Origin: an uncultured Roseicyclus sp.
Lineage (GTDB): Bacteria > Pseudomonadota > Alphaproteobacteria > Rhodobacterales > Rhodobacteraceae
DNA: 64,000 nt
Reading direction: 5' to 3'
Assembly: GCA_947491935.1 (NCBI GenBank)
Contig: CANLLF010000003.1
Coordinates: 186,001-250,000 of the forward strand
The notes below the pieces were generated by a model that worked only from the letters and a program-made list of their open reading frames with translations, made no database searches and was not told where the DNA came from. Shown piece after piece: positions 1-64,000 of the stretch. Positions within the stretch are counted from its first letter, which is position 1, and every line of letters begins with the position of its first letter. The position numbers and the translations under genes are program-made.

Positions 1-72
1 GGCGGCGGGGCCCATCCCAGCCAGGCGGAGGCCGCGATTGCCGCCGCGAGAGACGTGTTGAAAGGAGCCTGA
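1..72 (+). CDS. C-terminal end of a truncated upstream gene
   Basis: An open frame enters from the left edge and ends at the TGA at 70-72, encoding about 23 residues ending in DVLKGA. It is Ala-rich and helical in character. It stops 3 bases before the next ATG, so it is probably the last part of a gene co-transcribed with the DUF1330 gene. Too little is present to name the product. Confidence 0.5.
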   Translation, partial: GGGAHPSQAEAAIAAARDVLKGA

Positions 73-75
73 GAG

Positions 76-366
76 ATGCCTGGAGCTTATTGGATTGCCC
101 ATGTCACCGTCAGCGATGACGCGGCCTATGCGAAATACGCGGCCCTTGCGACCGAGGCGATCACCGCCCATGGTGGCCGGTTCCTGGCCCGTGGCGGCAC
201 CGCGATACAGAAGGAGGGCCGCGCCCATCCGCGCAACGTGGTGGCGCTTTTCCCGTCCTTGGATGCGGCCAATGCCTGCTACGAGAGTGCGACCTATCAA
301 GAGGCGCTGAGCCATGCCAAAGCCGCCTCGGAGCGGGATCTGGTGCTGGTCGAGGCGGTCGATTGA
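76..366 (+). CDS. DUF1330 family protein
   Basis: A 96-residue protein with the DUF1330 (dimeric alpha-beta barrel) pattern: YWIAHVTVSD near the N-terminus, a central HGGRFLARGG segment, and an N-V-V-A-L-F-P strand followed by a YQEALSHAK helix. DUF1330 proteins are small cytoplasmic proteins of unknown function, structurally related to monooxygenase-like ferredoxin folds. Length is typical. The start lies just after an AGGAGCC ribosome site that overlaps the end of the upstream frame, suggesting translational coupling. No catalytic role can be read from the sequence. Confidence 0.9.
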   Translation: MPGAYWIAHVTVSDDAAYAKYAALATEAITAHGGRFLARGGTAIQKEGRAHPRNVVALFPSLDAANACYESATYQEALSHAKAASERDLVLVEAVD

Positions 367-426
367 CTTGACCCCCGCCCGCGCGCCCTAGCTTGCCCGG
401 AAAGAGTTAACGCGAGCGGCAGGCAT

Positions 427-1842
427 ATGACGACCCCCATCCTCTACTGGATCCGGCGCGATCTTCGCCTGTCGGACAACCCGGCGCTTGTTGCGGCCTG
501 CGCGAGCGGCGCCCCTGTCATCCCCGTTTTCATCCTGGACGAGGTGGTGGAGCGCCATGCCGCCGCGCCGAAATGGCGGCTGGGATTGGGCGTTGAGGCC
601 TTTGGCCAGGCGCTGGAGGCGGCGGGCTCCCGCCTGATCCTGCGGCGCGGGAAGGCCCTCGACGTGTTGCGGGACGTGATCGCTGAGACCGGGGCAGGGG
701 CGGTGCATTGGAACCGCCTCTATGATCCCTACGCCCGCAAGCGCGACGAAGCGGTGAAGGCGGGGTTGAAATCCGACGGGATCGACGCGGTGAGCCACAG
801 GGGCCATATCCTGTTCGAGCCCTGGACGGTCGAGACGAAAACCGGCGGATTCTACAAGGTTTACACGCCGTTCTGGAAGGCCGTGCGGGGCCGGGACCCA
901 GGGGATGCGCTGCCCACGCCGACGCTTGCCGCGCCGCACAGCTGGCCCGCCAGCGATGCGATCAGTGATTGGGCCATGGGGGCCGCGATGGATCGGGGGG
1001 CGGCGATTGTTGCGCCGCATCTGAACGTGGGAGAGGAGGCCGCGCGTGGGCGGCTTGGCGCGTTCATGGCCAACGGGATCGATGGCTACCAAGATGCCCG
1101 CGACAACCTTGCGGTTAACGGAACCTCGCTGCTGAGCGAAAACCTCACCTATGGCGAGATCAGCGCGCGGGCCTGTTGGTGGGCTGGCAAGCGCGCGATG
1201 GAGGAGGGCAAGAGCGGCGCGGAGACCTTCCTGAAAGAGGTCGTTTGGCGCGACTTTGCCTATCACCTTGTACACCATACGCCGCGCATCACCCACGCCA
1301 ATTGGCGCGAGGACTGGGATGCCTTTCCGTGGAACGAGGATGAGCGGACGGCGGAGGTGAAGGCCTGGAAACAGGGACGCACCGGTATGCCGGTGGTCGA
1401 TGCCGCGATGCGCGAGATGTATGTGACCGGCCGGATGCACAACCGCGCCCGGATGCTGGTGGCCAGCTACCTGACCAAGCACCTGATGTGTCACTGGAAA
1501 ATCGGCATGGACTGGTTCGAGGAATGCCTGGTGGATTGGGATCCGGCCAGCAACGCGATGGGCTGGCAATGGTCGGCGGGCTCCGGCCCCGACGCGACGC
1601 CTTATTTCCGCGTGTTCAACCCTGAGACGCAGGCCGAGAAGTTCGACAAGCAAAGCCGCTATCGGAGACGCTGGCTGGCCGAGATCACGCCAAAACCGCC
1701 GGAAACGGCGCTGAGCTATTTCGAGGCCGTCCCGCGCCATTGGGGCCTGAGCCCGGAGAGCGACTACCCCGATGCGCCCATCGTGAGCGCCGCCGACGGC
1801 CGCCAAAGGGCGCTCGACGCCTATTCCAATCGCGATTTCTGA
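427..1842 (+). CDS. phrB: Deoxyribodipyrimidine photolyase, class I (cryptochrome/photolyase family)
   Basis: A 471-residue flavoprotein that would repair UV-induced cyclobutane pyrimidine dimers using blue light. The N-terminal antenna domain starts with the typical ILYWIRRDLRLSDNPAL segment. The C-terminal FAD domain carries WRDFAYHL, the GxTGMPVVDAAMREM segment, NRARMLVASYLTKHL, and the signature ending GWQWSAGSG-DATPYFRVFNP. Full length for class I enzymes. It lies directly upstream of a cyclopropane synthase gene. In Rhodobacter sphaeroides both kinds of gene belong to the singlet-oxygen RpoE/ChrR regulon, but no clear RpoE promoter was seen here. A possible sigma-70 -35 TTGACC lies at 368-373. 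Confidence 0.95.
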   Translation: MTTPILYWIRRDLRLSDNPALVAACASGAPVIPVFILDEVVERHAAAPKWRLGLGVEAFGQALEAAGSRLILRRGKALDVLRDVIAETGAGAVHWNRLYDPYARKRDEAVKAGLKSDGIDAVSHRGHILFEPWTVETKTGGFYKVYTPFWKAVRGRDPGDALPTPTLAAPHSWPASDAISDWAMGAAMDRGAAIVAPHLNVGEEAARGRLGAFMANGIDGYQDARDNLAVNGTSLLSENLTYGEISARACWWAGKRAMEEGKSGAETFLKEVVWRDFAYHLVHHTPRITHANWREDWDAFPWNEDERTAEVKAWKQGRTGMPVVDAAMREMYVTGRMHNRARMLVASYLTKHLMCHWKIGMDWFEECLVDWDPASNAMGWQWSAGSGPDATPYFRVFNPETQAEKFDKQSRYRRRWLAEITPKPPETALSYFEAVPRHWGLSPESDYPDAPIVSAADGRQRALDAYSNRDF

Positions 1843-1939
1843 CAGGGATGCGTCACGTTCGTGTGACAGGTGGCGTCCAAAGGGCTTGCCCCTGTGGTTT
1901 GCGGATTACATGAATAAGATACTGCAACAAGGGACTAAA

Positions 1940-3151
1940 ATGACCGCATTAACGACACTTGAGGGGCAGCGCGACCTGCCGCGCTACTTCAAGGCCGTGT
2001 TCGAACAGGCACAAGGACTGGAACACGGGCGGCTGGATTTCCGCCTGCCCGATGGGCGCGTGTTCCGGGTTGAGGGTGACAAGCCCGGCCCGGTGGGCGA
2101 GTTGAATATTCACAACGTCGACATTTTCGCGCGCCTGATCCGCGAGGGCGATCTGGGATTTTGCGAAGCCTATCTGGATGAATGGTGGTCCACCCCCGAC
2201 TTGCAGGGGTTCCTGGACGTGGTCCATGCCGACAATGACGAGGTTTATGACGGATTTCTGGGGATGGGCATCATCCGGGCCTACGAGAAATTCCGCTTCT
2301 GGTTGCAGCGCAACACCAAGCGGCAGGCGAAAAAGAACATCTCGGCGCACTACGATCTGGGCAATGAATTCTACAGCCTCTGGCTAGACGACACGATGAC
2401 CTATTCATCGGCCCTGTTCGAGACCGGGCAGGAGAGCCTCGAGGCCGCGCAGATTGCCAAATATGCCTCCATGGTCGACCATATGGGCGCGGTGCCCGGC
2501 GATCATGTGCTGGAGATCGGGTGCGGCTGGGGCGGGTTCGCTGAGTATGCCGCCAAGGAGCGCGGGCTGAAAGTCACCGGCCTGACGATCAGCCAGGAAC
2601 AGCACGATTTCGCCGTGAAACGCATCGCGGATGCGGGCCTGAGCGAGCTGGTGGAGATCAAGTTACAGGATTACCGTGACGAAACGGGCACATATGACGG
2701 CATCGCGTCGATCGAGATGTTCGAGGCGGTGGGCGAGAAATACTGGCCGACCTACTTCGATACGGTGCGCGAGCGCCTGAAGCCCGGCAAGAACGCCACC
2801 TTGCAGATCATCACCGTGCAGGACAAGCGCTGGGAGGTTTATCGCCGGGGCGTTGATTTCATTCAGAAATACATCTTTCCGGGGGGCATGTTACCGGCCC
2901 CGAAAGTGCTGGGAGAACAGGTGGAACGCGCCGGTCTGGAGGTCGCCAGATCCATCGAATTCGGCGAAAGCTACAGCCAGACCTGCCGCCGCTGGTACGA
3001 CACGTTCAACGAAAAGTGGGACCAGATCGCGGCGCTCGGCTTTGACGATCGGTTCCGGCGGATGTGGAACTTTTACCTGACCTCTTGCGCGGCGACGTTC
3101 CATTTCGGAAATTGCGACGTGATACAGATCACGGTGCGGAGGCCGATGTGA
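1940..3151 (+). CDS. cfa: Cyclopropane-fatty-acyl-phospholipid synthase
   Basis: A 403-residue SAM-dependent methyltransferase that adds a methylene bridge to unsaturated fatty acyl chains of membrane phospholipids. Motifs: NISAHYDLGNEFYSLWLD, TYSSALFE, the SAM-binding loop VLEIGCGWGGFAEYAA, the GLTISQEQ segment, and IEMFEAVGEKYW. The C-terminal YIFPGGMLP and FHFGNCDVIQ segments are characteristic of the family. Start chosen at ATG 1940 because GGGACT precedes it. In-frame TTG 1886 and ATG 1910 would add a short unlikely leader. It follows the photolyase gene by about 100 bases, a pairing that fits photo-oxidative stress protection. Confidence 0.93.
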   Translation: MTALTTLEGQRDLPRYFKAVFEQAQGLEHGRLDFRLPDGRVFRVEGDKPGPVGELNIHNVDIFARLIREGDLGFCEAYLDEWWSTPDLQGFLDVVHADNDEVYDGFLGMGIIRAYEKFRFWLQRNTKRQAKKNISAHYDLGNEFYSLWLDDTMTYSSALFETGQESLEAAQIAKYASMVDHMGAVPGDHVLEIGCGWGGFAEYAAKERGLKVTGLTISQEQHDFAVKRIADAGLSELVEIKLQDYRDETGTYDGIASIEMFEAVGEKYWPTYFDTVRERLKPGKNATLQIITVQDKRWEVYRRGVDFIQKYIFPGGMLPAPKVLGEQVERAGLEVARSIEFGESYSQTCRRWYDTFNEKWDQIAALGFDDRFRRMWNFYLTSCAATFHFGNCDVIQITVRRPM

Positions 3152-3169
3152 CACTCGGAACCATCTAGG

Positions 3170-3610
3170 ATGCCCACGGCGGCCAAGCTTGTCGGGGCGA
3201 TCACCTTCTTTGCGGTTGGCTGGTTTGCGGCCCTTCAGGTTCTTCTGACGCTACCGGAGGGCACGCCCGCCCGGTACTTTCCCCTGACCATCGCGTTGAT
3301 CGGGCTGGTGCAGGGCTGGATGGTGGCGGGCGCGCGCGCCGGAAACGGCTTCAGCGCCGCCATTTCCAGTGGCCTCAGATCCTCGCTTCAGATCGCCTTT
3401 TTCGGGTTGTTGCTGTTTGCCCTGCGCACGATGTTCATCCGTTCGGCCGATCTGCGGTATGACGATCCGGGTGAGGCCACCATCGAGACGCTGGAATTGT
3501 TCCTGGAATACCTCACGCAATCCCTGACCATCGAGATCTGGGGCGCGCTTCTGGTTGGCGGTGTCATTGGCGGTATCCTGACGGAATTCGCCGCGCGGGC
3601 CTGGCGATAG
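3170..3610 (+). CDS. trgA: TrgA family membrane protein (tellurite resistance locus)
   Basis: A 146-residue membrane protein with about four hydrophobic segments: residues 7-27, 37-53, 68-86 and 120-140. Sequence and order match TrgA, first described at the Rhodobacter sphaeroides trgAB-cysK locus that raises tellurite resistance. The molecular role of TrgA is unknown. It is followed after 5 bases by trgB and then cysK, reproducing that locus. The N-terminus begins MPTAAKL, directly preceding the first membrane segment. Naming rests on family resemblance plus synteny. Confidence 0.85.
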   Translation: MPTAAKLVGAITFFAVGWFAALQVLLTLPEGTPARYFPLTIALIGLVQGWMVAGARAGNGFSAAISSGLRSSLQIAFFGLLLFALRTMFIRSADLRYDDPGEATIETLELFLEYLTQSLTIEIWGALLVGGVIGGILTEFAARAWR

Positions 3611-3615
3611 GCCCA

Positions 3616-4743
3616 ATGACCCCGATCTTCCTGTTCGGCACGCTATGCCACCAGCCGCTGCTGGACTGTGTGGCGGGGCGCGAGCTACGCATGGAACCGG
3701 CCGCGCTGCCGGGGTTTCGTGCGGCCTGGGTGGCGGGCAAGTCGTGGCCGATGCTGGACGCACGCGATGGCGCGATGGCGGATGGGGCGCTGATTGCCCC
3801 GGAGCATGACGCCCTGCAGCGGCTGGATTTCTACGAGGCCTGTTTCGGCTACACGCGCCGCGCCGTTCGGGTGATCCGCGACGGGGCGGAGGTGGAGGCG
3901 GAGGCCTGGTTTTTCCCCAATCAGGCGGGCGAGCCGGGCGCGGATTGGTCACTGGCCGATTGGGCGCGGGATTGGGGCGATATCTCGGTTCTGGCGGCGC
4001 AGGAAGTGGTGCGCCGGATGGGCCACGAGGCGCCCGAGGCCGTGGGGCGCCGGTTCGGCATCATCCGGGCCCGGGCCGACGCGCAGATCCGCGCCGGGCG
4101 CTGGCACCGACCGGGCCATGTGGGCCACGGGTTCCGTCGCGCGGATGCCAGCCACCGGGGCACCGATCACGTCTATGACGGCTTCTTCAACACCGAAGAG
4201 GTTCATGCCAGCCATGCGCGGTTTGATGGCGGCTCGTCTGGGCCGTTGCGGCGGATCGTCTACCGGGTCGCCGATGCGGTGACGGTGCTGCCCTATGATC
4301 CGGTGCGCGACCGGATCCTGGTGATCGAGCAGTTCCGCTTTGGCCCGTTTGCCCAGGGCGATCCATCGCCTTGGCTTCTGGAGCCGATTGCGGGCCTGAT
4401 CGATGCGGGCGAAAGCGCCGAGGACACGGCCCGGCGCGAGGCGGAGGAGGAGGCCAACCTGGCGCTCGGCGACTTGCATTTCGTGGGCCGGTACTATCCC
4501 ACGCCAGGGGGTGTGGCGCAGGTGCTGTTCTCCTTTCTCGGGATCGCTGATTTGCCCGACAGCGCGGCGGGGCTTGGCGGCCATGCGGATGAAAACGAAG
4601 ATATCCTGAGCCACCTTGTGCCCTACGACCTAGCCCTGCGGATGCTGGAGGAGGGCGACATGGCCAACGCGCCGCTAATCCTGACCATGCAATACCTGAT
4701 GCTGCACCGCGACCGTTTGCGCGCGGAGATCCGCGGTGGTTGA
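3616..4743 (+). CDS. trgB: TrgB: gamma-glutamylcyclotransferase-like/NUDIX hydrolase fusion
   Basis: A 375-residue two-domain protein. Residues 1-125 resemble the gamma-glutamylcyclotransferase-like (AIG2/BtrG) fold: an FLFGTL start, a PGFRAAWVAG segment and LDFYEACFGY. Residues about 190-375 are a NUDIX hydrolase of the ADP-ribose/nucleoside-diphosphate-sugar pyrophosphatase type (NudF/TrgB). The Nudix box is near residues 260-282 (GLIDAGE ... REAEEEANL), with N where the consensus has G. The fusion is the normal TrgB architecture. The likely activity is hydrolysis of ADP-ribose-like compounds, and the link to tellurite is genetic only. It lies 5 bases after trgA and upstream of cysK. Confidence 0.88.
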   Translation: MTPIFLFGTLCHQPLLDCVAGRELRMEPAALPGFRAAWVAGKSWPMLDARDGAMADGALIAPEHDALQRLDFYEACFGYTRRAVRVIRDGAEVEAEAWFFPNQAGEPGADWSLADWARDWGDISVLAAQEVVRRMGHEAPEAVGRRFGIIRARADAQIRAGRWHRPGHVGHGFRRADASHRGTDHVYDGFFNTEEVHASHARFDGGSSGPLRRIVYRVADAVTVLPYDPVRDRILVIEQFRFGPFAQGDPSPWLLEPIAGLIDAGESAEDTARREAEEEANLALGDLHFVGRYYPTPGGVAQVLFSFLGIADLPDSAAGLGGHADENEDILSHLVPYDLALRMLEEGDMANAPLILTMQYLMLHRDRLRAEIRGG

Positions 4744-4756
4744 ACCGCGTGCCGGG

Positions 4757-4785
4757 TTGAGTTCGCGCGCCCGCGCCCCTATCGA
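4757..4785 (+). promoter_or_regulatory. Possible sigma-70 promoter of cysK
   Basis: TTGAGT (4757-4762) and TATCGA (4780-4785) are separated by 17 bases, with cysK starting 36 bases further on. The match is partial, and a read-through contribution from trgAB is likely. Confidence 0.35.
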
Positions 4786-4821
4786 TGGGCCACCAAAAGC
4801 CCGCGAAAGGTGCCTTGCCCC

Positions 4822-5847
4822 ATGACGATCCATTCTGATCTGGCCGCCGCCATCGGCAACACCCCCCTGATCCGCCTGCGAGCCGCCTCGGAGGCGACGG
4901 GCTGCGAGATCCTGGGCAAGGCCGAATTCCTGAATCCCGGCCAATCGGTGAAGGACCGTGCGGCGCTTTTCATCATCCGCGACGCGGTGGCGCGCGGCGA
5001 TCTGCGCCCCGGAGGCACGATTGTGGAAGGCACTGCGGGCAATACCGGCATTGGGTTGGCCCTTGTGGGGGCCTCTCTTGGGTTCAAGACCGTCATCGTG
5101 ATCCCCGAGACCCAGAGCCAGGAAAAGAAGGATATGATCCGCATCGCGGGCGCGGAACTGATCCAGGTGCCTGCCGTGCCCTATTCGAACCCGAACAATT
5201 ATGTGAAGTATTCCGGCCGTCTGGCCGAACGGCTGGCGCAGAGCGACCCCAATGGCGCGATCTGGGCCAATCAGTTCGACAATATCGCCAACCGGCAGGC
5301 CCATATCGAGATGACGGGCCCCGAGATCTGGGAGCAGACCGACCACAAGGTGAACGGCTTTGTCTGCGCCGTCGGCTCCGGCGGTACGCTGGCCGGTGTG
5401 GGGATGGCGTTGCAGTCCAAGGGTGTGAAGATTGGCCTGGCCGACCCGGAGGGCTCGGGGCTCTACAAGCTCTATACCGGGCAGGAAGCGGGCGGAGATT
5501 CCATCACCGAAGGGATCGGGCAGGGGCGGATCACGGCGAACCTTGAGGGCTTCACGCCGGATGTCTGCTACAAGATCCCCGATGCCGAGGCGCTGCCCAT
5601 CGTCTATGACCTTCTGGAGCATGAGGGCCTGTGCCTTGGCGGGTCGTCGGGGATCAACATCGCCGGTGCCATTCGCATGGCCAAGGAGATGGGGCCGGGA
5701 CATACCATCGTGACGATCCTGTGCGATTACGGCACGCGATATCAATCCAAGCTCTTCAACCCCGATTTCCTCCGCGAAAAGGGCCTTCCCGTTCCCGCTT
5801 GGATGGACGGGCCGGGCCGCGACGTGCCGAGTGTCTTCCAGGAATGA
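4822..5847 (+). CDS. cysK: Cysteine synthase A (O-acetylserine sulfhydrylase)
   Basis: A 341-residue fold-type II PLP enzyme that makes L-cysteine from O-acetylserine and sulfide in the cytoplasm. The PLP lysine is K44 in NPGQSVKDRAA. The substrate loop GTAGNTG and the phosphate-binding GSGGTLAG follow, and GGSSGIN lies near the C-terminus. ATG 4822 is preferred over the upstream GTG 4810 because GAAAGG lies at suitable spacing and the protein then begins just before the conserved AAIGNTPLIRL. It is the third gene of the trgA-trgB-cysK locus. Its stop overlaps the start of the MscS-type gene (ATGATG), so the two are probably co-translated. Confidence 0.95.
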   Translation: MTIHSDLAAAIGNTPLIRLRAASEATGCEILGKAEFLNPGQSVKDRAALFIIRDAVARGDLRPGGTIVEGTAGNTGIGLALVGASLGFKTVIVIPETQSQEKKDMIRIAGAELIQVPAVPYSNPNNYVKYSGRLAERLAQSDPNGAIWANQFDNIANRQAHIEMTGPEIWEQTDHKVNGFVCAVGSGGTLAGVGMALQSKGVKIGLADPEGSGLYKLYTGQEAGGDSITEGIGQGRITANLEGFTPDVCYKIPDAEALPIVYDLLEHEGLCLGGSSGINIAGAIRMAKEMGPGHTIVTILCDYGTRYQSKLFNPDFLREKGLPVPAWMDGPGRDVPSVFQE

Positions 5848-8249
5848 TGTCTCGCGCCCTTCGTCTTCTTGCGGTTTTCGGTCTGGTTCTGGCCGGGTGT
5901 GTCGCGTCGCCCGGTGTGGTCCTTGCCCAGATGGGTGGGGCCGCAACCGAAACCGAGCTGGATTACGAGAGCTGGGAGCGAGAGGCGGCCTCGGCCGAGG
6001 CGTTGATCGAACGTGGGCAGGCCTCAACTGCGATTTTCGAGGCCCGCCGGGCCGAACTGGTGCGCTGGCGCGCCCGGTTCTTGGCCGCGGACGCCATCAA
6101 CGGCGAACGCATCGCCACGATCCAGAGCCAGATCGACGCCCTGGGTCCGGCCCCGGAAGACGGCGAGGCCGAGCCCGACCCGATCGCCAACAGGCGGAGC
6201 GAGCTGGCTGAGGCGTTGACGCGGGCCCAGGCCCCCCGCCTTCAGGCCAACGCCGCCTTCAACCGCGCCAACGGGTTGATTGGCGAGATCGACGCGATCC
6301 TGGCCGAGCGCCAGACCGAGGAATTGTTGGAACTTGATCCGACGCCGCTTAACCCGGTCAATTGGGCCACGGCCCTTGGGGCGCTGGCCGATGTCGCGCG
6401 CGATGAGCGCGACGAGACCAGTGCGCGGCTCGCCGATCCCGAGGTGCGGAGCGGTGTGGCCGACAACGCGCCCGCGATCATCGGCCTGGTCCTGATCGGC
6501 CTTGTGCTGATCCTGCGCGCGCGCCCGATGGTGACGCGGCTGGGCGAGCGGTTTCTGGATGCGGATCAACGCCGGGGCCGAACCGCCCTTGGCTTCCTTG
6601 TGTCGCTTGGCCAGTTGCTTTTGCCGCTGATCGGCTTCGTCTTACTGATCTCGGCGCTGGAATGGTCGGGCTTTCTGACCGAAGATGGCGAGGCGCTGGC
6701 CTCCGGGCTGCTGGGGCTGATCCTTGCGGTCTATGCGGCCCTGTGGCTGGCCGGGCGGCTGTTCCCCATCCACGAGGGCCGCCCGGCCGCCCTTGAGGCC
6801 GCGATGAGCGTGCGGCGGCCGCTGCGCCGCACCATTTTCCTGATCGGTCTGTTTGTCGGGCTTGGGAACCTGTCGGAGATTCTGGCGAGCCTGGATCTTG
6901 TACCGCCCGATGCGCGCGGCGTTCTGGTCGTTCCGTTCCATATCGGTCTGGGCCTGATGTATTTGCGGCTGTCGAGCCTTCTGGCCCGGCTGCGGACCGA
7001 TATGCTGGACAGCGACGGCTCCAGTTTCGCGCCGGGCGTTCTGGCCATCGTCGTCAACGCCTTGCGGGTGATCGCGGTGGTCGGCCCCTTGCTGGGGCTG
7101 ATCGGCTACACCAACGCGGCCGTGGCGGTGATGATCCCCACAGCGCTGACGCTGTTTATCCTCGGCGTTCTCATGGCGCTTCAAGCGGTGGCGCGTGACC
7201 TCTACGCGGTGATCTTCCGCACCACGCCGGACACCGCGTCCGAGGCTTTGCTGCCGGTTCTGGTGAATTTCTCGTTGTTCATCCTCGCTACGCCGGTTCT
7301 CGCCATCATTTGGGGGGTGCGGGCGGAACGGCTGGGGGAGTTTTACGTTCGCATCCTCGAAGGGTTCACCGTTGGCGATACGCGGATCACGCCGGGCATC
7401 ATTCTGGCCGTGATCCTTGTGTTCGCGATTGGCCTTTTGATCACCCGCGTGGTGCAAGGCGCGCTGAAAACCACGGTGCTGCCCCGCACCCGGTTGGATG
7501 TGGGGGCCCGCAATGCCGTGAGTGCGGGCGTCGGTTATGTGGGGATCGCACTTGCCGCCCTGATCGCAGTGACGAGCGCGGGCATCGACCTGACGGCGCT
7601 TGGCTTCGTGGTGGGGGCGCTGTCGGTCGGTATCGGTTTTGGCCTGCAAAACGTGGTGTCGAACTTCGTGTCGGGCATCATCTTGCTGATCGAGCGCCCG
7701 ATTTCTGAAGGCGACTGGATCGAGGTCAACGGCAATATGGGGATCGTCAAGGACATCTCCGTGCGCTCCACCACGATCGAGACCTTCGACAAGACCGATG
7801 TGATCGTGCCCAACGCCGATTTCATCAGCGGCACTGTCACCAACTGGACCCGCGGCAACACAGTCGGCCGCGCCATCGTGACGGTGGGGGTGGCCTATGG
7901 GTCGGACACGCGCCGGGTGTCCGACATCCTGATGGAGATTGCCGAAGGGCATCCCGATGTGGTCAGCTTCCCGGCACCTGGTGTGGATTTCATGGGGTTC
8001 GGTGCCGACAGCCTCGATTTCCGCATGCGCTGCATCCTGCGCGACATCAACCTGCTGGTGGTCACGAAGACGGAATTGCATCATCAGATCGCCGAGCGGT
8101 TCGCACAGGAAGGGATCGAGATCCCGTTCGCGCAGCGCGATATCTGGCTGCGCAATCCCGAGGTCTTGCCCAACGCCGCACCCTCGCCGCAGCCCGCGGA
8201 CGCGTCACCCGGGACGCCGCCCGAACAGCCTGCTGCGAAGGACGAGTAA
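5844..8249 (+). CDS. MscS-type mechanosensitive ion channel with large periplasmic N-terminal region (DUF3772 type)
   Basis: An 801-residue inner-membrane channel. It has a signal peptide (residues 1-29, MMSRALRLLAVFG...), a periplasmic helical region with coiled-coil character (about 30-205), about ten hydrophobic segments from 210 onward, and the MscS core near residues 560-760. The pore segment GFVVGALSVGIGFGLQNVV is followed by the cytosolic SNFVSGIILLIERPISEGDWIEV signature. The C-terminal tail is Pro/Ala-rich. The architecture is that of the larger MscK/DUF3772 relatives, which release solutes during osmotic downshock. ATG 5844 overlaps the cysK stop, and the downstream gene starts immediately after its stop. 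Confidence 0.9.
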   Translation: MMSRALRLLAVFGLVLAGCVASPGVVLAQMGGAATETELDYESWEREAASAEALIERGQASTAIFEARRAELVRWRARFLAADAINGERIATIQSQIDALGPAPEDGEAEPDPIANRRSELAEALTRAQAPRLQANAAFNRANGLIGEIDAILAERQTEELLELDPTPLNPVNWATALGALADVARDERDETSARLADPEVRSGVADNAPAIIGLVLIGLVLILRARPMVTRLGERFLDADQRRGRTALGFLVSLGQLLLPLIGFVLLISALEWSGFLTEDGEALASGLLGLILAVYAALWLAGRLFPIHEGRPAALEAAMSVRRPLRRTIFLIGLFVGLGNLSEILASLDLVPPDARGVLVVPFHIGLGLMYLRLSSLLARLRTDMLDSDGSSFAPGVLAIVVNALRVIAVVGPLLGLIGYTNAAVAVMIPTALTLFILGVLMALQAVARDLYAVIFRTTPDTASEALLPVLVNFSLFILATPVLAIIWGVRAERLGEFYVRILEGFTVGDTRITPGIILAVILVFAIGLLITRVVQGALKTTVLPRTRLDVGARNAVSAGVGYVGIALAALIAVTSAGIDLTALGFVVGALSVGIGFGLQNVVSNFVSGIILLIERPISEGDWIEVNGNMGIVKDISVRSTTIETFDKTDVIVPNADFISGTVTNWTRGNTVGRAIVTVGVAYGSDTRRVSDILMEIAEGHPDVVSFPAPGVDFMGFGADSLDFRMRCILRDINLLVVTKTELHHQIAERFAQEGIEIPFAQRDIWLRNPEVLPNAAPSPQPADASPGTPPEQPAAKDE

Positions 8250-8969
8250 ATGCGGACCGACCCTCTGTTCATGGACGAGCCGTACCGGAAATCCGCATCG
8301 GCCAAGGTGATCGGGCTGACCGATGAGGGCGGCGTGATCCTTGACCGCACGTTGTTCTATGCCCGTGGCGGTGGCCAGCCGGGCGATAGCGGCACGCTGG
8401 ATTGGGACGGTGGACGCATCCCCATCGCCACGGCGGTGAAGGATGACGAGGGCGCGATCATCCTGGTTCCATCGGAGCCATCGGCCCTGCCGCCGGTTGG
8501 CGCGACCATCGATCAGCGGCTCGATTGGGATCGGCGCCACGGGCATATGCGCATTCACACCGCGCTGCACCTGTTGTCGGTTGTGATCCCGCTGCCGGTC
8601 ACCGGCGGTGCGGTCGGGGCCGAAAAGGGACGGCTTGATTTCAACATGCCCGAGGCGCCCGAAGATGTGGCCATTCTGGAAGGCCAGTTGAACGCGCTGG
8701 TGACGCGGGATTTGGAGATTTCGGTGGAATGGATTTCCGATGCCGATCTTGATGCCAACCCGTCGCTGGTCAAGACCATGTCCGTCCAGCCGCCCCGGGG
8801 CTCCGGGCAGATCCGGCTGGTCCGGATCGGGCAGGGCAAGGACAGCATCGATTTGCAGCCCTGTGGCGGTACGCATGTGAGGCGGACCGGCGAGATCGGG
8901 AAGCTGAAAATCGCCAAGGTCGAGAACAAGGGCAAGCAGAACCGACGCGTGACGATAGCGCTGGCATAA
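8250..8969 (+). CDS. alaX: Alanyl-tRNA editing protein (AlaX-like)
   Basis: A 239-residue free-standing relative of the alanyl-tRNA synthetase editing domain, expected to hydrolyse Ser-tRNA(Ala) and prevent Ser-for-Ala misincorporation. The four zinc ligands are visible: an HxxxH within GHMRIHTALH near residues 97-106 and a CxxxH in QPCGGTHVRRTGEIG near residue 204. An N-terminal FYARGGGQPGDSG segment completes the family pattern. Length fits AlaX-M type proteins. The ATG at 8250 directly follows the stop of the channel gene. Confidence 0.9.
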   Translation: MRTDPLFMDEPYRKSASAKVIGLTDEGGVILDRTLFYARGGGQPGDSGTLDWDGGRIPIATAVKDDEGAIILVPSEPSALPPVGATIDQRLDWDRRHGHMRIHTALHLLSVVIPLPVTGGAVGAEKGRLDFNMPEAPEDVAILEGQLNALVTRDLEISVEWISDADLDANPSLVKTMSVQPPRGSGQIRLVRIGQGKDSIDLQPCGGTHVRRTGEIGKLKIAKVENKGKQNRRVTIALA

Positions 8970-9041
8970 ACCGACACAGCGCCGACATCAAAGCTATGCT
9001 ATCCTCCCCCATGTATTGATCATGGAAGGAGGGCAAATATT

Positions 9042-9869
9042 ATGGCCCGTCACGCAATCTGTCGCGTCGCCGTCTGGAACCTTGCCGGGTTCGGGGGCAT
9101 CGCACCCACCCATCCGAAAGCCGATCGGCAGGCCGAGGGGCTTGCCCTTCTGGATGCCGATTTCGTCACGCTGGTGGAAGTGAACCCGCTGTCGCATATC
9201 GAGGTGCTGGCGCAGAAGCTGAGCGATGATTTTGGCGTCGATTACGCCCACACGATCCTGCCGCAACCCAACAGCGATCTGCATATAGGCTTCTTGCACA
9301 AACCCGAAGTGTCGGTGACGAATGTGCGCTTCGTGCCGGGGTCCGAGGGCGATTACGACAGCGGCCGTCTGGCCGTCGCCGTCGATATTCGGATGGGCGG
9401 CTTCAAGGCGATTGTGGTGGGTGTGCACCTGAAATCGGGGCGGGACGCAGCCGAGCAGCGGCTGCGCGACACGCAATGCATGGTGATCGGTGACTGGCTC
9501 ACCAATGTGCGCGCGACGCCGGGCTTTGGCCATCACACTCTGGTTCTGATGGGGGATTTCAACATGATCCCGGGGCAGGATGTGTCCAACTTCCACCATC
9601 TGGGCGGCGCGGATGTGATGGATTTCGTCTCGTGCTGGGATCTGCAGGACCGTTTTTCGCATATCCTCGACCGGGGCCGCGCCAACCTTCTGGACGGGTT
9701 TGCCGTGTCGCGGACCTTTTCAAAGGACTACGTGCGCGGCTCGCTCCGACTTTTCCCGATGCATTGGACGATGGATACCGATAACAGCCATCCGGGCATG
9801 GGGCGCGAGCGCTTCAAGCAGGAGGTCTCGGACCACCTGCCATTCGTGGCGAGCTTTCGCATATTCTAA
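9042..9869 (+). CDS. Endonuclease/exonuclease/phosphatase family protein
   Basis: A 275-residue protein of the EEP metal-dependent phosphohydrolase superfamily. It begins with RVAVWNLAGFGG (N-terminal Asn region), has VTLVEVNP (catalytic Glu), a GVHLKSGRD segment with the His, MGDFNMIPG (Asp/Asn pair), and SDHLPFVASF at the C-terminus (Asp-His). All elements of the active site are present. The substrate could be nucleic acid, a sugar phosphate or a phospholipid. No signal peptide is evident. A strong AAGGAGG ribosome site lies near 9025-9032. It stands alone, upstream of a tRNA gene. Confidence 0.85.
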   Translation: MARHAICRVAVWNLAGFGGIAPTHPKADRQAEGLALLDADFVTLVEVNPLSHIEVLAQKLSDDFGVDYAHTILPQPNSDLHIGFLHKPEVSVTNVRFVPGSEGDYDSGRLAVAVDIRMGGFKAIVVGVHLKSGRDAAEQRLRDTQCMVIGDWLTNVRATPGFGHHTLVLMGDFNMIPGQDVSNFHHLGGADVMDFVSCWDLQDRFSHILDRGRANLLDGFAVSRTFSKDYVRGSLRLFPMHWTMDTDNSHPGMGRERFKQEVSDHLPFVASFRIF

Positions 9870-9872
9870 CCC

Positions 9873-9901
9873 TTGCGTTGGAGGGCCGTGGCCGCTATCT
9901 G
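9873..9901 (+). promoter_or_regulatory. Predicted promoter of tRNA-Ser
   Basis: TTGCGT (9873-9878) and TATCTG (9896-9901) have a 17-base spacer and end 10 bases before the mature tRNA. This position fits a strong sigma-70-type promoter for the tRNA gene. Confidence 0.5.
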
Positions 9902-9911
9902 CCGTGTCCAC

Positions 9912-10001
9912 GGAGCGGTGGCCGAGTGGTCGAAGGCGCACGCCTGGAAAGTGTGTAGGCGGGAGACCGTCTCCAGGGTTCGAATCCCTGTCGCTCCGCC
10001 A
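9912..10001 (+). tRNA. tRNA-Ser (anticodon GGA)
   Basis: A 90-base class II tRNA. The acceptor stem GGAGCGG (9912-9918) pairs with TCGCTCC (9991-9997), followed by discriminator G and an encoded CCA (9999-10001). The anticodon loop CTGGAAA gives anticodon GGA for UCC/UCU codons. There is a long variable arm (about 9956-9973) and a T arm with GGTTCGAATCC. All serine tRNA features are visible. No duplicated 3' end, as left by an integrative element, was seen downstream. Confidence 0.97.
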
Positions 10002-10027
10002 TATTCCCCTTAAGTCGATTGCGCGGA

Positions 10028-10046
10028 CCGCCCTGGCACAGGGCGG
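10028..10046 (+). terminator. Hairpin downstream of tRNA-Ser
   Basis: CCGCCCTG pairs perfectly with CAGGGCGG across a 3-base loop, followed by ACTTTGG. The 8-bp GC stem just downstream of the tRNA suits transcript termination or processing, although the T-run is short. Confidence 0.5.
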
Positions 10047-10168
10047 ACTTTGGCGTATTCGCGGATGGGGTGGCACTAGGGACAACGTGGGCCTTCGCGA
10101 TGGCGACGCCGGGATCGGAGGGGTCCGAGGAATTCACCTGTCAGTTTGACTCCGATAGGGCCTGCGCC

Positions 10169-10801
10169 ATGTGGAGAATGCGGGCGAACCCCGCTAGGAA
10201 AATCGAAAACTCCGTGCCGAAAGCGTTTCTCGTGACCCCTTCCTCACCACGCAAGACGATAGCATTGCTGCGCTTTTTGCGTCGACCGTTCCCATGGATC
10301 TTTGGCGTCGCATCGGCGCTGAGCCTTGGTGCCGCCGCTGCTTGGGCGCAAGACGCGCAGTCGATCCCGGAGGTGCAGGTTTTTGACGATTGGCGCGTCA
10401 GTTGCCCGCAGAATTCGGCGGATAGCTGCCGTGTATGGCAGCGGGTGCAGGTGCAGCATGGCGATGTCGCACAGGATGTGATGGCTGTGTCCTTGGCCCC
10501 CGCTGACACGGGCCTTGCGCTGTTGATCCAGGTGCCGCTCGACGTCTATTTGCCGGCGGATTTTGGATTGCGCGTTGATGGAGCAAATGAGCGCCGCGTG
10601 CGCTATCGCAATTGTAACGAAACGGGGTGCTGGGTCCTGATCGAGGCCGATGCGCCCCTTCTGAACCAATTCAGGCGCGGAATCACGGCGGAAGCCGCCT
10701 TGAGCCTGATCGAAGGAGAGACGGTGCGGATCAGCTTTTCGCTACGTGGATTCACGGCGGCGCTGGCGGCCTTTGAGCGGGCCCGCGCTGCATATGAATA
10801 A
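10169..10801 (+). CDS. Invasion-associated locus B (IalB)-like protein
   Basis: The mature part begins after a hydrophobic segment ending AAAAWAQDAQ, consistent with a signal peptide and a periplasmic or surface location. The following ~150 residues match the IalB family: VFDDWRVSCP, CRVWQRVQ, an ALLIQVPLDVYLPADFGLRVDG strand region, CNETGCWVLIEAD and ITAEAALSLIEGETVRISFSLRGFTAAL. Four cysteines are spaced as in the family. IalB was named for Bartonella erythrocyte invasion, but in alphaproteobacteria the family is general and its function is unclear. The start is uncertain (ATG 10169, ATG 10178 or GTG 10215). Its end overlaps the start of the TpsB gene by 8 bases, which ties it to the secretion locus. 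Confidence 0.75.
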   Translation: MWRMRANPARKIENSVPKAFLVTPSSPRKTIALLRFLRRPFPWIFGVASALSLGAAAAWAQDAQSIPEVQVFDDWRVSCPQNSADSCRVWQRVQVQHGDVAQDVMAVSLAPADTGLALLIQVPLDVYLPADFGLRVDGANERRVRYRNCNETGCWVLIEADAPLLNQFRRGITAEAALSLIEGETVRISFSLRGFTAALAAFERARAAYE

Positions 10802-12359
10802 GCTCACCCGTTGCGCCTGCGCCGCGCTTGGTCTTGCTTTGGCCGCGCCTGCCCATGGCCAACCCTGTGTCGATGTCACCCAAGTGGCCCTGAGCGGGGT
10901 GACCCTGATTTCGGAGGCTGACTTGCAAGCAGGCTTCGCCGGTCAGCTCGGCTGTATCGGTATCGAAGGCCTCAACGCGCTTTTGGAGAGCGTGACCCTG
11001 GCCTATATCGACGCGGGCTACATCGCCGCGCGGGCCTATCTGCCGGAACAGGACCTGTCGGACGGAACGCTGACGATCACCGTGGTGGAAGGGCAGGTAT
11101 CCGACATCCTTGTTGCGGAAAACGGCCGTCCCGCCCCCTTGCGCGCCACGACGGCGTTTCCGGGCATGGTGGGGCGCCCGCTTGAGTTGCGGCGGCTGGA
11201 ACAAGGCCTGGCGCAGATCAACCGGTTGCCCTCAAGCGATGCCACCAGCCAGCTTGCGCCCGGCGCCGAGCCCGGCGATAGCGTCGTGGCCGTGGATGTG
11301 ACGCAGGGCCAGCCGTGGAGCGCGAGTATCGCCGTGGACAATCGCGGCACCACCTCCACCGGTGAATTCAACTATGGGCAGACCTTCGGCTACGATAACC
11401 TGTTCGGCCTGAATGACAGTTGGAGTTTTTCCTACCAACGCAGCATGGAGCCGGGCGCCCTTTCCTTCGGACCGAACAGCCCGGTGGGCAATTCCTACAG
11501 TGTTTCGGGCTCGCTGCCGTTTGGGTTCTGGACCTATGGCCTGTCGGCCAGTGCATCGGATTATCTGATCGAAGTTCCCGGTGTGACTGGGCCCATCGAA
11601 AGCTCCGGCCAGTCGCAATCGATCCGCCTGTCTGCCGAGCGGCTTCTCTCGTTATCCGAGGGGGGGCGATGGGATGCGGGTGTCGCCCTGCGATGGACCG
11701 ACAATGAAAACCAGATCCTTGGCACAACCATCGATACATCCTCACGCCGCCTGACGGTGTTGGACGCGTTTCTGCGCCGGTCCCAACCGGCCCTGGGCGG
11801 GCAGGTGAATGCCACGCTGACCCTGCGCCAGGGCCTGTCGCTGTTCGGGGCCTTCGATGATGCGACGGCGCCAGCGGGGTCGCCGATTGCCCAGTACACG
11901 GCGCTATTGCTCGACGCGTCCTATCAAAGGGCCTGGGAGGCGGGCGATCAGGCGATAGTGCTATCGTCGCGCCTGTCGGGCCAGTATTCCAACGACAATT
12001 TGTTCGGGTCGGAGCAATTTTCCATCGGCGGCTTTTCCAGCGTCAGGGGCAGCCGCACGAGCCTGTTATTCGGCAATCGGGGTGTGCAGCTGATCAATAC
12101 GCTCAGCGCGCCCAATGCATTGGCATTTGGCGATAATATGAGCGTCACCCCCTATGTTGGGTTGGATGCCGGGCACATTTATGCCCAATCGAGGTTTGGC
12201 ATCGGCGGGGGTTCGCTTGCGTCTTATTCTGTCGGCTTTACTCTGACCGGTCGTCACTTCAACATTGATGCAACTTATAGCGAAATCCTGTCTGCTCCGA
12301 GCGCTGCGCAAGCGCCCCAAGACGGGTTGTTCACACTCCAGGCCCGCCTGACTTTTTGA
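10794..12359 (+). CDS. Two-partner secretion outer-membrane transporter (TpsB; ShlB/FhaC/CdiB type)
   Basis: A 521-residue outer-membrane beta-barrel that would secrete the exoprotein encoded next. It has a signal peptide (MNKLTRCACAALGLALAAPAHGQ), a POTRA domain (residues about 25-100, with ISEADLQAGF and YIDAGYIAARAYLPEQDLSDGTLTITVVEG, the hallmark segment of POTRA_2), and a ShlB-type barrel ending LFTLQARLTF with the C-terminal aromatic residue needed for BAM-dependent insertion. A conserved SSVRGSR segment (VRG motif, loop L6) is present. The start is ATG 10794, overlapping the IalB-like gene. The exoprotein gene follows after 24 bases. Confidence 0.9.
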   Translation: MNKLTRCACAALGLALAAPAHGQPCVDVTQVALSGVTLISEADLQAGFAGQLGCIGIEGLNALLESVTLAYIDAGYIAARAYLPEQDLSDGTLTITVVEGQVSDILVAENGRPAPLRATTAFPGMVGRPLELRRLEQGLAQINRLPSSDATSQLAPGAEPGDSVVAVDVTQGQPWSASIAVDNRGTTSTGEFNYGQTFGYDNLFGLNDSWSFSYQRSMEPGALSFGPNSPVGNSYSVSGSLPFGFWTYGLSASASDYLIEVPGVTGPIESSGQSQSIRLSAERLLSLSEGGRWDAGVALRWTDNENQILGTTIDTSSRRLTVLDAFLRRSQPALGGQVNATLTLRQGLSLFGAFDDATAPAGSPIAQYTALLLDASYQRAWEAGDQAIVLSSRLSGQYSNDNLFGSEQFSIGGFSSVRGSRTSLLFGNRGVQLINTLSAPNALAFGDNMSVTPYVGLDAGHIYAQSRFGIGGGSLASYSVGFTLTGRHFNIDATYSEILSAPSAAQAPQDGLFTLQARLTF

Positions 12360-12383
12360 TCGTCTTAGAATGGGACTTTCGTT

Positions 12384-15300
12384 ATGTTGCCGCCTATTTT
12401 CCGGCCGTCATTTTCCCAGATAGCCCATGGTTTTGTGACCGGTATTTCGATCCTTGCGATTGGAGTGCAGCCGATCCTGGCACAAGTTGCTGTTGACCCA
12501 GCGGCCACCGGTGGCCTCAACGTCCAGGACGCCCCCAATGGCGTTCCCTTGGTCAACATCGCCACGCCGAACGGGCAGGGCCTGTCTCACAATCTGTATG
12601 ATGAATTCAACGTCGGCACGGAGGGCCTGATCCTCAACAACGAGGCCGGGACGTTTGGGCAGACGCAGTTGGGCGGTGTGACGCCGGGCAATGCAAACCT
12701 TGCAGGTTCTGGTGCGGCGCGTGTGATCCTGAACGAGGTGGTGAGCGGCAACGGATCCGCGCTCAACGGCGTGACCGAGGTTGCAGGGCAATCGGCGGAT
12801 GTGATCGTCGCCAACCCCAATGGCATCACCTGCAATGGCTGCGGTTTCATTCGCACCCCGCGTGTGGTGCTGACCACCGGGACGCCGGACATAGTAGGCG
12901 GGTCGTTGCAGGGGTTCACCGTCGATGGCGGCGAAATCATGTTCGGTGTGGATGGGGCCGACCTTAGCGGCGTCAGCCTGTTCGACATCATCTCGCGCCA
13001 GGTCACGTTCGAGGGATCCGTCGCTGGCCAAGATGTGCGCGTGGCCACGGGGCGCAACAGTTTTGCCTATGCCACCGGTGCGGTCACGGCGCTTGCCGAT
13101 GACGGCGGCACCGGCCCCGCCTTTGCCATCGACAGCACGGCCGTGGGCGGGCTTTATGCGGGCCGTATCTCGCTCCTGTCGACGGAGGCCGGTGTGGCCG
13201 TGCGGGCCCCGCGGGAGATGAGCGCAAGTGCGGGCGGCATGACGCTGACGGCCGATGGCCGCCTGGTCATTGGCCGGGCACAAGCCAGCGGATCGGCCAC
13301 AATACGCTCAAACACTGGGCCCGTTGTGGTGGAGACATCCCTGTTTGCCGACGACGCGATCGAACTGACGGGCTCCTCTGCCGAGATATCGGCGGGTGCG
13401 ACAATCGCCTCTGCCGCTGATCTGACCGTAACCGCCGACACCGTGACACTGGGCTCAGGGGCCTTGGCGGCGGCGGGTATGGATGCGGACGGGACCCTTG
13501 GGGCTGCGGCGGATATCGCGATCACCACGGATGCTTTGGCGGCGACCGGTGCGCAGATCGCCGCCTCGGGGGACGCAAGATTGCTGGCCGATGCGATCAC
13601 GCTGAACCAAACCGGTGGAGCGGAGGCCCTGACCGTTCTGGGAAATGTTGATGTTGAAACGGCGGCATTGTCTGCGACAGGCGCAACGCTGAGCATCGGG
13701 GATGACCTTGCAATTGCAAGCGCGGGCGGCCTGACGATCACGGGCGGTGACTACGACGTTGGTGGTGGCATCGACATCGCCGCCGAAACCCTGTCCAGCA
13801 GTGCCGGGTTCGAGGTGGGCGGCAACGCGGACCTGTCCACGCAGTCCGGTGATCTGGATGTCTCGGGTGATGTGGCGACGGAGGGTGCGCTGGCCCTGGC
13901 ATCCGCAGGTGATCTGAATATCGGAGGTGATCTGCGTGCGGGCACATCCGGCCTGCTGTCTGCCAGTGGCACGCTGACAAACGATGGCGCGGTGGTGACG
14001 GGCGGTGCGCTGAGCGTTGAAGCCGCGAATGTGGTCAACCGTGGCCCGATGGGATCGTCCGGGGCGAACCTTGCCATCATCACCCTCGGCGACATCAGCA
14101 ATACCGGCCTCCTCTACAGCGGTGGCGGCATGGTTTTGGCGCTGGATGGAACGCTGGAGAATGATTTTGCGGATATCATTTCCGAGGGCGGCCTCACCAT
14201 CCAAGGCACAAGCGGCCCGCGCGCGGCGGCCCTGCTGAACCGGTCCGCCAATATCGAGGCCATCACCGGGTCGATCCTGATCGCGGCAGCCTTGGTGGAA
14301 AACAGTCAACCGACACCGACGATCGTGCCGCAAGTCACCGTCGAAACCCGTTCAGGGCCGCCCGGGGATTTCCCGGGCATCAGCCACCCCAGCCGCACCT
14401 ATGACGTGGTCCAGACCATTACGACCACGCGCATGATCGCCGATCCCGGCACGAATGCGCCTGCCCGGATCGTGGCCGGCGGCGACCTGACAATCAATGC
14501 GGGCACCATCACCAACGATTACAGCGCCATGGCCGCCAATGGTGACGTCACGCTGACGGCGGGTAGCATCATCAATACCGGGCAGGATCTGGTCGAGACG
14601 GTCGTGATCAGCACCGAGTCGTTCTACCGGGAGCGGTATTGCGACATCCGCATTCTGGGCATCTGTTTCGACTACGATTACCGCAACCGGACGCGCACAA
14701 CGACGGACCGGGAAACGGCGACCAGCGGCGCGGTCTTTGCGACAATCCAGGCCGCGGGCACCTTGTCGGCCGATGTGGACGGATATCTTGGCAATAACGC
14801 GGTTCGGGCGGGCGCCAGCCAGGTCGGGCTCACCTCCGGTGACCGCGCGCTTGCCACGCCACCGCAGATCGGCGCCGTCAATCCCAACGTCATCCTCGGG
14901 CGGTCCGGGCTGTTCCAGCCCTCCGGCGATCCGAACACGCCGTTCCTGATCGAAACGCGCCCCGAATTCGTCGATGTCAGCGAATTCCTCTCGTCCGATT
15001 ACTTCCTCGATCAGATCGGCGGATACGACCCCGACCTGACACAACGCCGGTTCGGAGACGCCTATGTGGAAGCCCGCCTGATCCAGGAGCAATTGTTTGC
15101 CCTGACAGGTCGCCAGACCGCCACGAACCCCGACGATCTGCGTGCATTGATGCAAGGGTTGTACGACAACGCCGTGGACGCGACGGGTGCGCTGCAATTG
15201 ACGCCGGGCGTAGCGCTCAGCGCCGAGCAGGTTGCGGCCCTGACGGAGACCATCGTCTGGCTGGAGGAACAGATCATCGACGGCCAGGCCGTCCTTGTGC

Positions 15301-18300
15301 CCGTCGTCTATCTGGGGGCGGAGGGGCTGGATGAAATCTCTTTGGCCAGCGGTCAGATCGCGGCAAATCGCGTGGATGTCGATGCGGGCACCGTTGCCAA
15401 TACCGGCTTGATTGCCGGGGTCGAAGGGCTTGAGATCGAGACGGAGGGCGACCTGCTCAACATCGGTGGGCAGATCACTTCGGACGGCGATATTGACCTT
15501 GATGCCGAAGGCCGCTTCGCGAATGTGTCGGGCGAGATCACGGGCGCGGACATTTCCATTGCGGCCGCGGAGTTTGAGAACTCCACCGCTGTGATCCGCG
15601 ACGAAACCGAGTTCGGCTTCAGCGACCGACCGCAGGCCACCGGCCTGATCGCGGCAACAGGCAATCTTGGGATCGATATTGAGGGCGATCTGACATCGGA
15701 AGGTGGTCAGTTCAGCGCGGGCGGCGATGCAACGCTGCAGGCCGGCGGAGACATTGCCGTCAGCGCCCTGCGTCTGGAAACCCTGCTCCAACAGGCCTTC
15801 GGCGACGGCTACGATCACAGCTACTCGCTGGATGTGCAGTTGGCCGAGGTCACGGCAAGCGGCAGCGTGACCCTGGGTGCAGGCAACGACCTGACCTTAG
15901 CAGGGGCCGCGATCGTCGCAGGCGGCGACGCATCCCTCGCTGCCGTGGGCGACATCGAGATCTCTTCGGTGCAGGAGATCCGGCAAGACGATCTGGTCTT
16001 CGATATCGACAGTGGCGGCCTGTTCGGCGTCGAGACGGATATCCGGCGCCAGGATCAGGTGCTCAGCACGGAGCAGACCACGATCGACGCGGCGGGGACG
16101 CTCACCATCGCGTCCGGCGAAGGGGACGTGATCCTTGAGGCCCCGGCGCTGACGAGTGGCGACGAAACGGTCGTGTCCGCCGAAAACGGACAGGTCTCGA
16201 TCCTGACGACCGAAGACAGCGCCTTCACCCGTGATGAACGCCGGGAAGAAGACCTTCTGTGGTGGAATTCCGAGGATGAGGGCAGCACCGAGACCACCCG
16301 CACCTTCACGCAGATCGAAGCGGGGGGCGGCCTTCAGATCATCTCCGGCGGTGAGATCGTGGTCGAATACACCGCCACCGGAAATTTCGGGGATGGCATC
16401 GCCCAACTGGCCGCCGCGCCGGGGCTGGAATGGATGGCGCAACTCGAAGCCATGGACAACGTCGCCTGGCAACGCGCCGAGACCGCGTTCGAGGAATGGG
16501 ATTACCAAGACCAGGGCCTGACCGAGGCAGGCGCGCTTCTGGTGACGGTTGTCACCACCTTTGCGCTGGGGCCCGGCATCGATGCGCTTGCCCTGAACCT
16601 CACGGGTCAGCTTGGCGGCAGCGCAGCGCTGAATGCCGCGATCAACGCGGGCCTGACCACGCTGACCAACCAGGCTGCCGTATCCCTGATCAACAATCAG
16701 GGCGATATCGGCGCGGTTTTGGAAGAGCTTGGATCGGCAGACAGCCTACGTGGCCTTGTGACGGCCATGGTCTCGGCCGGATTGGGATCGCAACTGGTGT
16801 CCGCGACCGGCCTCGATGTCGATTTGCCCGACGGTGCATCCCTTGTGGATCGCACGCTTCACACCCTCCAGGCCGACCTGATCCGGGCCAGCGTCAACGC
16901 AACCGTCGACGTCGCGATCAATGGTGGCGATCTTGGGGATGCCTTCGTCGACGGCTGGACCAACGCCATGGTCATGGCCGGTTTGGGCGCCGTGCAGGAA
17001 CGGATCGGCGATTTCGCCGCCGTGAACGATATTCCCGAAGGCTCGCTCTCTCACGCGCTGGCCCATGCCGTTGCGGGCGGATTGGCCGCCGAACTGGCGG
17101 GAGAAAGCTTTGAGGATGGCGCCCTTGGGGCGGCGCTTGCGGCGATCACAGGGCCCTTGGTGGGCGGCTCAGACCTGACGCCCGAACGCCAGGTCGAGTT
17201 GCAGAACCTGATTGCCACGACGGCCGCGCTGCTGGCCGGGGCGGGCGTTGACGGAGCTTCCATCGCGGGCAGCATCGGCGGGTCGGCCCACGAGAACAAC
17301 TACCTCAACCACAATGAATGGGAGGTCTACCTCGCCGCCCTTGAGGAATGCGGAGACAACGCCGCCTGCACCGAAGAGGCGCATCAATGGGCGGAGGTCA
17401 CCTCGCTCGAAAACCAGCACCGGATGATGACCTGCCGCGCGGCGGGCACATGCAGCGAGATCATCGCGGAGTTGGACGGGGCGGAGGCTTTGCGCCGTCA
17501 ATTCGGCAATGGCTCCGACCTGGTGGTCGGCCTGCAAAACGCGGCCTATTACAATTCACGCGGAAACCGGATTTACGGTTATGCCCACCGCGATACCGGG
17601 CTGACCGGCGAAGATCTGGAATATAACGATTTCCACGCCACCCATTGCGGCACGATGAGCAATGCCGACTGCGTGCGGTCGTTCGAGACGACCGTGTCCA
17701 TCCGCCAGATGGGGGACCGGCAGACGCAGCTGGGGGCGCTGGGCACCATTGGTACGGTTGTTGCCCTTGTGTCCACCGGGTGCGGCGGGGTTGCCGGTTG
17801 CTTCATTCTTCTGGGCGGCGGCGCGATGTCGGCCGACCAACTTGAAACCGGCCTTGATAACACCACGGCTCTGTTCGATGCGGAACTGACCAACAGTGTC
17901 CAGGGTCTGATGGAGCTTGGCTTTGATCAGGAGACGGCTGAACAGATCGAATTCTGGACCGGCATGGGCCTCGGCCTTGCGGATATCGCCGTTATCGTGG
18001 CGGCGGCCCCGCGGGCCGGCCGGGCGATCACGGAACTGGATCCCTATGACGGCCCCGTCCAGATCGGGCAGGCACGAACCTACGGCGACAGCACGGCGAA
18101 TGCGGTTGTCGGCGATGGGTTGACCGGCGATCACATGCCGTCCCGCGCCGCGATGCAGGCGCGACTGGAAGATGACCTTGGCCGTTCCCTGACCGCGGAT
18201 GAGGCCACCCGCCTGCGCAACGCGACAGGGTGTGTGATTGTGACGGGGGCGGGGCATTGTGCCATGTCCAACACGTTTGGAGGGCGCAATGACCCGACCC

Positions 18301-18488
18301 GCATCCAGAACGATGCGGCCAACCTGCGCGCAGCGGCCGATATTGATTTCACGGCCATGATCCCGGATCTGCGCGCCAACGGCATGACCGCCGCGCAGAT
18401 CGATGCCGCGCGGCAGCGCCTTCACATCCTCAACGGATCGATTATCAATGACATCAATGTCGAGTTTGGAACTCAGATTAGATACTGA
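12384..18488 (+). CDS. Filamentous-haemagglutinin/CdiA-like exoprotein with candidate toxin C-terminus (TpsA)
   Basis: A 2034-residue secreted protein. Residues 1-34 look like a signal sequence ending LAQVAVDP. Residues 35-300 form the TPS secretion domain with the NPNGI motif at about 144-148 and a NGCGF Cys pair. A long Gly/Ala/Asp-rich beta-helix repeat region follows (to about 1360). A DUF637-like hydrophobic Ala/Gly-rich segment (about 1390-1600) leads to an ENNYL pretoxin motif at 1637-1641, a variant of VENN. The last ~400 residues differ in character: they are Cys-containing, have two hydrophobic stretches near 1783-1813 and 1859-1880, and end in a compact domain (about 1890-2034) with GDHMPSR (D1916-H1917) and GAGH (H1958). 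This resembles His-metal nuclease toxins, but that is inference. Start ATG 12384. The next gene overlaps the 3' end. Confidence 0.92.
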   Translation: MLPPIFRPSFSQIAHGFVTGISILAIGVQPILAQVAVDPAATGGLNVQDAPNGVPLVNIATPNGQGLSHNLYDEFNVGTEGLILNNEAGTFGQTQLGGVTPGNANLAGSGAARVILNEVVSGNGSALNGVTEVAGQSADVIVANPNGITCNGCGFIRTPRVVLTTGTPDIVGGSLQGFTVDGGEIMFGVDGADLSGVSLFDIISRQVTFEGSVAGQDVRVATGRNSFAYATGAVTALADDGGTGPAFAIDSTAVGGLYAGRISLLSTEAGVAVRAPREMSASAGGMTLTADGRLVIGRAQASGSATIRSNTGPVVVETSLFADDAIELTGSSAEISAGATIASAADLTVTADTVTLGSGALAAAGMDADGTLGAAADIAITTDALAATGAQIAASGDARLLADAITLNQTGGAEALTVLGNVDVETAALSATGATLSIGDDLAIASAGGLTITGGDYDVGGGIDIAAETLSSSAGFEVGGNADLSTQSGDLDVSGDVATEGALALASAGDLNIGGDLRAGTSGLLSASGTLTNDGAVVTGGALSVEAANVVNRGPMGSSGANLAIITLGDISNTGLLYSGGGMVLALDGTLENDFADIISEGGLTIQGTSGPRAAALLNRSANIEAITGSILIAAALVENSQPTPTIVPQVTVETRSGPPGDFPGISHPSRTYDVVQTITTTRMIADPGTNAPARIVAGGDLTINAGTITNDYSAMAANGDVTLTAGSIINTGQDLVETVVISTESFYRERYCDIRILGICFDYDYRNRTRTTTDRETATSGAVFATIQAAGTLSADVDGYLGNNAVRAGASQVGLTSGDRALATPPQIGAVNPNVILGRSGLFQPSGDPNTPFLIETRPEFVDVSEFLSSDYFLDQIGGYDPDLTQRRFGDAYVEARLIQEQLFALTGRQTATNPDDLRALMQGLYDNAVDATGALQLTPGVALSAEQVAALTETIVWLEEQIIDGQAVLVPVVYLGAEGLDEISLASGQIAANRVDVDAGTVANTGLIAGVEGLEIETEGDLLNIGGQITSDGDIDLDAEGRFANVSGEITGADISIAAAEFENSTAVIRDETEFGFSDRPQATGLIAATGNLGIDIEGDLTSEGGQFSAGGDATLQAGGDIAVSALRLETLLQQAFGDGYDHSYSLDVQLAEVTASGSVTLGAGNDLTLAGAAIVAGGDASLAAVGDIEISSVQEIRQDDLVFDIDSGGLFGVETDIRRQDQVLSTEQTTIDAAGTLTIASGEGDVILEAPALTSGDETVVSAENGQVSILTTEDSAFTRDERREEDLLWWNSEDEGSTETTRTFTQIEAGGGLQIISGGEIVVEYTATGNFGDGIAQLAAAPGLEWMAQLEAMDNVAWQRAETAFEEWDYQDQGLTEAGALLVTVVTTFALGPGIDALALNLTGQLGGSAALNAAINAGLTTLTNQAAVSLINNQGDIGAVLEELGSADSLRGLVTAMVSAGLGSQLVSATGLDVDLPDGASLVDRTLHTLQADLIRASVNATVDVAINGGDLGDAFVDGWTNAMVMAGLGAVQERIGDFAAVNDIPEGSLSHALAHAVAGGLAAELAGESFEDGALGAALAAITGPLVGGSDLTPERQVELQNLIATTAALLAGAGVDGASIAGSIGGSAHENNYLNHNEWEVYLAALEECGDNAACTEEAHQWAEVTSLENQHRMMTCRAAGTCSEIIAELDGAEALRRQFGNGSDLVVGLQNAAYYNSRGNRIYGYAHRDTGLTGEDLEYNDFHATHCGTMSNADCVRSFETTVSIRQMGDRQTQLGALGTIGTVVALVSTGCGGVAGCFILLGGGAMSADQLETGLDNTTALFDAELTNSVQGLMELGFDQETAEQIEFWTGMGLGLADIAVIVAAAPRAGRAITELDPYDGPVQIGQARTYGDSTANAVVGDGLTGDHMPSRAAMQARLEDDLGRSLTADEATRLRNATGCVIVTGAGHCAMSNTFGGRNDPTRIQNDAANLRAAADIDFTAMIPDLRANGMTAAQIDAARQRLHILNGSIINDINVEFGTQIRY

Positions 18489-18903
18489 TCGTATCCCGCT
18501 TGTGCTGGGTGAGCCGCTGACGCTGGTGCGCTCCAAGTTCGACGAGCGCGACATCAAGTGTGCAGAAGATCCGGAGATCAGGCGCGCCTATCTGACCGTG
18601 CTGGGGGAGGGTGTCGAACTGGTGTTCGAGGACGACCGTCTTGCCACGATCTTCCTGCATCTGAGCGGCGCGCCGGAGGAATGTGGCCGCTTCGGCGGCA
18701 CGACCGACATGATCGGGCGGGAGATCCTGGATGCGCAGGACAGCCAGCCGTTTGAAACGACCATGGAACAGCTTGGGTTTGTGCCCACCAAGCGGAGCTA
18801 TCCGTTTGCCATTGATCGCCTGAACGACGATCTGCGCATCCGTCTTGAACGGCGGCCTGAGAAGTCCTTCATCCTTATCGACAGCGGCGACAGGGTGCGG
18901 TGA
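18457..18903 (+). CDS. Small protein overlapping the exoprotein 3' end; candidate cognate immunity protein
   Basis: A 148-residue acidic cytoplasmic protein without signal peptide or membrane segment. ATG 18457 (or ATG 18448) lies inside the last codons of the exoprotein gene, giving about 32 bases of overlap and likely translational coupling. Visible pattern: LVLGEPLTLVRSKF, VLGEGVELVFEDDRLATIFLHL, then a PFAIDRLNDDLRIRLE segment, an alpha-beta layout seen in many small immunity proteins. No family is recognised with confidence. Position directly after a CdiA-like C-terminus is the main argument for an immunity role. A free-standing hypothetical protein cannot be excluded. Confidence 0.6.
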   Translation: MSSLELRLDTDRIPLVLGEPLTLVRSKFDERDIKCAEDPEIRRAYLTVLGEGVELVFEDDRLATIFLHLSGAPEECGRFGGTTDMIGREILDAQDSQPFETTMEQLGFVPTKRSYPFAIDRLNDDLRIRLERRPEKSFILIDSGDRVR

Positions 18904-19256
18904 TCGGGTGGCGTGACCGACGCCAGCTGCGCGGACCAAAGGGCATCGGCAGCCGAGGTGCGAAACGAAACCGACGTCGCCAAGCGCTTATGTGATGCCC
19001 TGAAGGTCAGCCCGCATAGGCGAGTTGTCGGTTCACATCCGCCCTGGCAGTCGCCACCGGCAGTCTGACCTGGCATTTATCAAGAAGCATCCCTTTTCAG
19101 AACGGACCGTCGCCGCGCGGCGTCCAAAGGTCCAGCTTTGGGTCAGGGAGCGGCTACGGCAACCGTGGGTATCCACGCCCTGATTGATCGCGGCGCGCGA
19201 TCAGGGCATTACGGGTGGGCGTCGCTGGGCGCGCCGATAGAAGGATTGTTCGCCCG
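18904..19256. other. Non-coding stretch after the two-partner secretion locus
   Basis: About 350 bases with no supported gene. A short GTG frame (18914-19069) runs in code but shows no family features and may be eroded coding sequence. Near the end is a hairpin, GCCCTGAT/ATCAGGGC (19177-19207), that could end transcription of the secretion locus. A ribosome site AAGGA (19241-19245) serves the next gene. Confidence 0.5.
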
Positions 19257-20087
19257 ATGACAGACCGCAGCTATTTCGCGCCCCGGGGCGGTCACCCCCC
19301 GCAGACGCAGATCATGACGGACCGGGCCGTGTTCACCGAGGCCTATGCCGTGATCCCCCGGAGCGTGATGCAGGATATCGTGACCAGCGCGCTGCCGTTC
19401 TGGGAGAAAACGCGTGCATGGATCCTGGCGCGCCCGATGACGGGCTTTGCCGAAACCTTCGCGCAATACATCATGGAGGTTGCCCCCGGCGGTGGATCTG
19501 ACGCACCGGAACCCGAAGCGGCGGTACAAGGCGTGCTGTTCGTGGTGGAGGGGGAGGTGGCCGTCACCTGCGACGGCATGACGGAAACGCTGGGCCCGGG
19601 CGGCTATGCGTATCTGCCGGCCGGATGCCGGTGGAGCCTACGCAACACGGGCGGAAGCCCGGCCCGATTTCACTGGATCCGCAAGCGGTATGAGGCGGTC
19701 GACGGCCTTAACCGGCCAGAGCCGGTGTTTCTCAACGAAGTCGATATCGCGCCAAATGTGATGCCGGATACCAACGGGGCCTGGTCCACGACACGTTTCG
19801 TCGATCCCGCGGACCTGCGCCATGACATGCACGTCAATATCGTCACGTTCGAGCCCGGCGGCTGCATTCCCTTTGCCGAGACCCATGTGATGGAACACGG
19901 GCTCTACGTGCTTGAGGGGAAGGCCGTTTACCGGCTGAACGCCGATTGGGTCGAGGTCGAGGCCGGGGATTTCATGTGGCTCCGCGCCTTTTGCCCACAG
20001 GCCTGCTATGCCGGTGGGCCGGGGCGGTTCCGTTATCTTCTCTACAAGGATGTGAACCGGCACCCGTCGATGGGCCTCGGCGCGTAA
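19257..20087 (+). CDS. allE: (S)-ureidoglycine aminohydrolase (bicupin)
   Basis: A 276-residue double-cupin protein matching YlbA/AllE, a Mn-dependent enzyme that releases ammonia from S-ureidoglycine to give S-ureidoglycolate in purine ring catabolism. The N-terminal YFAPRGGHPPQ and AYAVIPRSVMQDIVTSALPFWE segments, the first cupin (GVLFVVEGEVAV ... GGYAYLPAG) and the second cupin (VNIVTFEPGGCIPFAETHVMEHGLYVLEGKAVY, with the metal-binding E-T-H and H-x-L-Y-V-L-E pattern) are all visible. ATG 19257 is preferred over an upstream in-frame start at 19215 because AAGGA precedes it. Related ureide genes (PuuE-like, AllA) lie 43 kb away in the window. Confidence 0.9.
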   Translation: MTDRSYFAPRGGHPPQTQIMTDRAVFTEAYAVIPRSVMQDIVTSALPFWEKTRAWILARPMTGFAETFAQYIMEVAPGGGSDAPEPEAAVQGVLFVVEGEVAVTCDGMTETLGPGGYAYLPAGCRWSLRNTGGSPARFHWIRKRYEAVDGLNRPEPVFLNEVDIAPNVMPDTNGAWSTTRFVDPADLRHDMHVNIVTFEPGGCIPFAETHVMEHGLYVLEGKAVYRLNADWVEVEAGDFMWLRAFCPQACYAGGPGRFRYLLYKDVNRHPSMGLGA

Positions 20088-20195
20088 CCACGCAGCGCAT
20101 CCCGTGGGGCGGTGATGTGGTGGCCAGGCATGACGCGGCCCCGGCCAGAGGCTATGCATCGGCGGCGGACCAGACATTTCCCCGAGGGAGACCCC

Positions 20196-20567
20196 ATGAC
20201 CAACATCGCGCTTGTGGCCCACGATGCCAAGAAGGACGAGCTTGTGGCCTGGGCCAAGGCCCACGAGGCCGAGCTTGCGGGCCACACGCTGTTTGGCACC
20301 GGCACCACGGGGGGCCGCATCCGCGACGAGACCGCGTTGGAGATCACGCCGCTGAAATCCGGGCCGTTGGGCGGGGATGCGCAATTGGGGGCAATGATCG
20401 CCGAGGGCCGCCTCGATGCGTTGATCTTCTTTGTCGATCCGCTGTCGGCCATGCCCCATGACGTCGACATCAAGTCGCTGATCCGTCTGGCCATCCTCTA
20501 TGACACCCTGATGGCGGTGAACGAGGCGACCGCAACGGGCATCATCCGAAGCCTCACCGAAGATTGA
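20196..20567 (+). CDS. mgsA: Methylglyoxal synthase
   Basis: A 123-residue cytoplasmic lyase that converts dihydroxyacetone phosphate to methylglyoxal and phosphate, a bypass used when sugar phosphates accumulate. Family motifs: [27 protein letters not shown] (phosphate binding), [31 protein letters not shown] (catalytic Asp region) and [16 protein letters not shown]. Slightly shorter than the E. coli enzyme but complete. Start ATG 20196 follows a GAGGGAG ribosome site. It sits just upstream of a glycerol-3-phosphate transporter, whose substrate feeds the same triose-phosphate pool. Confidence 0.93.
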
Positions 20568-20581
20568 CCGCGCGGCGGCGA

Positions 20582-20599
20582 TTGTCACGTGCCTGTCAC
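20582..20599 (+). promoter_or_regulatory. Pho box (PhoB binding site) upstream of ugpBAEC
   Basis: TTGTCAC-GTGC-CTGTCAC: two 7-base direct repeats with a 4-base spacer, the exact layout of the PhoB consensus CTGTCAT-N4-CTGTCAT. A TTTAACC stretch near 20608-20614 may supply the -10. The leader to ugpB would be about 190 bases. This fits phosphate-starvation control of glycerol-3-phosphate uptake. Confidence 0.7.
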
Positions 20600-20810
20600 C
20601 GTCGCGCTTTAACCACGCAATCGCGCGACCGTGCGTTACCCCTTGGCGTCTTTGCCAAAACAGGGTTAGCATGATTGCGCAGGTCGGTTGGGGGAGACAT
20701 GCCTGCGCATCCTCAGGACCGCATCAAAGTGGCCGGGGCGTCCCCGCCAAAGCCGAACACCTGCCGGGACTGGAACGTACCGGCCCGGGAAAGATATATG
20801 GGAGAGATGA

Positions 20811-22115
20811 ATGACCTTCGTGAAAACAACTGCAACCCTGGGACTTGCCGTCGGTATGATGGCAGGCGTGGCCCAGGCCCAGACCGAGATTGAATTCTGG
20901 CACGCGATGGGCGGCCAACTTGGCGAAACGGTCAACCAGATGGCCGAGAACTTCAACGCAAGCCAGGACCAATACGTCATCACGCCGGTCTTCAAGGGCA
21001 CTTACGAGGAAACCCTGACCTCCGCCATCGCCGCCTTCCGCGCGGGCGAGCAGCCCAACATCGTGCAGGTCTTCGATGCCGGCGCCGCCACCGTGATCGG
21101 TGCGCAGGGTGCGACGATCCCCGTTGAGCAGCTTTTGTCCGAGAACGGCGTGAATTTCGACATCGAGGATTACATCCCCGGCGTGCGGTACTTCTACGCC
21201 GATGCCGATGGCCAGATGATCGGCATGCCCTTCAACTCGTCCACGCCGATCATGTACTACAACGCCGATGCGCTGGCCGAGGCCGGGGTGGAGCCGCCGA
21301 CCACGTGGGAAGAATTTGCAGAAACCACGGCGCCCGCGCTTCTGGAAGCGGGCTACATCCCGCTGGCGCAATCGCACCTGCCGTGGATCTTCACCGAGAA
21401 CTTCTTCTCGCGCCACAATCTGCAATTCGCCTCCAACGACAACGGCTATACGGGCACGGACACCGAGATCATGGTGAACCACCCCGCTATCCGTGCGCAT
21501 TTCCAGGCGCTGACCGAATGGCAGGAGGCCGGTTACTTCGAATGGTACGGCACCGGTTGGGCCGACAACCAGGACCCGTTCGAATCCGGTGAAGTGGCCA
21601 TGTGGCTCGGCTCCTCCGGCTCGTTCGGGGGCATTGCCGACCGTGTCGAATTCAACTTCTCCGCGGCCATGCTGCCCTATTGGGAAGCCGTGACGACCGA
21701 ACCCACGCAGACCTTCATCGGCGGCGCGGCGCTGTTTGCCATGTCGGGCTTCGATGAGGAGCAGAATGCAGCCACCGCCGCCTTCTTCGACTATCTCGAC
21801 AGTGTCGATGCGCAGGTCATGTGGCACACGGAAACGGGTTATGTTCCGATCACGACCGCTGCCTATGAGGCCGCCGGTGAGCAGGGCCATTACGAGGAAT
21901 TCCCGGCCGCCGAGGTGGGCATCCAGCAGCTGTCGCTTGAGGCCGGTGAATTCACCCGCGGCTATCGCATGGGCTTCTACGTCCAGATCCGCGACGTGAT
22001 GAACCGGGAATACGGCCGCATCCTGACCGGGGAAGCCACCGTGGACGAAGCCTTCGAGATCATCGAAACGGAAGCCAACGAGCTTCTGTCCCGCTTCGCC
22101 CAGACCCAGGGCTGA
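20811..22115 (+). CDS. ugpB: sn-Glycerol-3-phosphate ABC transporter, periplasmic binding protein
   Basis: A 434-residue periplasmic solute-binding protein. The signal peptide is residues 1-23 (cleaved after GVAQA). Mature sequence features match UgpB: IEFWHAMGGQLGETVNQMAENFN, YVITPVFKGTYEETLTSAIAAFRAG, VQVFDAGAATV, PFNSSTPIMYYNADAL and the FIGGAALFAMSGF segment. It would capture glycerol-3-phosphate and glycerophosphodiesters released from lipids. First gene of ugpBAEC. A Pho box lies about 210 bases upstream and a strong hairpin follows the stop. Confidence 0.95.
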   Translation: MTFVKTTATLGLAVGMMAGVAQAQTEIEFWHAMGGQLGETVNQMAENFNASQDQYVITPVFKGTYEETLTSAIAAFRAGEQPNIVQVFDAGAATVIGAQGATIPVEQLLSENGVNFDIEDYIPGVRYFYADADGQMIGMPFNSSTPIMYYNADALAEAGVEPPTTWEEFAETTAPALLEAGYIPLAQSHLPWIFTENFFSRHNLQFASNDNGYTGTDTEIMVNHPAIRAHFQALTEWQEAGYFEWYGTGWADNQDPFESGEVAMWLGSSGSFGGIADRVEFNFSAAMLPYWEAVTTEPTQTFIGGAALFAMSGFDEEQNAATAAFFDYLDSVDAQVMWHTETGYVPITTAAYEAAGEQGHYEEFPAAEVGIQQLSLEAGEFTRGYRMGFYVQIRDVMNREYGRILTGEATVDEAFEIIETEANELLSRFAQTQG

Positions 22116-22137
22116 GCCTGATCTGATACAAGATTGC

Positions 22138-22167
22138 CGATGGCCGGGTCGTGCGATCCGGCCATCG
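22138..22167 (+). other. Intergenic hairpin between ugpB and ugpA
   Basis: CGATGGCCGG and CCGGCCATCG form a perfect 10-bp stem with a 10-base loop and no T-run. Such hairpins after a binding-protein gene usually stabilise its mRNA or partly stop transcription, giving more binding protein than membrane components. Confidence 0.65.
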
Positions 22168-22204
22168 CCGCCAATAAAACGAGACGTCTGGGGAGAACGG
22201 GCCA

Positions 22205-23086
22205 TTGAAACGCGCCGCATTTGGACATGTCGGATTTCCGATCCTGCTGCTGATCCCGCAATTGGCCATCATCGCGATCTTCTTCTATTGGCCCGCGGGG
22301 TACGCGATCCAGTCGTCGTTCTACCTTGAAGATCCGTTCGGCTTCGGCTCGACCTTCGTGGGCTTCGAGAACTACACCCGCCTCGCGCGGTCTTCCAATT
22401 ACCTCTCCAGCGCGTGGTTCACCCTGATATTCACATCGCTTGTGACCTTCTTCGCGCTCGGCATCGCGTTGCTGCTGGCGGTCAAGGCCGACAAGGTGAT
22501 CCGCGGCGCCAAGACGTACCGGACGCTTCTGATGTGGGTCTATGCCATCGCGCCGCCCGTCGCCGGCCTGATCGGCGTGATGCTGTTCGACCAGTCGCGT
22601 GGCAACCTCACGCAGCTTCTGGGCATGATGGGGATCGAGTTTCGCCTGGGCGTGAACTATTGGGACACCGCCACAGCGATGATCACCGTTTCGATCTGGA
22701 AACAGATCCCCGTCAACTTCATCTTCTTCCTCTCCGGCCTGCAGGCGATCCCGAAATCGGTGCGCGAGGCCGCGATGATCGACAACCGCTCCGGCACGCG
22801 CCGGTTTTGGGACATCACCTTCCCGCTGCTGGCGCCCACGGGCTTTTTCCTACTGATCATCAACATCACCTATTCGCTGTTCGACACGTTCGGCATCGTC
22901 GACACCATCGTGAAGGGGGAGCCCGGCAATAACCCGATGACGCTGGTCTATCGCGTCTTCGTGGACGGCTTCCGGGGGCAGGATCTGGGCGGGTCCTCGG
23001 CGCAATCTGTTGTCCTCATGGTCCTCGTCCTGATCCTCACCATCGTGCAGTTCCGCTTCCTGGAACGCCGGATCCATTACACGTAG
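22205..23086 (+). CDS. ugpA: sn-Glycerol-3-phosphate ABC transporter permease UgpA
   Basis: A 293-residue inner-membrane permease with six predicted transmembrane segments. It opens with a hydrophobic segment (LLLIPQLAIIAIFFYWPAGYAIQSSF), typical of UgpA/MalF-like proteins. The cytoplasmic EAA loop (SVREAAMIDNRSGTRRFWDITFPLLAP) contacts the UgpC ATPase. The start codon is TTG at 22205, supported by an upstream GGGGAGAA ribosome site. The next gene begins 12 bases after its stop. Confidence 0.94.
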   Translation: MKRAAFGHVGFPILLLIPQLAIIAIFFYWPAGYAIQSSFYLEDPFGFGSTFVGFENYTRLARSSNYLSSAWFTLIFTSLVTFFALGIALLLAVKADKVIRGAKTYRTLLMWVYAIAPPVAGLIGVMLFDQSRGNLTQLLGMMGIEFRLGVNYWDTATAMITVSIWKQIPVNFIFFLSGLQAIPKSVREAAMIDNRSGTRRFWDITFPLLAPTGFFLLIINITYSLFDTFGIVDTIVKGEPGNNPMTLVYRVFVDGFRGQDLGGSSAQSVVLMVLVLILTIVQFRFLERRIHYT

Positions 23087-23098
23087 GGGGGCAGGGAC

Positions 23099-24016
23099 AT
23101 GGCCGACATCACCGAAACCTCGACCGGAAGCGCGACGAAAGCCGCCGCACCGACCCGCCCCGCCAAGCGCATCAAGTGGGAGGCCGTCGGCGACCACGCG
23201 ATCCTGATTGCGGGCGCGCTTTTGATGCTGGTGCCAGTCTATATGGTTTTCGCCACGTCGAGCTGGGACGCCATCACCGTCCACCGTCAGGGAATGCAAT
23301 TCGGCTTCGGGGACCAGTTTGGCGTGAACTACGACGCGGCGCTTTTCGAATATGGCGGCTTCACCGACAGCGTGAATGGCATGACGATGCTGGCCAATTC
23401 CATGATCCTGGGCCTGGGCTTTGCCATCGGCAAGATCATCGTGGGCATGATGGCGGCCTATGCCATCGTCTATTTCCGCCTGAAATTCGCCACGCTGGCC
23501 TTCTGGATGATCTTCACCACGCTACTTCTGCCGTTGGAGGTGCGTATCTTGCCGTCCTACGAGGTCATCACCTGGATGAACCTTGGCAACACCTATACTG
23601 GGCTGATTGTGCCGCTGATTGCGTCCGCCACCGCCACCTTCTTCTTCCGGCAATATTTCCGCTCCATCCCCGAGGAGTTGATCGAGGCCGCGCGGATTGA
23701 CGGGGCAGGGCCGGTGAAGTTCTTCATCGACATCCTCGTGCCGCTGTCGAAGACCATGATCGCGGCGATGTTCATCATCATGTTTGTCTTCGGCTGGAAC
23801 CAGTATCTCTGGCCCACGCTGATCACCACGGATGAAAGCCTGTTCACGCTGGTCCGCGGCATCCGGCAGATCATCCAATCCTATGCGGACGGCTCCGAAA
23901 CGCCGGACTACGGGCAGGCGGCGGCCTTGGCCATCATCGCGATGACACCGCCGGTTCTGATCGTCGTCTTCTTCCAAAGCTGGTTCGTCAAAGGCCTCAC
24001 CGAATCCGATAAATGA
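23099..24016 (+). CDS. ugpE: sn-Glycerol-3-phosphate ABC transporter permease UgpE
   Basis: A 305-residue inner-membrane permease of the MalG type, partner of UgpA. It has a hydrophilic Thr/Ala-rich N-terminal extension of about 35 residues, six membrane segments, and an EAA loop (EELIEAARIDGAGPVKFFIDILVPLSKT). The FGWNQYLWPTLITTDE segment is characteristic of UgpE. Start ATG 23099 follows GGGGGCAGGG. Confidence 0.94.
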   Translation: MADITETSTGSATKAAAPTRPAKRIKWEAVGDHAILIAGALLMLVPVYMVFATSSWDAITVHRQGMQFGFGDQFGVNYDAALFEYGGFTDSVNGMTMLANSMILGLGFAIGKIIVGMMAAYAIVYFRLKFATLAFWMIFTTLLLPLEVRILPSYEVITWMNLGNTYTGLIVPLIASATATFFFRQYFRSIPEELIEAARIDGAGPVKFFIDILVPLSKTMIAAMFIIMFVFGWNQYLWPTLITTDESLFTLVRGIRQIIQSYADGSETPDYGQAAALAIIAMTPPVLIVVFFQSWFVKGLTESDK

Positions 24017-24058
24017 CCGCGCGGGCGCAGAGCCCGCAAACCAAGGAATTCACCAAGA

Positions 24059-25108
24059 ATGGCACAAGTCACACTCGATCAGGTCCGCAAGGTCTACCCC
24101 AATGGCGCGGAGGCGTTGGAGCCGTCGACCTTCACCATCCCCGACGGGGAACTGACCGTGCTTGTCGGCCCATCGGGCTGCGGAAAATCCACGATGCTGC
24201 GTATGGTGGCGGGGCTTGAGACGGTGACCGAGGGGGAGATTTCCATCGGCGACCGGGTGGTCAACGACATTGACCCGGCGGACCGCAACATCGCCATGGT
24301 GTTCCAGAATTACGCGCTTTATCCGCATATGACGGTGGAGCGGAACATGGGCTACGGGCTCAAGAACCGTGGCCTTCCGAAATCCGAGATCAACGAACGC
24401 GTGCGCGAAGCGGCCGAGATGCTGGAGCTGACGGAGTTTCTCACCCGCCGCCCGAGCCAGCTGTCCGGCGGCCAACGCCAACGCGTTGCCATGGGCCGCG
24501 CCATCGTGCGGAAACCCGATCTGTTCTTGTTCGACGAGCCGCTGTCGAACCTCGACGCCAAGCTGCGCAACCAGATGCGGATCGAGATCCGGGCGTTGCA
24601 ACGTCGCCTCGGTACGACCGCGATGTATGTGACCCACGATCAGGTCGAAGCCATGACCATGGCCGACCGCATCATCGTGCTGAACACTGGCAAGATCGAA
24701 CAGATCGGCACCCCGAACGAGATCTACGAGCATCCCGCCTCCACCTTCGTGGCCAGTTTCATGGGCGCGCCGCCGATGAACCTGCTGGACGGGGAAGCGG
24801 CCCAGGGCCGTGTGACGCTGACAGGCGGGCAGGTGGTGCCCGAGGCCCATGTAAACGGCCATGCAGGGGGGCTTATCGTCGGGATCCGCCCCGAGGATGT
24901 TCAGCCGTCGGCGGAGGGCGAGCTTGGCTTCGATGTAGATATCGTCGAGGAACTGGGCGCGCAGCGGCTGCTCCACGGGCGCGTGGCCGGGCAGGCCTTT
25001 TCGGTCGCCGTGCCCAAGGACAAGGCGGCGGCCGCCGGCACGATGCGCTTGTCGGTGAAACCCGGCGCCGTGCATCTGTTCGACACGGATGCCGGCCGCC
25101 GGTTGTGA
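24059..25108 (+). CDS. ugpC: sn-Glycerol-3-phosphate ABC transporter ATP-binding protein UgpC
   Basis: A 349-residue cytoplasmic ATPase of the MalK/UgpC family. Walker A is GPSGCGKST, the Q-loop [14 protein letters not shown], the signature [36 protein letters not shown] (with Walker B), and the H-loop YVTHDQVEA. The C-terminal third is an OB/TOBE regulatory region. It completes ugpBAEC and provides energy for uptake. No glycerophosphodiester phosphodiesterase gene (ugpQ) follows. Confidence 0.95.
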
Positions 25109-25177
25109 CGGTGCTTTTTCGGAACGCCATGCGCCGTGATCGGCGCCGCTCGCCGGATTAGGGCGGGGTCGGCCGCG

Positions 25178-26503
25178 ATGGCGCTGGCAAAGCGGGATTG
25201 GGTTCCGGAGCCGTCCGAGGCCCTGGTGCAGCGGATCGCGACGCGCACCGCAACGGATAGCGACGGGGAAATCATTGCCCGCCTCGATGCTCTGGCCATC
25301 GAAAACCGCCGCATTCACGAGGTGGATTGCTTCAACCTCAACCCAGCAACGAACGTGATGAACCCCGCCGCCGAGGCGCTTTTGGCCAATGGCATGGGGT
25401 CCCGCCCGTCGCTTGGCTATCCCGGCGACAAATACGAGATGGGGTTGGAGGCCATCGAAGAGGTCGAGGTGATCGCCGCAAGTCTTGCGGCGGAGGTGTT
25501 CGGGGCGAGCCACGCCGAAATCCGCGTGGCGTCCGGCGCGATGGCAAACCTCTACGCTTTCATGGCGACCTGCCAGCCCGGCGATACGATCATCGCGCCG
25601 CCCGCCGAGATCGGCGGTCACGTGACCCACCATATGGATGGATGTGCGGGGCTCTACGGGTTGCGCATCGTGCATGCGCCGGTGGAGGCCGCACGCTACA
25701 GCGTCGATCTGGACGGCCTGCGCGAGATGGCGCTTCGAGAGCGACCGGCGCTGATTACCCTAGGCGGGTCGCTGAACCTGCTGCCCCATCCGGTGGCCGA
25801 GGTCCGCGCGATTGCCGATGAGGTCGGCGCCGCCCTGTTGATGGATGCCGCCCACCAATGTGGCCTCTTTGCCGGGCGGGCATGGCCCGATCCGCTGTCG
25901 CAGGGCGCGGATTTGATGACGATGTCCACTTACAAGAGCCTTGGTGGCCCGGCAGGTGGCCTGATCGTGACCAACGACGCGAACATGGCCAAACGGCTCG
26001 ACGCCATCGCGTTTCCCGGGATGACGGCCAATTTCGACGCCTCGAAATCCGCCGCACTGGCGCGAACCCTTCTGGATTGGCGCGTACATGGCGTCGCTTA
26101 TGCGGCCGAAATGATCCGCGTCGCGCAGGCCTTGGCCGCGACCCTTGAGGCAGATGGCGTGCCGGTGATCGCAACCGGGCATGGCGCCACTCGATCCCAC
26201 CAATTCGCCGTGGATGCCGTGGGATATGGCGGCGGGCAGGCGGCATCGAAACACCTCTACAAGGCCGGGCTGATCGCCTGCGGTATCGGTGTGCCGGGGC
26301 CGGTGGTGGAGGGCGACATGAACGCCATTCGCATTGGCACGCCCGAACTCGTTCGGTGGGGGGTGGGCCGGGACGCGGGGGAGGTGGAACAGCTGGCCGG
26401 TTTGATCGCCGCGGCCTTGGCCAGCGATACGCCGGAGGCCTTGGCCACAGATACCGCGCGGTTCCGGCATCACTTCACCAAGTTGCACCACATCATCCAA
26501 TAG
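25178..26503 (+). CDS. SHMT-like fold-type I PLP enzyme
   Basis: A 441-residue PLP-dependent enzyme resembling serine hydroxymethyltransferase. Visible: LNPATNVMNPAAEALLANGMGSRPSLGYPGDKYEMG, which parallels the SHMT N-terminal E-N ... SRxxxGYPGxRYYGG region, GASHAEIRVASGAMANLYAF, DAAHQCGLFAG, and the PLP-lysine segment TYKSLGGPAGGLIV (K253), close to the SHMT pattern TTHKTLRGPRGG. The N-terminal Y-G-G is replaced by YEMG, so the substrate may differ from that of true GlyA (for example another beta-hydroxy amino acid). ATG 25178 is preferred over GTG 25136. It is a stand-alone gene between the ugp and metal-transport operons. Confidence 0.82.
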   Translation: MALAKRDWVPEPSEALVQRIATRTATDSDGEIIARLDALAIENRRIHEVDCFNLNPATNVMNPAAEALLANGMGSRPSLGYPGDKYEMGLEAIEEVEVIAASLAAEVFGASHAEIRVASGAMANLYAFMATCQPGDTIIAPPAEIGGHVTHHMDGCAGLYGLRIVHAPVEAARYSVDLDGLREMALRERPALITLGGSLNLLPHPVAEVRAIADEVGAALLMDAAHQCGLFAGRAWPDPLSQGADLMTMSTYKSLGGPAGGLIVTNDANMAKRLDAIAFPGMTANFDASKSAALARTLLDWRVHGVAYAAEMIRVAQALAATLEADGVPVIATGHGATRSHQFAVDAVGYGGGQAASKHLYKAGLIACGIGVPGPVVEGDMNAIRIGTPELVRWGVGRDAGEVEQLAGLIAAALASDTPEALATDTARFRHHFTKLHHIIQ

Positions 26504-26524
26504 GCGTGCCTGCGAACGGCTTGT

Positions 26525-26539
26525 TGCAAGTCATTCGCA
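26525..26539 (+). promoter_or_regulatory. Mur/Fur-like operator upstream of the metal ABC operon
   Basis: TGCAAGTCATTCGCA is an imperfect 15-bp palindrome resembling alphaproteobacterial Mur (manganese-sensing Fur) sites with outer TGC/GCA arms. It lies just upstream of a -35 TTGACG. Repression in Mn- or Fe-replete cells is the expected outcome. Confidence 0.55.
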
Positions 26540-26545
26540 TTTAGC

Positions 26546-26574
26546 TTGACGAAGTTGCGAATGCCTCTCATATA
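26546..26574 (+). promoter_or_regulatory. Sigma-70 promoter of the metal ABC operon
   Basis: TTGACG (26546-26551) and CATATA (26569-26574) with a 17-base spacer lie 37 bases before the binding-protein gene. The spacer contains a further TTGCGAATGC half-site-like segment. Confidence 0.55.
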
Positions 26575-26611
26575 CATTCCAGACGGCGTATGATCTGGGA
26601 GATCTACGGAC

Positions 26612-27559
26612 ATGACACGACTGACCCACCTTTTGGCGCTTGGCGCCGCCTTCCTGCCCGCCACCGTTTCGGCCGATGGGCCCGTGAACGTCGTGGCCAC
26701 GACCGGCATGATTGCCGATGCGGCTGCCGTTGTGGGCGGTGAGGCCGTCGAGGTGCGCGCGCTGATGGGGCCGGGGGTGGATCCCCATGCCTACCGCCAG
26801 ACCCGCTCAGACATCGTGGCGACCGCCCGCGCGGATCTGGTCCTGTGGCACGGCCTCTACCTTGAGGCGCAGATGGAAGAGTTCTTGCTGGACCTGGCCG
26901 ATACGAATTCGGTGATCGCCGTGGCCGAAGCCTTGCCGCGCGACAGGCTGTTGGGCTCGGCGGATTATCAGGATCAGGTGGATCCCCATGTGTGGATGGA
27001 TCCGGACCTGTGGGACGACGTGGTGCAGGAGGTGTCCTCCGCCCTGACCGAGGTGATGCCGGAGCACGCGGAGATGATTGCGGCCAACACTGGCGCCTAT
27101 CTTGAAGACATCGCGGCCCTGTCGGCCTATTCGCACGAGGTGCTTGCAACGGTTCCGGAACACGCGCGCGTGCTGGTGACGGCCCATGACGCGTTCAGCT
27201 ATTTCGGTGCCGCCTACGGGTTCGAGGTGGTGGGCATTCAGGGCATATCGACCGAAAGCGAAGCGGGATTGCAGCGCATCGGGGCGTTGGTCGACCTGCT
27301 GGTGGAGCGCGATATCGGCGCGGTGTTCGTGGAAAGCTCGGTCTCCGACCGCAATATCCGCGCGCTGATCGAAGGCGCCGCGTCGCGCGGCCACCAGGTG
27401 GTGATCGGGGGCGAATTGTATTCCGACGCCATGGGCGAGGCCGGGACCTATGAAGGCACGTGGGTTGGCATGATTGATCATAACGTGACGCTCATCACCC
27501 GCGCATTGGGTGGTGACGCGCCCGAAGGGGGGATGCGTGGGGCTTTGGCGGTGAACTGA
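26612..27559 (+). CDS. Metal (Mn/Fe/Zn) ABC transporter substrate-binding protein, cluster A-I
   Basis: A 315-residue periplasmic protein of the TroA/PsaA/MntC/SitA group. The signal peptide is residues 1-21. Metal ligands are recognisable: H59 in DPHAY, H126 in DPHVWMDP, an acidic ligand within GISTESEAG (about residue 215) and D272 in GGELYSDAMG. The His-His-Glu-Asp set is typical of Mn/Fe binders. There is no His-rich loop as in zinc-binding ZnuA. It is the first gene of a four-gene transporter operon behind a Mur/Fur-like palindrome. Confidence 0.92.
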   Translation: MTRLTHLLALGAAFLPATVSADGPVNVVATTGMIADAAAVVGGEAVEVRALMGPGVDPHAYRQTRSDIVATARADLVLWHGLYLEAQMEEFLLDLADTNSVIAVAEALPRDRLLGSADYQDQVDPHVWMDPDLWDDVVQEVSSALTEVMPEHAEMIAANTGAYLEDIAALSAYSHEVLATVPEHARVLVTAHDAFSYFGAAYGFEVVGIQGISTESEAGLQRIGALVDLLVERDIGAVFVESSVSDRNIRALIEGAASRGHQVVIGGELYSDAMGEAGTYEGTWVGMIDHNVTLITRALGGDAPEGGMRGALAVN

Positions 27560-27560
27560 T

Positions 27561-28355
27561 ATGGCAGAGATTTCCCTGGTCGACACACGAAATGCCCTTG
27601 ACCCGGCCAGCCCCCTGGCCGTGCGCGGGCTGACCGTGTCTTACGGCGAAAAGCCCGCGCTGTTCTCGCTGGATGCGACGTTTCCGGCGGGGGCGATGTC
27701 GGCCATCGTGGGCCCGAACGGGGCGGGGAAATCGACGTTTCTGAAGGCCGCATTGGGCCTGATCCCCCGCGTGTCGGGGGAGGTGCAGGTGTTTGGACGC
27801 GATGTGGATCGCGTGCGTGACCGCATCGCCTATGTCCCGCAACGGGCCAGTGTCGATTGGGATTTTCCGACCACCGCAATAGATGTTGTCCTGATGGGGC
27901 TCTACGGCCAGATTGGCCTGTGGCGCCGGATCTCCGGCCAATACAAGGCGCGCGCACGGGCCTGCCTTGATCGGGTGGGGATGGGCGAATTCGCGGATCG
28001 CCAGATCGGGCAATTGTCCGGCGGGCAGCAGCAACGCGTGTTTCTGGCCCGCGCCCTGGCGCAGGAGGCCGATCTGTTTTTGCTCGATGAGCCGTTTGCC
28101 GGCGTCGACGCCGCCACCGAGCGCGCCATCATCGACGTTCTGAAATCCCTGCAGGCCGACGGACGCAGCATCGTGGCCGTGCATCACGACCTGTCGACCG
28201 TGCCGGATTATTTTGATCACGTCATGCTGGTGAACCTGCGCCGGATCGCCGAAGGCCCGGTGCGCCAGGTTTTCACGGCCGCCGCCCTCTCCGAAACCTA
28301 TGGCGGGCGGTTGGGCGCGACACAGATCGATACGCTGACCTTGCAGGGGGCCTGA
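27561..28355 (+). CDS. Metal ABC transporter ATP-binding protein
   Basis: A 264-residue cytoplasmic ATPase. Walker A is GPNGAGKST, the Q-loop YVPQRASVDWDFPTT (the DWDFP segment is typical of manganese/iron SitB/MntB proteins), the signature LSGGQQQRVFLARALAQEADLFLLDEPFAGVD, and the H-loop VHHDLSTV. Start ATG 27561 lies one base past the stop of the binding-protein gene. The two permease genes follow without gaps. Confidence 0.94.
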   Translation: MAEISLVDTRNALDPASPLAVRGLTVSYGEKPALFSLDATFPAGAMSAIVGPNGAGKSTFLKAALGLIPRVSGEVQVFGRDVDRVRDRIAYVPQRASVDWDFPTTAIDVVLMGLYGQIGLWRRISGQYKARARACLDRVGMGEFADRQIGQLSGGQQQRVFLARALAQEADLFLLDEPFAGVDAATERAIIDVLKSLQADGRSIVAVHHDLSTVPDYFDHVMLVNLRRIAEGPVRQVFTAAALSETYGGRLGATQIDTLTLQGA

Positions 28356-29570
28356 ATGGGCCCGTTCCTTGAGGCGCTGACATTTCAGGCCGGGTACAAC
28401 GCCGCGCTTGTGGCGATCGGCGCCGCCCTTCTGGGCTTTGCTGCGGGGGCGGGGGGCAGTTTCCTGTTCTTGCGCAAGCGCGCGCTGGTCTCCGATGCGG
28501 TGGCCCATGCCACGCTGCCCGGCGTCGGTATCGCCTTTATCGTCATGGTTGCCCTGGGCGGGGATGGTCGCAGCCTTTGGGGCCTGCTGATAGGCTCGGC
28601 TGTCTCGGCCTGGATCGGTCTTCTGGCGGTGGAATGGATGGTGCGCCGCACCCGACTGTCCGAGGATGCCGCCATCGGCGCGATCCTGTCGGTGTTCTTC
28701 GGCCTTGGTATTGTTCTCCTGACGATCATTCAGGGCATGAGCCGGGGCCGACAGGCCGGGCTGGAGGATTTTCTGCTCGGCTCCACGGCGGGGATGTTGT
28801 TCCAGGATGCAATGCTGATTGCGGGGGGGGGCGCGTTGGTTGTGGCCGCGATCTGGCTGTTGAGGCGGCCGATGACCTTGGTGGCCTTTGACCCGGCCTT
28901 TGCCGCCGCGCGCGGCGTGAATGTGCGGCGGGTGGATCTTGCGATGATGGGGCTGGTTCTGGCCGTCACCGTCATCGGCTTGAAACTGGTTGGTCTGATC
29001 CTGATCGTGGCGCTGCTGATCATTCCGCCGGTGACGGCCCGGTTCTGGTCGCAGCGGGCGGAAACGGTGGTCTGGACGGCGGGCTGTATCGGTGCGGTAT
29101 CGGGTTGGGTCGGCGCCGCCCTGTCGGCATCGGCGCCGGCACTGCCCACTGGGCCGATCATCGTGCTGGTCGCGGCGGGGCTTTTCGCGCTGTCCTTGCT
29201 GTTTGCACCGGTGCGGGGCGTGGCGGCGTCGCTGATGGCCCGCCGGGCGTTCCAACGGCGCGTGCATCGGCGCCAGGGGCTGCTGGCTCTCAGCCGGGCG
29301 GAACCGATCCATGACCCGCTGACGCTGCGCATCTTGCGGCGCGAGGATCTGATCCGGCCGGACGGTGTGGCCACCGATACCGGTCGCGCGGCGGCGGCCA
29401 AGGTCGCCCGGGATGAGCGGCGCTGGTCCATCGCGCGCCAGCTGCACCACGACACGGCGCTGACCGGGCGCTATGACGGTCTGACCCCGATCGAACAGGT
29501 ATTCACGCCTGACGAGATCACCCATTTCGACGCCGCGATCGGCGGCCCGAACCTGGCCGGGGGCACGTAG
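28356..29570 (+). CDS. Metal ABC transporter permease (SitC-like) with C-terminal extension
   Basis: A 404-residue permease of the ABC-3 family. Residues 1-285 have about eight membrane segments and the family pattern GSFLFLRKRALVSDAVAHATLPG and FDPAFAAARGVNVR. Residues about 290-404 are a hydrophilic, basic cytoplasmic tail containing HDPLTLRILRREDLI and YDGLTPIEQVFTPDEITHFDAAI. Such tails occur in SitC/MntC-type permeases. The tail resembles a winged-helix-like or regulatory region, but this is inference. The start abuts the ATPase stop. Confidence 0.92.
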   Translation: MGPFLEALTFQAGYNAALVAIGAALLGFAAGAGGSFLFLRKRALVSDAVAHATLPGVGIAFIVMVALGGDGRSLWGLLIGSAVSAWIGLLAVEWMVRRTRLSEDAAIGAILSVFFGLGIVLLTIIQGMSRGRQAGLEDFLLGSTAGMLFQDAMLIAGGGALVVAAIWLLRRPMTLVAFDPAFAAARGVNVRRVDLAMMGLVLAVTVIGLKLVGLILIVALLIIPPVTARFWSQRAETVVWTAGCIGAVSGWVGAALSASAPALPTGPIIVLVAAGLFALSLLFAPVRGVAASLMARRAFQRRVHRRQGLLALSRAEPIHDPLTLRILRREDLIRPDGVATDTGRAAAAKVARDERRWSIARQLHHDTALTGRYDGLTPIEQVFTPDEITHFDAAIGGPNLAGGT

Positions 29571-30506
29571 ATGGGCGCGGAATTCGTGCAATTCTCCCTG
29601 ACCCCGATCCTGATCGGGATCTTTGCCGCCATTGCCTGCGCGCTGCCGGGCAATTTCCTGATCCTGCGCCGTCAGGCCCTGATCGGTGACGCGATTTCCC
29701 ACGTGGTTCTGCCGGGCATCGTCGTGGCGTTTCTGGTTACGGGCACGACTGCAACCGGCCCAATGCTCCTTGGCGCCGCGGGGGCAGCGCTTGTTGCCGT
29801 TGTCCTGATCGAAACGGTCCGCCGGTTGGGCAAGATCGAACCGGGCGCGGCCATGGGCGTGGTGTTCACCGCGTTGTTCGCGGGCGGGGTACTGTTGCTG
29901 GAACAATCCGACACGTCCAGCGTCCACCTGGATGTCGAACACGCGTTGATGGGCAATCTGGAACAGCTGATCTGGCTGCGCGCCGACGGGTGGGGATCGC
30001 TGGTCGATCCCGTTGCGCTGGCCGCGCTGCCGCCGGAACTGCCGCGGATGGCGATTGTGGCCGTGATCATCATGGTTCTCACGGTGTTGTTCTGGCGCCC
30101 GCTGAAGCTCACCAGCTTTGATGAAGGTTTCGCGCGGGCCATCGGCCTCCCGGTGAACGTGATTGCGCTGGGGCTTGTCGCAACCGCCGCGGCCGCCGCC
30201 GTCGCGGCCTTTGACGCGGTGGGATCCATCATCGTGATTGCCATGTTCATCTGCCCGCCCGCGGCGGCCCGCCTGATGACCAACCGGTTGAGCATGCAAG
30301 TGGCGTGGAGCATCGCCTTTGCGGTTCTGTCCGCCGTGCTTGGCTATGTTCTGGCAGGGTACGGGCCGATCTGGCTTGGCGCGGCCGGTTCGGTTTCGGC
30401 CGCCGGGATGGTGGCGGCAATCTCCGGTGTGATCCTGCTGCTCGCGTGTCTCTTCGGCCCGGCCCGGGGCCGGGTTGGCGTGGCGGCTGGGGGCGAGGCA
30501 CCGTGA
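29571..30506 (+). CDS. Metal ABC transporter permease (SitD-like)
   Basis: A 311-residue ABC-3 family permease with about eight membrane segments. It contains the paired family segments LPGNFLILRRQALIGDAISHVVLPGIVVAFL and LTSFDEGFARAIGLPVN, followed by the DAVGSIIVIAMFICPPAAARLMTNRL segment. It forms a heterodimer with the preceding permease. Its stop overlaps the GTG start of the small Rieske gene. Confidence 0.93.
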   Translation: MGAEFVQFSLTPILIGIFAAIACALPGNFLILRRQALIGDAISHVVLPGIVVAFLVTGTTATGPMLLGAAGAALVAVVLIETVRRLGKIEPGAAMGVVFTALFAGGVLLLEQSDTSSVHLDVEHALMGNLEQLIWLRADGWGSLVDPVALAALPPELPRMAIVAVIIMVLTVLFWRPLKLTSFDEGFARAIGLPVNVIALGLVATAAAAAVAAFDAVGSIIVIAMFICPPAAARLMTNRLSMQVAWSIAFAVLSAVLGYVLAGYGPIWLGAAGSVSAAGMVAAISGVILLLACLFGPARGRVGVAAGGEAP

Positions 30507-30862
30507 ACCACGACGCCTGGGCCAGTTTCCCCAATGCACCTGTGCCGGGCACGATCCTGTGTTCGCAGGCTGACGTGCCGCAGAGCGGGTGCAGGAGCTT
30601 TGATCTGAATGGCTTTCCTCTCTTGCTGGTTGCCTCCGCCGATGGGCTGAAGGCCTATGTGAATGCCTGTCCGCACCAGTTTCTGCCGCTGGATTGGCGG
30701 TCGGCCAACATCCTGTCGTCCGATGGCGCGCTGCTGCGCTGCTCCAATCACGATGCCGGGTTCGACGCGACGACCGGGCAGGGCGTGGACGGGCTTGGCC
30801 AGGGCTGTGCGCTTGATCCGGTGCCGATCCGCGCAATGGATGACCAGATTATCATCGGCTGA
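30503..30862 (+). CDS. Rieske-type [2Fe-2S] protein
   Basis: A 119-residue soluble ferredoxin-like Rieske protein. The two cluster motifs are C-P-H in VNACPHQFLPLDW and CSNHDAGFD (C-x2-H), giving the Cys2His2 ligand set. The DATTGQGVDG loop follows. It resembles free Rieske proteins of the NirD/ferredoxin-component type. GTG 30503 overlaps the permease stop (GTGA), so it is translationally coupled to the metal transporter. Its redox partner is not evident. Confidence 0.85.
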   Translation: MNHDAWASFPNAPVPGTILCSQADVPQSGCRSFDLNGFPLLLVASADGLKAYVNACPHQFLPLDWRSANILSSDGALLRCSNHDAGFDATTGQGVDGLGQGCALDPVPIRAMDDQIIIG

Positions 30863-30928
30863 GCCACGCAATTAGCCCTTGGCGCGGCCTCCGATCTGGG
30901 CGACATCAGGTGCGGGAGGACAACGATC

Positions 30929-31750
30929 ATGGCCGAGAACCCGGAACAGGACGGCGCGCGCATGTCGTTTGACGGCGCAATGAGCTATGTCGATTACCTC
31001 GCGCTAGACCCGATCCTCGGCGCGTCCCGGCCGCTCAGCAACGCCCATGACGAGATGCTGTTCATCATTCAGCATCAGACGTCGGAGCTGTGGATGCGTC
31101 TTGCGCTCCACGAACTGGATGCGGCGCGCAGGGCCTTGCAAGCCGCCGACTTTCCGCCGGTGTTCAAGATGCTCACCCGCGTCGCGCGTATCTTCGAGCA
31201 GTTGAACGGCGCGTGGGATGTTCTGCGCACCATGACGCCGTCGGAATACACCGCCTTTCGGGAGGATCTGGGCCAATCGAGCGGCTTTCAGTCCCATCAA
31301 TATCGGCTGATCGAATACATTCTGGGCAATCGAAATCTTGCGATGATGAAGGTTCATGAGCACCGCAGGGACCTCCACATGATGTTGCAGCAGGAACTGA
31401 CACAACCGTCGCTCTATGAGGTGGCCGTGGATCATCTGGGCCGGGGCCTCGGCCTGAACCTGCCCGCACCGGCGCGTGATGCGCCGCACACGGCGCAGCC
31501 TGCCATCGAAGATGCTTGGGCGCAGATCTACCGCGATCCGCAGACCCATTGGACGCTCTACGAGTTGGCCGAAAAGTTGGTGGACCTGGAGGATTACTTC
31601 CGCCGGTGGCGCTTCAACCATGTCACGACCGTGGAGCGGATCATCGGCTTCAAACGCGGCACCGGCGGCACGTCGGGCGTGCAATATCTGCGCCGGATGC
31701 TGGAGGTCGAGCTATTCCCGGAATTGTGGAACGTAAGGGGGCAGCTATGA
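30929..31750 (+). CDS. kynA: Tryptophan 2,3-dioxygenase
   Basis: A 273-residue haem dioxygenase that opens the tryptophan indole ring to N-formylkynurenine. Family segments: [40 protein letters not shown] (with the substrate-binding His), [54 protein letters not shown] (haem-ligand His and GTGGTSG loop). Full length. A GGGAGG ribosome site precedes ATG 30929. It overlaps kynureninase by 4 bases. No kynurenine formamidase gene is next to it. Confidence 0.96.
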
Positions 31751-32934
31751 GCTTGCCGATGAAGGACCGCTTTGAGTTGCCGGAGGGGATGATTTACCTC
31801 GACGGGAACTCCCTGGGGCCGCTGCCCAAGGGTGTGACGGAGCATGTGGCTTCGATGATGATCGGGCAATGGGGCGCGAACCTGATCAAGGGTTGGAACG
31901 TCGATGGCTGGATGGCGCAACCGATGCGCGTGGGCGATCAGGTGGGTCGGATCATTGGCGCCGCGCCCGGCAGCGTGGTGATGGGTGATACCCTGTCGCT
32001 GAAAGTGTATCAGGCCCTGTCAGCCGGGCTGCAGATGCGGCCCGACCGGAAGATTGTGATCTCCGACAGCGGCAATTTCCCGACCGATCTCTACATGGCC
32101 GAGGGACTGATCCGGCATCTGAATGCGGGCCACGAGCTGCGCGTTGTGGCCCCGGAAGATGTGGCGGGCGCGATAAACGAGGACGTTGCCGCGGTGATGA
32201 TCACCCAGGTTGATTACCGCACCGGCCGCATCCATGACATGGACGCCATCACAGCCAAAGCCCATGGGGCAGGGGCCGTGATGATCTGGGATCTGGCTCA
32301 TTCCGCGGGCGCGATCCCGGTGGATATGGCGGACTCCAACGCGGAATTCGCGGTGGGCTGCACCTACAAATACCTCAATGGCGGGCCGGGCGCGCCGGCC
32401 TTCATCTATGTGCGCCCCGATATCGCCGACAGCATTGATCCCGCGCTGGCTGGCTGGCTGGGGCATGATGCGCCCTTTGCGTTTGAACGCTCCTACCGCC
32501 CGGCGGAGGGCGTGGAACGGATGCGCGTGGGCACGCCGCCCGTTTTGCAACTCACCGCGCTGGAGGAGGCGATGAAGGTCTGGGACGATGTGGACATGAA
32601 CGATCTGCGCGCCGCGTCGGTGCGATTGTCGGAGGTGTTCATTGCCGAGGTCGAGGCGCGCTGCCCTAATCTTCGCCTGGCCAGCCCCCGCGATCCGGCC
32701 TTGCGCGGCAGCCAGGTCTCGTTTCATTTCGAACACGGATATGCCGCGATGCAGGCGCTTATCGCGCGGGATGTGATCGGTGATTTTCGCGCGCCGGACA
32801 TCATGAGATTTGGCTTCACGCCGCTTTACCTTGATGAAGGCGACGTGATCCGGGCGGCCGAGATCCTGGAAGATATCATCACGAACCGCCTCTGGGATCG
32901 GCCGGAATACCTTGCAAGGCAGCGGGTGACCTGA
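31747..32934 (+). CDS. kynU: Kynureninase
   Basis: A 395-residue PLP enzyme that cleaves kynurenine to anthranilate and alanine. Start ATG 31747 overlaps the dioxygenase stop (ATGA), giving [20 protein letters not shown], the typical kynureninase opening. The PLP lysine is K208 in [30 protein letters not shown]-like segment ([16 protein letters not shown]) and [15 protein letters not shown] complete the pattern. Forms a two-gene tryptophan degradation operon with kynA. Confidence 0.96.
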
Positions 32935-32994
32935 GGCGATGATCGGTCAAATTTGACGCATCTTGGTAATGGTCTCTTTCTTTGCGCGGAGTGA

Positions 32995-33009
32995 GAACAT
33001 AAGATGAAC
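32995..33009 (+). promoter_or_regulatory. LexA (SOS) box upstream of the radical SAM/UdgX operon
   Basis: GAACATAAGATGAAC is GAAC-N7-GAAC, the reverse complement of GTTC-N7-GTTC, the alphaproteobacterial LexA site. It ends two bases before the ATG, where LexA would block transcription or initiation. A separate perfect palindrome GTCAAATTTGAC lies at 32946-32957. Confidence 0.8.
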
Positions 33010-33011
33010 AA

Positions 33012-34238
33012 ATGGCGCCGCGTTCCCTATCCGAAAAGCTGTCGATCCTTGCGGATGCGGCGAAATACGATGCCTCTTGTGCATCGTCGGGTGGCGAGCG
33101 GCGCAATTCGCGCGACGGCAAAGGGCTCGGCTCGTCGGGCGGCAGTGGCATCTGCCATTCCTACGCGCCGGATGGGCGCTGCATCAGCCTTCTGAAGATC
33201 CTGATGACGAATTTCTGCATCTACGATTGCGCCTATTGCGTGAACCGCGCCTCCAGCCGGATCGAACGGGCGCGGTTCACGGTGGAAGAAGTGGTGCACC
33301 TGACGGTCGAATTCTACCGGCGCAATTACATCGAAGGTCTGTTCCTGTCTTCGGGCATCATCCGCAGCCCGGACGACACGATGGCCGATATGGTCCGGAT
33401 CGTGCGGACGCTGCGGGAGCAGGAGAATTTTCGGGGATATGTGCATCTGAAAACCATCCCCGACGCCTCGCCGGAATTGTTGGAGGAGGCCGGCAAATGG
33501 GCGGATCGCCTGTCGATCAACGTGGAATTGCCGACCCAGAAAGGCCTTGATGCGTTGGCGCCCGAGAAGGATCTGGGCGAGATCCGAAAGGCGATGGGTG
33601 AGGTGCGCCTGCGTAGGGAGGCGTCGCGCGAAAAAACCTATCGCGGCAAACGGAAGGCCAAGTTCGCACCCGCCGGGCAATCGACGCAGATGATCGTTGG
33701 GGCCGATGGGGCCAATGACACCACGATCCTGCATCAAAGCGCGAACCTTTACGCCAATTACAGTTTATCGCGGGTCTATTATTCCGCCTTCTCGCCCATC
33801 CCCGACAGCTCCAAGGTGCTGCCCCTGAAATCGCCGCCGCTGGTGCGGGAACATCGGCTCTATCAGGCCGATTGGTTGTTGCGGTTCTACGGGTTTGAGG
33901 CCGGGGAGTTGGCCGATGGCGGGATGCTGGATCTGGAGGTCGATCCCAAGCTGGCCTGGGCGCTGCGCCACCGCGCGGCCTTTCCGGTGGATGTGAACCG
34001 CGCCACGCGCGAGGAATTGCTGCGCGTGCCGGGCTTCGGGACCCGTTCCGTGCAGCGCATCCTGGGCGCACGGCGTCACCGGCGGCTGCGGTATGAGGAT
34101 CTGGCCGCCATCGGCGCGGTGATGAAGAACGCGAAGCCCTTTATTGTGGCCGATGGCTGGTCCCCCGGCGGCCTGACGGATGCTGCCAATCTGCGCGCAC
34201 GGTTTGCGCCGCCGCCTGAACAACTTTCGCTGATCTGA
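33012..34238 (+). CDS. Putative DNA modification/repair radical SAM protein
   Basis: A 408-residue radical SAM enzyme of the uncharacterised family always found with UdgX-type proteins (TIGR03916). The 4Fe-4S ligands are C69-x3-C73-x2-C76 in NFCIYDCAYCVNR. Further visible: SSGIIRSPDDTM, GYVHLKTIPDAS, RLSINVELPT and the APAGQSTQMIVGADGAND segment. The C-terminus carries a helix-hairpin-helix-like DNA-binding element (TREELLRVPGFGTRSVQRILGAR). The family's reaction is unknown. It is inferred to act on damaged or modified DNA. A LexA box sits just before the start and the UdgX gene overlaps the stop by one base. Confidence 0.9.
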   Translation: MAPRSLSEKLSILADAAKYDASCASSGGERRNSRDGKGLGSSGGSGICHSYAPDGRCISLLKILMTNFCIYDCAYCVNRASSRIERARFTVEEVVHLTVEFYRRNYIEGLFLSSGIIRSPDDTMADMVRIVRTLREQENFRGYVHLKTIPDASPELLEEAGKWADRLSINVELPTQKGLDALAPEKDLGEIRKAMGEVRLRREASREKTYRGKRKAKFAPAGQSTQMIVGADGANDTTILHQSANLYANYSLSRVYYSAFSPIPDSSKVLPLKSPPLVREHRLYQADWLLRFYGFEAGELADGGMLDLEVDPKLAWALRHRAAFPVDVNRATREELLRVPGFGTRSVQRILGARRHRRLRYEDLAAIGAVMKNAKPFIVADGWSPGGLTDAANLRARFAPPPEQLSLI

Positions 34239-35686
34239 TGCATCCGGTGCAGTTGCCTGTGATCGGAGCCGTGGCGGCTTGGCGGGCGCAGGCGCGGGGC
34301 TTTTTGCGTGATGGGATTCGCCCCCAGGAGATCGACTGGCGTGGCGGCGGGACGTTGTTCGACACGCAGGCGCGGCCAACCGCGGTGCCACAGGCAGGCG
34401 CGTCTTATTCCGTTGGAAAGACAGCGCTTTCCACCATCGAAACGGCCTTGTCCCACAGCGATGTAGACCGGTATGCGCGCGCCTATCAGGTGCTGTGGCG
34501 CATGGCCCATGAGCGGTTGCGGTTCGGGGACCGGTCGGACCCGCAGATGCGCAAGCTGCTGGATCAGGCCAAGGCCGTGCGCCGCGACATCCACAAGATG
34601 CATGCCTTCGTCCGGTTCCGGGAAGGGCCGGGCCACGGCAACCGGCGCGCCTTTGCCGCGTGGTTCGAGCCGGAGCATCCCATCGTGGAGGCCGCGACCC
34701 CGTTTTTCGCCAAACGCTTCGGTGACATGGACTGGGTTATCGCCACGCCGATCCTGACGGCCACGTTCAAGAACGGCGCGCTCAGTTTTGCAGAGACATC
34801 CGACACGACTCCGCCGCCCGAGGACGCGACGGAGGATCTGTGGTGCACCTACTATGCCTCGATCTTCAACCCGGCCCGCCTGATGACGCAGGCGATGCAA
34901 TCGGAGATGCCGAAGAAATACTGGAAGAACCTGCCCGAGGCCCGCCTGATCCCCGATCTTGTGCATGGCGCCCGTGCGCGCAGCCGCGCCATGCAAGACG
35001 CCGCCCCGACCCAGCCGCCCGCGTTTTTCGAGGCTATCGCGCGGGCCGAAGAGCGGGTGGCCGATGCACCGATAGAAGGTGGTCTGGCCGGGTTGAAGGC
35101 GCAGGCGGCGCGCTGCACCCGGTGCGAGCTGGCCTGCCATGCAACGCAATTGGTGTGGGGTGAGGGGCCGGAAGATGCGCCGCTGATGGTGGTGGGCGAA
35201 CAGCCAGGCGATCAGGAGGATCTGCAAGGCCGCCCCTTTGTCGGGCTCGCGGGGCAGTTGCTGCGCGAGGTGGCGCAGAATGCGGGCCTCGATCTGCGGC
35301 AGGCTTATGTCACCAATGCCGTGAAGCACTTCAAATTCCGGCCAAGGGGCCGACGCCGCATCCACCAACGCCCGAATACCGGGGAAGTCGTCGCCTGCAA
35401 ATGGTGGCTGGATCTGGAATTGCGCCACGTCAAACCGCGCCTGACGCTTGCCCTGGGGGCCACGGCAGCGCGGGCGCTGACCGGCGATGGCGGGGCGATC
35501 CGGGAGCGGCGGGGGCGCATCGAGATGGGCGACCGCGGCGGTGACGTGTTGATCACCATGCATCCTTCCTACCTTTTGCGACTGCCGGCGGAGGACAAGG
35601 CGCTGGCAATGCAGGCCTTCGTGGAAGACATCAGCCGCGCCGCAGCGCATGTTGAGGCGCATTGGGCCGACCAAGACGGCCGTTAG
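34238..35686 (+). CDS. udgX: UdgX-type uracil-DNA glycosylase with N-terminal DUF4130 domain
   Basis: A 482-residue fusion protein. The N-terminal ~250 residues match DUF4130 (IDWRGGGTLFD, KMHAFVRFRE, FEPEHPIVEAATPFFAKRF, and TEDLWCTYYASIFNPAR). Residues about 285-482 are a family 4-like uracil-DNA glycosylase with RCTRCEL (Fe-S cysteines), VVGEQPGDQEDLQGRPFVGLAGQLL, YVTNAVKHFKF and TMHPSYLLRLP. The UdgX R-loop reads RRRIH, with the covalent-bond His at H376 (Mycobacterium UdgX has KRRIH). UdgX binds uracil in DNA irreversibly. ATG 34238 overlaps the stop of the radical SAM gene. Confidence 0.92.
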   Translation: MHPVQLPVIGAVAAWRAQARGFLRDGIRPQEIDWRGGGTLFDTQARPTAVPQAGASYSVGKTALSTIETALSHSDVDRYARAYQVLWRMAHERLRFGDRSDPQMRKLLDQAKAVRRDIHKMHAFVRFREGPGHGNRRAFAAWFEPEHPIVEAATPFFAKRFGDMDWVIATPILTATFKNGALSFAETSDTTPPPEDATEDLWCTYYASIFNPARLMTQAMQSEMPKKYWKNLPEARLIPDLVHGARARSRAMQDAAPTQPPAFFEAIARAEERVADAPIEGGLAGLKAQAARCTRCELACHATQLVWGEGPEDAPLMVVGEQPGDQEDLQGRPFVGLAGQLLREVAQNAGLDLRQAYVTNAVKHFKFRPRGRRRIHQRPNTGEVVACKWWLDLELRHVKPRLTLALGATAARALTGDGGAIRERRGRIEMGDRGGDVLITMHPSYLLRLPAEDKALAMQAFVEDISRAAAHVEAHWADQDGR

Positions 35687-35727
35687 GTTACCCATCTGGA
35701 TGCCGGGCCAAAGATCGGCCTATTAAT

Positions 35728-35739
35728 AATGTATACGTT
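35728..35739 (+). promoter_or_regulatory. GntR-family-like operator upstream of otnK
   Basis: AATGTATACGTT is a near-perfect 12-bp palindrome with the GTATAC core common in FadR/FCD-type GntR operators. It lies about 90 bases before otnK. No otn-specific regulator gene is adjacent. Confidence 0.4.
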
Positions 35740-35830
35740 ATGTAGGATGCCATAGACCGCGCCGGATTTTCGACGTGACAGCAAAGGCCGCCTTCGCAAT
35801 GCTGCGCAGGCTGAGGGAGGAGCCCCCGGG

Positions 35831-37102
35831 ATGGCCACCATTTTGGGATGTATCGCCGATGATTTCACCGGGGCCACGGATCTGGCGGGGCTTCTGGCCC
35901 GCTCAGGCGTGCGGGTGTCGCTCAGGATCGGTGTGCCGGACTCTCCACCTAAAGACACCGCGTCCTTCGAGGTGATTGCCCTGAAGTCGCGGACCGCGCC
36001 GGTGGCCGAGGCTGTGGGGGAGGCCCGTGCAGCGTTGTCCTGGCTGAAGCGGGCAGGCGCGGCGCGGTTCTTCTGGAAGTACTGCTCCACCTTCGACAGC
36101 ACGGCGGAGGGTAATATCGGCCCGGTGGCCGAGGCGTTGATGGCCGATCTGGAGACGGACCAGACGATCTATTGCCCGGCCTTCCCGGAAAACGGGCGCT
36201 CAATCTTCATGGGCACCCTCTTCGTTGGGCGTGTGCCGTTGGCCGAAAGCCCGATGAAGGATCACCCGCTGACCCCGATGCGGGACAGCAACCTGATGCG
36301 GTTGTTGGCACCGCAGGTAACGCAGCCCGTGGGCCTCGTGGATCGCCTGACTGTGGCGCGGGGAGCAGGGGCAATCACGGGTGAGCTTGCCCGGTTGAGG
36401 GGCGACGGCGTCGCTCATGTGGTGGTTGATGCTGTCGCAAACGAGGATCTTTTCGCGATTGCGAAGGCCTGCCGTGACATGCCGTTGATGACGGGTGGAA
36501 GTGCCCTCGCGATGCCGTTGCCTGCGCTCTACCGAGCGGATGGCATCCTTTCTGCCGACGCGCCCAATGCATGCCTGCCGGGGCTTGGCACGAAGACGAT
36601 TGTTCTGTCCGGCAGCTGCTCGGCGATGACCAATGCCCAGGTGGCGGCTTATCTGGCAACCGGCGCACCGGGATACCGGCTCGACCCGTTGGAGCTCGCG
36701 CAGCACGGGCCGGAGGCTGCGCTGGATTGGATCGGTGCGCAGAACCTGAATGACGCCCCCCTGATCTACGCCACGGCGGACCCGGCGAAGGTGACAGAGG
36801 CGCAGGCGGAGCTTGGCGTTGCGCGGGCGGGAGAGCTTGTGGAGCAGGCGCTGGCGCAGTGTGCCTTGGCCTCCCGCGAGGCCGGGGCGCGGCGGTTCAT
36901 CGTGGCGGGGGGCGAGACGTCGGGTGCCGTAACCAAGGCACTGGAAGTCGCGCAGCTCGACATCGGGGCGGAAATCGCGCCCGGTGTTCCGTGGACCTTC
37001 TGCCGCTCCGCCGGGCATCCGATCGCCCTGACCCTGAAATCTGGGAACTTCGGCGCAGAGAGTTTCTTTTCCGACGCCCGCGCGCGGCTGGAGGCGGCAT
37101 GA
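35831..37102 (+). CDS. otnK: 3-Oxo-tetronate kinase (four-carbon acid sugar kinase)
   Basis: A 423-residue DUF1537 kinase. It starts with the family nucleotide/substrate region CIADDFTGATDLAGLLARSG and has RFFWKYCSTFDST, YCPAFPENGRSIFMGTLFVG, VLSGSCSAMTNAQ, and FIVAGGETSGAVTKAL near the C-terminus. It phosphorylates 3-oxo-tetronate at C4 in D-threonate/erythronate breakdown. Start ATG 35831 follows a strong AGGGAGGAG site. It overlaps otnC by four bases. Confidence 0.92.
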   Translation: MATILGCIADDFTGATDLAGLLARSGVRVSLRIGVPDSPPKDTASFEVIALKSRTAPVAEAVGEARAALSWLKRAGAARFFWKYCSTFDSTAEGNIGPVAEALMADLETDQTIYCPAFPENGRSIFMGTLFVGRVPLAESPMKDHPLTPMRDSNLMRLLAPQVTQPVGLVDRLTVARGAGAITGELARLRGDGVAHVVVDAVANEDLFAIAKACRDMPLMTGGSALAMPLPALYRADGILSADAPNACLPGLGTKTIVLSGSCSAMTNAQVAAYLATGAPGYRLDPLELAQHGPEAALDWIGAQNLNDAPLIYATADPAKVTEAQAELGVARAGELVEQALAQCALASREAGARRFIVAGGETSGAVTKALEVAQLDIGAEIAPGVPWTFCRSAGHPIALTLKSGNFGAESFFSDARARLEAA

Positions 37103-37749
37103 GCGATGACGGCAAGCTGAGGGAGCTGATCTGCACCCTCGCCAAATCCATGTTCGACCGGGGCCTGACAGGCGGTAGCACAGGAAACATCTCGGCCCGC
37201 ACCGGGGACGGGGGGCTGTTGGTCAGCCCCACGGGCACCAGTTTCGGGCGGCTTGATCCGGGGCGGCTCAGCCATTTCGATGCCAGTGGCAAGTTGATCG
37301 ATGGGGATCCGCCGACCAAGGAGATGCCACTTCACGCCGCATTTTACGAGACGCGCAGCAGCGCGGGCGCGGTGGTGCACCTGCATTCGTGCCACTCCGT
37401 GGCGCTGTCGATGATGCCCGATGCCGACACCGATAACTTCCTGCCGCCGCTCACGCCATACGGGATCATGAAACTGGGCCGGGTGAAGCTGCTGCCCTTT
37501 TTCTTGCCGGGTGATGCGGCCATGGGCGACGCGGTGCGTGGGCTGGCGGGTAAACGCAGCGCGGTGATGCTCGCCAATCACGGGCCTGTGGTGGCGGGCA
37601 AGGATGTGGAGGCCGCCTGCAACGCGGTGGAGGAGTTGGAGGATACCGCGCGCCTCGCGATGCTGACGCGCGGCCTGTCGCCCCGCGCCCTGACCGATGC
37701 GCAGGTGCGAGCGGTGGTGACCAAGTTCAACGTGGACTGGGACAGATGA
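37099..37749 (+). CDS. otnC: 3-Oxo-tetronate 4-phosphate decarboxylase (class II aldolase family)
   Basis: A 216-residue metal-dependent class II aldolase/adducin-type protein. Motifs: SMFDRGLTGGSTGNISAR, PTGTSFGRL, AVVHLHSCHSVALS (metal His) and LANHGPVVAGKD. With OtnK and OtnI present it is best read as the decarboxylase giving dihydroxyacetone phosphate. ATG 37099 overlaps the otnK stop, and its own stop overlaps the otnI start. Confidence 0.92.
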   Translation: MSDDGKLRELICTLAKSMFDRGLTGGSTGNISARTGDGGLLVSPTGTSFGRLDPGRLSHFDASGKLIDGDPPTKEMPLHAAFYETRSSAGAVVHLHSCHSVALSMMPDADTDNFLPPLTPYGIMKLGRVKLLPFFLPGDAAMGDAVRGLAGKRSAVMLANHGPVVAGKDVEAACNAVEELEDTARLAMLTRGLSPRALTDAQVRAVVTKFNVDWDR

Positions 37750-38516
37750 AATTCTCCGCCAATCTCGGCTTCCTCTGGGCCGACCGCCCGTTGCCCGAGG
37801 CCATCCGCGCTGCCAAAGCCGCCGGGTTTGACGCCGTGGAATGCCACTGGCCCTACGATATAGCCGCCGAAGACGTCGCGGACGTCCTTGCCGAGACCGG
37901 CCTGCCGATGCTTGGCCTCAATACGTCGCGTGGCGATGTCTCGGCTGGCGAAAACGGCCTGAGCGCCCTGCCGGGGCGTGAGCCTGAGGCCCGCGACGCC
38001 ATCGATCAGGCCATCGATTATGCCGCAACCATCGGCGCGGCGAACGTCCACGTCATGGCCGGTTTCGCCGAAGGGCGGGCGGCCCACGAGGCTTTCGTAG
38101 CCAACCTGGCCTATGCCTGCGAACAGGCCTCCCGGAATGGCGCGGGCGTGCTGATCGAGCCCCTGAACCGCCATGACGCGCCGGGCTACTTCCTGCGGAC
38201 GACGGATCAGGCCGTGGCGATCATTGCGGAGGTCGGCGCGCCGAACCTGCGCCTGATGTTTGATTGCTACCATGTGGGCCGGACGGAGGGGGACATCATC
38301 ACACGTCTGGCGGCGCTGCTGCCCCATGTGGGCCATATCCAGTTTGCCGCCGTGCCGGATCGTGGCGCGCCCGATCATGGTGAGATCGACTATGGCCATG
38401 TCTTTGCGAAGATCCCGCGGCTGGGTTGGAACAAGCCGTTGGGCGCGGAATACAAGCCGGGTGCGGATACTGATGCCACCTTGGGGTGGATGGCGCGTTG
38501 GGGGGCAGGGACGTGA
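37746..38516 (+). CDS. otnI: 2-Oxo-tetronate isomerase (hydroxypyruvate isomerase family)
   Basis: A 256-residue TIM-barrel isomerase of the Hyi/OtnI family. It begins MKFSANLGFLWADRPLPEAIRAAKAAGFDAVE, with a VLIEPLNRHDAPGYFL segment (metal-binding Glu) and LRLMFDCYHVGRTEGD (Asp/His). It ends GAEYKPG. It would interconvert 2-oxo- and 3-oxo-tetronate. Last gene of the otnK-otnC-otnI operon. A tetronate dehydrogenase is not in the operon, so the first oxidation must be done elsewhere or by the next gene. Confidence 0.9.
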   Translation: MKFSANLGFLWADRPLPEAIRAAKAAGFDAVECHWPYDIAAEDVADVLAETGLPMLGLNTSRGDVSAGENGLSALPGREPEARDAIDQAIDYAATIGAANVHVMAGFAEGRAAHEAFVANLAYACEQASRNGAGVLIEPLNRHDAPGYFLRTTDQAVAIIAEVGAPNLRLMFDCYHVGRTEGDIITRLAALLPHVGHIQFAAVPDRGAPDHGEIDYGHVFAKIPRLGWNKPLGAEYKPGADTDATLGWMARWGAGT

Positions 38517-38661
38517 GAAAGCCAGTAAACGAAATCCGTTCCGGTAACGGGCGACCTCCAAAGACCGCGCAGCTGACCTCTGCGTTTGGACCGGCGCCGC
38601 CTTACGCTATCCGCGCGGTGGGTCGGCCCGTTCATGCCATAACCTGCGGAAAGGTGATCCG

Positions 38662-39744
38662 ATGACACTCCCCAAGACGATGCGCGCGATGGTGACGATG
38701 GGCCATGGCGGGATGGAGCAGATGGTCATGCGCACCGATTGGCCGCGCCCCGATCCCGGTGATGGCGAGGTTCTGGTGCAGATCGGCGCCTGCGGGCTGA
38801 ACAACACTGACGTGAACACGCGCACGGGCTGGTACTCCAAGGCGGTGAGTGCGGCGACGGGCAGCGATGGCTATGACGATGTGGGCCAGAACGACCCATC
38901 CTGGGGCGGGGCGCCCATCGTGTTTCCGCGGATCCAGGGGGCGGACGCTTGCGGACGGATCGTGGCCGTGGGTGCAGGTGTGGACCCGGGCCGCATCGGC
39001 GAACGGATCATCACCGATAATTGGCTGCGGGATCCGGGTGATCCCCTTAACAAGGACAAGACGGGATATTTCGGGTCGGAATGTGACGGCGGATTTGCGG
39101 AATATACCGTGATGCCCTCGGCAAATGCGCGCGCGGTCGTCTCGGATCTATCCGATGCGGAGTTGGCAACGTTCTCGTGTTCCTATTCCACGGCGGAGGG
39201 CATGTTGACCCGCGCGGGGGTGACGGGTGCCGATACAGTCCTCGTACCCGGCGCCTCGGGCGGTGTCGGCGGCGCATTGGTTCAACTTGCCAAACGCCGC
39301 GGCGCGCGGGTGATCGCCATGGCATCGGAGACCAAGCACGCCGAAGTTGCCACGCTTGGGCCCGACGTGATCCTGCCGCGTATGCCGGATAACCTGAAAT
39401 CAGAGTTTACAGGTGAGCGGATCAGCGTTGTGGCAGATGTGGTGGGCGGGCCGAACTGGGCGGCCCTGATCGATGTTCTGACGCGCGGTGGCCGCTACAC
39501 GTGCTCCGGCGCGATTGCCGGGCCGATTGTAGAGCTGGACCTGCGCACGCTCTACCTCCGCGATCTGACCTTTACGGGTTCCACCGTGATCGACCCTGAG
39601 GTGATGACAAACCTGATCCGCTACATCGAAGCGGGTGAGATCAAGCCTGCGCTTGCCGCAACCTACCCGCTGGAGGATTTGCATGCGGCCCAGACGGCGT
39701 TCATCGAGAAGACGCATACCGGCAACATCGTCGTGATCCCCTGA
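38662..39744 (+). CDS. Zinc-independent-looking MDR-family alcohol dehydrogenase/quinone oxidoreductase
   Basis: A 360-residue medium-chain dehydrogenase/reductase. The N-terminal catalytic domain has GDGEVLVQIGACGLNNTDVNTRTGWY, where the Cys-His of zinc enzymes is lacking. The NADP-binding Rossmann motif VPGASGGVGGALVQLAKRRGARV follows. It ends LEDLHAAQTAFIEKTHTGNIVVIP. These features fit a quinone oxidoreductase-like enzyme of unknown substrate. It follows the otn operon by 145 bases in the same direction and could take part in sugar-acid metabolism, but this is inference. Confidence 0.85.
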   Translation: MTLPKTMRAMVTMGHGGMEQMVMRTDWPRPDPGDGEVLVQIGACGLNNTDVNTRTGWYSKAVSAATGSDGYDDVGQNDPSWGGAPIVFPRIQGADACGRIVAVGAGVDPGRIGERIITDNWLRDPGDPLNKDKTGYFGSECDGGFAEYTVMPSANARAVVSDLSDAELATFSCSYSTAEGMLTRAGVTGADTVLVPGASGGVGGALVQLAKRRGARVIAMASETKHAEVATLGPDVILPRMPDNLKSEFTGERISVVADVVGGPNWAALIDVLTRGGRYTCSGAIAGPIVELDLRTLYLRDLTFTGSTVIDPEVMTNLIRYIEAGEIKPALAATYPLEDLHAAQTAFIEKTHTGNIVVIP

Positions 39745-39755
39745 CGGCGCGCGGT

Positions 39756-40385
39756 CTAGCGCTCCTGAAACGCCAGCCGCACGCCCAAGGCGCAGTAGAT
39801 GCTGCCGACGACTTTGCCTTGCCACTTCAACACCGAAGGATTGCGCCGCAAAAAGGTGCCAAGGCCGCCGGCGCTGACCGCAAACACGATTGTGCTGAAG
39901 AACCCGATCAGCGCGAAGAGAATGCCGAGCGTGGTGAGTTGCAGCATGACGGAGCCGTTTTCGGGGCGCACGAATTGCGGCAGGAACGCCAGGAAGAACA
40001 GGGCCGTTTTAGGGTTCAGCACTTCGGCCAGAATCGCCTGTCTGAAAGCCTGCGGCGCGGTGATCGGCACCCTGCCGGCGCCACCAATGCCGGTTGGCGC
40101 CTTCTCGATGATCGCCTTGATCCCGAGGTAAACCAGATACGCCGCGCCCAGATACTTGATGATGCTGAACAGAACCGCCGAAGTTGCGATGATCGCGGAA
40201 ATCCCGACAACCGCGAGGATGGTATGGATGACGTCTCCGGCGGTGATCCCGGCCCCTGTCGCGATCCCCACGCGCGTGCCCGATGTTGTCGCACGCGCCA
40301 CGGTCAACAGGGTTGCCGGGCCGGGGATGAACACGAAACCCAGAACGATCAGGACATAGGTCAACAGGGTCGCTTGATCGATCAT
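39756..40385 (-). CDS. LysE/RhtB family amino-acid exporter
   Basis: A 209-residue inner-membrane protein with six predicted membrane segments. LysE family pattern: LTYVLIVLGFVFIPGPATLLTVARATTSGTRVGIATGAGITAGDVIHTILAVVG, a LGAAYLVYLGIKAI segment, and RQAILAEVLNPKTALFFLAFLPQFV. Exports amino acids or related metabolites. It converges with the dehydrogenase gene, 11 bases between stops. Confidence 0.93.
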   Translation of the reverse strand: MIDQATLLTYVLIVLGFVFIPGPATLLTVARATTSGTRVGIATGAGITAGDVIHTILAVVGISAIIATSAVLFSIIKYLGAAYLVYLGIKAIIEKAPTGIGGAGRVPITAPQAFRQAILAEVLNPKTALFFLAFLPQFVRPENGSVMLQLTTLGILFALIGFFSTIVFAVSAGGLGTFLRRNPSVLKWQGKVVGSIYCALGVRLAFQER

Positions 40386-40492
40386 GGGTTGGAACCTTGG
40401 AACAATGCTTCGGACATCAAGCCTCAGAAATCGGGCGGGTGCAATGCGGTGGTTGGTGAAGGTCCAAGGTGTTGATCAGGCGCGGGCAAAGA

Positions 40493-40525
40493 AAAAAGGT
40501 GCCGAACCCGAAGGTCCGGCACCCC
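40493..40525 (-). terminator. Rho-independent terminator of the peptide-binding protein gene
   Basis: On the minus strand, GGTGCCG and CGGCACC form a stem followed by TTTTTTCTTT. It lies 31 bases after the stop of the substrate-binding protein gene. Confidence 0.88.
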
Positions 40526-40555
40526 AAGGTCGCCAAGCGACAGGGAGGTATTGGT

Positions 40556-42109
40556 CTAGTTCAGCGTCGCGTCGAAGAGATAGACTTTCTCGTCGGGCCG
40601 CGGGGTCCAGTTGATCCGATTGCTGACGCCGTAGAAATCCGGCTGGAAGTAGAGGTGCAGCCACGGGCCATCGTCGTAGAAGACCTGCAACATCTCATCG
40701 ACGATCTCGCGGGTTTCTTCCTCGGTTTCAGCGGCGGCAATGTCAGCCCAACGGTCGAACCAGCGCGGATCGTCCCAATGGGTGTAGTTGGTGCCGGAAT
40801 CCACCGCTGCCAGATCGGTCATATCGTAGAGCGGGCTCCAGAGCGCGCCGCCGGACCCGATGAAGTAGAGGGGCCCCGCATTCCGTTCGCGGATGATCGG
40901 AATATAGACGCTCGACCATTCCATGATCTGCAGGTCGATATCCAGGCCGACATCCGACAGGTACTGGGCAATGGCTTGCACCACGTTGACGTCGTTGAGG
41001 TAACGGCCCTGACCAGCCTGGAAGGCGATGGAGAAGCGGGTTCCATCGTCACCCCGTGGCCAACCGGCCTCATCCAGCAAGCGCTCGGCCTCTTCTGGAT
41101 CGTACGGGTAGGGCTCAATGCTCTGGTTCGCATTGGGTGGGTTCACGATGCCGGTCATCCGCTCGCATTCGAAGTTCAGAAGCTGTGAACAGATCGCCGG
41201 CACGTCCACCGCATATTGCAGCGCACGGCGCACGGCCGGGTCCTGAATGGCATCGCCGCCCGGTTCCTGGGCCATCGTATCGCTGAGGTTGAAGCCCACA
41301 TACATCCGCCGCGTACCCTGGATCGGGTTCACTTCGGCGACGCCGGAGGCATTGATCACATCCATCTGATCGGGGGCGACGTTGGTGATGATGTCCACGT
41401 TGCCGGCCATCAGCTCAGCCGAACGGGTGGAGGCTTCGGGGATGATCCGCCAGATGATCCGCTGGAAACCGACATCCGCACCTTCGACCGCCTCCATCAC
41501 AACCTCGGACCCGCGGCGCCATTCCACGAGCTGGTAAGGACCGGAGCCGACGGGATTGCTCGCGGCCTCGTCCAGCGTCATGGCCTCGTAGCTGTCCATG
41601 CAGTGGATGAAGACTTCGGCGATCAGGCCGAACGCGATGGGGTTCGGTGCCCCGATGTTGATCTGCACCCGTAGCTCATCCAGCGCCTCGGCGCTTTGGA
41701 AGTCGATGGAGCTGAACACGAAGCCCGGGGTGTTGCCGGTAAAGGCATTTTCCGGGTCGGCGGCGCGGTTGAAGGAATAGGCGGCATCCTCCGCCGTCAA
41801 CGGCTCGCCGTCATGGCAGGTGAGGCCCTCGTTCAAGGTGTAGACATAGGCCAGGCCATCGTCCGAAATCTCCAGGTTGTTGGCCAGCACCGGCAGCGCC
41901 TCGCCGTCACCGCTCATGGTGTAGAGGGTCGCGAAGATGTGGCGCGCGATGTTGGAGTTATCGCGGGAGGAGATCGGCGCCGGGTCGAGGGTCGTGATAT
42001 CCGCACTCAGCCCGACGACAATCGTGTCGTCGGCGGGTTGCGCATAGGCCCCCGTCGTCAGCGCGAGGCTGGCAGCGCCCGCTGCAAGCAAATGGTAGTA
42101 TCTTGGCAT
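40556..42109 (-). CDS. Peptide/opine-type ABC transporter substrate-binding protein (SBP family 5)
   Basis: A 517-residue periplasmic protein of the DppA/OppA family. Signal peptide MPRYYHLLAAGAASLALTTGAYA. Family segments: LDPAPISSRDNSNIARHIFATLYTM, LNEGLTCHDGEPLTAEDAAYSFNRAADPEN, SGPYQLVEWRRGSEVVMEAV, NVDIITNVAPDQ, MYVGFNLSD, and the ALQYAVDVPAICS helix. ATG 42109 with GGAAAG in front is preferred over GTG 42124. The gene follows the GntR regulator gene and is separated from the ATPase and permease genes. A terminator follows. Confidence 0.92.
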   Translation of the reverse strand: MPRYYHLLAAGAASLALTTGAYAQPADDTIVVGLSADITTLDPAPISSRDNSNIARHIFATLYTMSGDGEALPVLANNLEISDDGLAYVYTLNEGLTCHDGEPLTAEDAAYSFNRAADPENAFTGNTPGFVFSSIDFQSAEALDELRVQINIGAPNPIAFGLIAEVFIHCMDSYEAMTLDEAASNPVGSGPYQLVEWRRGSEVVMEAVEGADVGFQRIIWRIIPEASTRSAELMAGNVDIITNVAPDQMDVINASGVAEVNPIQGTRRMYVGFNLSDTMAQEPGGDAIQDPAVRRALQYAVDVPAICSQLLNFECERMTGIVNPPNANQSIEPYPYDPEEAERLLDEAGWPRGDDGTRFSIAFQAGQGRYLNDVNVVQAIAQYLSDVGLDIDLQIMEWSSVYIPIIRERNAGPLYFIGSGGALWSPLYDMTDLAAVDSGTNYTHWDDPRWFDRWADIAAAETEEETREIVDEMLQVFYDDGPWLHLYFQPDFYGVSNRINWTPRPDEKVYLFDATLN

Positions 42110-42247
42110 TGGCTTTCCTTTCACCTGTTGGATCGACGTCGAGGAACTGGGTTTGGTCTTTTTCTGCGTTGTTTTATCAGTCCCGGGGTTGCGAGGAACC
42201 GAACGCCGTCCGGGGGCGCAACGGCCCCTTTATCAGGTGATCGGTCG

Positions 42248-42943
42248 TCACAGGGCTTGCACGATGGTCGCCGGATCGAAGGCGGCCAACGCGCGCGTGT
42301 GGTCAGAGATCAGCTTGATCGCGCGGTCGCGATCGCCATCGGCCAGGGCCTGAACGATGGGTGGGTGGTTTCCGGCAACCTCGGCGAGGTTGCGTTCGTC
42401 GCGGTTGCGCAACGCCATGATCTGGTGGATGCGCAGGTAGAGGTTTTTCCAAGATGCGAGCAGCAGGTCGTGATCGGCCAGGCGGATCAGGGCGTGGTGA
42501 AAGGCCTCGTCCGCGGCCACAAGAGCGGCAAAATCATCGGCTTTGGCGGCGGCGTTCATTTCGTCGCAATGCTGATACAGCGCATCGAGCGGGGCACCGT
42601 TTTCCATGATCCGCCGCACGGCCATGACCTCGAACACTTCACGCAGCGAATAGGTTTCCGCCACTTCGCGCGCCGTCAGCGGCTTCACACGCTTGCCCTT
42701 GTAGGCAATCGTCTCGACCAGCCCGTCATTTTCAAGAATCTGGATCGCCTCGCGGATCGGGGCGCGGCTGACGTTCATCTGTTCGGCGAGCGCCGTTTCC
42801 ACCAGGCCGGTGCCGGGCCGCAAACGCCCGCTCAGGATCGCGCTACGCAGGCGGTCGGCCACCTGGACCCGCAGGGGTACGTTCTCGATCGGCGCGATAT
42901 CATCGGGCATGGGATGGGCGAGGGCGGGTTTGGGTGTGGTCAT
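42248..42943 (-). CDS. GntR-family (FadR/FCD) transcriptional regulator
   Basis: A 231-residue repressor-type protein. The N-terminal winged helix reads LRSAILSGRLRPGTGLVETALAEQMNVSRAPIREAIQILENDGLVE, standard for GntR. The C-terminal FCD ligand-binding domain has Y-S-L-R-E-V-F-E, D-x-A-F-H-x-A-L and the metal/effector His residues. ATG 42943 is chosen because GGAGGA precedes it. Genes of a transporter and two catabolic operons surround it. A palindrome ANTGTCGACANT occurs in its own upstream region and in two other control regions, making it the likely regulator of the whole set. Confidence 0.92.
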   Translation of the reverse strand: MTTPKPALAHPMPDDIAPIENVPLRVQVADRLRSAILSGRLRPGTGLVETALAEQMNVSRAPIREAIQILENDGLVETIAYKGKRVKPLTAREVAETYSLREVFEVMAVRRIMENGAPLDALYQHCDEMNAAAKADDFAALVAADEAFHHALIRLADHDLLLASWKNLYLRIHQIMALRNRDERNLAEVAGNHPPIVQALADGDRDRAIKLISDHTRALAAFDPATIVQAL

Positions 42944-43130
42944 GCGGGCTGTCCTCCGAAGCATTCGCAAAAGGCCTGCCGAACAGCCGCGCAGGGCCGC
43001 CCGTCAGAAATTTGCGCATACATAGCGGTGTCAGTTGCAAATCGCGCAACACCAATCGGCAAGAGGCCGGTCGATTGGATACAACCCGTGTCATTTGTCG
43101 CCGTTTGCGGAGCCGTCCCCGCAATTGTGG

Positions 43131-43142
43131 AATGTCGACAAT
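43131..43142. promoter_or_regulatory. Candidate GntR operator 1 (AATGTCGACAAT)
   Basis: A 12-base near-palindrome about 190 bases upstream of the GntR gene. On the minus strand it lies between a TTGTCC and a poor -10 (ATTCCA). It matches the sites at 46194 and 57883 under the pattern ANTGTCGACANT. Autoregulation of the regulator and binding-protein genes is the likely effect. Confidence 0.6.
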
Positions 43143-43179
43143 TCATAGGTGGACAATGCGGCAGGCGGAAAACCCTTGT

Positions 43180-43440
43180 CAAGGATTCATGGGCAGACGG
43201 GCGATGTGCGCAGGGAGGGCGGCAGCAAATGCCGGGCATTTAGGCGGTGACGGATCGGGCCGAAGCGCTCCGGCGTTCTGAGGGCCCGGTCGCACAAGAC
43301 CAGCCTGAAGCGCCGGTTGGTCAGCGAAACTCGTAATGGGCGTCTGTAGTTGTCTTTGCGGAAGCGGCAACGAATGGCGGCTCAGGGCCTGATACGGGAG
43401 ACGCTGCGGCCGCACAAATACCAGCAAAGTTAAAAGCTGA
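43180..43440. other. Unassigned stretch between the GntR gene and the acetyltransferase gene
   Basis: The minus strand has short open frames, one of which ends TTTDAHYEFR, but no start, ribosome site or known family. It looks like decayed or structured non-coding sequence. The adjacent 42944-43179 region holds the GntR operator and a possible promoter. No insertion-sequence ends were seen. Confidence 0.4.
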
Positions 43441-43441
43441 T

Positions 43442-43888
43442 CTAGAGCGCTTTTCGGAAATAGATGACGCGGTCTGTTTCTTCGAAACCCACGGCCTTGT
43501 GAAATGCATGGCTTGCCAGGTTGTTGATATCCGCGTCTGACGCCAGCTCGGAGCAGCCCCTTTCACGAGCCCAGGATTGGACCGACCTTAACAACAACCT
43601 GCCAATGCCTGTCCCTTGGACATCGGGGCTGACATATATTCCTTCCAGGAAAGCAACCGGTGACGTCTCGCATCCGTTGACGTGATCATGGCGCAGGGTG
43701 GCCTCGGCGAAGGCGCGGATGCCAACTCCATCGACGACATCCAGAAAGACGATGCCTTCATCCGGGGATTTGGCGAGCATCGCCTCGGCTTCGACGTGGT
43801 GTTCGTCGAGCGACGTGTCGTCCCAAAGCTCGGCACGCAGCGCGACCCAAGCTTGGATATCCGAGAGAGTAGCGATCCGTATTGGCAC
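43442..43888 (-). CDS. GNAT acetyltransferase, AAC(6')-like
   Basis: A 148-residue GNAT enzyme resembling aminoglycoside 6'-N-acetyltransferases. It begins IRIATLSDIQAWVALRAELWDD, has SPVAFLEGIYVSPDVQGTGIGRLLLRSVQSWARERGC (acetyl-CoA loop Q-G-T-G-I-G) and ends with SHAFHKAVGFEETDRVIYFRK. Many such chromosomal homologues have other substrates, so antibiotic resistance is not implied without assay. The start is GTG 43888 with no clear ribosome site. Its codon context seems ordinary. No partner genes. Confidence 0.85.
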   Translation of the reverse strand: MPIRIATLSDIQAWVALRAELWDDTSLDEHHVEAEAMLAKSPDEGIVFLDVVDGVGIRAFAEATLRHDHVNGCETSPVAFLEGIYVSPDVQGTGIGRLLLRSVQSWARERGCSELASDADINNLASHAFHKAVGFEETDRVIYFRKAL

Positions 43889-44042
43889 ATGCCGACATTG
43901 CCCAGTTTTTGGACTGTCAGCAATGTGGCATCAGGAGAACCAATCACAGGGATCACGACGGGCATCAAAGTCTCGTAGACCGATCATTGATTTCCTTCTC
44001 ACGGGTCTACTCCGCACGCGTCCTCTTCCGCAGACACGCCGC

Positions 44043-45011
44043 TCAGGTCGTGTGAATGCACGCGCTGGTATGCCCGTCGCCCACCGATTTCAGCTCCGGC
44101 ACCACTTTGGCGCAGTCCTCGGTTGCCATTGGGCAGCGGGTGCGGAACACGCAGCCGGACGGGGGATTGATCGGGCTGGGGATATCCCCCTTCAGAACCG
44201 TGCGCTTGCGTCGTTTACCAGGCTCCGGAATCGGGACGGCGGACAGGAGCGCTTGCGTGTAAGGGTGGTTCGGCCGGGCGTAGAGGTCGGCGGCCGACGC
44301 GATTTCCATCACCCGGCCCAGATACATCACGATCACCCGGTCGCAGATATGCTCGACCACGCCCAGATCATGGGCGATGAACAGCATCGTCAGGTCGAGA
44401 TCGTTCTTGAGGTCTTCCAGAAGGTTGATCACCTGCGCCTGGATCGAAACATCCAGCGCGGAGACGGGCTCGTCGGCGACGATGAATTCGGGCTCCACTG
44501 CCAGCGCCCGCGCGATGCCGATGCGCTGACGTTGACCGCCGGAAAACTCGTGGGGGAACCTGTCCAGATGGTCGCGTGACAGGCCGACTTTCTCCAGCAG
44601 CGACGCCGCGCGATCCTCATGCTCCGATGCGGTGCCGATCCGATGCAGGCGCAAGGGATGGGTCAGCACCTCGCGGACCTTCTCGCGCGGGTTCAGGCTG
44701 GCATAGGGATCCTGAAAGATGATCTGCATCCGCTTGCGGTAGCTGCGCATGTCAACCGCGTTCAGGCCCATCACATCCACGCCGCCGAACCGCACATGGC
44801 CCGATGTCGCCTGTTCCAGCCGCAACAGGGTGCGCCCCACGGTCGTCTTGCCCGAGCCGCTTTCGCCGACCAGCCCGACAACTTCACCCGCCTTGATATC
44901 GAACGAGACGTCGTTGACCGCCTTCACGTTGTTAACCACACGCTGCAACACGCCGCCATGGATCGGGAAGTATTTCTTGAGGTTGTCGACCTGGAGGAGG
45001 GAAGCCGTCAT
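44043..45011 (-). CDS. Oligopeptide/dipeptide ABC transporter ATP-binding protein (DppF type)
   Basis: A 322-residue cytoplasmic ATPase. Walker A is GESGSGKTT, Q-loop MQIIFQDPYASLNPREKV, signature SGGQRQRIGIARALAVEPEFIVADEPVSALDVS, and a C-terminal oligopeptide-transporter tail with Cys ligands (CVFRTRCPMATEDCAKVVPEL). Pairs with the preceding gene. Its start overlaps the stop of the other ATPase (ATGA). Confidence 0.94.
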   Translation of the reverse strand: MTASLLQVDNLKKYFPIHGGVLQRVVNNVKAVNDVSFDIKAGEVVGLVGESGSGKTTVGRTLLRLEQATSGHVRFGGVDVMGLNAVDMRSYRKRMQIIFQDPYASLNPREKVREVLTHPLRLHRIGTASEHEDRAASLLEKVGLSRDHLDRFPHEFSGGQRQRIGIARALAVEPEFIVADEPVSALDVSIQAQVINLLEDLKNDLDLTMLFIAHDLGVVEHICDRVIVMYLGRVMEIASAADLYARPNHPYTQALLSAVPIPEPGKRRKRTVLKGDIPSPINPPSGCVFRTRCPMATEDCAKVVPELKSVGDGHTSACIHTT

Positions 45012-46069
45012 GACGCCCGCCTTTCGCCAAGGGTCAACTCGCGCCAGCGGGTGCAGCGGATCATGTGGCCGGGGCTTGCTTCCTCCAGCACCGGGTTACC
45101 GGCTTTGCAGACATCGGTGGCGAAGGCACATCTGGGGTGGAACCGGCATCCGGCGGGCAGGCTTGTGAGGGCAGGGACAGTGCCGGGGATTGCCTCAAGC
45201 CGCGTTTTGTTGATGGAAGAGCCGAGCCGCGGGATGGAGTTCATCAGGCCCGCGGTGTAGGGCATCCGGGGATTGGCAAAGATGTCTTCCACCGGGCCGG
45301 TTTCCACCACCTGCGCGGCATACATCACCACAACCCGATCGGCGACTTCAGCCACCACACCCAGATCGTGGGTGATGAAGATGATCGCCATGCCGAGCTT
45401 ATCCTGCAGCTCCTGCATCAGCTCCAGCATCTGCGCCTGGATCGTGACGTCGAGCGCGGTTGTCGGCTCATCGGCGATCAGGATGCGCGGCTCGCAGGCC
45501 AGCGCCATGGCGATCATCGCGCGCTGGCGCATGCCGCCGGACATCTCGTGCGGATAGGCGTCCACGCGGGCGGTCGGCTCGGGGATGCCGACAAGATCCA
45601 GCATCTCGATCGCGCGGGCCCGGGCCTTGGCGTTTGACAGGTTCTGATGCCGGATCACCATTTCGGCGATCTGCTGACCCACCGTATGTACGGGATTGAG
45701 GCTCGTCATCGGCTCCTGAAAAATCATGCCGATATCCTTGCCGCGAATATCGCGCATCTCGGTATCGCTCAGACGGGTGATGTCACGGCCCTGCAAGGTG
45801 ATACTACCGCCGGTGACCCGCCCCACATCTTTCGGCAGAAGCCCCATGATCGACAGGCTCGTCACCGATTTGCCGGACCCGCTTTCGCCGACAATCGCAA
45901 GGGTCTCCCCGGCATGAACCTCAAAGCTCACGCCGTCCACGGCACAAACCGAGAGCGTCTTGGACAATTCAAACGTCGTTTGCAGGTTCTCGACCTGCAA
46001 AAGCGGGGCGGTTTCAGACGGCACGGCCAAATCCCCTGTCAGCGGGGCGCCATGGGCTGTGTCGTCCAC
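45008..46069 (-). CDS. Oligopeptide/dipeptide ABC transporter ATP-binding protein (DppD type)
   Basis: A 353-residue ATPase with Walker [10 protein letters not shown]-loop [18 protein letters not shown], signature [33 protein letters not shown] and the C-terminal Fe-S-like [19 protein letters not shown] motif. GTG 46069 is used as start with a 30-residue hydrophilic leader, which is uncertain. It lies head-to-head with the permease genes across a region holding a GntR operator. Confidence 0.93.
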
Positions 46070-46182
46070 GAAGCGCGGCTATTTTCATCACTGCTGCCTT
46101 TCCGACATTCGCGGCGCTTGTGCCGCGCCAATCTGGTCCCGTTTGCTGATTTGCATGCTTGACGCTTTGGAATCCGCGTGAT

Positions 46183-46211
46183 TTGGTTGTTCTACTGTCG
46201 ACAATCTATCA
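46183..46211 (+). promoter_or_regulatory. Promoter of the peptide permease operon
   Basis: TTGGTT (46183-46188) and CTATCA (46206-46211) with a 17-base spacer. The spacer contains the operator at 46194-46205, so regulator binding would block RNA polymerase. The leader to the permease gene is long, about 165 bases. Confidence 0.45.
46194..46205. promoter_or_regulatory. Candidate GntR operator 2 (ACTGTCGACAAT)
   Basis: Second copy of the ANTGTCGACANT near-palindrome, located between the divergent ATPase (minus) and permease (plus) operons. It sits inside the predicted permease promoter. Confidence 0.6.
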
Positions 46212-46382
46212 CCTACCGTGGGAGAACATCGAATTGCTTGTCAAGCGTTCCCGGCGGGTTTCGATGCGAAAGGGGCCCACCTTGGGCCGATCGCCTGATG
46301 ATGGTGCACAGGCAATGAGCAATTGGGCAAGCCGCGGTTGCCGGGCGGCTCATGGGAATTCCAGGCAGGGAGGCGCACGCGG

Positions 46383-47357
46383 ATGTGGACATTCCTTGTA
46401 AGGCGCCTGCTGCAAAGCATCATCGTGCTGATCGGCGTAACCCTGATCAGCTTCGTGTCGCTTCAGATCGGTGGAGACCCGACCTATCTGTTCGTGTCCG
46501 AAAACGCGAGCACCGAGGAGATCGAGGCCGCACGGATCGCGCTTGGCTTTGATCGCCCGCTGCATATCCAGTATCTCAGCTATGTCTGGAACGCGCTTCA
46601 GGGCGATTTCGGCAATTCGCTGAGCTACCGCCAACCCGCCATGGATGTCGTGCTGGAGGCGATGCCCGCCACGATCGAACTCACGTTCTTCTCCCTCGTG
46701 CTGGCCATTGGCCTGTCGATCCCGCTCGGCATCTATGCCGCGCTGAACCGCGGCAAGCCTGCCGATGGTGGCATCATGACCTTCGCGATGTTGGGCCAGT
46801 CGATCCCCAATTTCTGGATGGGGATCATGATGATCATGTTCTTCGGCCTCTACCTGCGCTGGTTCCCGATCTCGGGCCATGTTCCGTTTCTGGAGCCGCT
46901 GTTCGATGGGGATTTCCAGACTGCGTTCAGCAATCTGCCACGGTCGATGTACTACATGGTGATGCCAGCCTTCGCGGTGGGCACCTATACGCTGGCGCGA
47001 AATGCGCGGTTGATCCGATCCTCGATGTTGGAAGTGTTGCAGCAGGATTACGTGCGCACGGCGCGCTCCAAGGGGATCTCGGAGCGCCGGGTGGTGATCC
47101 ATCACGCCATGCGGAACGCCTGGTTGCCGGTTGTCACTATGATCGGGCTGGAGTTTGGCTTCCTTCTGGGCGGCGTCGTGGTGGTGGAGACGGTGTTTTC
47201 CTATCCCGGCATCGGGCGGCTTGTGTTCAACGCGATCAATCAGCGCGACATTCCGGTGGTTCAGGCCTCGGTCATCTTGCTGGCGCTGATCTTCATTCTC
47301 CTCAACCTGATCGTCGATCTGGTCTACGCGCGCCTTGATCCGCGCGTGAAGCTATAG
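46383..47357 (+). CDS. Peptide ABC transporter permease (DppB type)
   Basis: A 324-residue inner-membrane protein with six membrane segments. It begins MWTFLVRRLLQSIIVLIGVTLISF, the classical DppB opening. EAA motif: TARSKGISERRVVIHHAMRNAWLPVV, followed by GGVVVVETVFSYPGIGRLVFNAINQRDIPVVQ. ATG 46383 is selected over 46323 because GGGAGGCG precedes it. The partner permease starts 11 bases after the stop. Confidence 0.94.
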   Translation: MWTFLVRRLLQSIIVLIGVTLISFVSLQIGGDPTYLFVSENASTEEIEAARIALGFDRPLHIQYLSYVWNALQGDFGNSLSYRQPAMDVVLEAMPATIELTFFSLVLAIGLSIPLGIYAALNRGKPADGGIMTFAMLGQSIPNFWMGIMMIMFFGLYLRWFPISGHVPFLEPLFDGDFQTAFSNLPRSMYYMVMPAFAVGTYTLARNARLIRSSMLEVLQQDYVRTARSKGISERRVVIHHAMRNAWLPVVTMIGLEFGFLLGGVVVVETVFSYPGIGRLVFNAINQRDIPVVQASVILLALIFILLNLIVDLVYARLDPRVKL

Positions 47358-47368
47358 GGGCCTGCGAG

Positions 47369-48292
47369 ATGGTTGAAACCACCCCCGCATCGCAGCCGGC
47401 CACGGCGCCGCCCGTGTCCTACCGCAAGCGAGAGTTTCGGCGCGCCATGCAAAGCATGGTCGCCAGCCGGTGGGCGCTGGTCGGTATGCTGATCCTTCTG
47501 GTGGTGAGCTTCGTGGCGATCTTTGGCCCGTGGCTCGCACCGTTTGATCCCAACCGGCAGAATATCATGATGCGTCTTTTGGAACCGGGTGAGGCGGGGG
47601 CCGGAGATCTCACCTACTGGCTCGGCTCGGACCAGTTGGGCCGCGATGTCTTCTCGCGCCTGCTCTATGGCGCGCGGGTATCGTTGCTGGTGGGGGTCGC
47701 CTCCATTGCGGTGGGGGGCACCCTTGGCACCATCGCCGGGCTCGTCTCGGGCTATTTTGGCGGCTGGGTCGATGACGTGATCATGCGTCTGGGCGATATC
47801 CAGCTGGCCTTCCCCTTCATCCTGTTGGCGATCATGTTCCTTGTCGTGCTCGGCCCTGGCCTGATGAACATGATCCTCGTCCTTGGGATCGGGCAATGGA
47901 TCACCTATGCGCGGATCGTGCGGGCGCAGACCCTGTCCCTGCGCGAAAAGGAATATGTCGAGGCCGCCCGCGCCATGGGGGATAGCACGTTTTCCATCCT
48001 CTTCCGGACGATCCTGCCCAATATCATCGCGCCGCTGACCGTCATCGCGTCGTTCAACGTGGCGGGGGTTATCCTGTCCGAGGCGGCCCTGTCGTTCCTT
48101 GGCCTCGGCGTGCCGCCCGATGTGCCCACCTGGGGCAGCATGTTATCGGAAAGCCGCGATCACCTGCTGTCGAACAAATGGTGGCTTGCCGTCTTCCCCG
48201 GCCTTGCCATCGTCTTCACGGTGCTGGCCTTCAACATCATCGGCGACTGGCTGAGGGATTTCCTCGACCCGCGGCTGAAGGAAAACGGCTAG
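47369..48292 (+). CDS. Peptide ABC transporter permease (DppC type)
   Basis: A 307-residue permease with an OppC N-terminal segment (FRRAMQSMVASRWALVGMLILLVVSFVAIFGPWLAPFDPN), the WLGSDQLGRDVFSRLLYGAR signature, and an EAA loop (VEAARAMGDSTFSILFRTILPNIIAPL). Ends with LRDFLDPRLKENG. Second membrane component of the same importer. A small hairpin CTTGGG/CCCAAG (48303-48319) follows the stop. Confidence 0.94.
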   Translation: MVETTPASQPATAPPVSYRKREFRRAMQSMVASRWALVGMLILLVVSFVAIFGPWLAPFDPNRQNIMMRLLEPGEAGAGDLTYWLGSDQLGRDVFSRLLYGARVSLLVGVASIAVGGTLGTIAGLVSGYFGGWVDDVIMRLGDIQLAFPFILLAIMFLVVLGPGLMNMILVLGIGQWITYARIVRAQTLSLREKEYVEAARAMGDSTFSILFRTILPNIIAPLTVIASFNVAGVILSEAALSFLGLGVPPDVPTWGSMLSESRDHLLSNKWWLAVFPGLAIVFTVLAFNIIGDWLRDFLDPRLKENG

Positions 48293-48331
48293 CGCGCGGC
48301 ATCTTGGGGATCTCCCAAGAGGAGAGGGAAG

Positions 48332-48541
48332 ATGATCATATGGGGTGTTGCCCCAATCCTTCTGGGCTTCGCCGTGGCGGGGCTGATCGACATGAGCCAA
48401 ACTCCCGACCAGCCGGAATCGTTTGCGGCGCACGGCATTCGCGAGCGTTTTGATTTCGTTCTCTACGCCCTGCTCTGCTGTGGGTTGGCCCTTCTCGGCG
48501 CAGGGGTGCTGCGCGCGGTACAGAAGAATAGCGAAAAGTAG
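48332..48541 (+). CDS. Small two-helix membrane protein, unknown
   Basis: A 69-residue protein with two hydrophobic segments, residues 2-20 (IIWGVAPILLGFAVAGLI) and 42-60 (FVLYALLCCGLALLGAGVL), separated by a short charged loop. A strong GAGGAGAGGGA ribosome site sits before ATG 48332. It follows the permease operon and a hairpin, and converges with the amidohydrolase operon. No family recognised. It may be an accessory transporter subunit or independent. Confidence 0.6.
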   Translation: MIIWGVAPILLGFAVAGLIDMSQTPDQPESFAAHGIRERFDFVLYALLCCGLALLGAGVLRAVQKNSEK

Positions 48542-48583
48542 CGCGCCAAGGCGACAGGGCAGCGGCCCAGTCGTAGGGCATGG

Positions 48584-49960
48584 CTATGGCCTGACGTATC
48601 GTCCGCCGCCCGGCACCCCGGTCACATCACCGTCCCTGAACACGTTGCGTCCCGCAAGGATCGTTTCACACACCTTGCCGCGCAGAATGCGCCCGTAGAA
48701 CAGATGCGCGACCTCGCGGGCATGGGTGTGCATCGTTTCGGGGCTGAACATGGTTTCACCTTTCAGATCCACAATCGTCACGTCCGCTTGGCTGCCCGGC
48801 AGAAGCGCGCCTTTGGACGGGTAGAGGCCATAGCGTTTCGCCCCATTGGCGCAGATCAGATCGTGTGCCCCCTTGAGGGTCAGGCGACCGCGCGATACGG
48901 CGTCGAGCATGGCGGGCAGGATGAACTCGATGCCGGGAACGCCGGGCGGCGCGCCGGGAAAGTCGCCGTCTGCCGCCTGTTTTTCTGCCTTGGCGAACGG
49001 CGCGTGGTCGGTCGTGACGTAGGTGATCACGCCATCTTCGATGGCTTGCCACAGCGCGTCCTGATCGGCTTGGTGGCGGATGGGCGGGTTGACCTTGGCG
49101 TAGATCCCGGCCTTGGCTACATCCGTTTCCGTAGCGAACAGGTATTGCGGGCAGGTCTCCGCCGTGAAGTCCGAGGTTCCGGCGAAGGCGCGCAGCACGG
49201 CGACGGTTTCCGCACTGGTGACATGGGCGATGTGGAGTTTCGCCTGCGTCTCAATGTTCATCGTCAGGAGCTTGGCGACGGCCACGGATTCGCAAATGGC
49301 CGGGCGGGACTTGCCATGGGTCGCGGCGTCAGCAGGGTCGAGCGCCTTGGCCGCATCCTCGAAATGGGCCAGCAACTGCGCGCTTTCGGCGTGAACGACG
49401 ATGGGCAGATCCGTGTCGGCCAGAAGCCGCAAGGCCCGCAACTGATCCGCCTCATCGGGAAAGGCGAGTCCTTCGAATTCATCGGCACGACCGGGCGGGG
49501 AGGGTGTGGTGAAGATCTTCCACGCGATACAGCCCAGATCCATCATCTTGTCCCGGCTCGCCTCGGTCAGATCGCCGGGGGCCGCATAAAGCGCGAAGTC
49601 GATCACGGCGTTTTCGGAAAAATGATCGCGGCGGCGCGCCAGTTCCTCGGGCGTGGAGCAGCAGGGTTTGGAGATCGGCATCTCGAACAGCGTCGTGATG
49701 CCCCCTGCCGCTGCGGCGCGGGTTTCGGATTGGACCGTGCCGCGTTCGGGATAGGCGGGCGCGCGGACATGGAAATGGATATCGACGATGCCGGGCAGAA
49801 TCGTCTTTCCGGTGGCGTCAATGGTTTCCGCGGCATCCGGTGCCGTGCCGGGCGCGTAGATGCCCGCCACTTTGCCATTCGCCAGGCCGAGATCAACCTG
49901 CGCCAACCCGTCGGGCAACAGAACCTCTCCGCCCGCGATCAACGTATCCAACCCGCTCAT
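48584..49960 (-). CDS. Allantoinase/dihydroorotase-like cyclic amidohydrolase
   Basis: A 458-residue metal-dependent cyclic amidohydrolase. Metal-site elements: H62-x-H64 in GIVDIHFHVR, carboxylatable lysine K148 in CIAWKIF, H190 in VVHAES, H246 in AHVTS, and D318 in TTDHAPFAK. All are in place, so it is likely active on a cyclic amide such as a hydantoin, dihydropyrimidine or allantoin. A P-Q-Y-L segment replaces the P-H-Y-L of many allantoinases. Last gene of the eight-gene leftward operon. ATG 49960 overlaps the stop of the preceding gene. Confidence 0.88.
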   Translation of the reverse strand: MSGLDTLIAGGEVLLPDGLAQVDLGLANGKVAGIYAPGTAPDAAETIDATGKTILPGIVDIHFHVRAPAYPERGTVQSETRAAAAGGITTLFEMPISKPCCSTPEELARRRDHFSENAVIDFALYAAPGDLTEASRDKMMDLGCIAWKIFTTPSPPGRADEFEGLAFPDEADQLRALRLLADTDLPIVVHAESAQLLAHFEDAAKALDPADAATHGKSRPAICESVAVAKLLTMNIETQAKLHIAHVTSAETVAVLRAFAGTSDFTAETCPQYLFATETDVAKAGIYAKVNPPIRHQADQDALWQAIEDGVITYVTTDHAPFAKAEKQAADGDFPGAPPGVPGIEFILPAMLDAVSRGRLTLKGAHDLICANGAKRYGLYPSKGALLPGSQADVTIVDLKGETMFSPETMHTHAREVAHLFYGRILRGKVCETILAGRNVFRDGDVTGVPGGGRYVRP

Positions 49961-51378
49961 TTCAGGCCCAACTCGGTGAGCGCCTTTGCCACACCGTCGA
50001 GATTGGTCAGCTTCATGGACGCATAATTGGGCGACAGCACGACCCCATGCCCGCCCGCGCGATAGGTCGCCATGACCGAGCGATAGGCGATATCCGGCGT
50101 GCATTTCGCCTGATCCGAGCGGACCCGTGGCGCATCGATGCCCAGGCCCATGAAGACCTTGGCCTTGCCGTGCACCCCCTTCAACGCCTCGGCGCACTGG
50201 CCATAAACGTAGGTATCCGGATCAAGGCCGTCCTGCACGACGCTGTCCAGATCCGAGCCCTGAATGCCCAGGATCCCATCGAGCACCTTCATCGCCACTG
50301 CGGGATCAAAATCGCGCAGGATCGTCTTCTGGAAGAAGCCGAATTCCTTGTGCCAGATTTCACCGGATTGATGCTGATAGGTGATCGGCTTGACCCAATC
50401 GGCATACATCGTCTGTTCGTCCCACGGCCATTGGGCGCGGCGGAAGATATTGAAATGATTGCGGTTCCAGATGTTCAGCCCAAAGGGCAGGTCGGGCTTG
50501 CACCATTTCACCAACCCGTAGAGCTCCCGGTCCAGATCCTTGTTTCGCTCCAGCCAGAAGCGTTCCCAGATCAGAACTTCGGGGTGCTCCAGCAGCGTGC
50601 GGATGAAGGTGATAAACGCACCGTCATCGAACTCCTTGCCGCCAAGGGCGTCCTGCATGAAGCCATACATCGCTATGCAGGCGCGGCGGCAGGCCTCCAC
50701 ATCGATGCCGCGGGCGATGGCCTCATCGCGGGCGGCTTCCGAGAAATCACCTGGCGCCTGGCCTTGCATCATCTGGTCCAGCGGCGAGTTCCGCTCGTTA
50801 CACCACATGATCCCATCAAGATCGTAATTGCGCACCTGATCCTCAATGATCGCATGCATCCAGTTGCGATAATCGGGGTTCGATGTGCTGGGTTCGTCCT
50901 TGCGGCGGCCGAACACGTCGACCTCCATACAGGTCGCAAGATTGGGGATATCGACCGCGCTGGCGGAGCCATGACCGGCATATTTGAAGAACGGCTCCAT
51001 CAACTCGACATAGACTTTCATCTCGCGCTTATGGGCTTCGGGGATCACCAGATCGAGGATATCGATCCCTTCCATCTCCTTATCCGCGGCGCGGAACTCC
51101 TTGATCAGCGTCTTGGAGTAATAACGTGGATCGGGCTCGAAATAGGCGCCGCCTTTCATCGTGAAGGGCTCCGGCACGCCGTGATCGGGCCAGCCGTCCA
51201 GTTCATGGGCGATGGAGCGTCCGGTCTTCAGGCCAAGCCAGCTGACCGTGCCGAGCATCAGGACATTCACGCCGACCCGGTCCTTCAGGGTGTCGAGGAC
51301 AGTCTCCACGCCTTCATCGATGAAACTGATCGGGCTGACCTGAATACCCACGAATTTCTCATCGGGGTTCGGAGTCAT
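49957..51378 (-). CDS. Uncharacterised TIM-barrel-like protein, possibly glycosidase-related
   Basis: A 473-residue soluble protein with no signal peptide. The alternation of hydrophobic strands with acidic loops (VNVLMLGTVSWLG, MKVYVELMEPFF, LDGIMWCNERNSPLDQM, HGVVLSPNYASMKL) looks like a TIM barrel of the glycoside-hydrolase-like superfamilies, with several candidate acidic residues. No exact family recognised. Its start overlaps the preceding aminotransferase and its end overlaps the amidohydrolase. This position argues for an enzyme or carrier-binding role in the same pathway rather than polysaccharide breakdown. Confidence 0.75.
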   Translation of the reverse strand: MTPNPDEKFVGIQVSPISFIDEGVETVLDTLKDRVGVNVLMLGTVSWLGLKTGRSIAHELDGWPDHGVPEPFTMKGGAYFEPDPRYYSKTLIKEFRAADKEMEGIDILDLVIPEAHKREMKVYVELMEPFFKYAGHGSASAVDIPNLATCMEVDVFGRRKDEPSTSNPDYRNWMHAIIEDQVRNYDLDGIMWCNERNSPLDQMMQGQAPGDFSEAARDEAIARGIDVEACRRACIAMYGFMQDALGGKEFDDGAFITFIRTLLEHPEVLIWERFWLERNKDLDRELYGLVKWCKPDLPFGLNIWNRNHFNIFRRAQWPWDEQTMYADWVKPITYQHQSGEIWHKEFGFFQKTILRDFDPAVAMKVLDGILGIQGSDLDSVVQDGLDPDTYVYGQCAEALKGVHGKAKVFMGLGIDAPRVRSDQAKCTPDIAYRSVMATYRAGGHGVVLSPNYASMKLTNLDGVAKALTELGLK

Positions 51379-52559
51379 GGGCGGCCTCCCTTATGGGCGT
51401 TGATGAAGCGTTTGATGCGGCCCATGGCCTCCTTGATCAGGGGCAGGGGTTGCAGGTAGGAGATGCGGATGAAATCGCTGTCGGGTTCGCCAAACATGTC
51501 GCCGGGGAAGACCATCACACCCGTTTCGCGGAGCAGGTTTTCACAGAAGGATTTGGCCTTCATGCCCGTGGCCGAGATGTTGGTGTAGATGTAGAACGCC
51601 CCGCCCGGCGCGCCGTAGCTGAGGCCCGCGTCGCTAAGCGCCTGCATCAGGTACGCGCGGCGTTCTGCATAGGCCGCGAATGTCGCCTCCATCTCATCCT
51701 GCGGGCCGGTCAGGGCAGCGAGGGCGGCGAATTGTGAGATGGTGCAGGTGTTGATCGACAGCGTATGGCGCGGCTCCGTCAGCTTCTCCACGAAATCGGC
51801 AGGCGCGGCCATGTAGCCCACGCGCCAGCCGGTCATGGCGTAGGTCTTGGAGAAGCCGTTGAGCGTGATCGTGCGCTCTTTCATGCCCGGTAAAGTGGCC
51901 AGCGAAAGGTGTTCGTGGGGCGGGTAGATCAGCTTGGCATAGATCTCATCGGCGATGATCAGGATGTCGTGTTTCACGGCCAGATCCGCGATCTGCCGGA
52001 TCACATCGGGCGGCGTCACCGCGCCCGTGGGGTTGTTGGGGGAGACCAGCACGAACATCCGGGTCTTGTCGGTGATACGCGCCTCGATCTCCGCCACATC
52101 CAGCGCGAAATCGTCTTTCTGGTAGGTCGGCACCGGGATCGGCGTGCCGCCGCACATCTGCACCGCCGTGTCGTAGGTGGTGAAACGCGGCGAGGTGATC
52201 AGCACTTCGTCACCGGGATGCACAAGGCCCAACATGCACAGCATGATGCTTTCCTGCACACCGGCCGTCACGATGATCTCATCCGCGCTGTAGTCCAGCC
52301 CGTATTCGTCCTTCAGATTGGCGCAGATCGCCTCCCGTAATGCGGGCAAACCGGTGGGGCCGGTGTAATGGTGCTGATTGTCGTCAAGCGCCTGTTTCGC
52401 CGCGTCGACCACATGGGCAGGGGTGTGGAAATCCGGGTCGCCCCGGCCCAGGGCGATCACGTTGTCGAGGGTACTGGCGATCTCCAGCATCCTGGTGCGA
52501 AACGCGCCGTCTTCCTCGACGATGCGTGGGGCGGTGCGGTCATGCAGAAGCGATCCCAT
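51375..52559 (-). CDS. Class I/II aminotransferase (AspC-like)
   Basis: A 394-residue fold-type I PLP aminotransferase. Motifs: ALGRGDPDFHTPAHVVDAA, YTGPTGLPALREAI, VSPNNPTGAVTPP, IADEIYAKLIY, and the PLP lysine in TLNGFSKTYAMTGWRVGYMAAP. It closely resembles the enzyme at 59572, so the regulon encodes two related aminotransferases. ATG 52559 overlaps the stop of the amidohydrolase gene. Confidence 0.93.
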   Translation of the reverse strand: MGSLLHDRTAPRIVEEDGAFRTRMLEIASTLDNVIALGRGDPDFHTPAHVVDAAKQALDDNQHHYTGPTGLPALREAICANLKDEYGLDYSADEIIVTAGVQESIMLCMLGLVHPGDEVLITSPRFTTYDTAVQMCGGTPIPVPTYQKDDFALDVAEIEARITDKTRMFVLVSPNNPTGAVTPPDVIRQIADLAVKHDILIIADEIYAKLIYPPHEHLSLATLPGMKERTITLNGFSKTYAMTGWRVGYMAAPADFVEKLTEPRHTLSINTCTISQFAALAALTGPQDEMEATFAAYAERRAYLMQALSDAGLSYGAPGGAFYIYTNISATGMKAKSFCENLLRETGVMVFPGDMFGEPDSDFIRISYLQPLPLIKEAMGRIKRFINAHKGGRP

Positions 52560-53794
52560 CAATGCATCCTCTTGCCGTCGATGAAGGTCATCTCGACCTT
52601 CTCCAAAGCGCTCAAATCCTGATCTGGCTTGCCGTCCACAACGATCAAGTCGGCGAGCTTTCCGGCCTCCAGCGTGCCAAGCGTGTCGCCGAACCCGTTC
52701 AGGACCGCTGCCCGCGCGGTGATGGCGCGCAACGCATCGAGGTTGTCCGGGCACACGCCCACCTCCACCATGAAGCCAAGCTCCGGCACGATGCGGTCGT
52801 GTTCCACCGCAGGGGAGCCTGCATCGGTGCCGAACACAATCGGTACACCCGCTTTCGCGGCGCGGACCAGCCCATCGAAGCGGGACTTATCGGCGACGGC
52901 CTTCTGGCGCTCTTCGATCTTCCATTCCGGAATACCGAAGGCGCGGGCGATCTCCGGGTTGGCCTGGATCACAAGGGCCGAGAATGTCGTAACGATGGGC
53001 AATTTCTTGTCCAACAGGATCTGGATCGTCTCGTCCGTCATCGACCCGCCATGTTCAACGCAATCAACACCGAATTCCGCCACGCGGGCGATGCAATCGT
53101 TGTAGGTGGCATGGGCTGTGATCGGCAGGTTGTTGCGGTGGGCTTCGTCGATGACGGCGCGCAATTCATCATCGGTGAATTCCAGCGTGTCGTGGCAGGC
53201 CATGATCTTGATCAGATCGGCGCCGCCCTTCACCTGATCGCGCACGGCGCGGCGCATCTCGTCGGCACCCGAAGCCTCGCGACAAACCCAATAGGTATGG
53301 CCACCGGTCTGGATGATGCTCTCGCCAGAGACCAGCAGGCGGGGGCCCGGAAAGATACCCTGCGCCACGGCCTGCTTGGTGAAGAGGTTGGCGTCATGCA
53401 CGCCCAGATCGCGGACCAGCGTAATCCCCGCGCGCAGGCTTTTGATCATGTTGCCCGCGGCCTTGTAGGCGCGGATTTCGGGCGGGTCGAACATGCTTTG
53501 CTGGCTCAATTCGTGAATGCCGTCCCAGCTCAGATGCGCGTGGCTGTTCATCATGCCGGGCATCAGAGTCTTGCCATTTGTATCAATGATGGCAGCATGT
53601 TCCGGGGTGACGTTCATGTCGGACCGCAGACCAACGCCGGCAATCTTGCCCTCCTTCAGATGCACGTAGCCGTCTTCAATCACCTCATCACCGACGCATG
53701 TGATGACCCGCCCGTAGAAGACGCAATCCACGGCCTCGGCCTCAAACATCGGTTTGGTGATCTTCTGATATTTCCAGGCGGCTGGTTCGGGCAT
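52559..53794 (-). CDS. Imidazolonepropionase-like/prolidase-type amidohydrolase
   Basis: A 411-residue metal hydrolase. Metal motif HxH in MPGMMNSHAHLS, lysine in GADLIKIMACHD, His in ITAHATYND and CVEHGGSMTDE, and Asp in FGTDAGSP. The IGTLEAGKLADLIV-like segment LGTLEAGKLADLIVVDG is typical of this group, which includes Zn-dependent Xaa-Pro/Xaa-Arg dipeptidases. A GAGGAGC ribosome site supports ATG 53794, with TTG 53800 as an alternative. Lies between the M24 protein and the aminotransferase genes in the operon. Confidence 0.88.
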   Translation of the reverse strand: MPEPAAWKYQKITKPMFEAEAVDCVFYGRVITCVGDEVIEDGYVHLKEGKIAGVGLRSDMNVTPEHAAIIDTNGKTLMPGMMNSHAHLSWDGIHELSQQSMFDPPEIRAYKAAGNMIKSLRAGITLVRDLGVHDANLFTKQAVAQGIFPGPRLLVSGESIIQTGGHTYWVCREASGADEMRRAVRDQVKGGADLIKIMACHDTLEFTDDELRAVIDEAHRNNLPITAHATYNDCIARVAEFGVDCVEHGGSMTDETIQILLDKKLPIVTTFSALVIQANPEIARAFGIPEWKIEERQKAVADKSRFDGLVRAAKAGVPIVFGTDAGSPAVEHDRIVPELGFMVEVGVCPDNLDALRAITARAAVLNGFGDTLGTLEAGKLADLIVVDGKPDQDLSALEKVEMTFIDGKRMH

Positions 53795-53806
53795 CTTCAA
53801 GGCTCC

Positions 53807-54970
53807 TCAGATGGCGATGGTGCGGGCGTCGATGGGGGTGTTGGCTTGAAAGCGGGATGGAATATCCACGCCGTCTTCTGTGACGATCATTGTATTGATG
53901 GTGCGGTATCCATCGACGCCGGGTCGATAAACGCCCGGCTCGTTGGAGAAAATCATATGTGTCTTGATCTGTGTGGGGTCGCCGGGGGCAAGCCAGGGGG
54001 CCTCGTGGCCCTCAAGACCCATCCCGTGCCCAATCCTGTGGCGGATGGCGTCACCAAGGCCAGCGGCTTGTAACGCATCCAAGGCCGCGTCGTTGGCCTC
54101 GGTACATGTCCGACGCGCCGCGCAGGCCGCAACGGCCGCGTCATTGCAGGCCTCCATCGCGTGCATGATCCGGCGCTGCTCGGCGCTGATCTCCCCCAGG
54201 ATTAGGGTCACGCCACTTTCGGCGTGGTAGCCACCAAGGCTGGCACCAATGCCCGCAATCAGCGTCTCACCGGGCTGCGGGACGCGTTCCAGAACCGCAC
54301 CATGGGGCAAGGCGGCGCGGGGGCCGGAATGGACCGATGCAGTAATGCCCATAGGCGTGCCGGCAAAGGCGGCCTTATGTTTGGCGAACAGCGCGCCTCG
54401 CGCATGGGCCATGGCATCGGCCATCAGATCCGCTTCGGTGCCGCCTTGAGTGATAATATCGCCCGCCGCTGCGTGCAGGCGGGTCAGGAACAGATCGGCG
54501 AAAGAGGCGGCCTCAATCGTCAGCGCGATCTCTTCGGGTTCCTTGATCGTGCGGGCCAGCATGGCGTGGTCGGTCAGGTCGAGATGGTTGAGCTTGCCGC
54601 GTGCCGCATCCAGAAGGGTGGCATCGAGCTGATCAATGGCGATGGACCTGCGCCCGATCTGATCGAGCATCCACAAAACAGCAGGCACCTCGCCGGGGAA
54701 TTCGTCGTAGAACCGTAGGTCGGCCAGGCCCGTCCCCTCGGCATTCTCCCGCTCCAGGCCCGGCAGCATCAGGATCGGGTCGCCATCGACCGGCAGCCAG
54801 ACACCCATCGGACGCTCATTGGCGGAGAGAAACAGGCCTGTCGCATAGGCCAGATTGGGCGCGCGCAGGAGCAATAGCCCGTCCAGCCCCGCTGCCTCTG
54901 CGCGGGTGCGCAACCGGTCCCGCGCACGGGCGAAAAAGCCCGCATCAAGGGGGCGGGGACCGTCGCTCAC
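53807..54970 (-). CDS. M24 'pita-bread' family protein with altered metal site (creatinase/ectoine-hydrolase-like)
   Basis: A 387-residue protein with an N-terminal creatinase domain (residues 1-135) and the M24 catalytic fold (about 145-387). Of the five metal ligands normal for Xaa-Pro peptidases (Asp, Asp, His, Glu, Glu), only H315 (RIGHGMG) and E344 (NEPGVY) are kept. The first Asp is G240 in AGIGASLGGYH, the second is E251, and the last Glu aligns to I358. Loss of metal ligands is known for creatinase and the ectoine hydrolase group, which work without metal. GTG 54970 overlaps the next gene's stop. Confidence 0.85.
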   Translation of the reverse strand: MSDGPRPLDAGFFARARDRLRTRAEAAGLDGLLLLRAPNLAYATGLFLSANERPMGVWLPVDGDPILMLPGLERENAEGTGLADLRFYDEFPGEVPAVLWMLDQIGRRSIAIDQLDATLLDAARGKLNHLDLTDHAMLARTIKEPEEIALTIEAASFADLFLTRLHAAAGDIITQGGTEADLMADAMAHARGALFAKHKAAFAGTPMGITASVHSGPRAALPHGAVLERVPQPGETLIAGIGASLGGYHAESGVTLILGEISAEQRRIMHAMEACNDAAVAACAARRTCTEANDAALDALQAAGLGDAIRHRIGHGMGLEGHEAPWLAPGDPTQIKTHMIFSNEPGVYRPGVDGYRTINTMIVTEDGVDIPSRFQANTPIDARTIAI

Positions 54971-56055
54971 AGCGTGTCGCCGGTGTAGGGGCCTTTGCCG
55001 TCCAGCACGGTCTTCAGGCCCAACTCGCGCCCCAAGGCCTGCAGATCTGACAGCACGACATCGTCGATGGGCACGCCATTCTCTGCCTTGGCGGCGGTCC
55101 GTCGCGCCTCTTGTTCACCCGGCACGAGGATTTCATCGAAGCCCGGGCGCAGGGTGCGCGTCTTGGCCATCTGGACGAATTCGCCCATGCGGGATTCATA
55201 GTCTGCCACATCCATGAACCACGAAATATCAATGGCTTGGAAGTAATGGCTCACGTCGAGCTTCATTGGGTCGGAATAGGGCGTCAGCCCGAAGCCACCG
55301 CCCGATAAGACGCCGGTCAGGGCCTCGGTCATAAAGGCCAGTCCGTAACCCTTGTGACCGCCGATCCCCAGAAGCGGGCCTTTCAGCGCGGCGGCGGGAT
55401 CATCTGTTTCCTCTCCATCGGGGGTGATCGCCCAATCAAGCGGCATCTTCTTCCCCTCGCGGATCAGCCAGTTCATCATGCCTTTTCCGGCGGTGGTGAT
55501 CGCGATGTCGAGGACGGTTGGAAAACCCTGATCGGATGGTGCGGCAATGGACCAGGGATTGGTGCCCGTCACACCCTCGCGGCCGCCCCAGGGCGCCATT
55601 TCAGGGCCCGCATTGGTGAAGGCTATGCCGATGCAGCCATGATCCAGCGCCTGACAGGCGTGAACAGCGCTGGAGCCGTAATGGGTGGAATTGCGCACGA
55701 TCACCGTGCCGATCCCGCCCTCTTTCGCCTTCTTGATGGCCAGCCGCATCGCCTTGGCGGCCGCGATCGTGCCGATGCCATTATGGGCATCCACCAGCGC
55801 CAGCGCAGGGCCTTCCTTGAGGATGCTCCACGGGGCGCGGGTGTTCACCTCACCCTTGCCGATGCGCTCGCGGTATCGGCGCAGGCGCGCGACGCCCTGG
55901 CCCTGGCCGGGATGAAAGCGCAGTTCGGAGAAGATCAGGGCATCCGCAAAAATCCCTGCATCTTCGGCCGTCAGGCCAAGCGCTTCGAACCCCTCCGCCA
56001 CAAAGGTGCGTAGCTGTGCGCGATCAACATTTGTCATCGGGATGGCTTGGGTCAT
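54967..56055 (-). CDS. Ldh/YlbC-family NAD(P)-dependent oxidoreductase (malate/ureidoglycolate dehydrogenase type)
   Basis: A 362-residue member of the lactate/malate dehydrogenase-2 family, which includes ureidoglycolate dehydrogenase AllD. Features: HYGSSAVHACQALDHGCIGIAFTNAGPEMAPWGGREGVTGTNPWSIA, the pattern that sets the NAD pocket, and GPLLGIGGHKGYGLAFMTEALTGVLSGG. The reaction is likely oxidation of a 2-hydroxyacid or the reverse imine reduction. Operon position suggests a role beside the cyclic amidohydrolase. It begins inside the stop of the DUF4438 gene. Confidence 0.88.
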   Translation of the reverse strand: MTQAIPMTNVDRAQLRTFVAEGFEALGLTAEDAGIFADALIFSELRFHPGQGQGVARLRRYRERIGKGEVNTRAPWSILKEGPALALVDAHNGIGTIAAAKAMRLAIKKAKEGGIGTVIVRNSTHYGSSAVHACQALDHGCIGIAFTNAGPEMAPWGGREGVTGTNPWSIAAPSDQGFPTVLDIAITTAGKGMMNWLIREGKKMPLDWAITPDGEETDDPAAALKGPLLGIGGHKGYGLAFMTEALTGVLSGGGFGLTPYSDPMKLDVSHYFQAIDISWFMDVADYESRMGEFVQMAKTRTLRPGFDEILVPGEQEARRTAAKAENGVPIDDVVLSDLQALGRELGLKTVLDGKGPYTGDTL

Positions 56056-56930
56056 GCGGAGAGTCCCAGAAGCTGGGCGATGTTGGTGCCCGGCGCGCCG
56101 AAGCAGCCCAATTGGCCCGCCGGGGCCGTCATCACCACCGTCATGCCCGGCCCGTATCCGGCGCGGGGGCCGTCCGTCTGGCCGACGATCCCGATGCTCA
56201 TGGCACCGCGCAGGTAGCCGTGGTTGTACCGGCTGTCCGTGTCTTCGATGGCCACGACATCGCCAAGGCGGAGTTGGTCGAGGCCGTGGGCCGTCAGCTC
56301 TGCCCGGTCGGTCGATTGAATGTGGAGCGAGCCGCCCTCGGAGGTCAGGCCCGCGCCCGCTCCGACCATATGCGGGGGGACGGTGGCCACGACGCCCATC
56401 TTCAGCACATCGCCATCCATGTGCTTGGGCAGCGCGTCGAACAAGGCGGGGGACAGGGATTTGAACGCGACATCGGGGCAGCTTGGAACGGACAGTCCGA
56501 CACCTTCGCTTTTGACGAGGATCTGATCATCCACCGCGATCTTGCGGCGCGTTTCCATATCGAAATGCACGATAACCTGATCCGAAAAGCGCCCGGATTT
56601 GCCGGTGACCACACCCTTCGCGCCCTTTGCCGCGCCGCTGACCACCATTGCCTCGTTCCCGACACAGGCGAAGACGTTCAGGCCGCGGTTTTTGTTGGCG
56701 TCCGGATGTGCGATGCTGATTGATGGGTGGATGCAATCGCCCGCCCATCCAAACGCGCTATCCCCGACCGAGACGTTGTAAACGATGCCACCGAACGTCG
56801 GCCAGAGGAAGGCCTTGCCATCGGCATCGAGGCGGTAGGGTTCGGCGGGCAGGCCGGACAGCGACGGGTTGGCGACCTGGCCGAGGACCGAGACGGTGAC
56901 GATATCGGCGGCGTTGGTTTCAATGCTCAT
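56052..56930 (-). CDS. DUF4438 family protein (second copy)
   Basis: A 292-residue soluble protein of the uncharacterised DUF4438 family. It aligns with the neighbour upstream: FAWGGIVYNVSVGDSAFGWAGDCIHPSISI corresponds to MYGITYNVRCGDRAFGWAGDHVEPGVSI, and VGNEAMVVSGAAKGAKGVVTGK to IGNSAMVTSGMAAGAQGIVVGE. Both end ...IAQLLGLSA / LATLLDLGA. It lacks a signal peptide. Function is unknown. Tandem copies suggest a heteromer. Starts 1 base after the stop of the other copy. Confidence 0.87.
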   Translation of the reverse strand: MSIETNAADIVTVSVLGQVANPSLSGLPAEPYRLDADGKAFLWPTFGGIVYNVSVGDSAFGWAGDCIHPSISIAHPDANKNRGLNVFACVGNEAMVVSGAAKGAKGVVTGKSGRFSDQVIVHFDMETRRKIAVDDQILVKSEGVGLSVPSCPDVAFKSLSPALFDALPKHMDGDVLKMGVVATVPPHMVGAGAGLTSEGGSLHIQSTDRAELTAHGLDQLRLGDVVAIEDTDSRYNHGYLRGAMSIGIVGQTDGPRAGYGPGMTVVMTAPAGQLGCFGAPGTNIAQLLGLSA

Positions 56931-56931
56931 A

Positions 56932-57795
56932 TCAGGCTCCGAGATCGAGGAGAGTGGCGAGGTTCGCGGCGGGATCGACGGTGAAATCGATCTCCCCGTT
57001 TCGCGCGGTCATCAGGGTGAGGATGCCGGGGCCATGGCCTGTCATCACGCTGTCCCCATGGATGCACAGGCAAATGGAAACGGCCCCTTCGCGATAGGAG
57101 CGGCCCCAATGGTGATCCGCATGGCGAATGGCGATCACATCGCCCAGGCGCATCTGATCGATCCCCAGTTCGGCCATCAGCGCGCGGTCGCCCGACATCA
57201 GGTCCTGATCCACATATTCGGAATTCAGCTCCGCCCCCGATCCCATGATGCGGATCGGAAGCTCCATCGCGACATTCACATGCAAGCGGCCGTCGGTTTC
57301 GGTGATGCCAAGCGCATGAAACAGGCGCGGGCTCATCTTCTTGAGCGCCACATCGGGATAATCCGTGAGGCGCAGGCCCTGGCCTTTGGTCATCACCTGA
57401 ATGCGGTCACCGGGCGCCATGACGGCATGGGCCTCGGGATCAAACTGCACCAGGATACGCGCATGTTCGCCCACAACGATGCCCTGCGCCCCCGCGGCCA
57501 TGCCAGAGGTGACCATCGCCGAATTCCCGATGCAATTGAGGTAGTGGAGCGCGTGGTGGCGGCCCGAATTGGCGTCATCATCTATGGACACGCCCGGCTC
57601 CACATGGTCGCCCGCCCATCCAAAGGCCCGGTCGCCGCAGCGCACGTTATAAGTGATCCCATACATGCCCGGCAGCACGGTCGCACGGCCATCGGGGTGG
57701 GGGATGTATTGGCCGGGCCGCACGGCGGGCGTGGTGATCACACTGGCGACGGCCATCTCGACCAAGGCGGTTTCGTTGGTGGCGGGGCTTGGCAT
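56932..57795 (-). CDS. DUF4438 family protein (first copy)
   Basis: A 287-residue paralogue of the next gene. Start ATG 57795 (MPSPATNETALVEM) follows GGAAAGGA. A longer frame from 57936 has no ribosome site. Conserved segments: YNVRCGDRAFGWAGDHVEPG, LHYLNCIGNSAMVTSGMAAGAQGIVVGEHARI and YREGAVSICLCIHGDS. First gene of the leftward operon. The promoter with an overlapping GntR operator lies 80-110 bases upstream. Confidence 0.87.
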   Translation of the reverse strand: MPSPATNETALVEMAVASVITTPAVRPGQYIPHPDGRATVLPGMYGITYNVRCGDRAFGWAGDHVEPGVSIDDDANSGRHHALHYLNCIGNSAMVTSGMAAGAQGIVVGEHARILVQFDPEAHAVMAPGDRIQVMTKGQGLRLTDYPDVALKKMSPRLFHALGITETDGRLHVNVAMELPIRIMGSGAELNSEYVDQDLMSGDRALMAELGIDQMRLGDVIAIRHADHHWGRSYREGAVSICLCIHGDSVMTGHGPGILTLMTARNGEIDFTVDPAANLATLLDLGA

Positions 57796-57877
57796 CGGGC
57801 GGCGCGTCCTTTCCAGGGCAGAAGCGTCAGAAAAGAGGCAATGTTTTGGTTTGACTCCCGATGGCTTCCTTGCCATC

Positions 57878-57906
57878 AGTATATTGTCGACATTGCGCTT
57901 GTCCAA
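57878..57906 (-). promoter_or_regulatory. Promoter of the leftward catabolic operon
   Basis: On the minus strand, TTGGAC (57906-57901) and TATACT (57883-57878) with a 17-base spacer, close to consensus. The operator 57883-57894 overlaps the -10 and the spacer, the usual place for a repressor. Confidence 0.7.
57883..57894. promoter_or_regulatory. Candidate GntR operator 3 (ATTGTCGACATT)
   Basis: Third copy of the ANTGTCGACANT near-palindrome, in the 218-base gap between the divergent DUF4438 and carboxypeptidase operons. Overlaps the leftward promoter. Confidence 0.62.
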
Positions 57907-58013
57907 ATGGGATACACGAGCGAAATGGATAGTCAAGCACCCTGCGCCGAGCCTGCCGGCTTCCCCCGAAGCCCTGCAGACCGCCCTACATGTTCAAGGG
58001 AGAACGCCCACCT

Positions 58014-59540
58014 ATGAGCTATGCCGGATTGATCGAAGCCACGGGGCGTGTGAACGATTTTCTGAATGCCGGATCGGTGTTGTCGTGGGATGCGCGCACC
58101 ATGATGCCCAAGGGCGGGGCGGAGACCCGCGCCAAGCAATTGGCGACCCTGGCCGTGGCCGCGCGCAACCTGCTGTGCTCGGACGAGATGAAGCGTGCGC
58201 TGGAGGGGGCGGAGGCGGAGGTTGCCGGCAAGCCCGAAGACAGCCCCGAGGCACGGATCGTGGCCCAGGTGCGTGAGGCCATCGACTATCACGAACGTAT
58301 CCCGACGGAGCTTTTGCGCCGGAAGACAGAGCTTGGGGCGTCGGCGCATGAGGTTTGGGCGGAGGCCCGGGAAAAAGCGGATTTCTCGATTTTCGCGCCC
58401 GCCCTGACGACCATGGTCGATATCAACCGCGAGATGGCCCAGGCCATCGGCTATGAGGCGCATCCCTATGACGCGCTGATGTACCGGTTTGAGCCGGGCA
58501 CCACCCATGCCGCCCTGACGACGCTCTTCGCCCGCCTGCGGGAGGGCATGATCCCGCTGGTCCGGGCCATTGCCGGGGCGGAAAAGCCGCGCTCCGACTT
58601 CCTGTTTCGCGATTATCCGGTCGATGCGCAGATGGACTTCGCGCTCAATATGGCCAAGCGCATCGGCTATGACATGGATCGCGGGCGGCTCGACACCACC
58701 GTGCATCCGTTCGAAGTGTCCTTTACCCGCAATGACGTGCGCATTACGACGCGGGTGAACAAGAATTACATGCCGATGTCGCTCTTTGGGGCGCTGCACG
58801 AGGCCGGGCACGCGATGTATGAGCAGGGGGTCGATCCCGTCTATACCCGCACACCGCTCGCGACGGATCTGATCAGCCTCTACGCCGTGGGAGGTGTCAG
58901 CTTTGGCGCCCATGAAAGCCAATCGCGCCTGTGGGAGAACCATGTGGGCCGGTCCCGCGCATTCTGGGCCAACCATATGGGTGACATCAAAGCCGCCTAT
59001 CCCAGCACGCTGGATGACGTAAGTGACGAGGAGTTCTACCGCGCCGTGAACCGGTCCGAGCCGTCCTTCATCCGGGTGGAGGCTGACGAGCTGACCTATG
59101 ATTTCCATATCATGCTGCGCTGTGAACTGGAGGCGAAGCTGGTCGATGGCACTCTGGAGGTCGCGGACCTGCCGGAGGCGTGGAATGCCGCGATGAAAGA
59201 CTATCTCGGCGTCGATGTGCCGGACGATGCCAATGGCGTTCTGCAGGATGTGCATTGGTCCTCGGGGCAGATCGGGACGTTCTGCAATTACACGATCGGC
59301 AACATCATGGCCGCGCAATTGTTCTCTACCGCCGCGGAGGAAAACCCCGGGATCCAGACCGCCCTTGACGGCGCCGATTACACACCCCTGCGGGATTGGC
59401 TGACCGACAAGGTGGCCCAACATGGCCGCCGCTTCTCGCGCGATGAGTTGCTGGAAAAGGCCACGGGCCGTCCGCTCGATCCCGAACCCTATATCGCGCA
59501 TCTGACCGACAAGTTTTCTGACATCTACGCCCTCGCGTGA
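58014..59540 (+). CDS. M32 metallocarboxypeptidase (Taq/PfuCP type)
   Basis: A 508-residue cytoplasmic carboxypeptidase of family M32. The zinc motif HEAGH is at residues 262-266 (GALHEAGHAMYEQG), followed by the ESQSRLWENHVGRS segment with the third ligand and DEVTYNFHI-like ADELTYDFHIMLR. It removes C-terminal amino acids from peptides with broad specificity. ATG 58014 is chosen because GGGAGAA lies 10 bases upstream; a longer frame starts at 57990. First gene of the rightward operon of the regulon. Confidence 0.93.
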   Translation: MSYAGLIEATGRVNDFLNAGSVLSWDARTMMPKGGAETRAKQLATLAVAARNLLCSDEMKRALEGAEAEVAGKPEDSPEARIVAQVREAIDYHERIPTELLRRKTELGASAHEVWAEAREKADFSIFAPALTTMVDINREMAQAIGYEAHPYDALMYRFEPGTTHAALTTLFARLREGMIPLVRAIAGAEKPRSDFLFRDYPVDAQMDFALNMAKRIGYDMDRGRLDTTVHPFEVSFTRNDVRITTRVNKNYMPMSLFGALHEAGHAMYEQGVDPVYTRTPLATDLISLYAVGGVSFGAHESQSRLWENHVGRSRAFWANHMGDIKAAYPSTLDDVSDEEFYRAVNRSEPSFIRVEADELTYDFHIMLRCELEAKLVDGTLEVADLPEAWNAAMKDYLGVDVPDDANGVLQDVHWSSGQIGTFCNYTIGNIMAAQLFSTAAEENPGIQTALDGADYTPLRDWLTDKVAQHGRRFSRDELLEKATGRPLDPEPYIAHLTDKFSDIYALA

Positions 59541-59571
59541 CCGCACGCCTTTGGCTTTCGGAGGATACCGA

Positions 59572-60783
59572 ATGAATGACACCGACCCCAAGCTGGATCC
59601 CCGCCTTGCCAGCCGGGTAAAGCTCTCCGATGGTGGGCTGATCACCAAGATGCTCGACATCGCCAATGGGCTCGATGACGTGATCAAACTGGGCCGCGGC
59701 GACCCGGATCTGGATACACCCGATCATATCATCAAGGCGGGGCAGGAGGCCCTTGCCAACGGCGCGACGCACTACACGCACCCCTTGGGCATCGAGCCGC
59801 TGCGGGAGGCGATTGCCGAGAACATCCGCACCTATGGCGGCGCGGATTACGCCAAAGATGAGATCATGATTACCCCTGGCGGGCAGCAGGGCATGTTCAT
59901 CATCGCGCTGTCCCTGCTTAATCCGGGTGATGAGATCATCGTGCCGTGCCCGGGCTACAATCCCTATCAGCAGGCCGCCGAAATGTCCGATGCGGTGGTG
60001 CGCAAGGTGCCGATGACGATGGCGACCAACTTCACGCTAACGGCAGAGATGGTCGAGGCTCATATAACCGAAAAATCAAAAATACTGGTGTTGATCAACC
60101 CCAACAATCCAACCGGCACTGTCACCCCGCCCGACGAGGTGCGCAAGATTGCGGAACTGGCCAAGAAACACGATCTGATCGTGATATCAGACGAGATTTA
60201 TGCGCGGCTGACCTTTGGCAACAACACGGTGCAGCCGGTCGCGTCTTTGCCGGATATGAAGGAGCGCACGATCACGCTCAGCGGCTTTTCCAAGGCCTAC
60301 GCGATGACCGGCTGGCGCATCGGGTATCTGGCCGGGCCGCGCGAGCTGATCATGCCGATGTCGGAGGTCAACCACGCCTTCGCCATCTCCACCGCTGCCG
60401 TCAGCCAGCACGCGGCCTTGGCCGCCATGACAGGCTCCCAGGATTGCGTGGAGGAGATGCGCCAGACCTATGATGCCCGCCGCCGCGCGATCTGCGAAGG
60501 GCTAGACGCGATGGGGATGGGCTATGCCGAGCCGCAAGGGGCGTTTTACGTCTATGCCAATGTGGCGTCGCTTGGCCTTGGCATCACCGCCGGCGCCTTT
60601 TGCGAACGGCTTTTGGCCGAGGGCCGGGTGATGATGTACCCCGGCACGATATACGGCGATCACACCGATGATTTCGTGCGCATGTCGATGACGCAGCCGG
60701 TGGACCGGATCAAGATTGCAATGCAACGCATGGCAGGTGTGGTGGAGAGCTTCCGCGCCGAGCACAGCCAACCCGCTGAATGA
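59572..60783 (+). CDS. Class I/II aminotransferase (AspC-like)
   Basis: A 403-residue PLP aminotransferase. Motifs: KLGRGDPDLDTPDHIIKAGQEAL, YTHPLGIEPLREAI, LINPNNPTGTVTPP, ISDEIYARLTF and the PLP lysine in TLSGFSKAYAMTGWRIGYLAGP. It parallels the enzyme at 51375 in order and spacing of motifs. ATG 59572 follows GGAGGA, so the 59551 alternative is unlikely. Ends ten bases before the VOC gene. Confidence 0.93.
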   Translation: MNDTDPKLDPRLASRVKLSDGGLITKMLDIANGLDDVIKLGRGDPDLDTPDHIIKAGQEALANGATHYTHPLGIEPLREAIAENIRTYGGADYAKDEIMITPGGQQGMFIIALSLLNPGDEIIVPCPGYNPYQQAAEMSDAVVRKVPMTMATNFTLTAEMVEAHITEKSKILVLINPNNPTGTVTPPDEVRKIAELAKKHDLIVISDEIYARLTFGNNTVQPVASLPDMKERTITLSGFSKAYAMTGWRIGYLAGPRELIMPMSEVNHAFAISTAAVSQHAALAAMTGSQDCVEEMRQTYDARRRAICEGLDAMGMGYAEPQGAFYVYANVASLGLGITAGAFCERLLAEGRVMMYPGTIYGDHTDDFVRMSMTQPVDRIKIAMQRMAGVVESFRAEHSQPAE

Positions 60784-60793
60784 GGACCGCAAG

Positions 60794-61285
60794 ATGAATG
60801 TGAAATCCGACAATCCGAATGTCAAAAGCATCAAGCACATGGCCTTTGCCGTCAGCGATGCGGAAAAGGCGCTGGAGGCCTATGCCAAGTTCCTCCACGT
60901 GCCCGCCGACACCGAGATCACCCATTTTCCCAAATCCGGCAACAAGGTCGCGCTCTTCTATCTGGGCGGGATCGAATACCAGCTCTGCCAATCCACCCAG
61001 GAAGGGGGCCGGTTCGACGCCTGGATCAAGGAGCGTGGGGCCGAAGGCCTGCATCACATCTGTTATGAGGTCGACAATATCGACGATGCGCTGGCCCATG
61101 CCCAGGCGCAGGGCGCATCGTTGCGCGAGTGCAAGGCGTGCAAGAAGACCGGGTCCCACGCGCATCCCGAAGGCTGGGTTGCGTTCCTCGATAATGATGC
61201 GGGCGGGATCGAGATCGAGTTCATGCAGGTCTACACGCCTGAGCAGTTGAAGGCTTGGGAAGACAGCGCGGCGGAGGCGGTATGA
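60794..61285 (+). CDS. VOC (glyoxalase/methylmalonyl-CoA epimerase-like) family protein
   Basis: A 163-residue metal-binding vicinal oxygen chelate protein with two betaalphabetabetabeta modules. Likely ligands: H in IKHMAFAV, Q/C in YQLCQS, H in GLHHICYEV and E in EIEFMQVY. It resembles methylmalonyl-CoA/ethylmalonyl-CoA epimerases and lactoylglutathione lyases, but the substrate here is unknown. It overlaps the next gene by four bases. ATG 60794 after GAGGACCGCAAG. Confidence 0.8.
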   Translation: MNVKSDNPNVKSIKHMAFAVSDAEKALEAYAKFLHVPADTEITHFPKSGNKVALFYLGGIEYQLCQSTQEGGRFDAWIKERGAEGLHHICYEVDNIDDALAHAQAQGASLRECKACKKTGSHAHPEGWVAFLDNDAGGIEIEFMQVYTPEQLKAWEDSAAEAV

Positions 61286-62280
61286 GCACCTCAGCAGGCG
61301 AAAACGTCACGGTCGGCACCGCCACGGCGGCCCCGGGCGAAATGGTGCGCGGAGCGATTGCGGCGGGGGATCTGGCCGGTGGCGTGAAGGTCGAAATCCC
61401 CGTACTTGTCATCAACGGCGCGGGGGCGGGCCCGACGTTCTGGGTCAATGCCGCAATCCACGGCGATGAACCTGAGGGCCCACTGGCCTGCGCATTGGCG
61501 TCGAAACGGATCGATCCCGCGAAGTTGCGCGGCGCGGTCATCATGGTGCCCTGCGTCAATCCACTGGCCTTTTCGGCGGCCGAGCGCGGTAACCCGCTCG
61601 ATACCTTCACCTATGACATGAACCGGATCTATCCCGGCAAGCCCGATGGCTATTTCTCAGACCGGGTTTGTGATGCCCATTGGCAGGCGATGAAGGATGT
61701 GGCGGATCTGGAGATTTCCATCCATTCCGGCGGCGCGCATTCCTTCCTCGACAAGGCAATCTTCGTGGATGAACGCCCCGAAAGCGTGGAACTGGCCAAG
61801 GCGATGGGCGAGGGCTGGGGCTGCATCATGTCCAACTTCACCAAGTCCGGCAGCCCGATGGCGGCGATGAACAATGCGGGCAAGGTCGGCATCACGGTTG
61901 AGCTTGGCGGGCGGTCCTACACCTCACCCGAACGGTTCCGCTACGTTGGGGAAGAGCTGGCCAAGTCGATACTCAACATCTGCTACCACTATGACATGCT
62001 CGACGGGCAGGCGACTTATCCGTCTGATGCCACCAAGGGGCAGCAAGAGGCGCTGCTAGCGCCCGCCTCGGGGATATTCCTGCCGGAGCCGGGCGTGGAT
62101 TTCCTGACCATGATGAAGAAGGGCGACAAGATCGCCAGCATCATCAACATCTTCGGGGATGAGGTGGGTGAGCTTCATGCGCCTGCCGATGGCATGTTCT
62201 TTGGCCTGCGGGCGTTGCCCAATGTGAACCGGGGCGATTGGTGCTGCTTTTTCAACAAGGTTGAGGGGCCGCGTGCGTAG
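61282..62280 (+). CDS. Succinylglutamate desuccinylase/aspartoacylase-family deacylase
   Basis: A 332-residue zinc-dependent deacylase of the AstE/AspA family. Zinc ligands: H60 and E63 in AAIHGDEPEGP and H148 in ISIHSGG. Substrate-side MVPCVNPLAF and DMNRIYPG segments are typical. The family includes N-acetyl-aspartate and N-acetyl-diaminobutyrate deacylases. A C-terminal region (KKGDKIASIINIFGDEVGELHAPADGMFFGLRALP) is a capping beta domain. ATG 61282 overlaps the VOC stop. Confidence 0.9.
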   Translation: MSTSAGENVTVGTATAAPGEMVRGAIAAGDLAGGVKVEIPVLVINGAGAGPTFWVNAAIHGDEPEGPLACALASKRIDPAKLRGAVIMVPCVNPLAFSAAERGNPLDTFTYDMNRIYPGKPDGYFSDRVCDAHWQAMKDVADLEISIHSGGAHSFLDKAIFVDERPESVELAKAMGEGWGCIMSNFTKSGSPMAAMNNAGKVGITVELGGRSYTSPERFRYVGEELAKSILNICYHYDMLDGQATYPSDATKGQQEALLAPASGIFLPEPGVDFLTMMKKGDKIASIINIFGDEVGELHAPADGMFFGLRALPNVNRGDWCCFFNKVEGPRA

Positions 62281-62307
62281 GCCCGGCACCATGCAAGGGC
62301 CGCACCC

Positions 62308-63219
62308 ATGAACCGGCTGCGCGATCTTGCGGGTTACGGGGCCAATCCGCCTGATATCCGGTGGCCCAACGGTGCGGGTCTGGCCGTCAACTTCGTGCTG
62401 AATGTCGAAGAAGGCTCCGAATATTCCGTTGGTGACGGGGACGGGCGCTCGGAATCCGCACTGAGTGAGGTGCGCGCCTCCCGCGTGCCGCAGGGCGCCC
62501 GCGATCTGGCTGCGGAATCGATGTATGAATATGGCAGTCGCGTGGGGTTCTGGCGGATCCATGATCTGTTCCGGTCGCGCGACCTGCCGATGACGATCTT
62601 CGCCAGTGCCCTTGCGCTGGAGCGCGCGCCCCAGATTGCTCAGGCCATTGCGAAGACGGATTGGGATATCTGCGCCCACGGATACCGCTGGGTGGAGCAT
62701 TACCACCTTACCCCCGAAACCGAAGCGGAGCAGATTGCGCAGGCCTATGACAGCCTGACACAAACCATTGGTCGGGCACCGCGCGGCTGGTACTGCCGTT
62801 ATTCCGCCTCCACCGCCACGCGTGGCCTGATCGTGGCCCATGGCGGCTTTGACTATGACAGTGACGCCTATAACGACGATCTGCCCTATTGGACCGAGGT
62901 GGACCGCAACGCCCATCTGGTCGTGCCCTATACAATGGTCAACAACGACGCCAAGTTCCTGTCGGGCGATGTGTTTTCGGGGCGGGATTTCGGCGATTTC
63001 CTGATCGACGGGTTCGATGTTCTGGCCGCTGAGGCACAGACCAGAACGCGAATGATGTCCATCGGCCTGCATTCCCGCATCATCGGCCATCCGGGGCGGT
63101 TGGCCGGGCTGATCCGGTTCCTCGACCACATTGCCGGGCGGTCAGACGTCTGGATCTGCGGGCGTGATCAGATCGCGGACTTCTGGCGTGAGGCACAGCC
63201 GCCGGGGCGTGGCGGATGA
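62308..63219 (+). CDS. Polysaccharide-deacetylase-fold hydrolase, PuuE (allantoinase)-like
   Basis: A 303-residue protein of the NodB/PuuE group. PuuE allantoinases are non-metal-coordinated by the classic HxH but share this fold. Visible: MNRLRDLAGYGANPPDIRWPNGAGLAVNFVLNVEEG, YEYGSRVGFWRIHDLFRSRDLPMTIFASALALER, DICAHGYRWVEHY and GWYCRYSASTATRGLIVAHGGFDYDSDAYNDDLPYW. These match PuuE strongly in the first half. It precedes an AllA homologue, which supports a ureide role. It overlaps the next gene by four bases. Confidence 0.85.
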   Translation: MNRLRDLAGYGANPPDIRWPNGAGLAVNFVLNVEEGSEYSVGDGDGRSESALSEVRASRVPQGARDLAAESMYEYGSRVGFWRIHDLFRSRDLPMTIFASALALERAPQIAQAIAKTDWDICAHGYRWVEHYHLTPETEAEQIAQAYDSLTQTIGRAPRGWYCRYSASTATRGLIVAHGGFDYDSDAYNDDLPYWTEVDRNAHLVVPYTMVNNDAKFLSGDVFSGRDFGDFLIDGFDVLAAEAQTRTRMMSIGLHSRIIGHPGRLAGLIRFLDHIAGRSDVWICGRDQIADFWREAQPPGRGG

Positions 63220-63728
63220 CGGGCCTGTCCGTCGCCCTTCAAGCGCCGGATCCAAAGGCGTTTGCGCCTTACGGCCAGTTGGTCATGCCCCCCGATGCGC
63301 CGGGAACACGCCGGTTTTTCAGCGACGCGCTTCAGGCAAGGAACGAGGCCAGCGCGCCGGTCCTGCATGTGAACCACGTGAACCCGCAAAACCTCCCACT
63401 CAAGGTGACCGGGATCGAGCGGCACCCCCATGCGGCCCAGTGTTTCTTTCCCATTGATGTCGCGCGGTATGCGGTGATGGTGATGCCCTCGGACGCGGCG
63501 GGGGACCCGATGCTGGATCAGGCGCTCGGCTTCCTGATGCCGGGCACGATGGGCGTCATCTTCCATCCCGGCATCTGGCATCTGGGGGCCACGGTGTTCG
63601 ACCGGCCCGGCCATTTCACCGTTCTGATGTGGCGCGGCGGACCGGTGCAGGACGATGAATTTCGCACAATTGCACCTTTGACCTTGCATGATCCGACCAA
63701 CACAGGGGCCGGGGCGGCACTGCCATGA
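63216..63728 (+). CDS. allA: Ureidoglycolate lyase
   Basis: A 170-residue cupin-fold enzyme that splits ureidoglycolate into glyoxylate and urea. Pattern: LQAPDPKAFAPYGQLVMPP, VNHVNPQNLPLKVTGIERHPHAAQCFFPI, GTMGVIFHPGIWHLGATVF and MWRGGPVQDDEF. Motifs and length match the AllA family. Overlaps both neighbours by four bases, so it belongs to the operon. Confidence 0.9.
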   Translation: MTGLSVALQAPDPKAFAPYGQLVMPPDAPGTRRFFSDALQARNEASAPVLHVNHVNPQNLPLKVTGIERHPHAAQCFFPIDVARYAVMVMPSDAAGDPMLDQALGFLMPGTMGVIFHPGIWHLGATVFDRPGHFTVLMWRGGPVQDDEFRTIAPLTLHDPTNTGAGAALP

Positions 63729-64000
63729 GCGACGGGTCCATCCTCATCACCGGCGCGGGCGGCTTTGTTTGTTCCGAAATCGCCGTGGCCCTGCGTGACG
63801 CGGGCCACCGGGTCGTTGCATTGGATCAGCAGTTTGATGGGCCCACCCGGGCGCGGCTGGCCGGCATCCGCCTTGTTGAAGGCAAGCTGGAAACCTCGAT
63901 GGCCGACGCCAACCTTGGCGCGCCCTCTGCCGTCATTCATGGCGCCGCGATCACAGCCTCGCCGGACCGCCTTGGGCTGACGCGCGCCGAGCATATCCGA
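63725..64000 (+). CDS. NAD-dependent epimerase/dehydratase (extended SDR), truncated by the window edge
   Basis: The first 92 residues are in view. The N-terminal Rossmann motif ILITGAGGFVCSEIAVALRDAGHRVVALD is clear, followed by a loop with AVIHGAAITASPDR. This fits the extended short-chain dehydrogenase (NAD-dependent epimerase) group. ATG 63725 overlaps the allA stop. The C-terminal half lies beyond the window, so substrate class is open. Confidence 0.85.
   Translation, partial: MSDGSILITGAGGFVCSEIAVALRDAGHRVVALDQQFDGPTRARLAGIRLVEGKLETSMADANLGAPSAVIHGAAITASPDRLGLTRAEHIR

What the first reader, a model, noticed from the sequence alone, without database searches (positions are those of the whole stretch)
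48584..63728. Possible uncharacterised ureide/peptide catabolic regulon
Two divergent operons combine a cyclic amidohydrolase, an Ldh/AllD-family dehydrogenase, a PuuE-like enzyme, an AllA-type ureidoglycolate lyase, an aspartoacylase-type deacylase, two aminotransferases, peptidases (M32, M24-like), two DUF4438 proteins and a TIM-barrel-like protein, plus a peptide-type importer. Several members have homologues in allantoin degradation, yet the peptidases and deacylase point to an N-acylated or peptide-linked substrate. No pathway I know uses this exact set.
Basis: partly seen in the sequence, partly recalled or inferred. Interest (0 to 1): 0.8.

Follow-up and report, generated by a model that had tools for sequence, protein, structure and literature searches.

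The report
Conserved catabolic regulon of unknown substrate
A block of about 26 neighbouring genes, with its own importer and switch, is largely kept together in distantly related bacteria and most likely lets them take up and eat one kind of small peptide-like compound that has not been identified.

Summary

"One regulon" is supported. All 7 other carriers found among 292 genomes of the order hold 25 or 26 of the 26 genes, and related sets occur in Gemmatimonadota, Acidobacteriota and rhizobial records. A palindromic site, TTGTCGACAA-like, has three exact copies in the window, in the three expected control gaps, and recurs in 37 of 45 homologous gaps. Binding was not tested.

"Allantoin catabolism" is not supported: the genome has a canonical PuuE-UraD/AllA locus elsewhere, and the cluster's copies are diverged.

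Best reading: a dedicated, horizontally transferred pathway for an amide-linked conjugate with a peptide-like part, a cyclic imide/ureide-like part and probably a sugar-like part. The substrate is not identified.

The parts
40556..42124 (-). substrate-binding protein, SBP_bac_5 (peptide/opine type)
   Evidence: Pfam SBP_bac_5 229.1 bits; among the nearest PDB entries YliB, AppA, AccA and DppA types
42248..42970 (-). GntR-family regulator with FCD effector domain
   Evidence: Pfam GntR + FCD; kept in the cluster in all 7 relatives
43131..43142 (.). operator-like site 1, ATTGTCGACATT on the - strand, about 160 bp in front of GntR
   Evidence: exact match; core motif also in front of GntR in 6 of 7 relatives
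44043..45011 (-). Opp/Dpp-type ABC ATPase (DppF-like)
   Evidence: ABC_tran + oligo_HPY
45008..46069 (-). Opp/Dpp-type ABC ATPase (DppD-like)
   Evidence: ABC_tran + oligo_HPY
46194..46205 (.). operator-like site 2, between DppD-like and DppB-like genes
   Evidence: exact match; 9-mers shared with site 3 in own genome and 6 of 6 relatives compared
46383..47357 (+). permease (DppB-like)
   Evidence: BPD_transp_1
47369..48292 (+). permease (DppC-like)
   Evidence: BPD_transp_1 + OppC_N
48584..49960 (-). AllB-like: hydantoinase/allantoinase-type cyclic amidohydrolase
   Evidence: Amidohydro_1; AllB model 281.9 bits, below cut-off 357.85; best PDB L-hydantoinase 1gkr
49957..51378 (-). TIM: 473-aa TIM-barrel protein, glycoside-hydrolase-like, no family assigned
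   Evidence: only GHL10 below cut-off; AF2 pLDDT 86.5; Foldseek Cwp19, PgaB, GH42, GH164
51375..52559 (-). AT1: class I aminotransferase
   Evidence: Aminotran_1_2; below the cut-off of each of the 25 NCBIfam models shown of 86
52559..53800 (-).
53807..54970 (-). M24 metallopeptidase-like (creatinase/prolidase fold)
54967..56055 (-). Ldh_2 oxidoreductase
   Evidence: Ldh_2 356.6 bits; nearest models sulfolactate DH 228.6 and ureidoglycolate DH types, all 5 below cut-off
56052..56930 (-). DUF4438 protein a
   Evidence: Pfam N and C domains; TM1086 3dcl/3n99
56932..57795 (-). DUF4438 protein b
   Evidence: Pfam N and C domains
57883..57894 (.). operator-like site 3, between the two divergent catabolic operons
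   Evidence: exact match; strict core motif in 37 of 45 related gaps
58014..59540 (+). M32 carboxypeptidase
   Evidence: Peptidase_M32 580.8 bits
59572..60783 (+). AT2: class I aminotransferase
60791..61285 (+).
   Evidence: Glyoxalase_4; TIGR03081 66.6 bits, below cut-off 114.95
61282..62280 (+). AstE/AspA-type deacylase, DoeB-like
   Evidence: AstE_AspA_cat 89.4 bits; DoeB model 99.6, below cut-off 402.7; PDB DoeB 6twl
62308..63219 (+). PuuE-like (cyclic-imide/allantoinase clade of the NodB fold)
   Evidence: TIGR03212 356.7 bits, below cut-off 424.6; PDB 1z7a/3cl6 284 bits
63216..63728 (+). AllA-like (ureidoglycolate lyase family)
   Evidence: PF04115 68.6 bits
63725..64000 (+). start of NAD-epimerase gene; the operon continues outside the window (W coordinates continued): NAD epimerase 63725-64660, GFO1 64651-65676, GFO2 65694-66776, SDR 66773-67486, M20 67483-68835, M14 68857-70527
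   Evidence: L004; present in all 7 relatives except M14 in G235 and G285

Best explanation
A dedicated, substrate-induced catabolic regulon that moves between bacteria largely as one block. An Opp/Dpp-type ABC importer brings in a small amide-linked conjugate. An FCD-type GntR regulator sits on three TTGTCGACAA-like operators (in front of itself, between the importer halves, and between the two divergent catabolic operons) and most likely lets go when an organic-acid or amino-acid-like intermediate accumulates. Inside the cell, peptidase-type enzymes (M14, M20, M32, M24 and the prolidase-like amidohydrolase AH2) trim amino acids. The AllB-like and PuuE-like enzymes open a cyclic imide/ureide-like ring, the AspA-like enzyme removes an acyl group, and the AllA-like enzyme splits a ureidoglycolate-like (N-acyl-alpha-hydroxyglycine-like) product. 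A glycoside-hydrolase-like TIM protein, two GFO/IDH/MocA dehydrogenases, an NAD epimerase, an SDR and (in most relatives) a DapA-like aldolase handle a sugar-like part. Two aminotransferases, the Ldh_2 enzyme and the VOC epimerase feed the carbon skeletons into central metabolism. Shown here: gene content, conservation, the sites as sequence, a pattern of co-transfer for 11 genes, paralogy to the true ureide pathway. Inferred: that GntR binds the sites, direction (catabolic), order of steps, and all substrates. The two DUF4438 proteins have no assigned step.
For: 25 or 26 of 26 genes in 7 of 7 other carriers in the order. In 80 TIM loci from Alphaproteobacteria, Gemmatimonadota, Acidobacteriota, Trueperaceae and Chloroflexota, AH2 lies near TIM in 75 and AT1 in 70. 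The second half of the operon also occurs in Gemmatimonadota, Acidobacteriota, Devosia, Rhizobium and Roseitalea contigs. Three exact operator-like sites in the window, all in the expected gaps (0 in 60 Markov simulations); the 4 other exact genome hits of the 11-mer lie inside predicted ORFs; motif in 37 of 45 homologous gaps, including 5 of 5 Gemmatimonadota. For all 11 genes compared, two Rhodobacterales isolates are closer to Gemmatimonadota copies than to six other Rhodobacterales isolates. GH-like fold of TIM; GFO2 nearest to levoglucosan dehydrogenase, with a C-glycoside enzyme and glucose-fructose oxidoreductase among the ten hits. Hydantoin-type partners in relatives: HyuA/HyuB and, in a Trueperaceae variant, a carbamoylase over its cut-off. 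Catalytic-type motifs, recalled and drafted from the window's own proteins, are present in every orthologue for 10 of 13 motifs and in 7 of 8 for the other three (weak evidence).
Against: No substrate, intermediate or activity was shown. TIM's similarity to glycoside hydrolases is by fold only (9-14% identity, TM 0.42-0.51 by query length), so the sugar part may be wrong. NADepi (35-49%) and AllA (43-59%) are poorly conserved in the records. Several loci lack DUF4438, PuuE, AllA or M24, and 8 of 25 genomes searched have only a remote AspA match (48% or less). AT1 correlates least with the other enzymes (r 0.55-0.65; 0.48 with ABC_D), so parts have been exchanged. 8 of 45 gaps lack the strict motif, among them the one Acidobacteriota gap examined, and the 9-base motif also occurs once or more elsewhere in the 60 kb of 6 of 7 relatives. 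DUF4438 itself is found without this cluster in 11 of 11 genomes examined outside the order.
Confidence: 0.5

Rival explanations
1. General peptide and hydantoin nitrogen scavenging: a broad-range salvage island of peptidases and cyclic amidohydrolases without a single substrate; the oxidoreductases are passengers.
For: Five peptidase-type genes and a dipeptide-type importer; variants add an M55 peptidase, an amidase, HyuA/HyuB and a carbamoylase.
Against: The sugar-type genes are kept in the same operon in relatives of other phyla; the two catabolic operons share one conserved operator-like site, and of 7 exact genome matches only the cluster's three lie outside predicted ORFs, which argues for one inducer.
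Confidence: 0.2
2. Muropeptide catabolism: import of peptidoglycan fragments, with TIM as a Cwp19-like enzyme and GFO2 acting on 1,6-anhydro sugars, peptidases on the stem peptide and aminotransferases on diaminopimelate-like products.
For: Foldseek's best hit is Cwp19, a lytic transglycosylase by the title of PMC6016235 (search listing only); GFO2 nearest levoglucosan dehydrogenase; M55 D-aminopeptidase in a Trueperaceae variant; DapA-like aldolase.
Against: PuuE-like, AllB-like and AllA-like enzymes have no role in it; no NagZ, AmpD or LdcA type gene was recognised among the 26 genes; TIM identity to Cwp19 only 14%.
Confidence: 0.1
3. Allantoin or purine-ureide utilisation.
For: PuuE, AllA, AllB and AllD family relatives side by side.
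Against: A canonical PuuE-UraD plus AllA locus is elsewhere in the same genome; cluster copies fall below the equivalog cut-offs and differ at conserved motif positions; no allantoate amidohydrolase, UraD or HIU hydrolase was recognised among the 26 genes.
Confidence: 0.04
4. A biosynthetic cluster (for example a siderophore or modified peptide with its own importer) rather than a catabolic one.
For: Two PLP enzymes whose near models include GntC; epimerases and oxidoreductases.
Against: Most enzymes are hydrolases; no NRPS, ligase or exporter recognised in the 26 genes; FCD-GntR regulators usually control catabolism (recalled).
Confidence: 0.07

Closest known systems
Canonical allantoin pathway (PuuE-UraD, AllA; own genome contig C2)
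   Same: PuuE-fold enzyme directly followed by an AllA-fold enzyme; Ldh_2 and cyclic amidohydrolase relatives
   Different: Cluster copies diverged and below equivalog cut-offs; no UraD, HIU hydrolase or allantoate amidohydrolase recognised; embedded with peptidases, importer and sugar-type oxidoreductases
Ectoine degradation (DoeA/DoeB/DoeD type)
   Same: M24-fold hydrolase, AspA-type deacylase related to DoeB and an aminotransferase in one cluster
   Different: M24 scores only 31-34 bits to ectoine hydrolase models, DoeB model 99.6 of 402.7 needed; about 20 further genes
Ergothioneine/hydantoin utilisation (ErtD hydantoin-5-propionate amidohydrolase, HyuA/HyuB, carbamoylases)
   Same: Hydantoinase-fold enzyme; HyuA/HyuB and a carbamoylase next to the cluster in some relatives
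   Different: ErtD models 239-272 bits of 600-650 needed; no carbamoylase recognised in the window's cluster
GHL10/GH153-type TIM barrels (Cwp19, PgaB C-terminal domain; the GH153 label is recalled)
   Same: Predicted fold of the TIM protein
   Different: 9-14% identity; not over the Pfam GHL10 cut-off; export signals were not tested
TM1086 of Thermotoga maritima (PDB 3dcl, 3n99), DUF4438
   Same: DUF4438 a: 35-37% identity and TM 0.80-0.83 by query
   Different: TM1086 is deposited without a function name; here two adjacent copies inside a regulon

Membership tests
Canonical allantoin/ureide pathway | PuuE above equivalog cut-off (TIGR03212) | tested here: not met
   356.7 of 424.6 bits; the C2 copy scores 518.9
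Canonical allantoin/ureide pathway | AllA above NCBIfam ureidoglycolate lyase cut-offs | tested here: not met
   best 64.8 of 160 bits; over the broad Pfam PF04115 cut-off only
Canonical allantoin/ureide pathway | AllB above TIGR03178 cut-off | tested here: not met
   281.9 of 357.85 bits
Canonical allantoin/ureide pathway | activity on allantoin or ureidoglycolate | not testable with these tools
   needs enzymes
DUF4438 | Pfam PF14505 and PF20999 above cut-off | tested here: met
   both proteins
GntR, FCD/FadR-type regulator | GntR HTH plus FCD domain above cut-off | tested here: met
GntR, FCD/FadR-type regulator | palindromic operator-like sequence next to regulated genes | tested here: met
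   three exact sites; conserved
GntR, FCD/FadR-type regulator | binding of GntR to these sites | not testable with these tools
   needs a gel shift or footprint
Opp/Dpp-type ABC importer | SBP_bac_5, two oligo_HPY ATPases, OppB/OppC-type permeases | tested here: met
GHL10 glycoside-hydrolase-like family (TIM protein) | Pfam PF02638 above cut-off | tested here: not met
   20.6 of 27.9 bits
GHL10 glycoside-hydrolase-like family (TIM protein) | same barrel fold | tested here: met
   Foldseek probability 1.00, TM by query 0.45-0.51 to Cwp19 and PgaB entries
Ectoine degradation cluster | DoeA and DoeB above cut-off | tested here: not met

The most novel reading that the evidence does not exclude
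A previously undescribed pathway, spread by transfer of the whole cluster over at least four bacterial phyla, for a common environmental glyco-ureido or glycated-peptide-like compound class (for example peptides carrying hydroimidazolone-type or other cyclic modifications). It would include a new family of cytosolic glycoside-hydrolase-like enzymes (TIM), re-purposed copies of PuuE and AllA, and the first role for DUF4438 proteins.
Probability: 0.25. Interest if true: 0.85.

Novelty: new variant of a known kind. Interest (0 to 1): 0.62.

Why it matters
About 26 genes largely kept together, with a shared operator-like site, in distant bacterial phyla point to a substrate common enough to be worth carrying a 30 kb pathway for. 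The cluster makes that question directly testable: the importer's binding protein and the regulator should both recognise the compound or its product. It also gives a working context to DUF4438 (solved structure, no function found) and to a TIM-barrel family without a name, and it warns against annotating these PuuE, AllA and AllB copies as allantoin genes.

Tried and rejected
Rejected: allantoin as substrate (canonical locus elsewhere). Rejected: "unrelated adjacent gene sets". Considered and left open for lack of evidence: mycosporine-like amino acids (10 papers, 8 listed, none on such a pathway by title), glycated peptides, muropeptides.

Led nowhere: text searches for DUF4438 (0 papers), TM1086 (7 papers; by title only the crystallisation paper PMC2661377 may concern the Thermotoga protein), combinations of the cluster's enzymes (462 papers, 15 listed; 0 papers). 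The DUF4438 model matched only TM1086 in the PDB at E 0.001 or better (7 chains). The distant TIM homologues on plasmids (2 records, 31%) lie near hydroxyproline-type genes in Granulicella and near a glycerate kinase in Parabacteroides, which did not fix a substrate. DUF4438 outside this cluster often lies near a nitrilase-family gene, which hints at C-N chemistry only.

Identity thresholds were mine. In some searches and 89 rows with stop codons or under 90% coverage were dropped, and one search kept 46 of 80 loci (those with at least 9 of 11 genes). The intergenic coordinates were a few bases off the gene starts; the sites lie well inside them. Predicted ORFs come from my own simple G+C-based gene picker.
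Full report
Anatomy. The window is G000:C3:186001-250000. Reading both strands and the next 16 kb of the same contig, the unit comprises: SBP and GntR (leftwards, 42970-40556); DppD- and DppF-like ATPases (leftwards from 46069); DppB- and DppC-like permeases (rightwards from 46383); a leftward operon DUF4438b - DUF4438a - Ldh_2 - M24 - AH2 - AT1 - TIM - AllB-like (57795 to 48584); and a rightward operon M32 - AT2 - VOC - AspA-like - PuuE-like - AllA-like - NAD epimerase - GFO1 - GFO2 - SDR - M20 - M14 (58014 to about 70527). That is 26 genes; the window cuts the last operon. "Operon" is inferred from orientation and close spacing. The enzymes fall in known superfamilies, but each NCBIfam model shown for them (the best 25 where more matched) stays below its curated cut-off, and TIM, both DUF4438 proteins and M32 (E 0.001) and M14 (E 1e-10) have no NCBIfam match. 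They cannot be given the named functions.

Conservation. DUF4438 occurs in 8 of 292 genomes searched in the order, own included, in 4 of 112 genera, each time as an adjacent pair; 3 further same-genus genomes lack it. In all 7 other genomes the rest of the cluster is there: G166, G007, G243 and G029 keep all 26 genes in the same relative order (other ABC genes are inserted in G243); G235 and G285 lack M14 in the 60 kb fetched; G252 has all 26 but with SBP, permeases and GntR moved into the rightward operon. Six of the 7 have an extra DapA-like gene between AllA-like and NAD epimerase; in G029, as in the window, there is no room for it. In the phylum sample DUF4438 is in 69 of 398 genomes, but in the 11 genomes outside the order that I examined it lies without this cluster. 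In 385 genomes of the class TIM was found in 5, own genome included, two of them at marginal E-values.

A scan of GTDB contigs with a TIM alignment gave 119 pattern matches, 92 relatives, best 80 kept. My grouping from record titles (L096 guessed): 28 Rhodobacterales, 26 other Alphaproteobacteria, 11 Gemmatimonadota, 4 Acidobacteriota, 7 Trueperaceae, 3 Chloroflexota or Gracilibacteria, 1 Enemella. Within the 10 kb flanks AH2 is present in 75 of 80, AT1 in 70, ABC_D in 62, AllB in 57, LDH in 56, M24 in 52, and DUF4438 a, DUF4438 b, M32, AT2 and VOC in 51 each (many loci are cut by contig ends and by the flank limit). Some loci lack members, e.g. both DUF4438 genes in L121 and L136. Stretches fetched further along show VOC, AspA, PuuE, AllA, GntR, NADepi, GFO1 and SBP together in a Gemmatimonadetes contig (L206), an Acidobacteria contig (L210), two Rhizobium (L203, L205), Roseitalea (L207) and Devosia (L208); Aureimonas (L209) lacks the GntR hit, the Rhizobiales isolate AFS087364 (L211) the PuuE hit. 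Trueperaceae carry rearranged or partial variants, the Acidobacteriaceae contig another arrangement, the Gemmatimonadota contig L215 only a 46% AspA match, and the Chloroflexota/Gracilibacteria loci mainly GFO2 - TIM - AH2. Of 25 genomes searched for AspA, 17 have a match at 54% identity or more and 8 only at 48% or less.

Regulation. The two divergent intergenic regions share the 9-mers ATTGTCGAC and TTGTCGACA in the own genome and in 6 of 6 relatives compared (G252, rearranged, was not in that comparison). The 12-mer ATTGTCGACAKT has three zero-mismatch matches in the window, at 43131 (in front of GntR), 46194 (between the ABC halves) and 57883 (between the catabolic operons); with up to 2 mismatches there are 13 matches, against 5.94 (sd 2.73) in shuffles, 1 of 100 shuffles reaching 13. 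No exact match arose in 60 Markov simulations of the window. Genome-wide, TTGTCGACAKT has 7 matches (0 for the reversed control pattern), 3 of them these; the other 4 lie inside predicted ORFs. In front of GntR the 9-base motif is found in the own genome and 6 of 7 relatives; the exception, G252, is the one where GntR has moved inside the operon. In 6 of 7 relatives (not G285) the 9-base motif also occurs once or more elsewhere in the 60 kb. In 45 loci with a measurable DUF4438b/M32 gap, 37 hold the strict motif, including all 5 Gemmatimonadota among them; random same-length windows of the same loci hold it in 37 of 2250 (such windows can overlap the true site). The 8 misses are L101, L103, L114, L118, L119, L123, L125 and L144, the last being the only Acidobacteriota gap in the set. 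The encoded regulator is an FCD-type GntR. Binding is inferred.

Transfer as a block. Pairwise distance matrices of 11 genes over 46 loci correlate at r 0.48 to 0.93 (relatedness alone also produces correlation). Two Rhodobacterales isolates (L120 Pseudotabrizicola algicola, L128 Pseudorhodobacter sp.) are closer to the Gemmatimonadota copies than to six other Rhodobacterales isolates for all 11 genes, e.g. TIM 83% against 72%, DUF4438b 79% against 64%, with small margins for AT1 (77/75%), AT2 (75/73%) and ABC_D (71/68%). For LDH and AT2 they are closer still to Devosia (80% and 78%), and for ABC_D equally close. Two Gemmatimonadota contigs show similar non-cluster ABC genes beside the cluster (by eye), which speaks against simple mis-binning but does not exclude it; the Gemmatimonadota records are MAGs by title.

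What the proteins are. TIM: AlphaFold model with mean pLDDT 86.5 from 41 sequences; the 50 best PDB matches shown are led by Cwp19 and the PgaB C-terminal domain and include GH42-type and GH164 enzymes, at TM 0.42-0.51 by query length and 9-14% identity. An N-E pair (194-195) ends a predicted barrel strand and is invariant in the 41 sequences; E195 is also kept in Granulicella and Parabacteroides. AH2: prolidase/arginine carboxypeptidase/ochratoxinase type. AllB-like: nearest PDB entry an L-hydantoinase. PuuE-like: 284 bits to PuuE allantoinase structures, but with consistent changes from the own genome's canonical copy in all 8 orthologues, e.g. GWYTGR against G(W/Y/F)Y(C/S)RY and LHCR against LHSR (MHTR in G252). 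Two papers, read as passages only, describe PuuE relatives as acting on small cyclic imides (PMC3084791; PMC9304392). AspA-like: nearest DoeB. GFO2: nearest levoglucosan dehydrogenase, with DgpA1 and glucose-fructose oxidoreductase among the ten hits (the first entry's identity as levoglucosan dehydrogenase is recalled, and agrees with the NCBIfam ranking). DUF4438: the model matches only TM1086, i.e. an orphan fold.

Not the allantoin pathway. The own genome has at G000:C2 about 524.1-526.4 kb a 5-hydroxyisourate-hydrolase-like ORF (by eye), a PuuE-UraD fusion (TIGR03212 518.9 bits, over cut-off; UraD part by eye) and AllA (183.9 bits). The cluster's PuuE/AllA pair therefore looks like a re-purposed duplicate acting on a related but different small molecule (inference). 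Hydantoin-type chemistry is further hinted at by HyuA/HyuB genes beside the cluster in several relatives and by a carbamoylase over its cut-off in a Trueperaceae variant.

Mechanism. The best-supported reading is an inducible pathway for an amide-linked conjugate with an amino-acid or peptide part, a cyclic imide/ureide-like part and probably a sugar-like part. The coherence of the regulon I hold at about 0.9; the substrate class at about 0.4-0.5; no specific compound above 0.15. Steps and order are inferred.

Novelty. Searches of the held papers for DUF4438, TM1086 and cluster-type term sets gave no description of this cluster in the listings I saw; I read none of those papers, and subscription papers are mostly outside that library. 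The general kind (importer plus GntR plus catabolic operons) is known; this pathway, its unnamed TIM family and its spread appear undescribed.

Noticed in passing
L227 8102-10447 (G000:C2 about 524.1-526.4 kb): Canonical ureide genes (5-hydroxyisourate hydrolase-like, PuuE-UraD fusion, AllA) lie next to genes that look like the beta-hydroxyaspartate cycle for glyoxylate (recognised by eye, not tested).
   Followed up: partly
L019-L048, L073-L082 (phylum sample, mostly family f38): Outside this cluster DUF4438 often lies near a nitrilase-family gene (CN_hydrolase in the one tested): a 110-residue query hits 20 of the 30 short loci L019-L048.
   Followed up: partly
L004 10530-19510 (W 70530-79510): Next to the M14 gene a further prolidase-like amidohydrolase, a Liv-type ABC transporter, a GAF protein, a UgpC-type ATPase and an argininosuccinate-lyase-like protein; of the 7 relatives only G029 keeps this whole set with the cluster.
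   Followed up: partly
window 35831-38516: Genes that look like a four-carbon acid sugar (otn-type) kinase/aldolase/isomerase set just before the cluster (by eye).
   Followed up: no
window 30929-32934: Adjacent tryptophan 2,3-dioxygenase-like and kynureninase-like ORFs (by eye).
   Followed up: no
L100: A contig titled Enemella evansiae (Actinomycetota) carries a Rhodobacterales-like copy of the cluster (TIM 83%); possibly a contaminated or mislabelled assembly, or a very recent transfer.
   Followed up: no
L124 and L126: Two contigs of one Rhodobacteraceae MAG each carry a copy of the cluster's left part.
   Followed up: no
L083 (Granulicella plasmid), L084 (Parabacteroides plasmid): Distant TIM homologues with N-terminal extensions that look like export signals (by eye), beside hydroxyproline-type genes and an aminopeptidase-P-like gene, or beside a glycerate kinase.
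   Followed up: partly
window 43143-44042: About 0.9 kb without an evident gene between operator-like site 1 and the DppF-like gene; the GntR-to-DppF gap is about 1.1 kb here and in G029 but 0.2-0.35 kb in G166, G007, G243, G235 and G285 (from coordinates).
   Followed up: no
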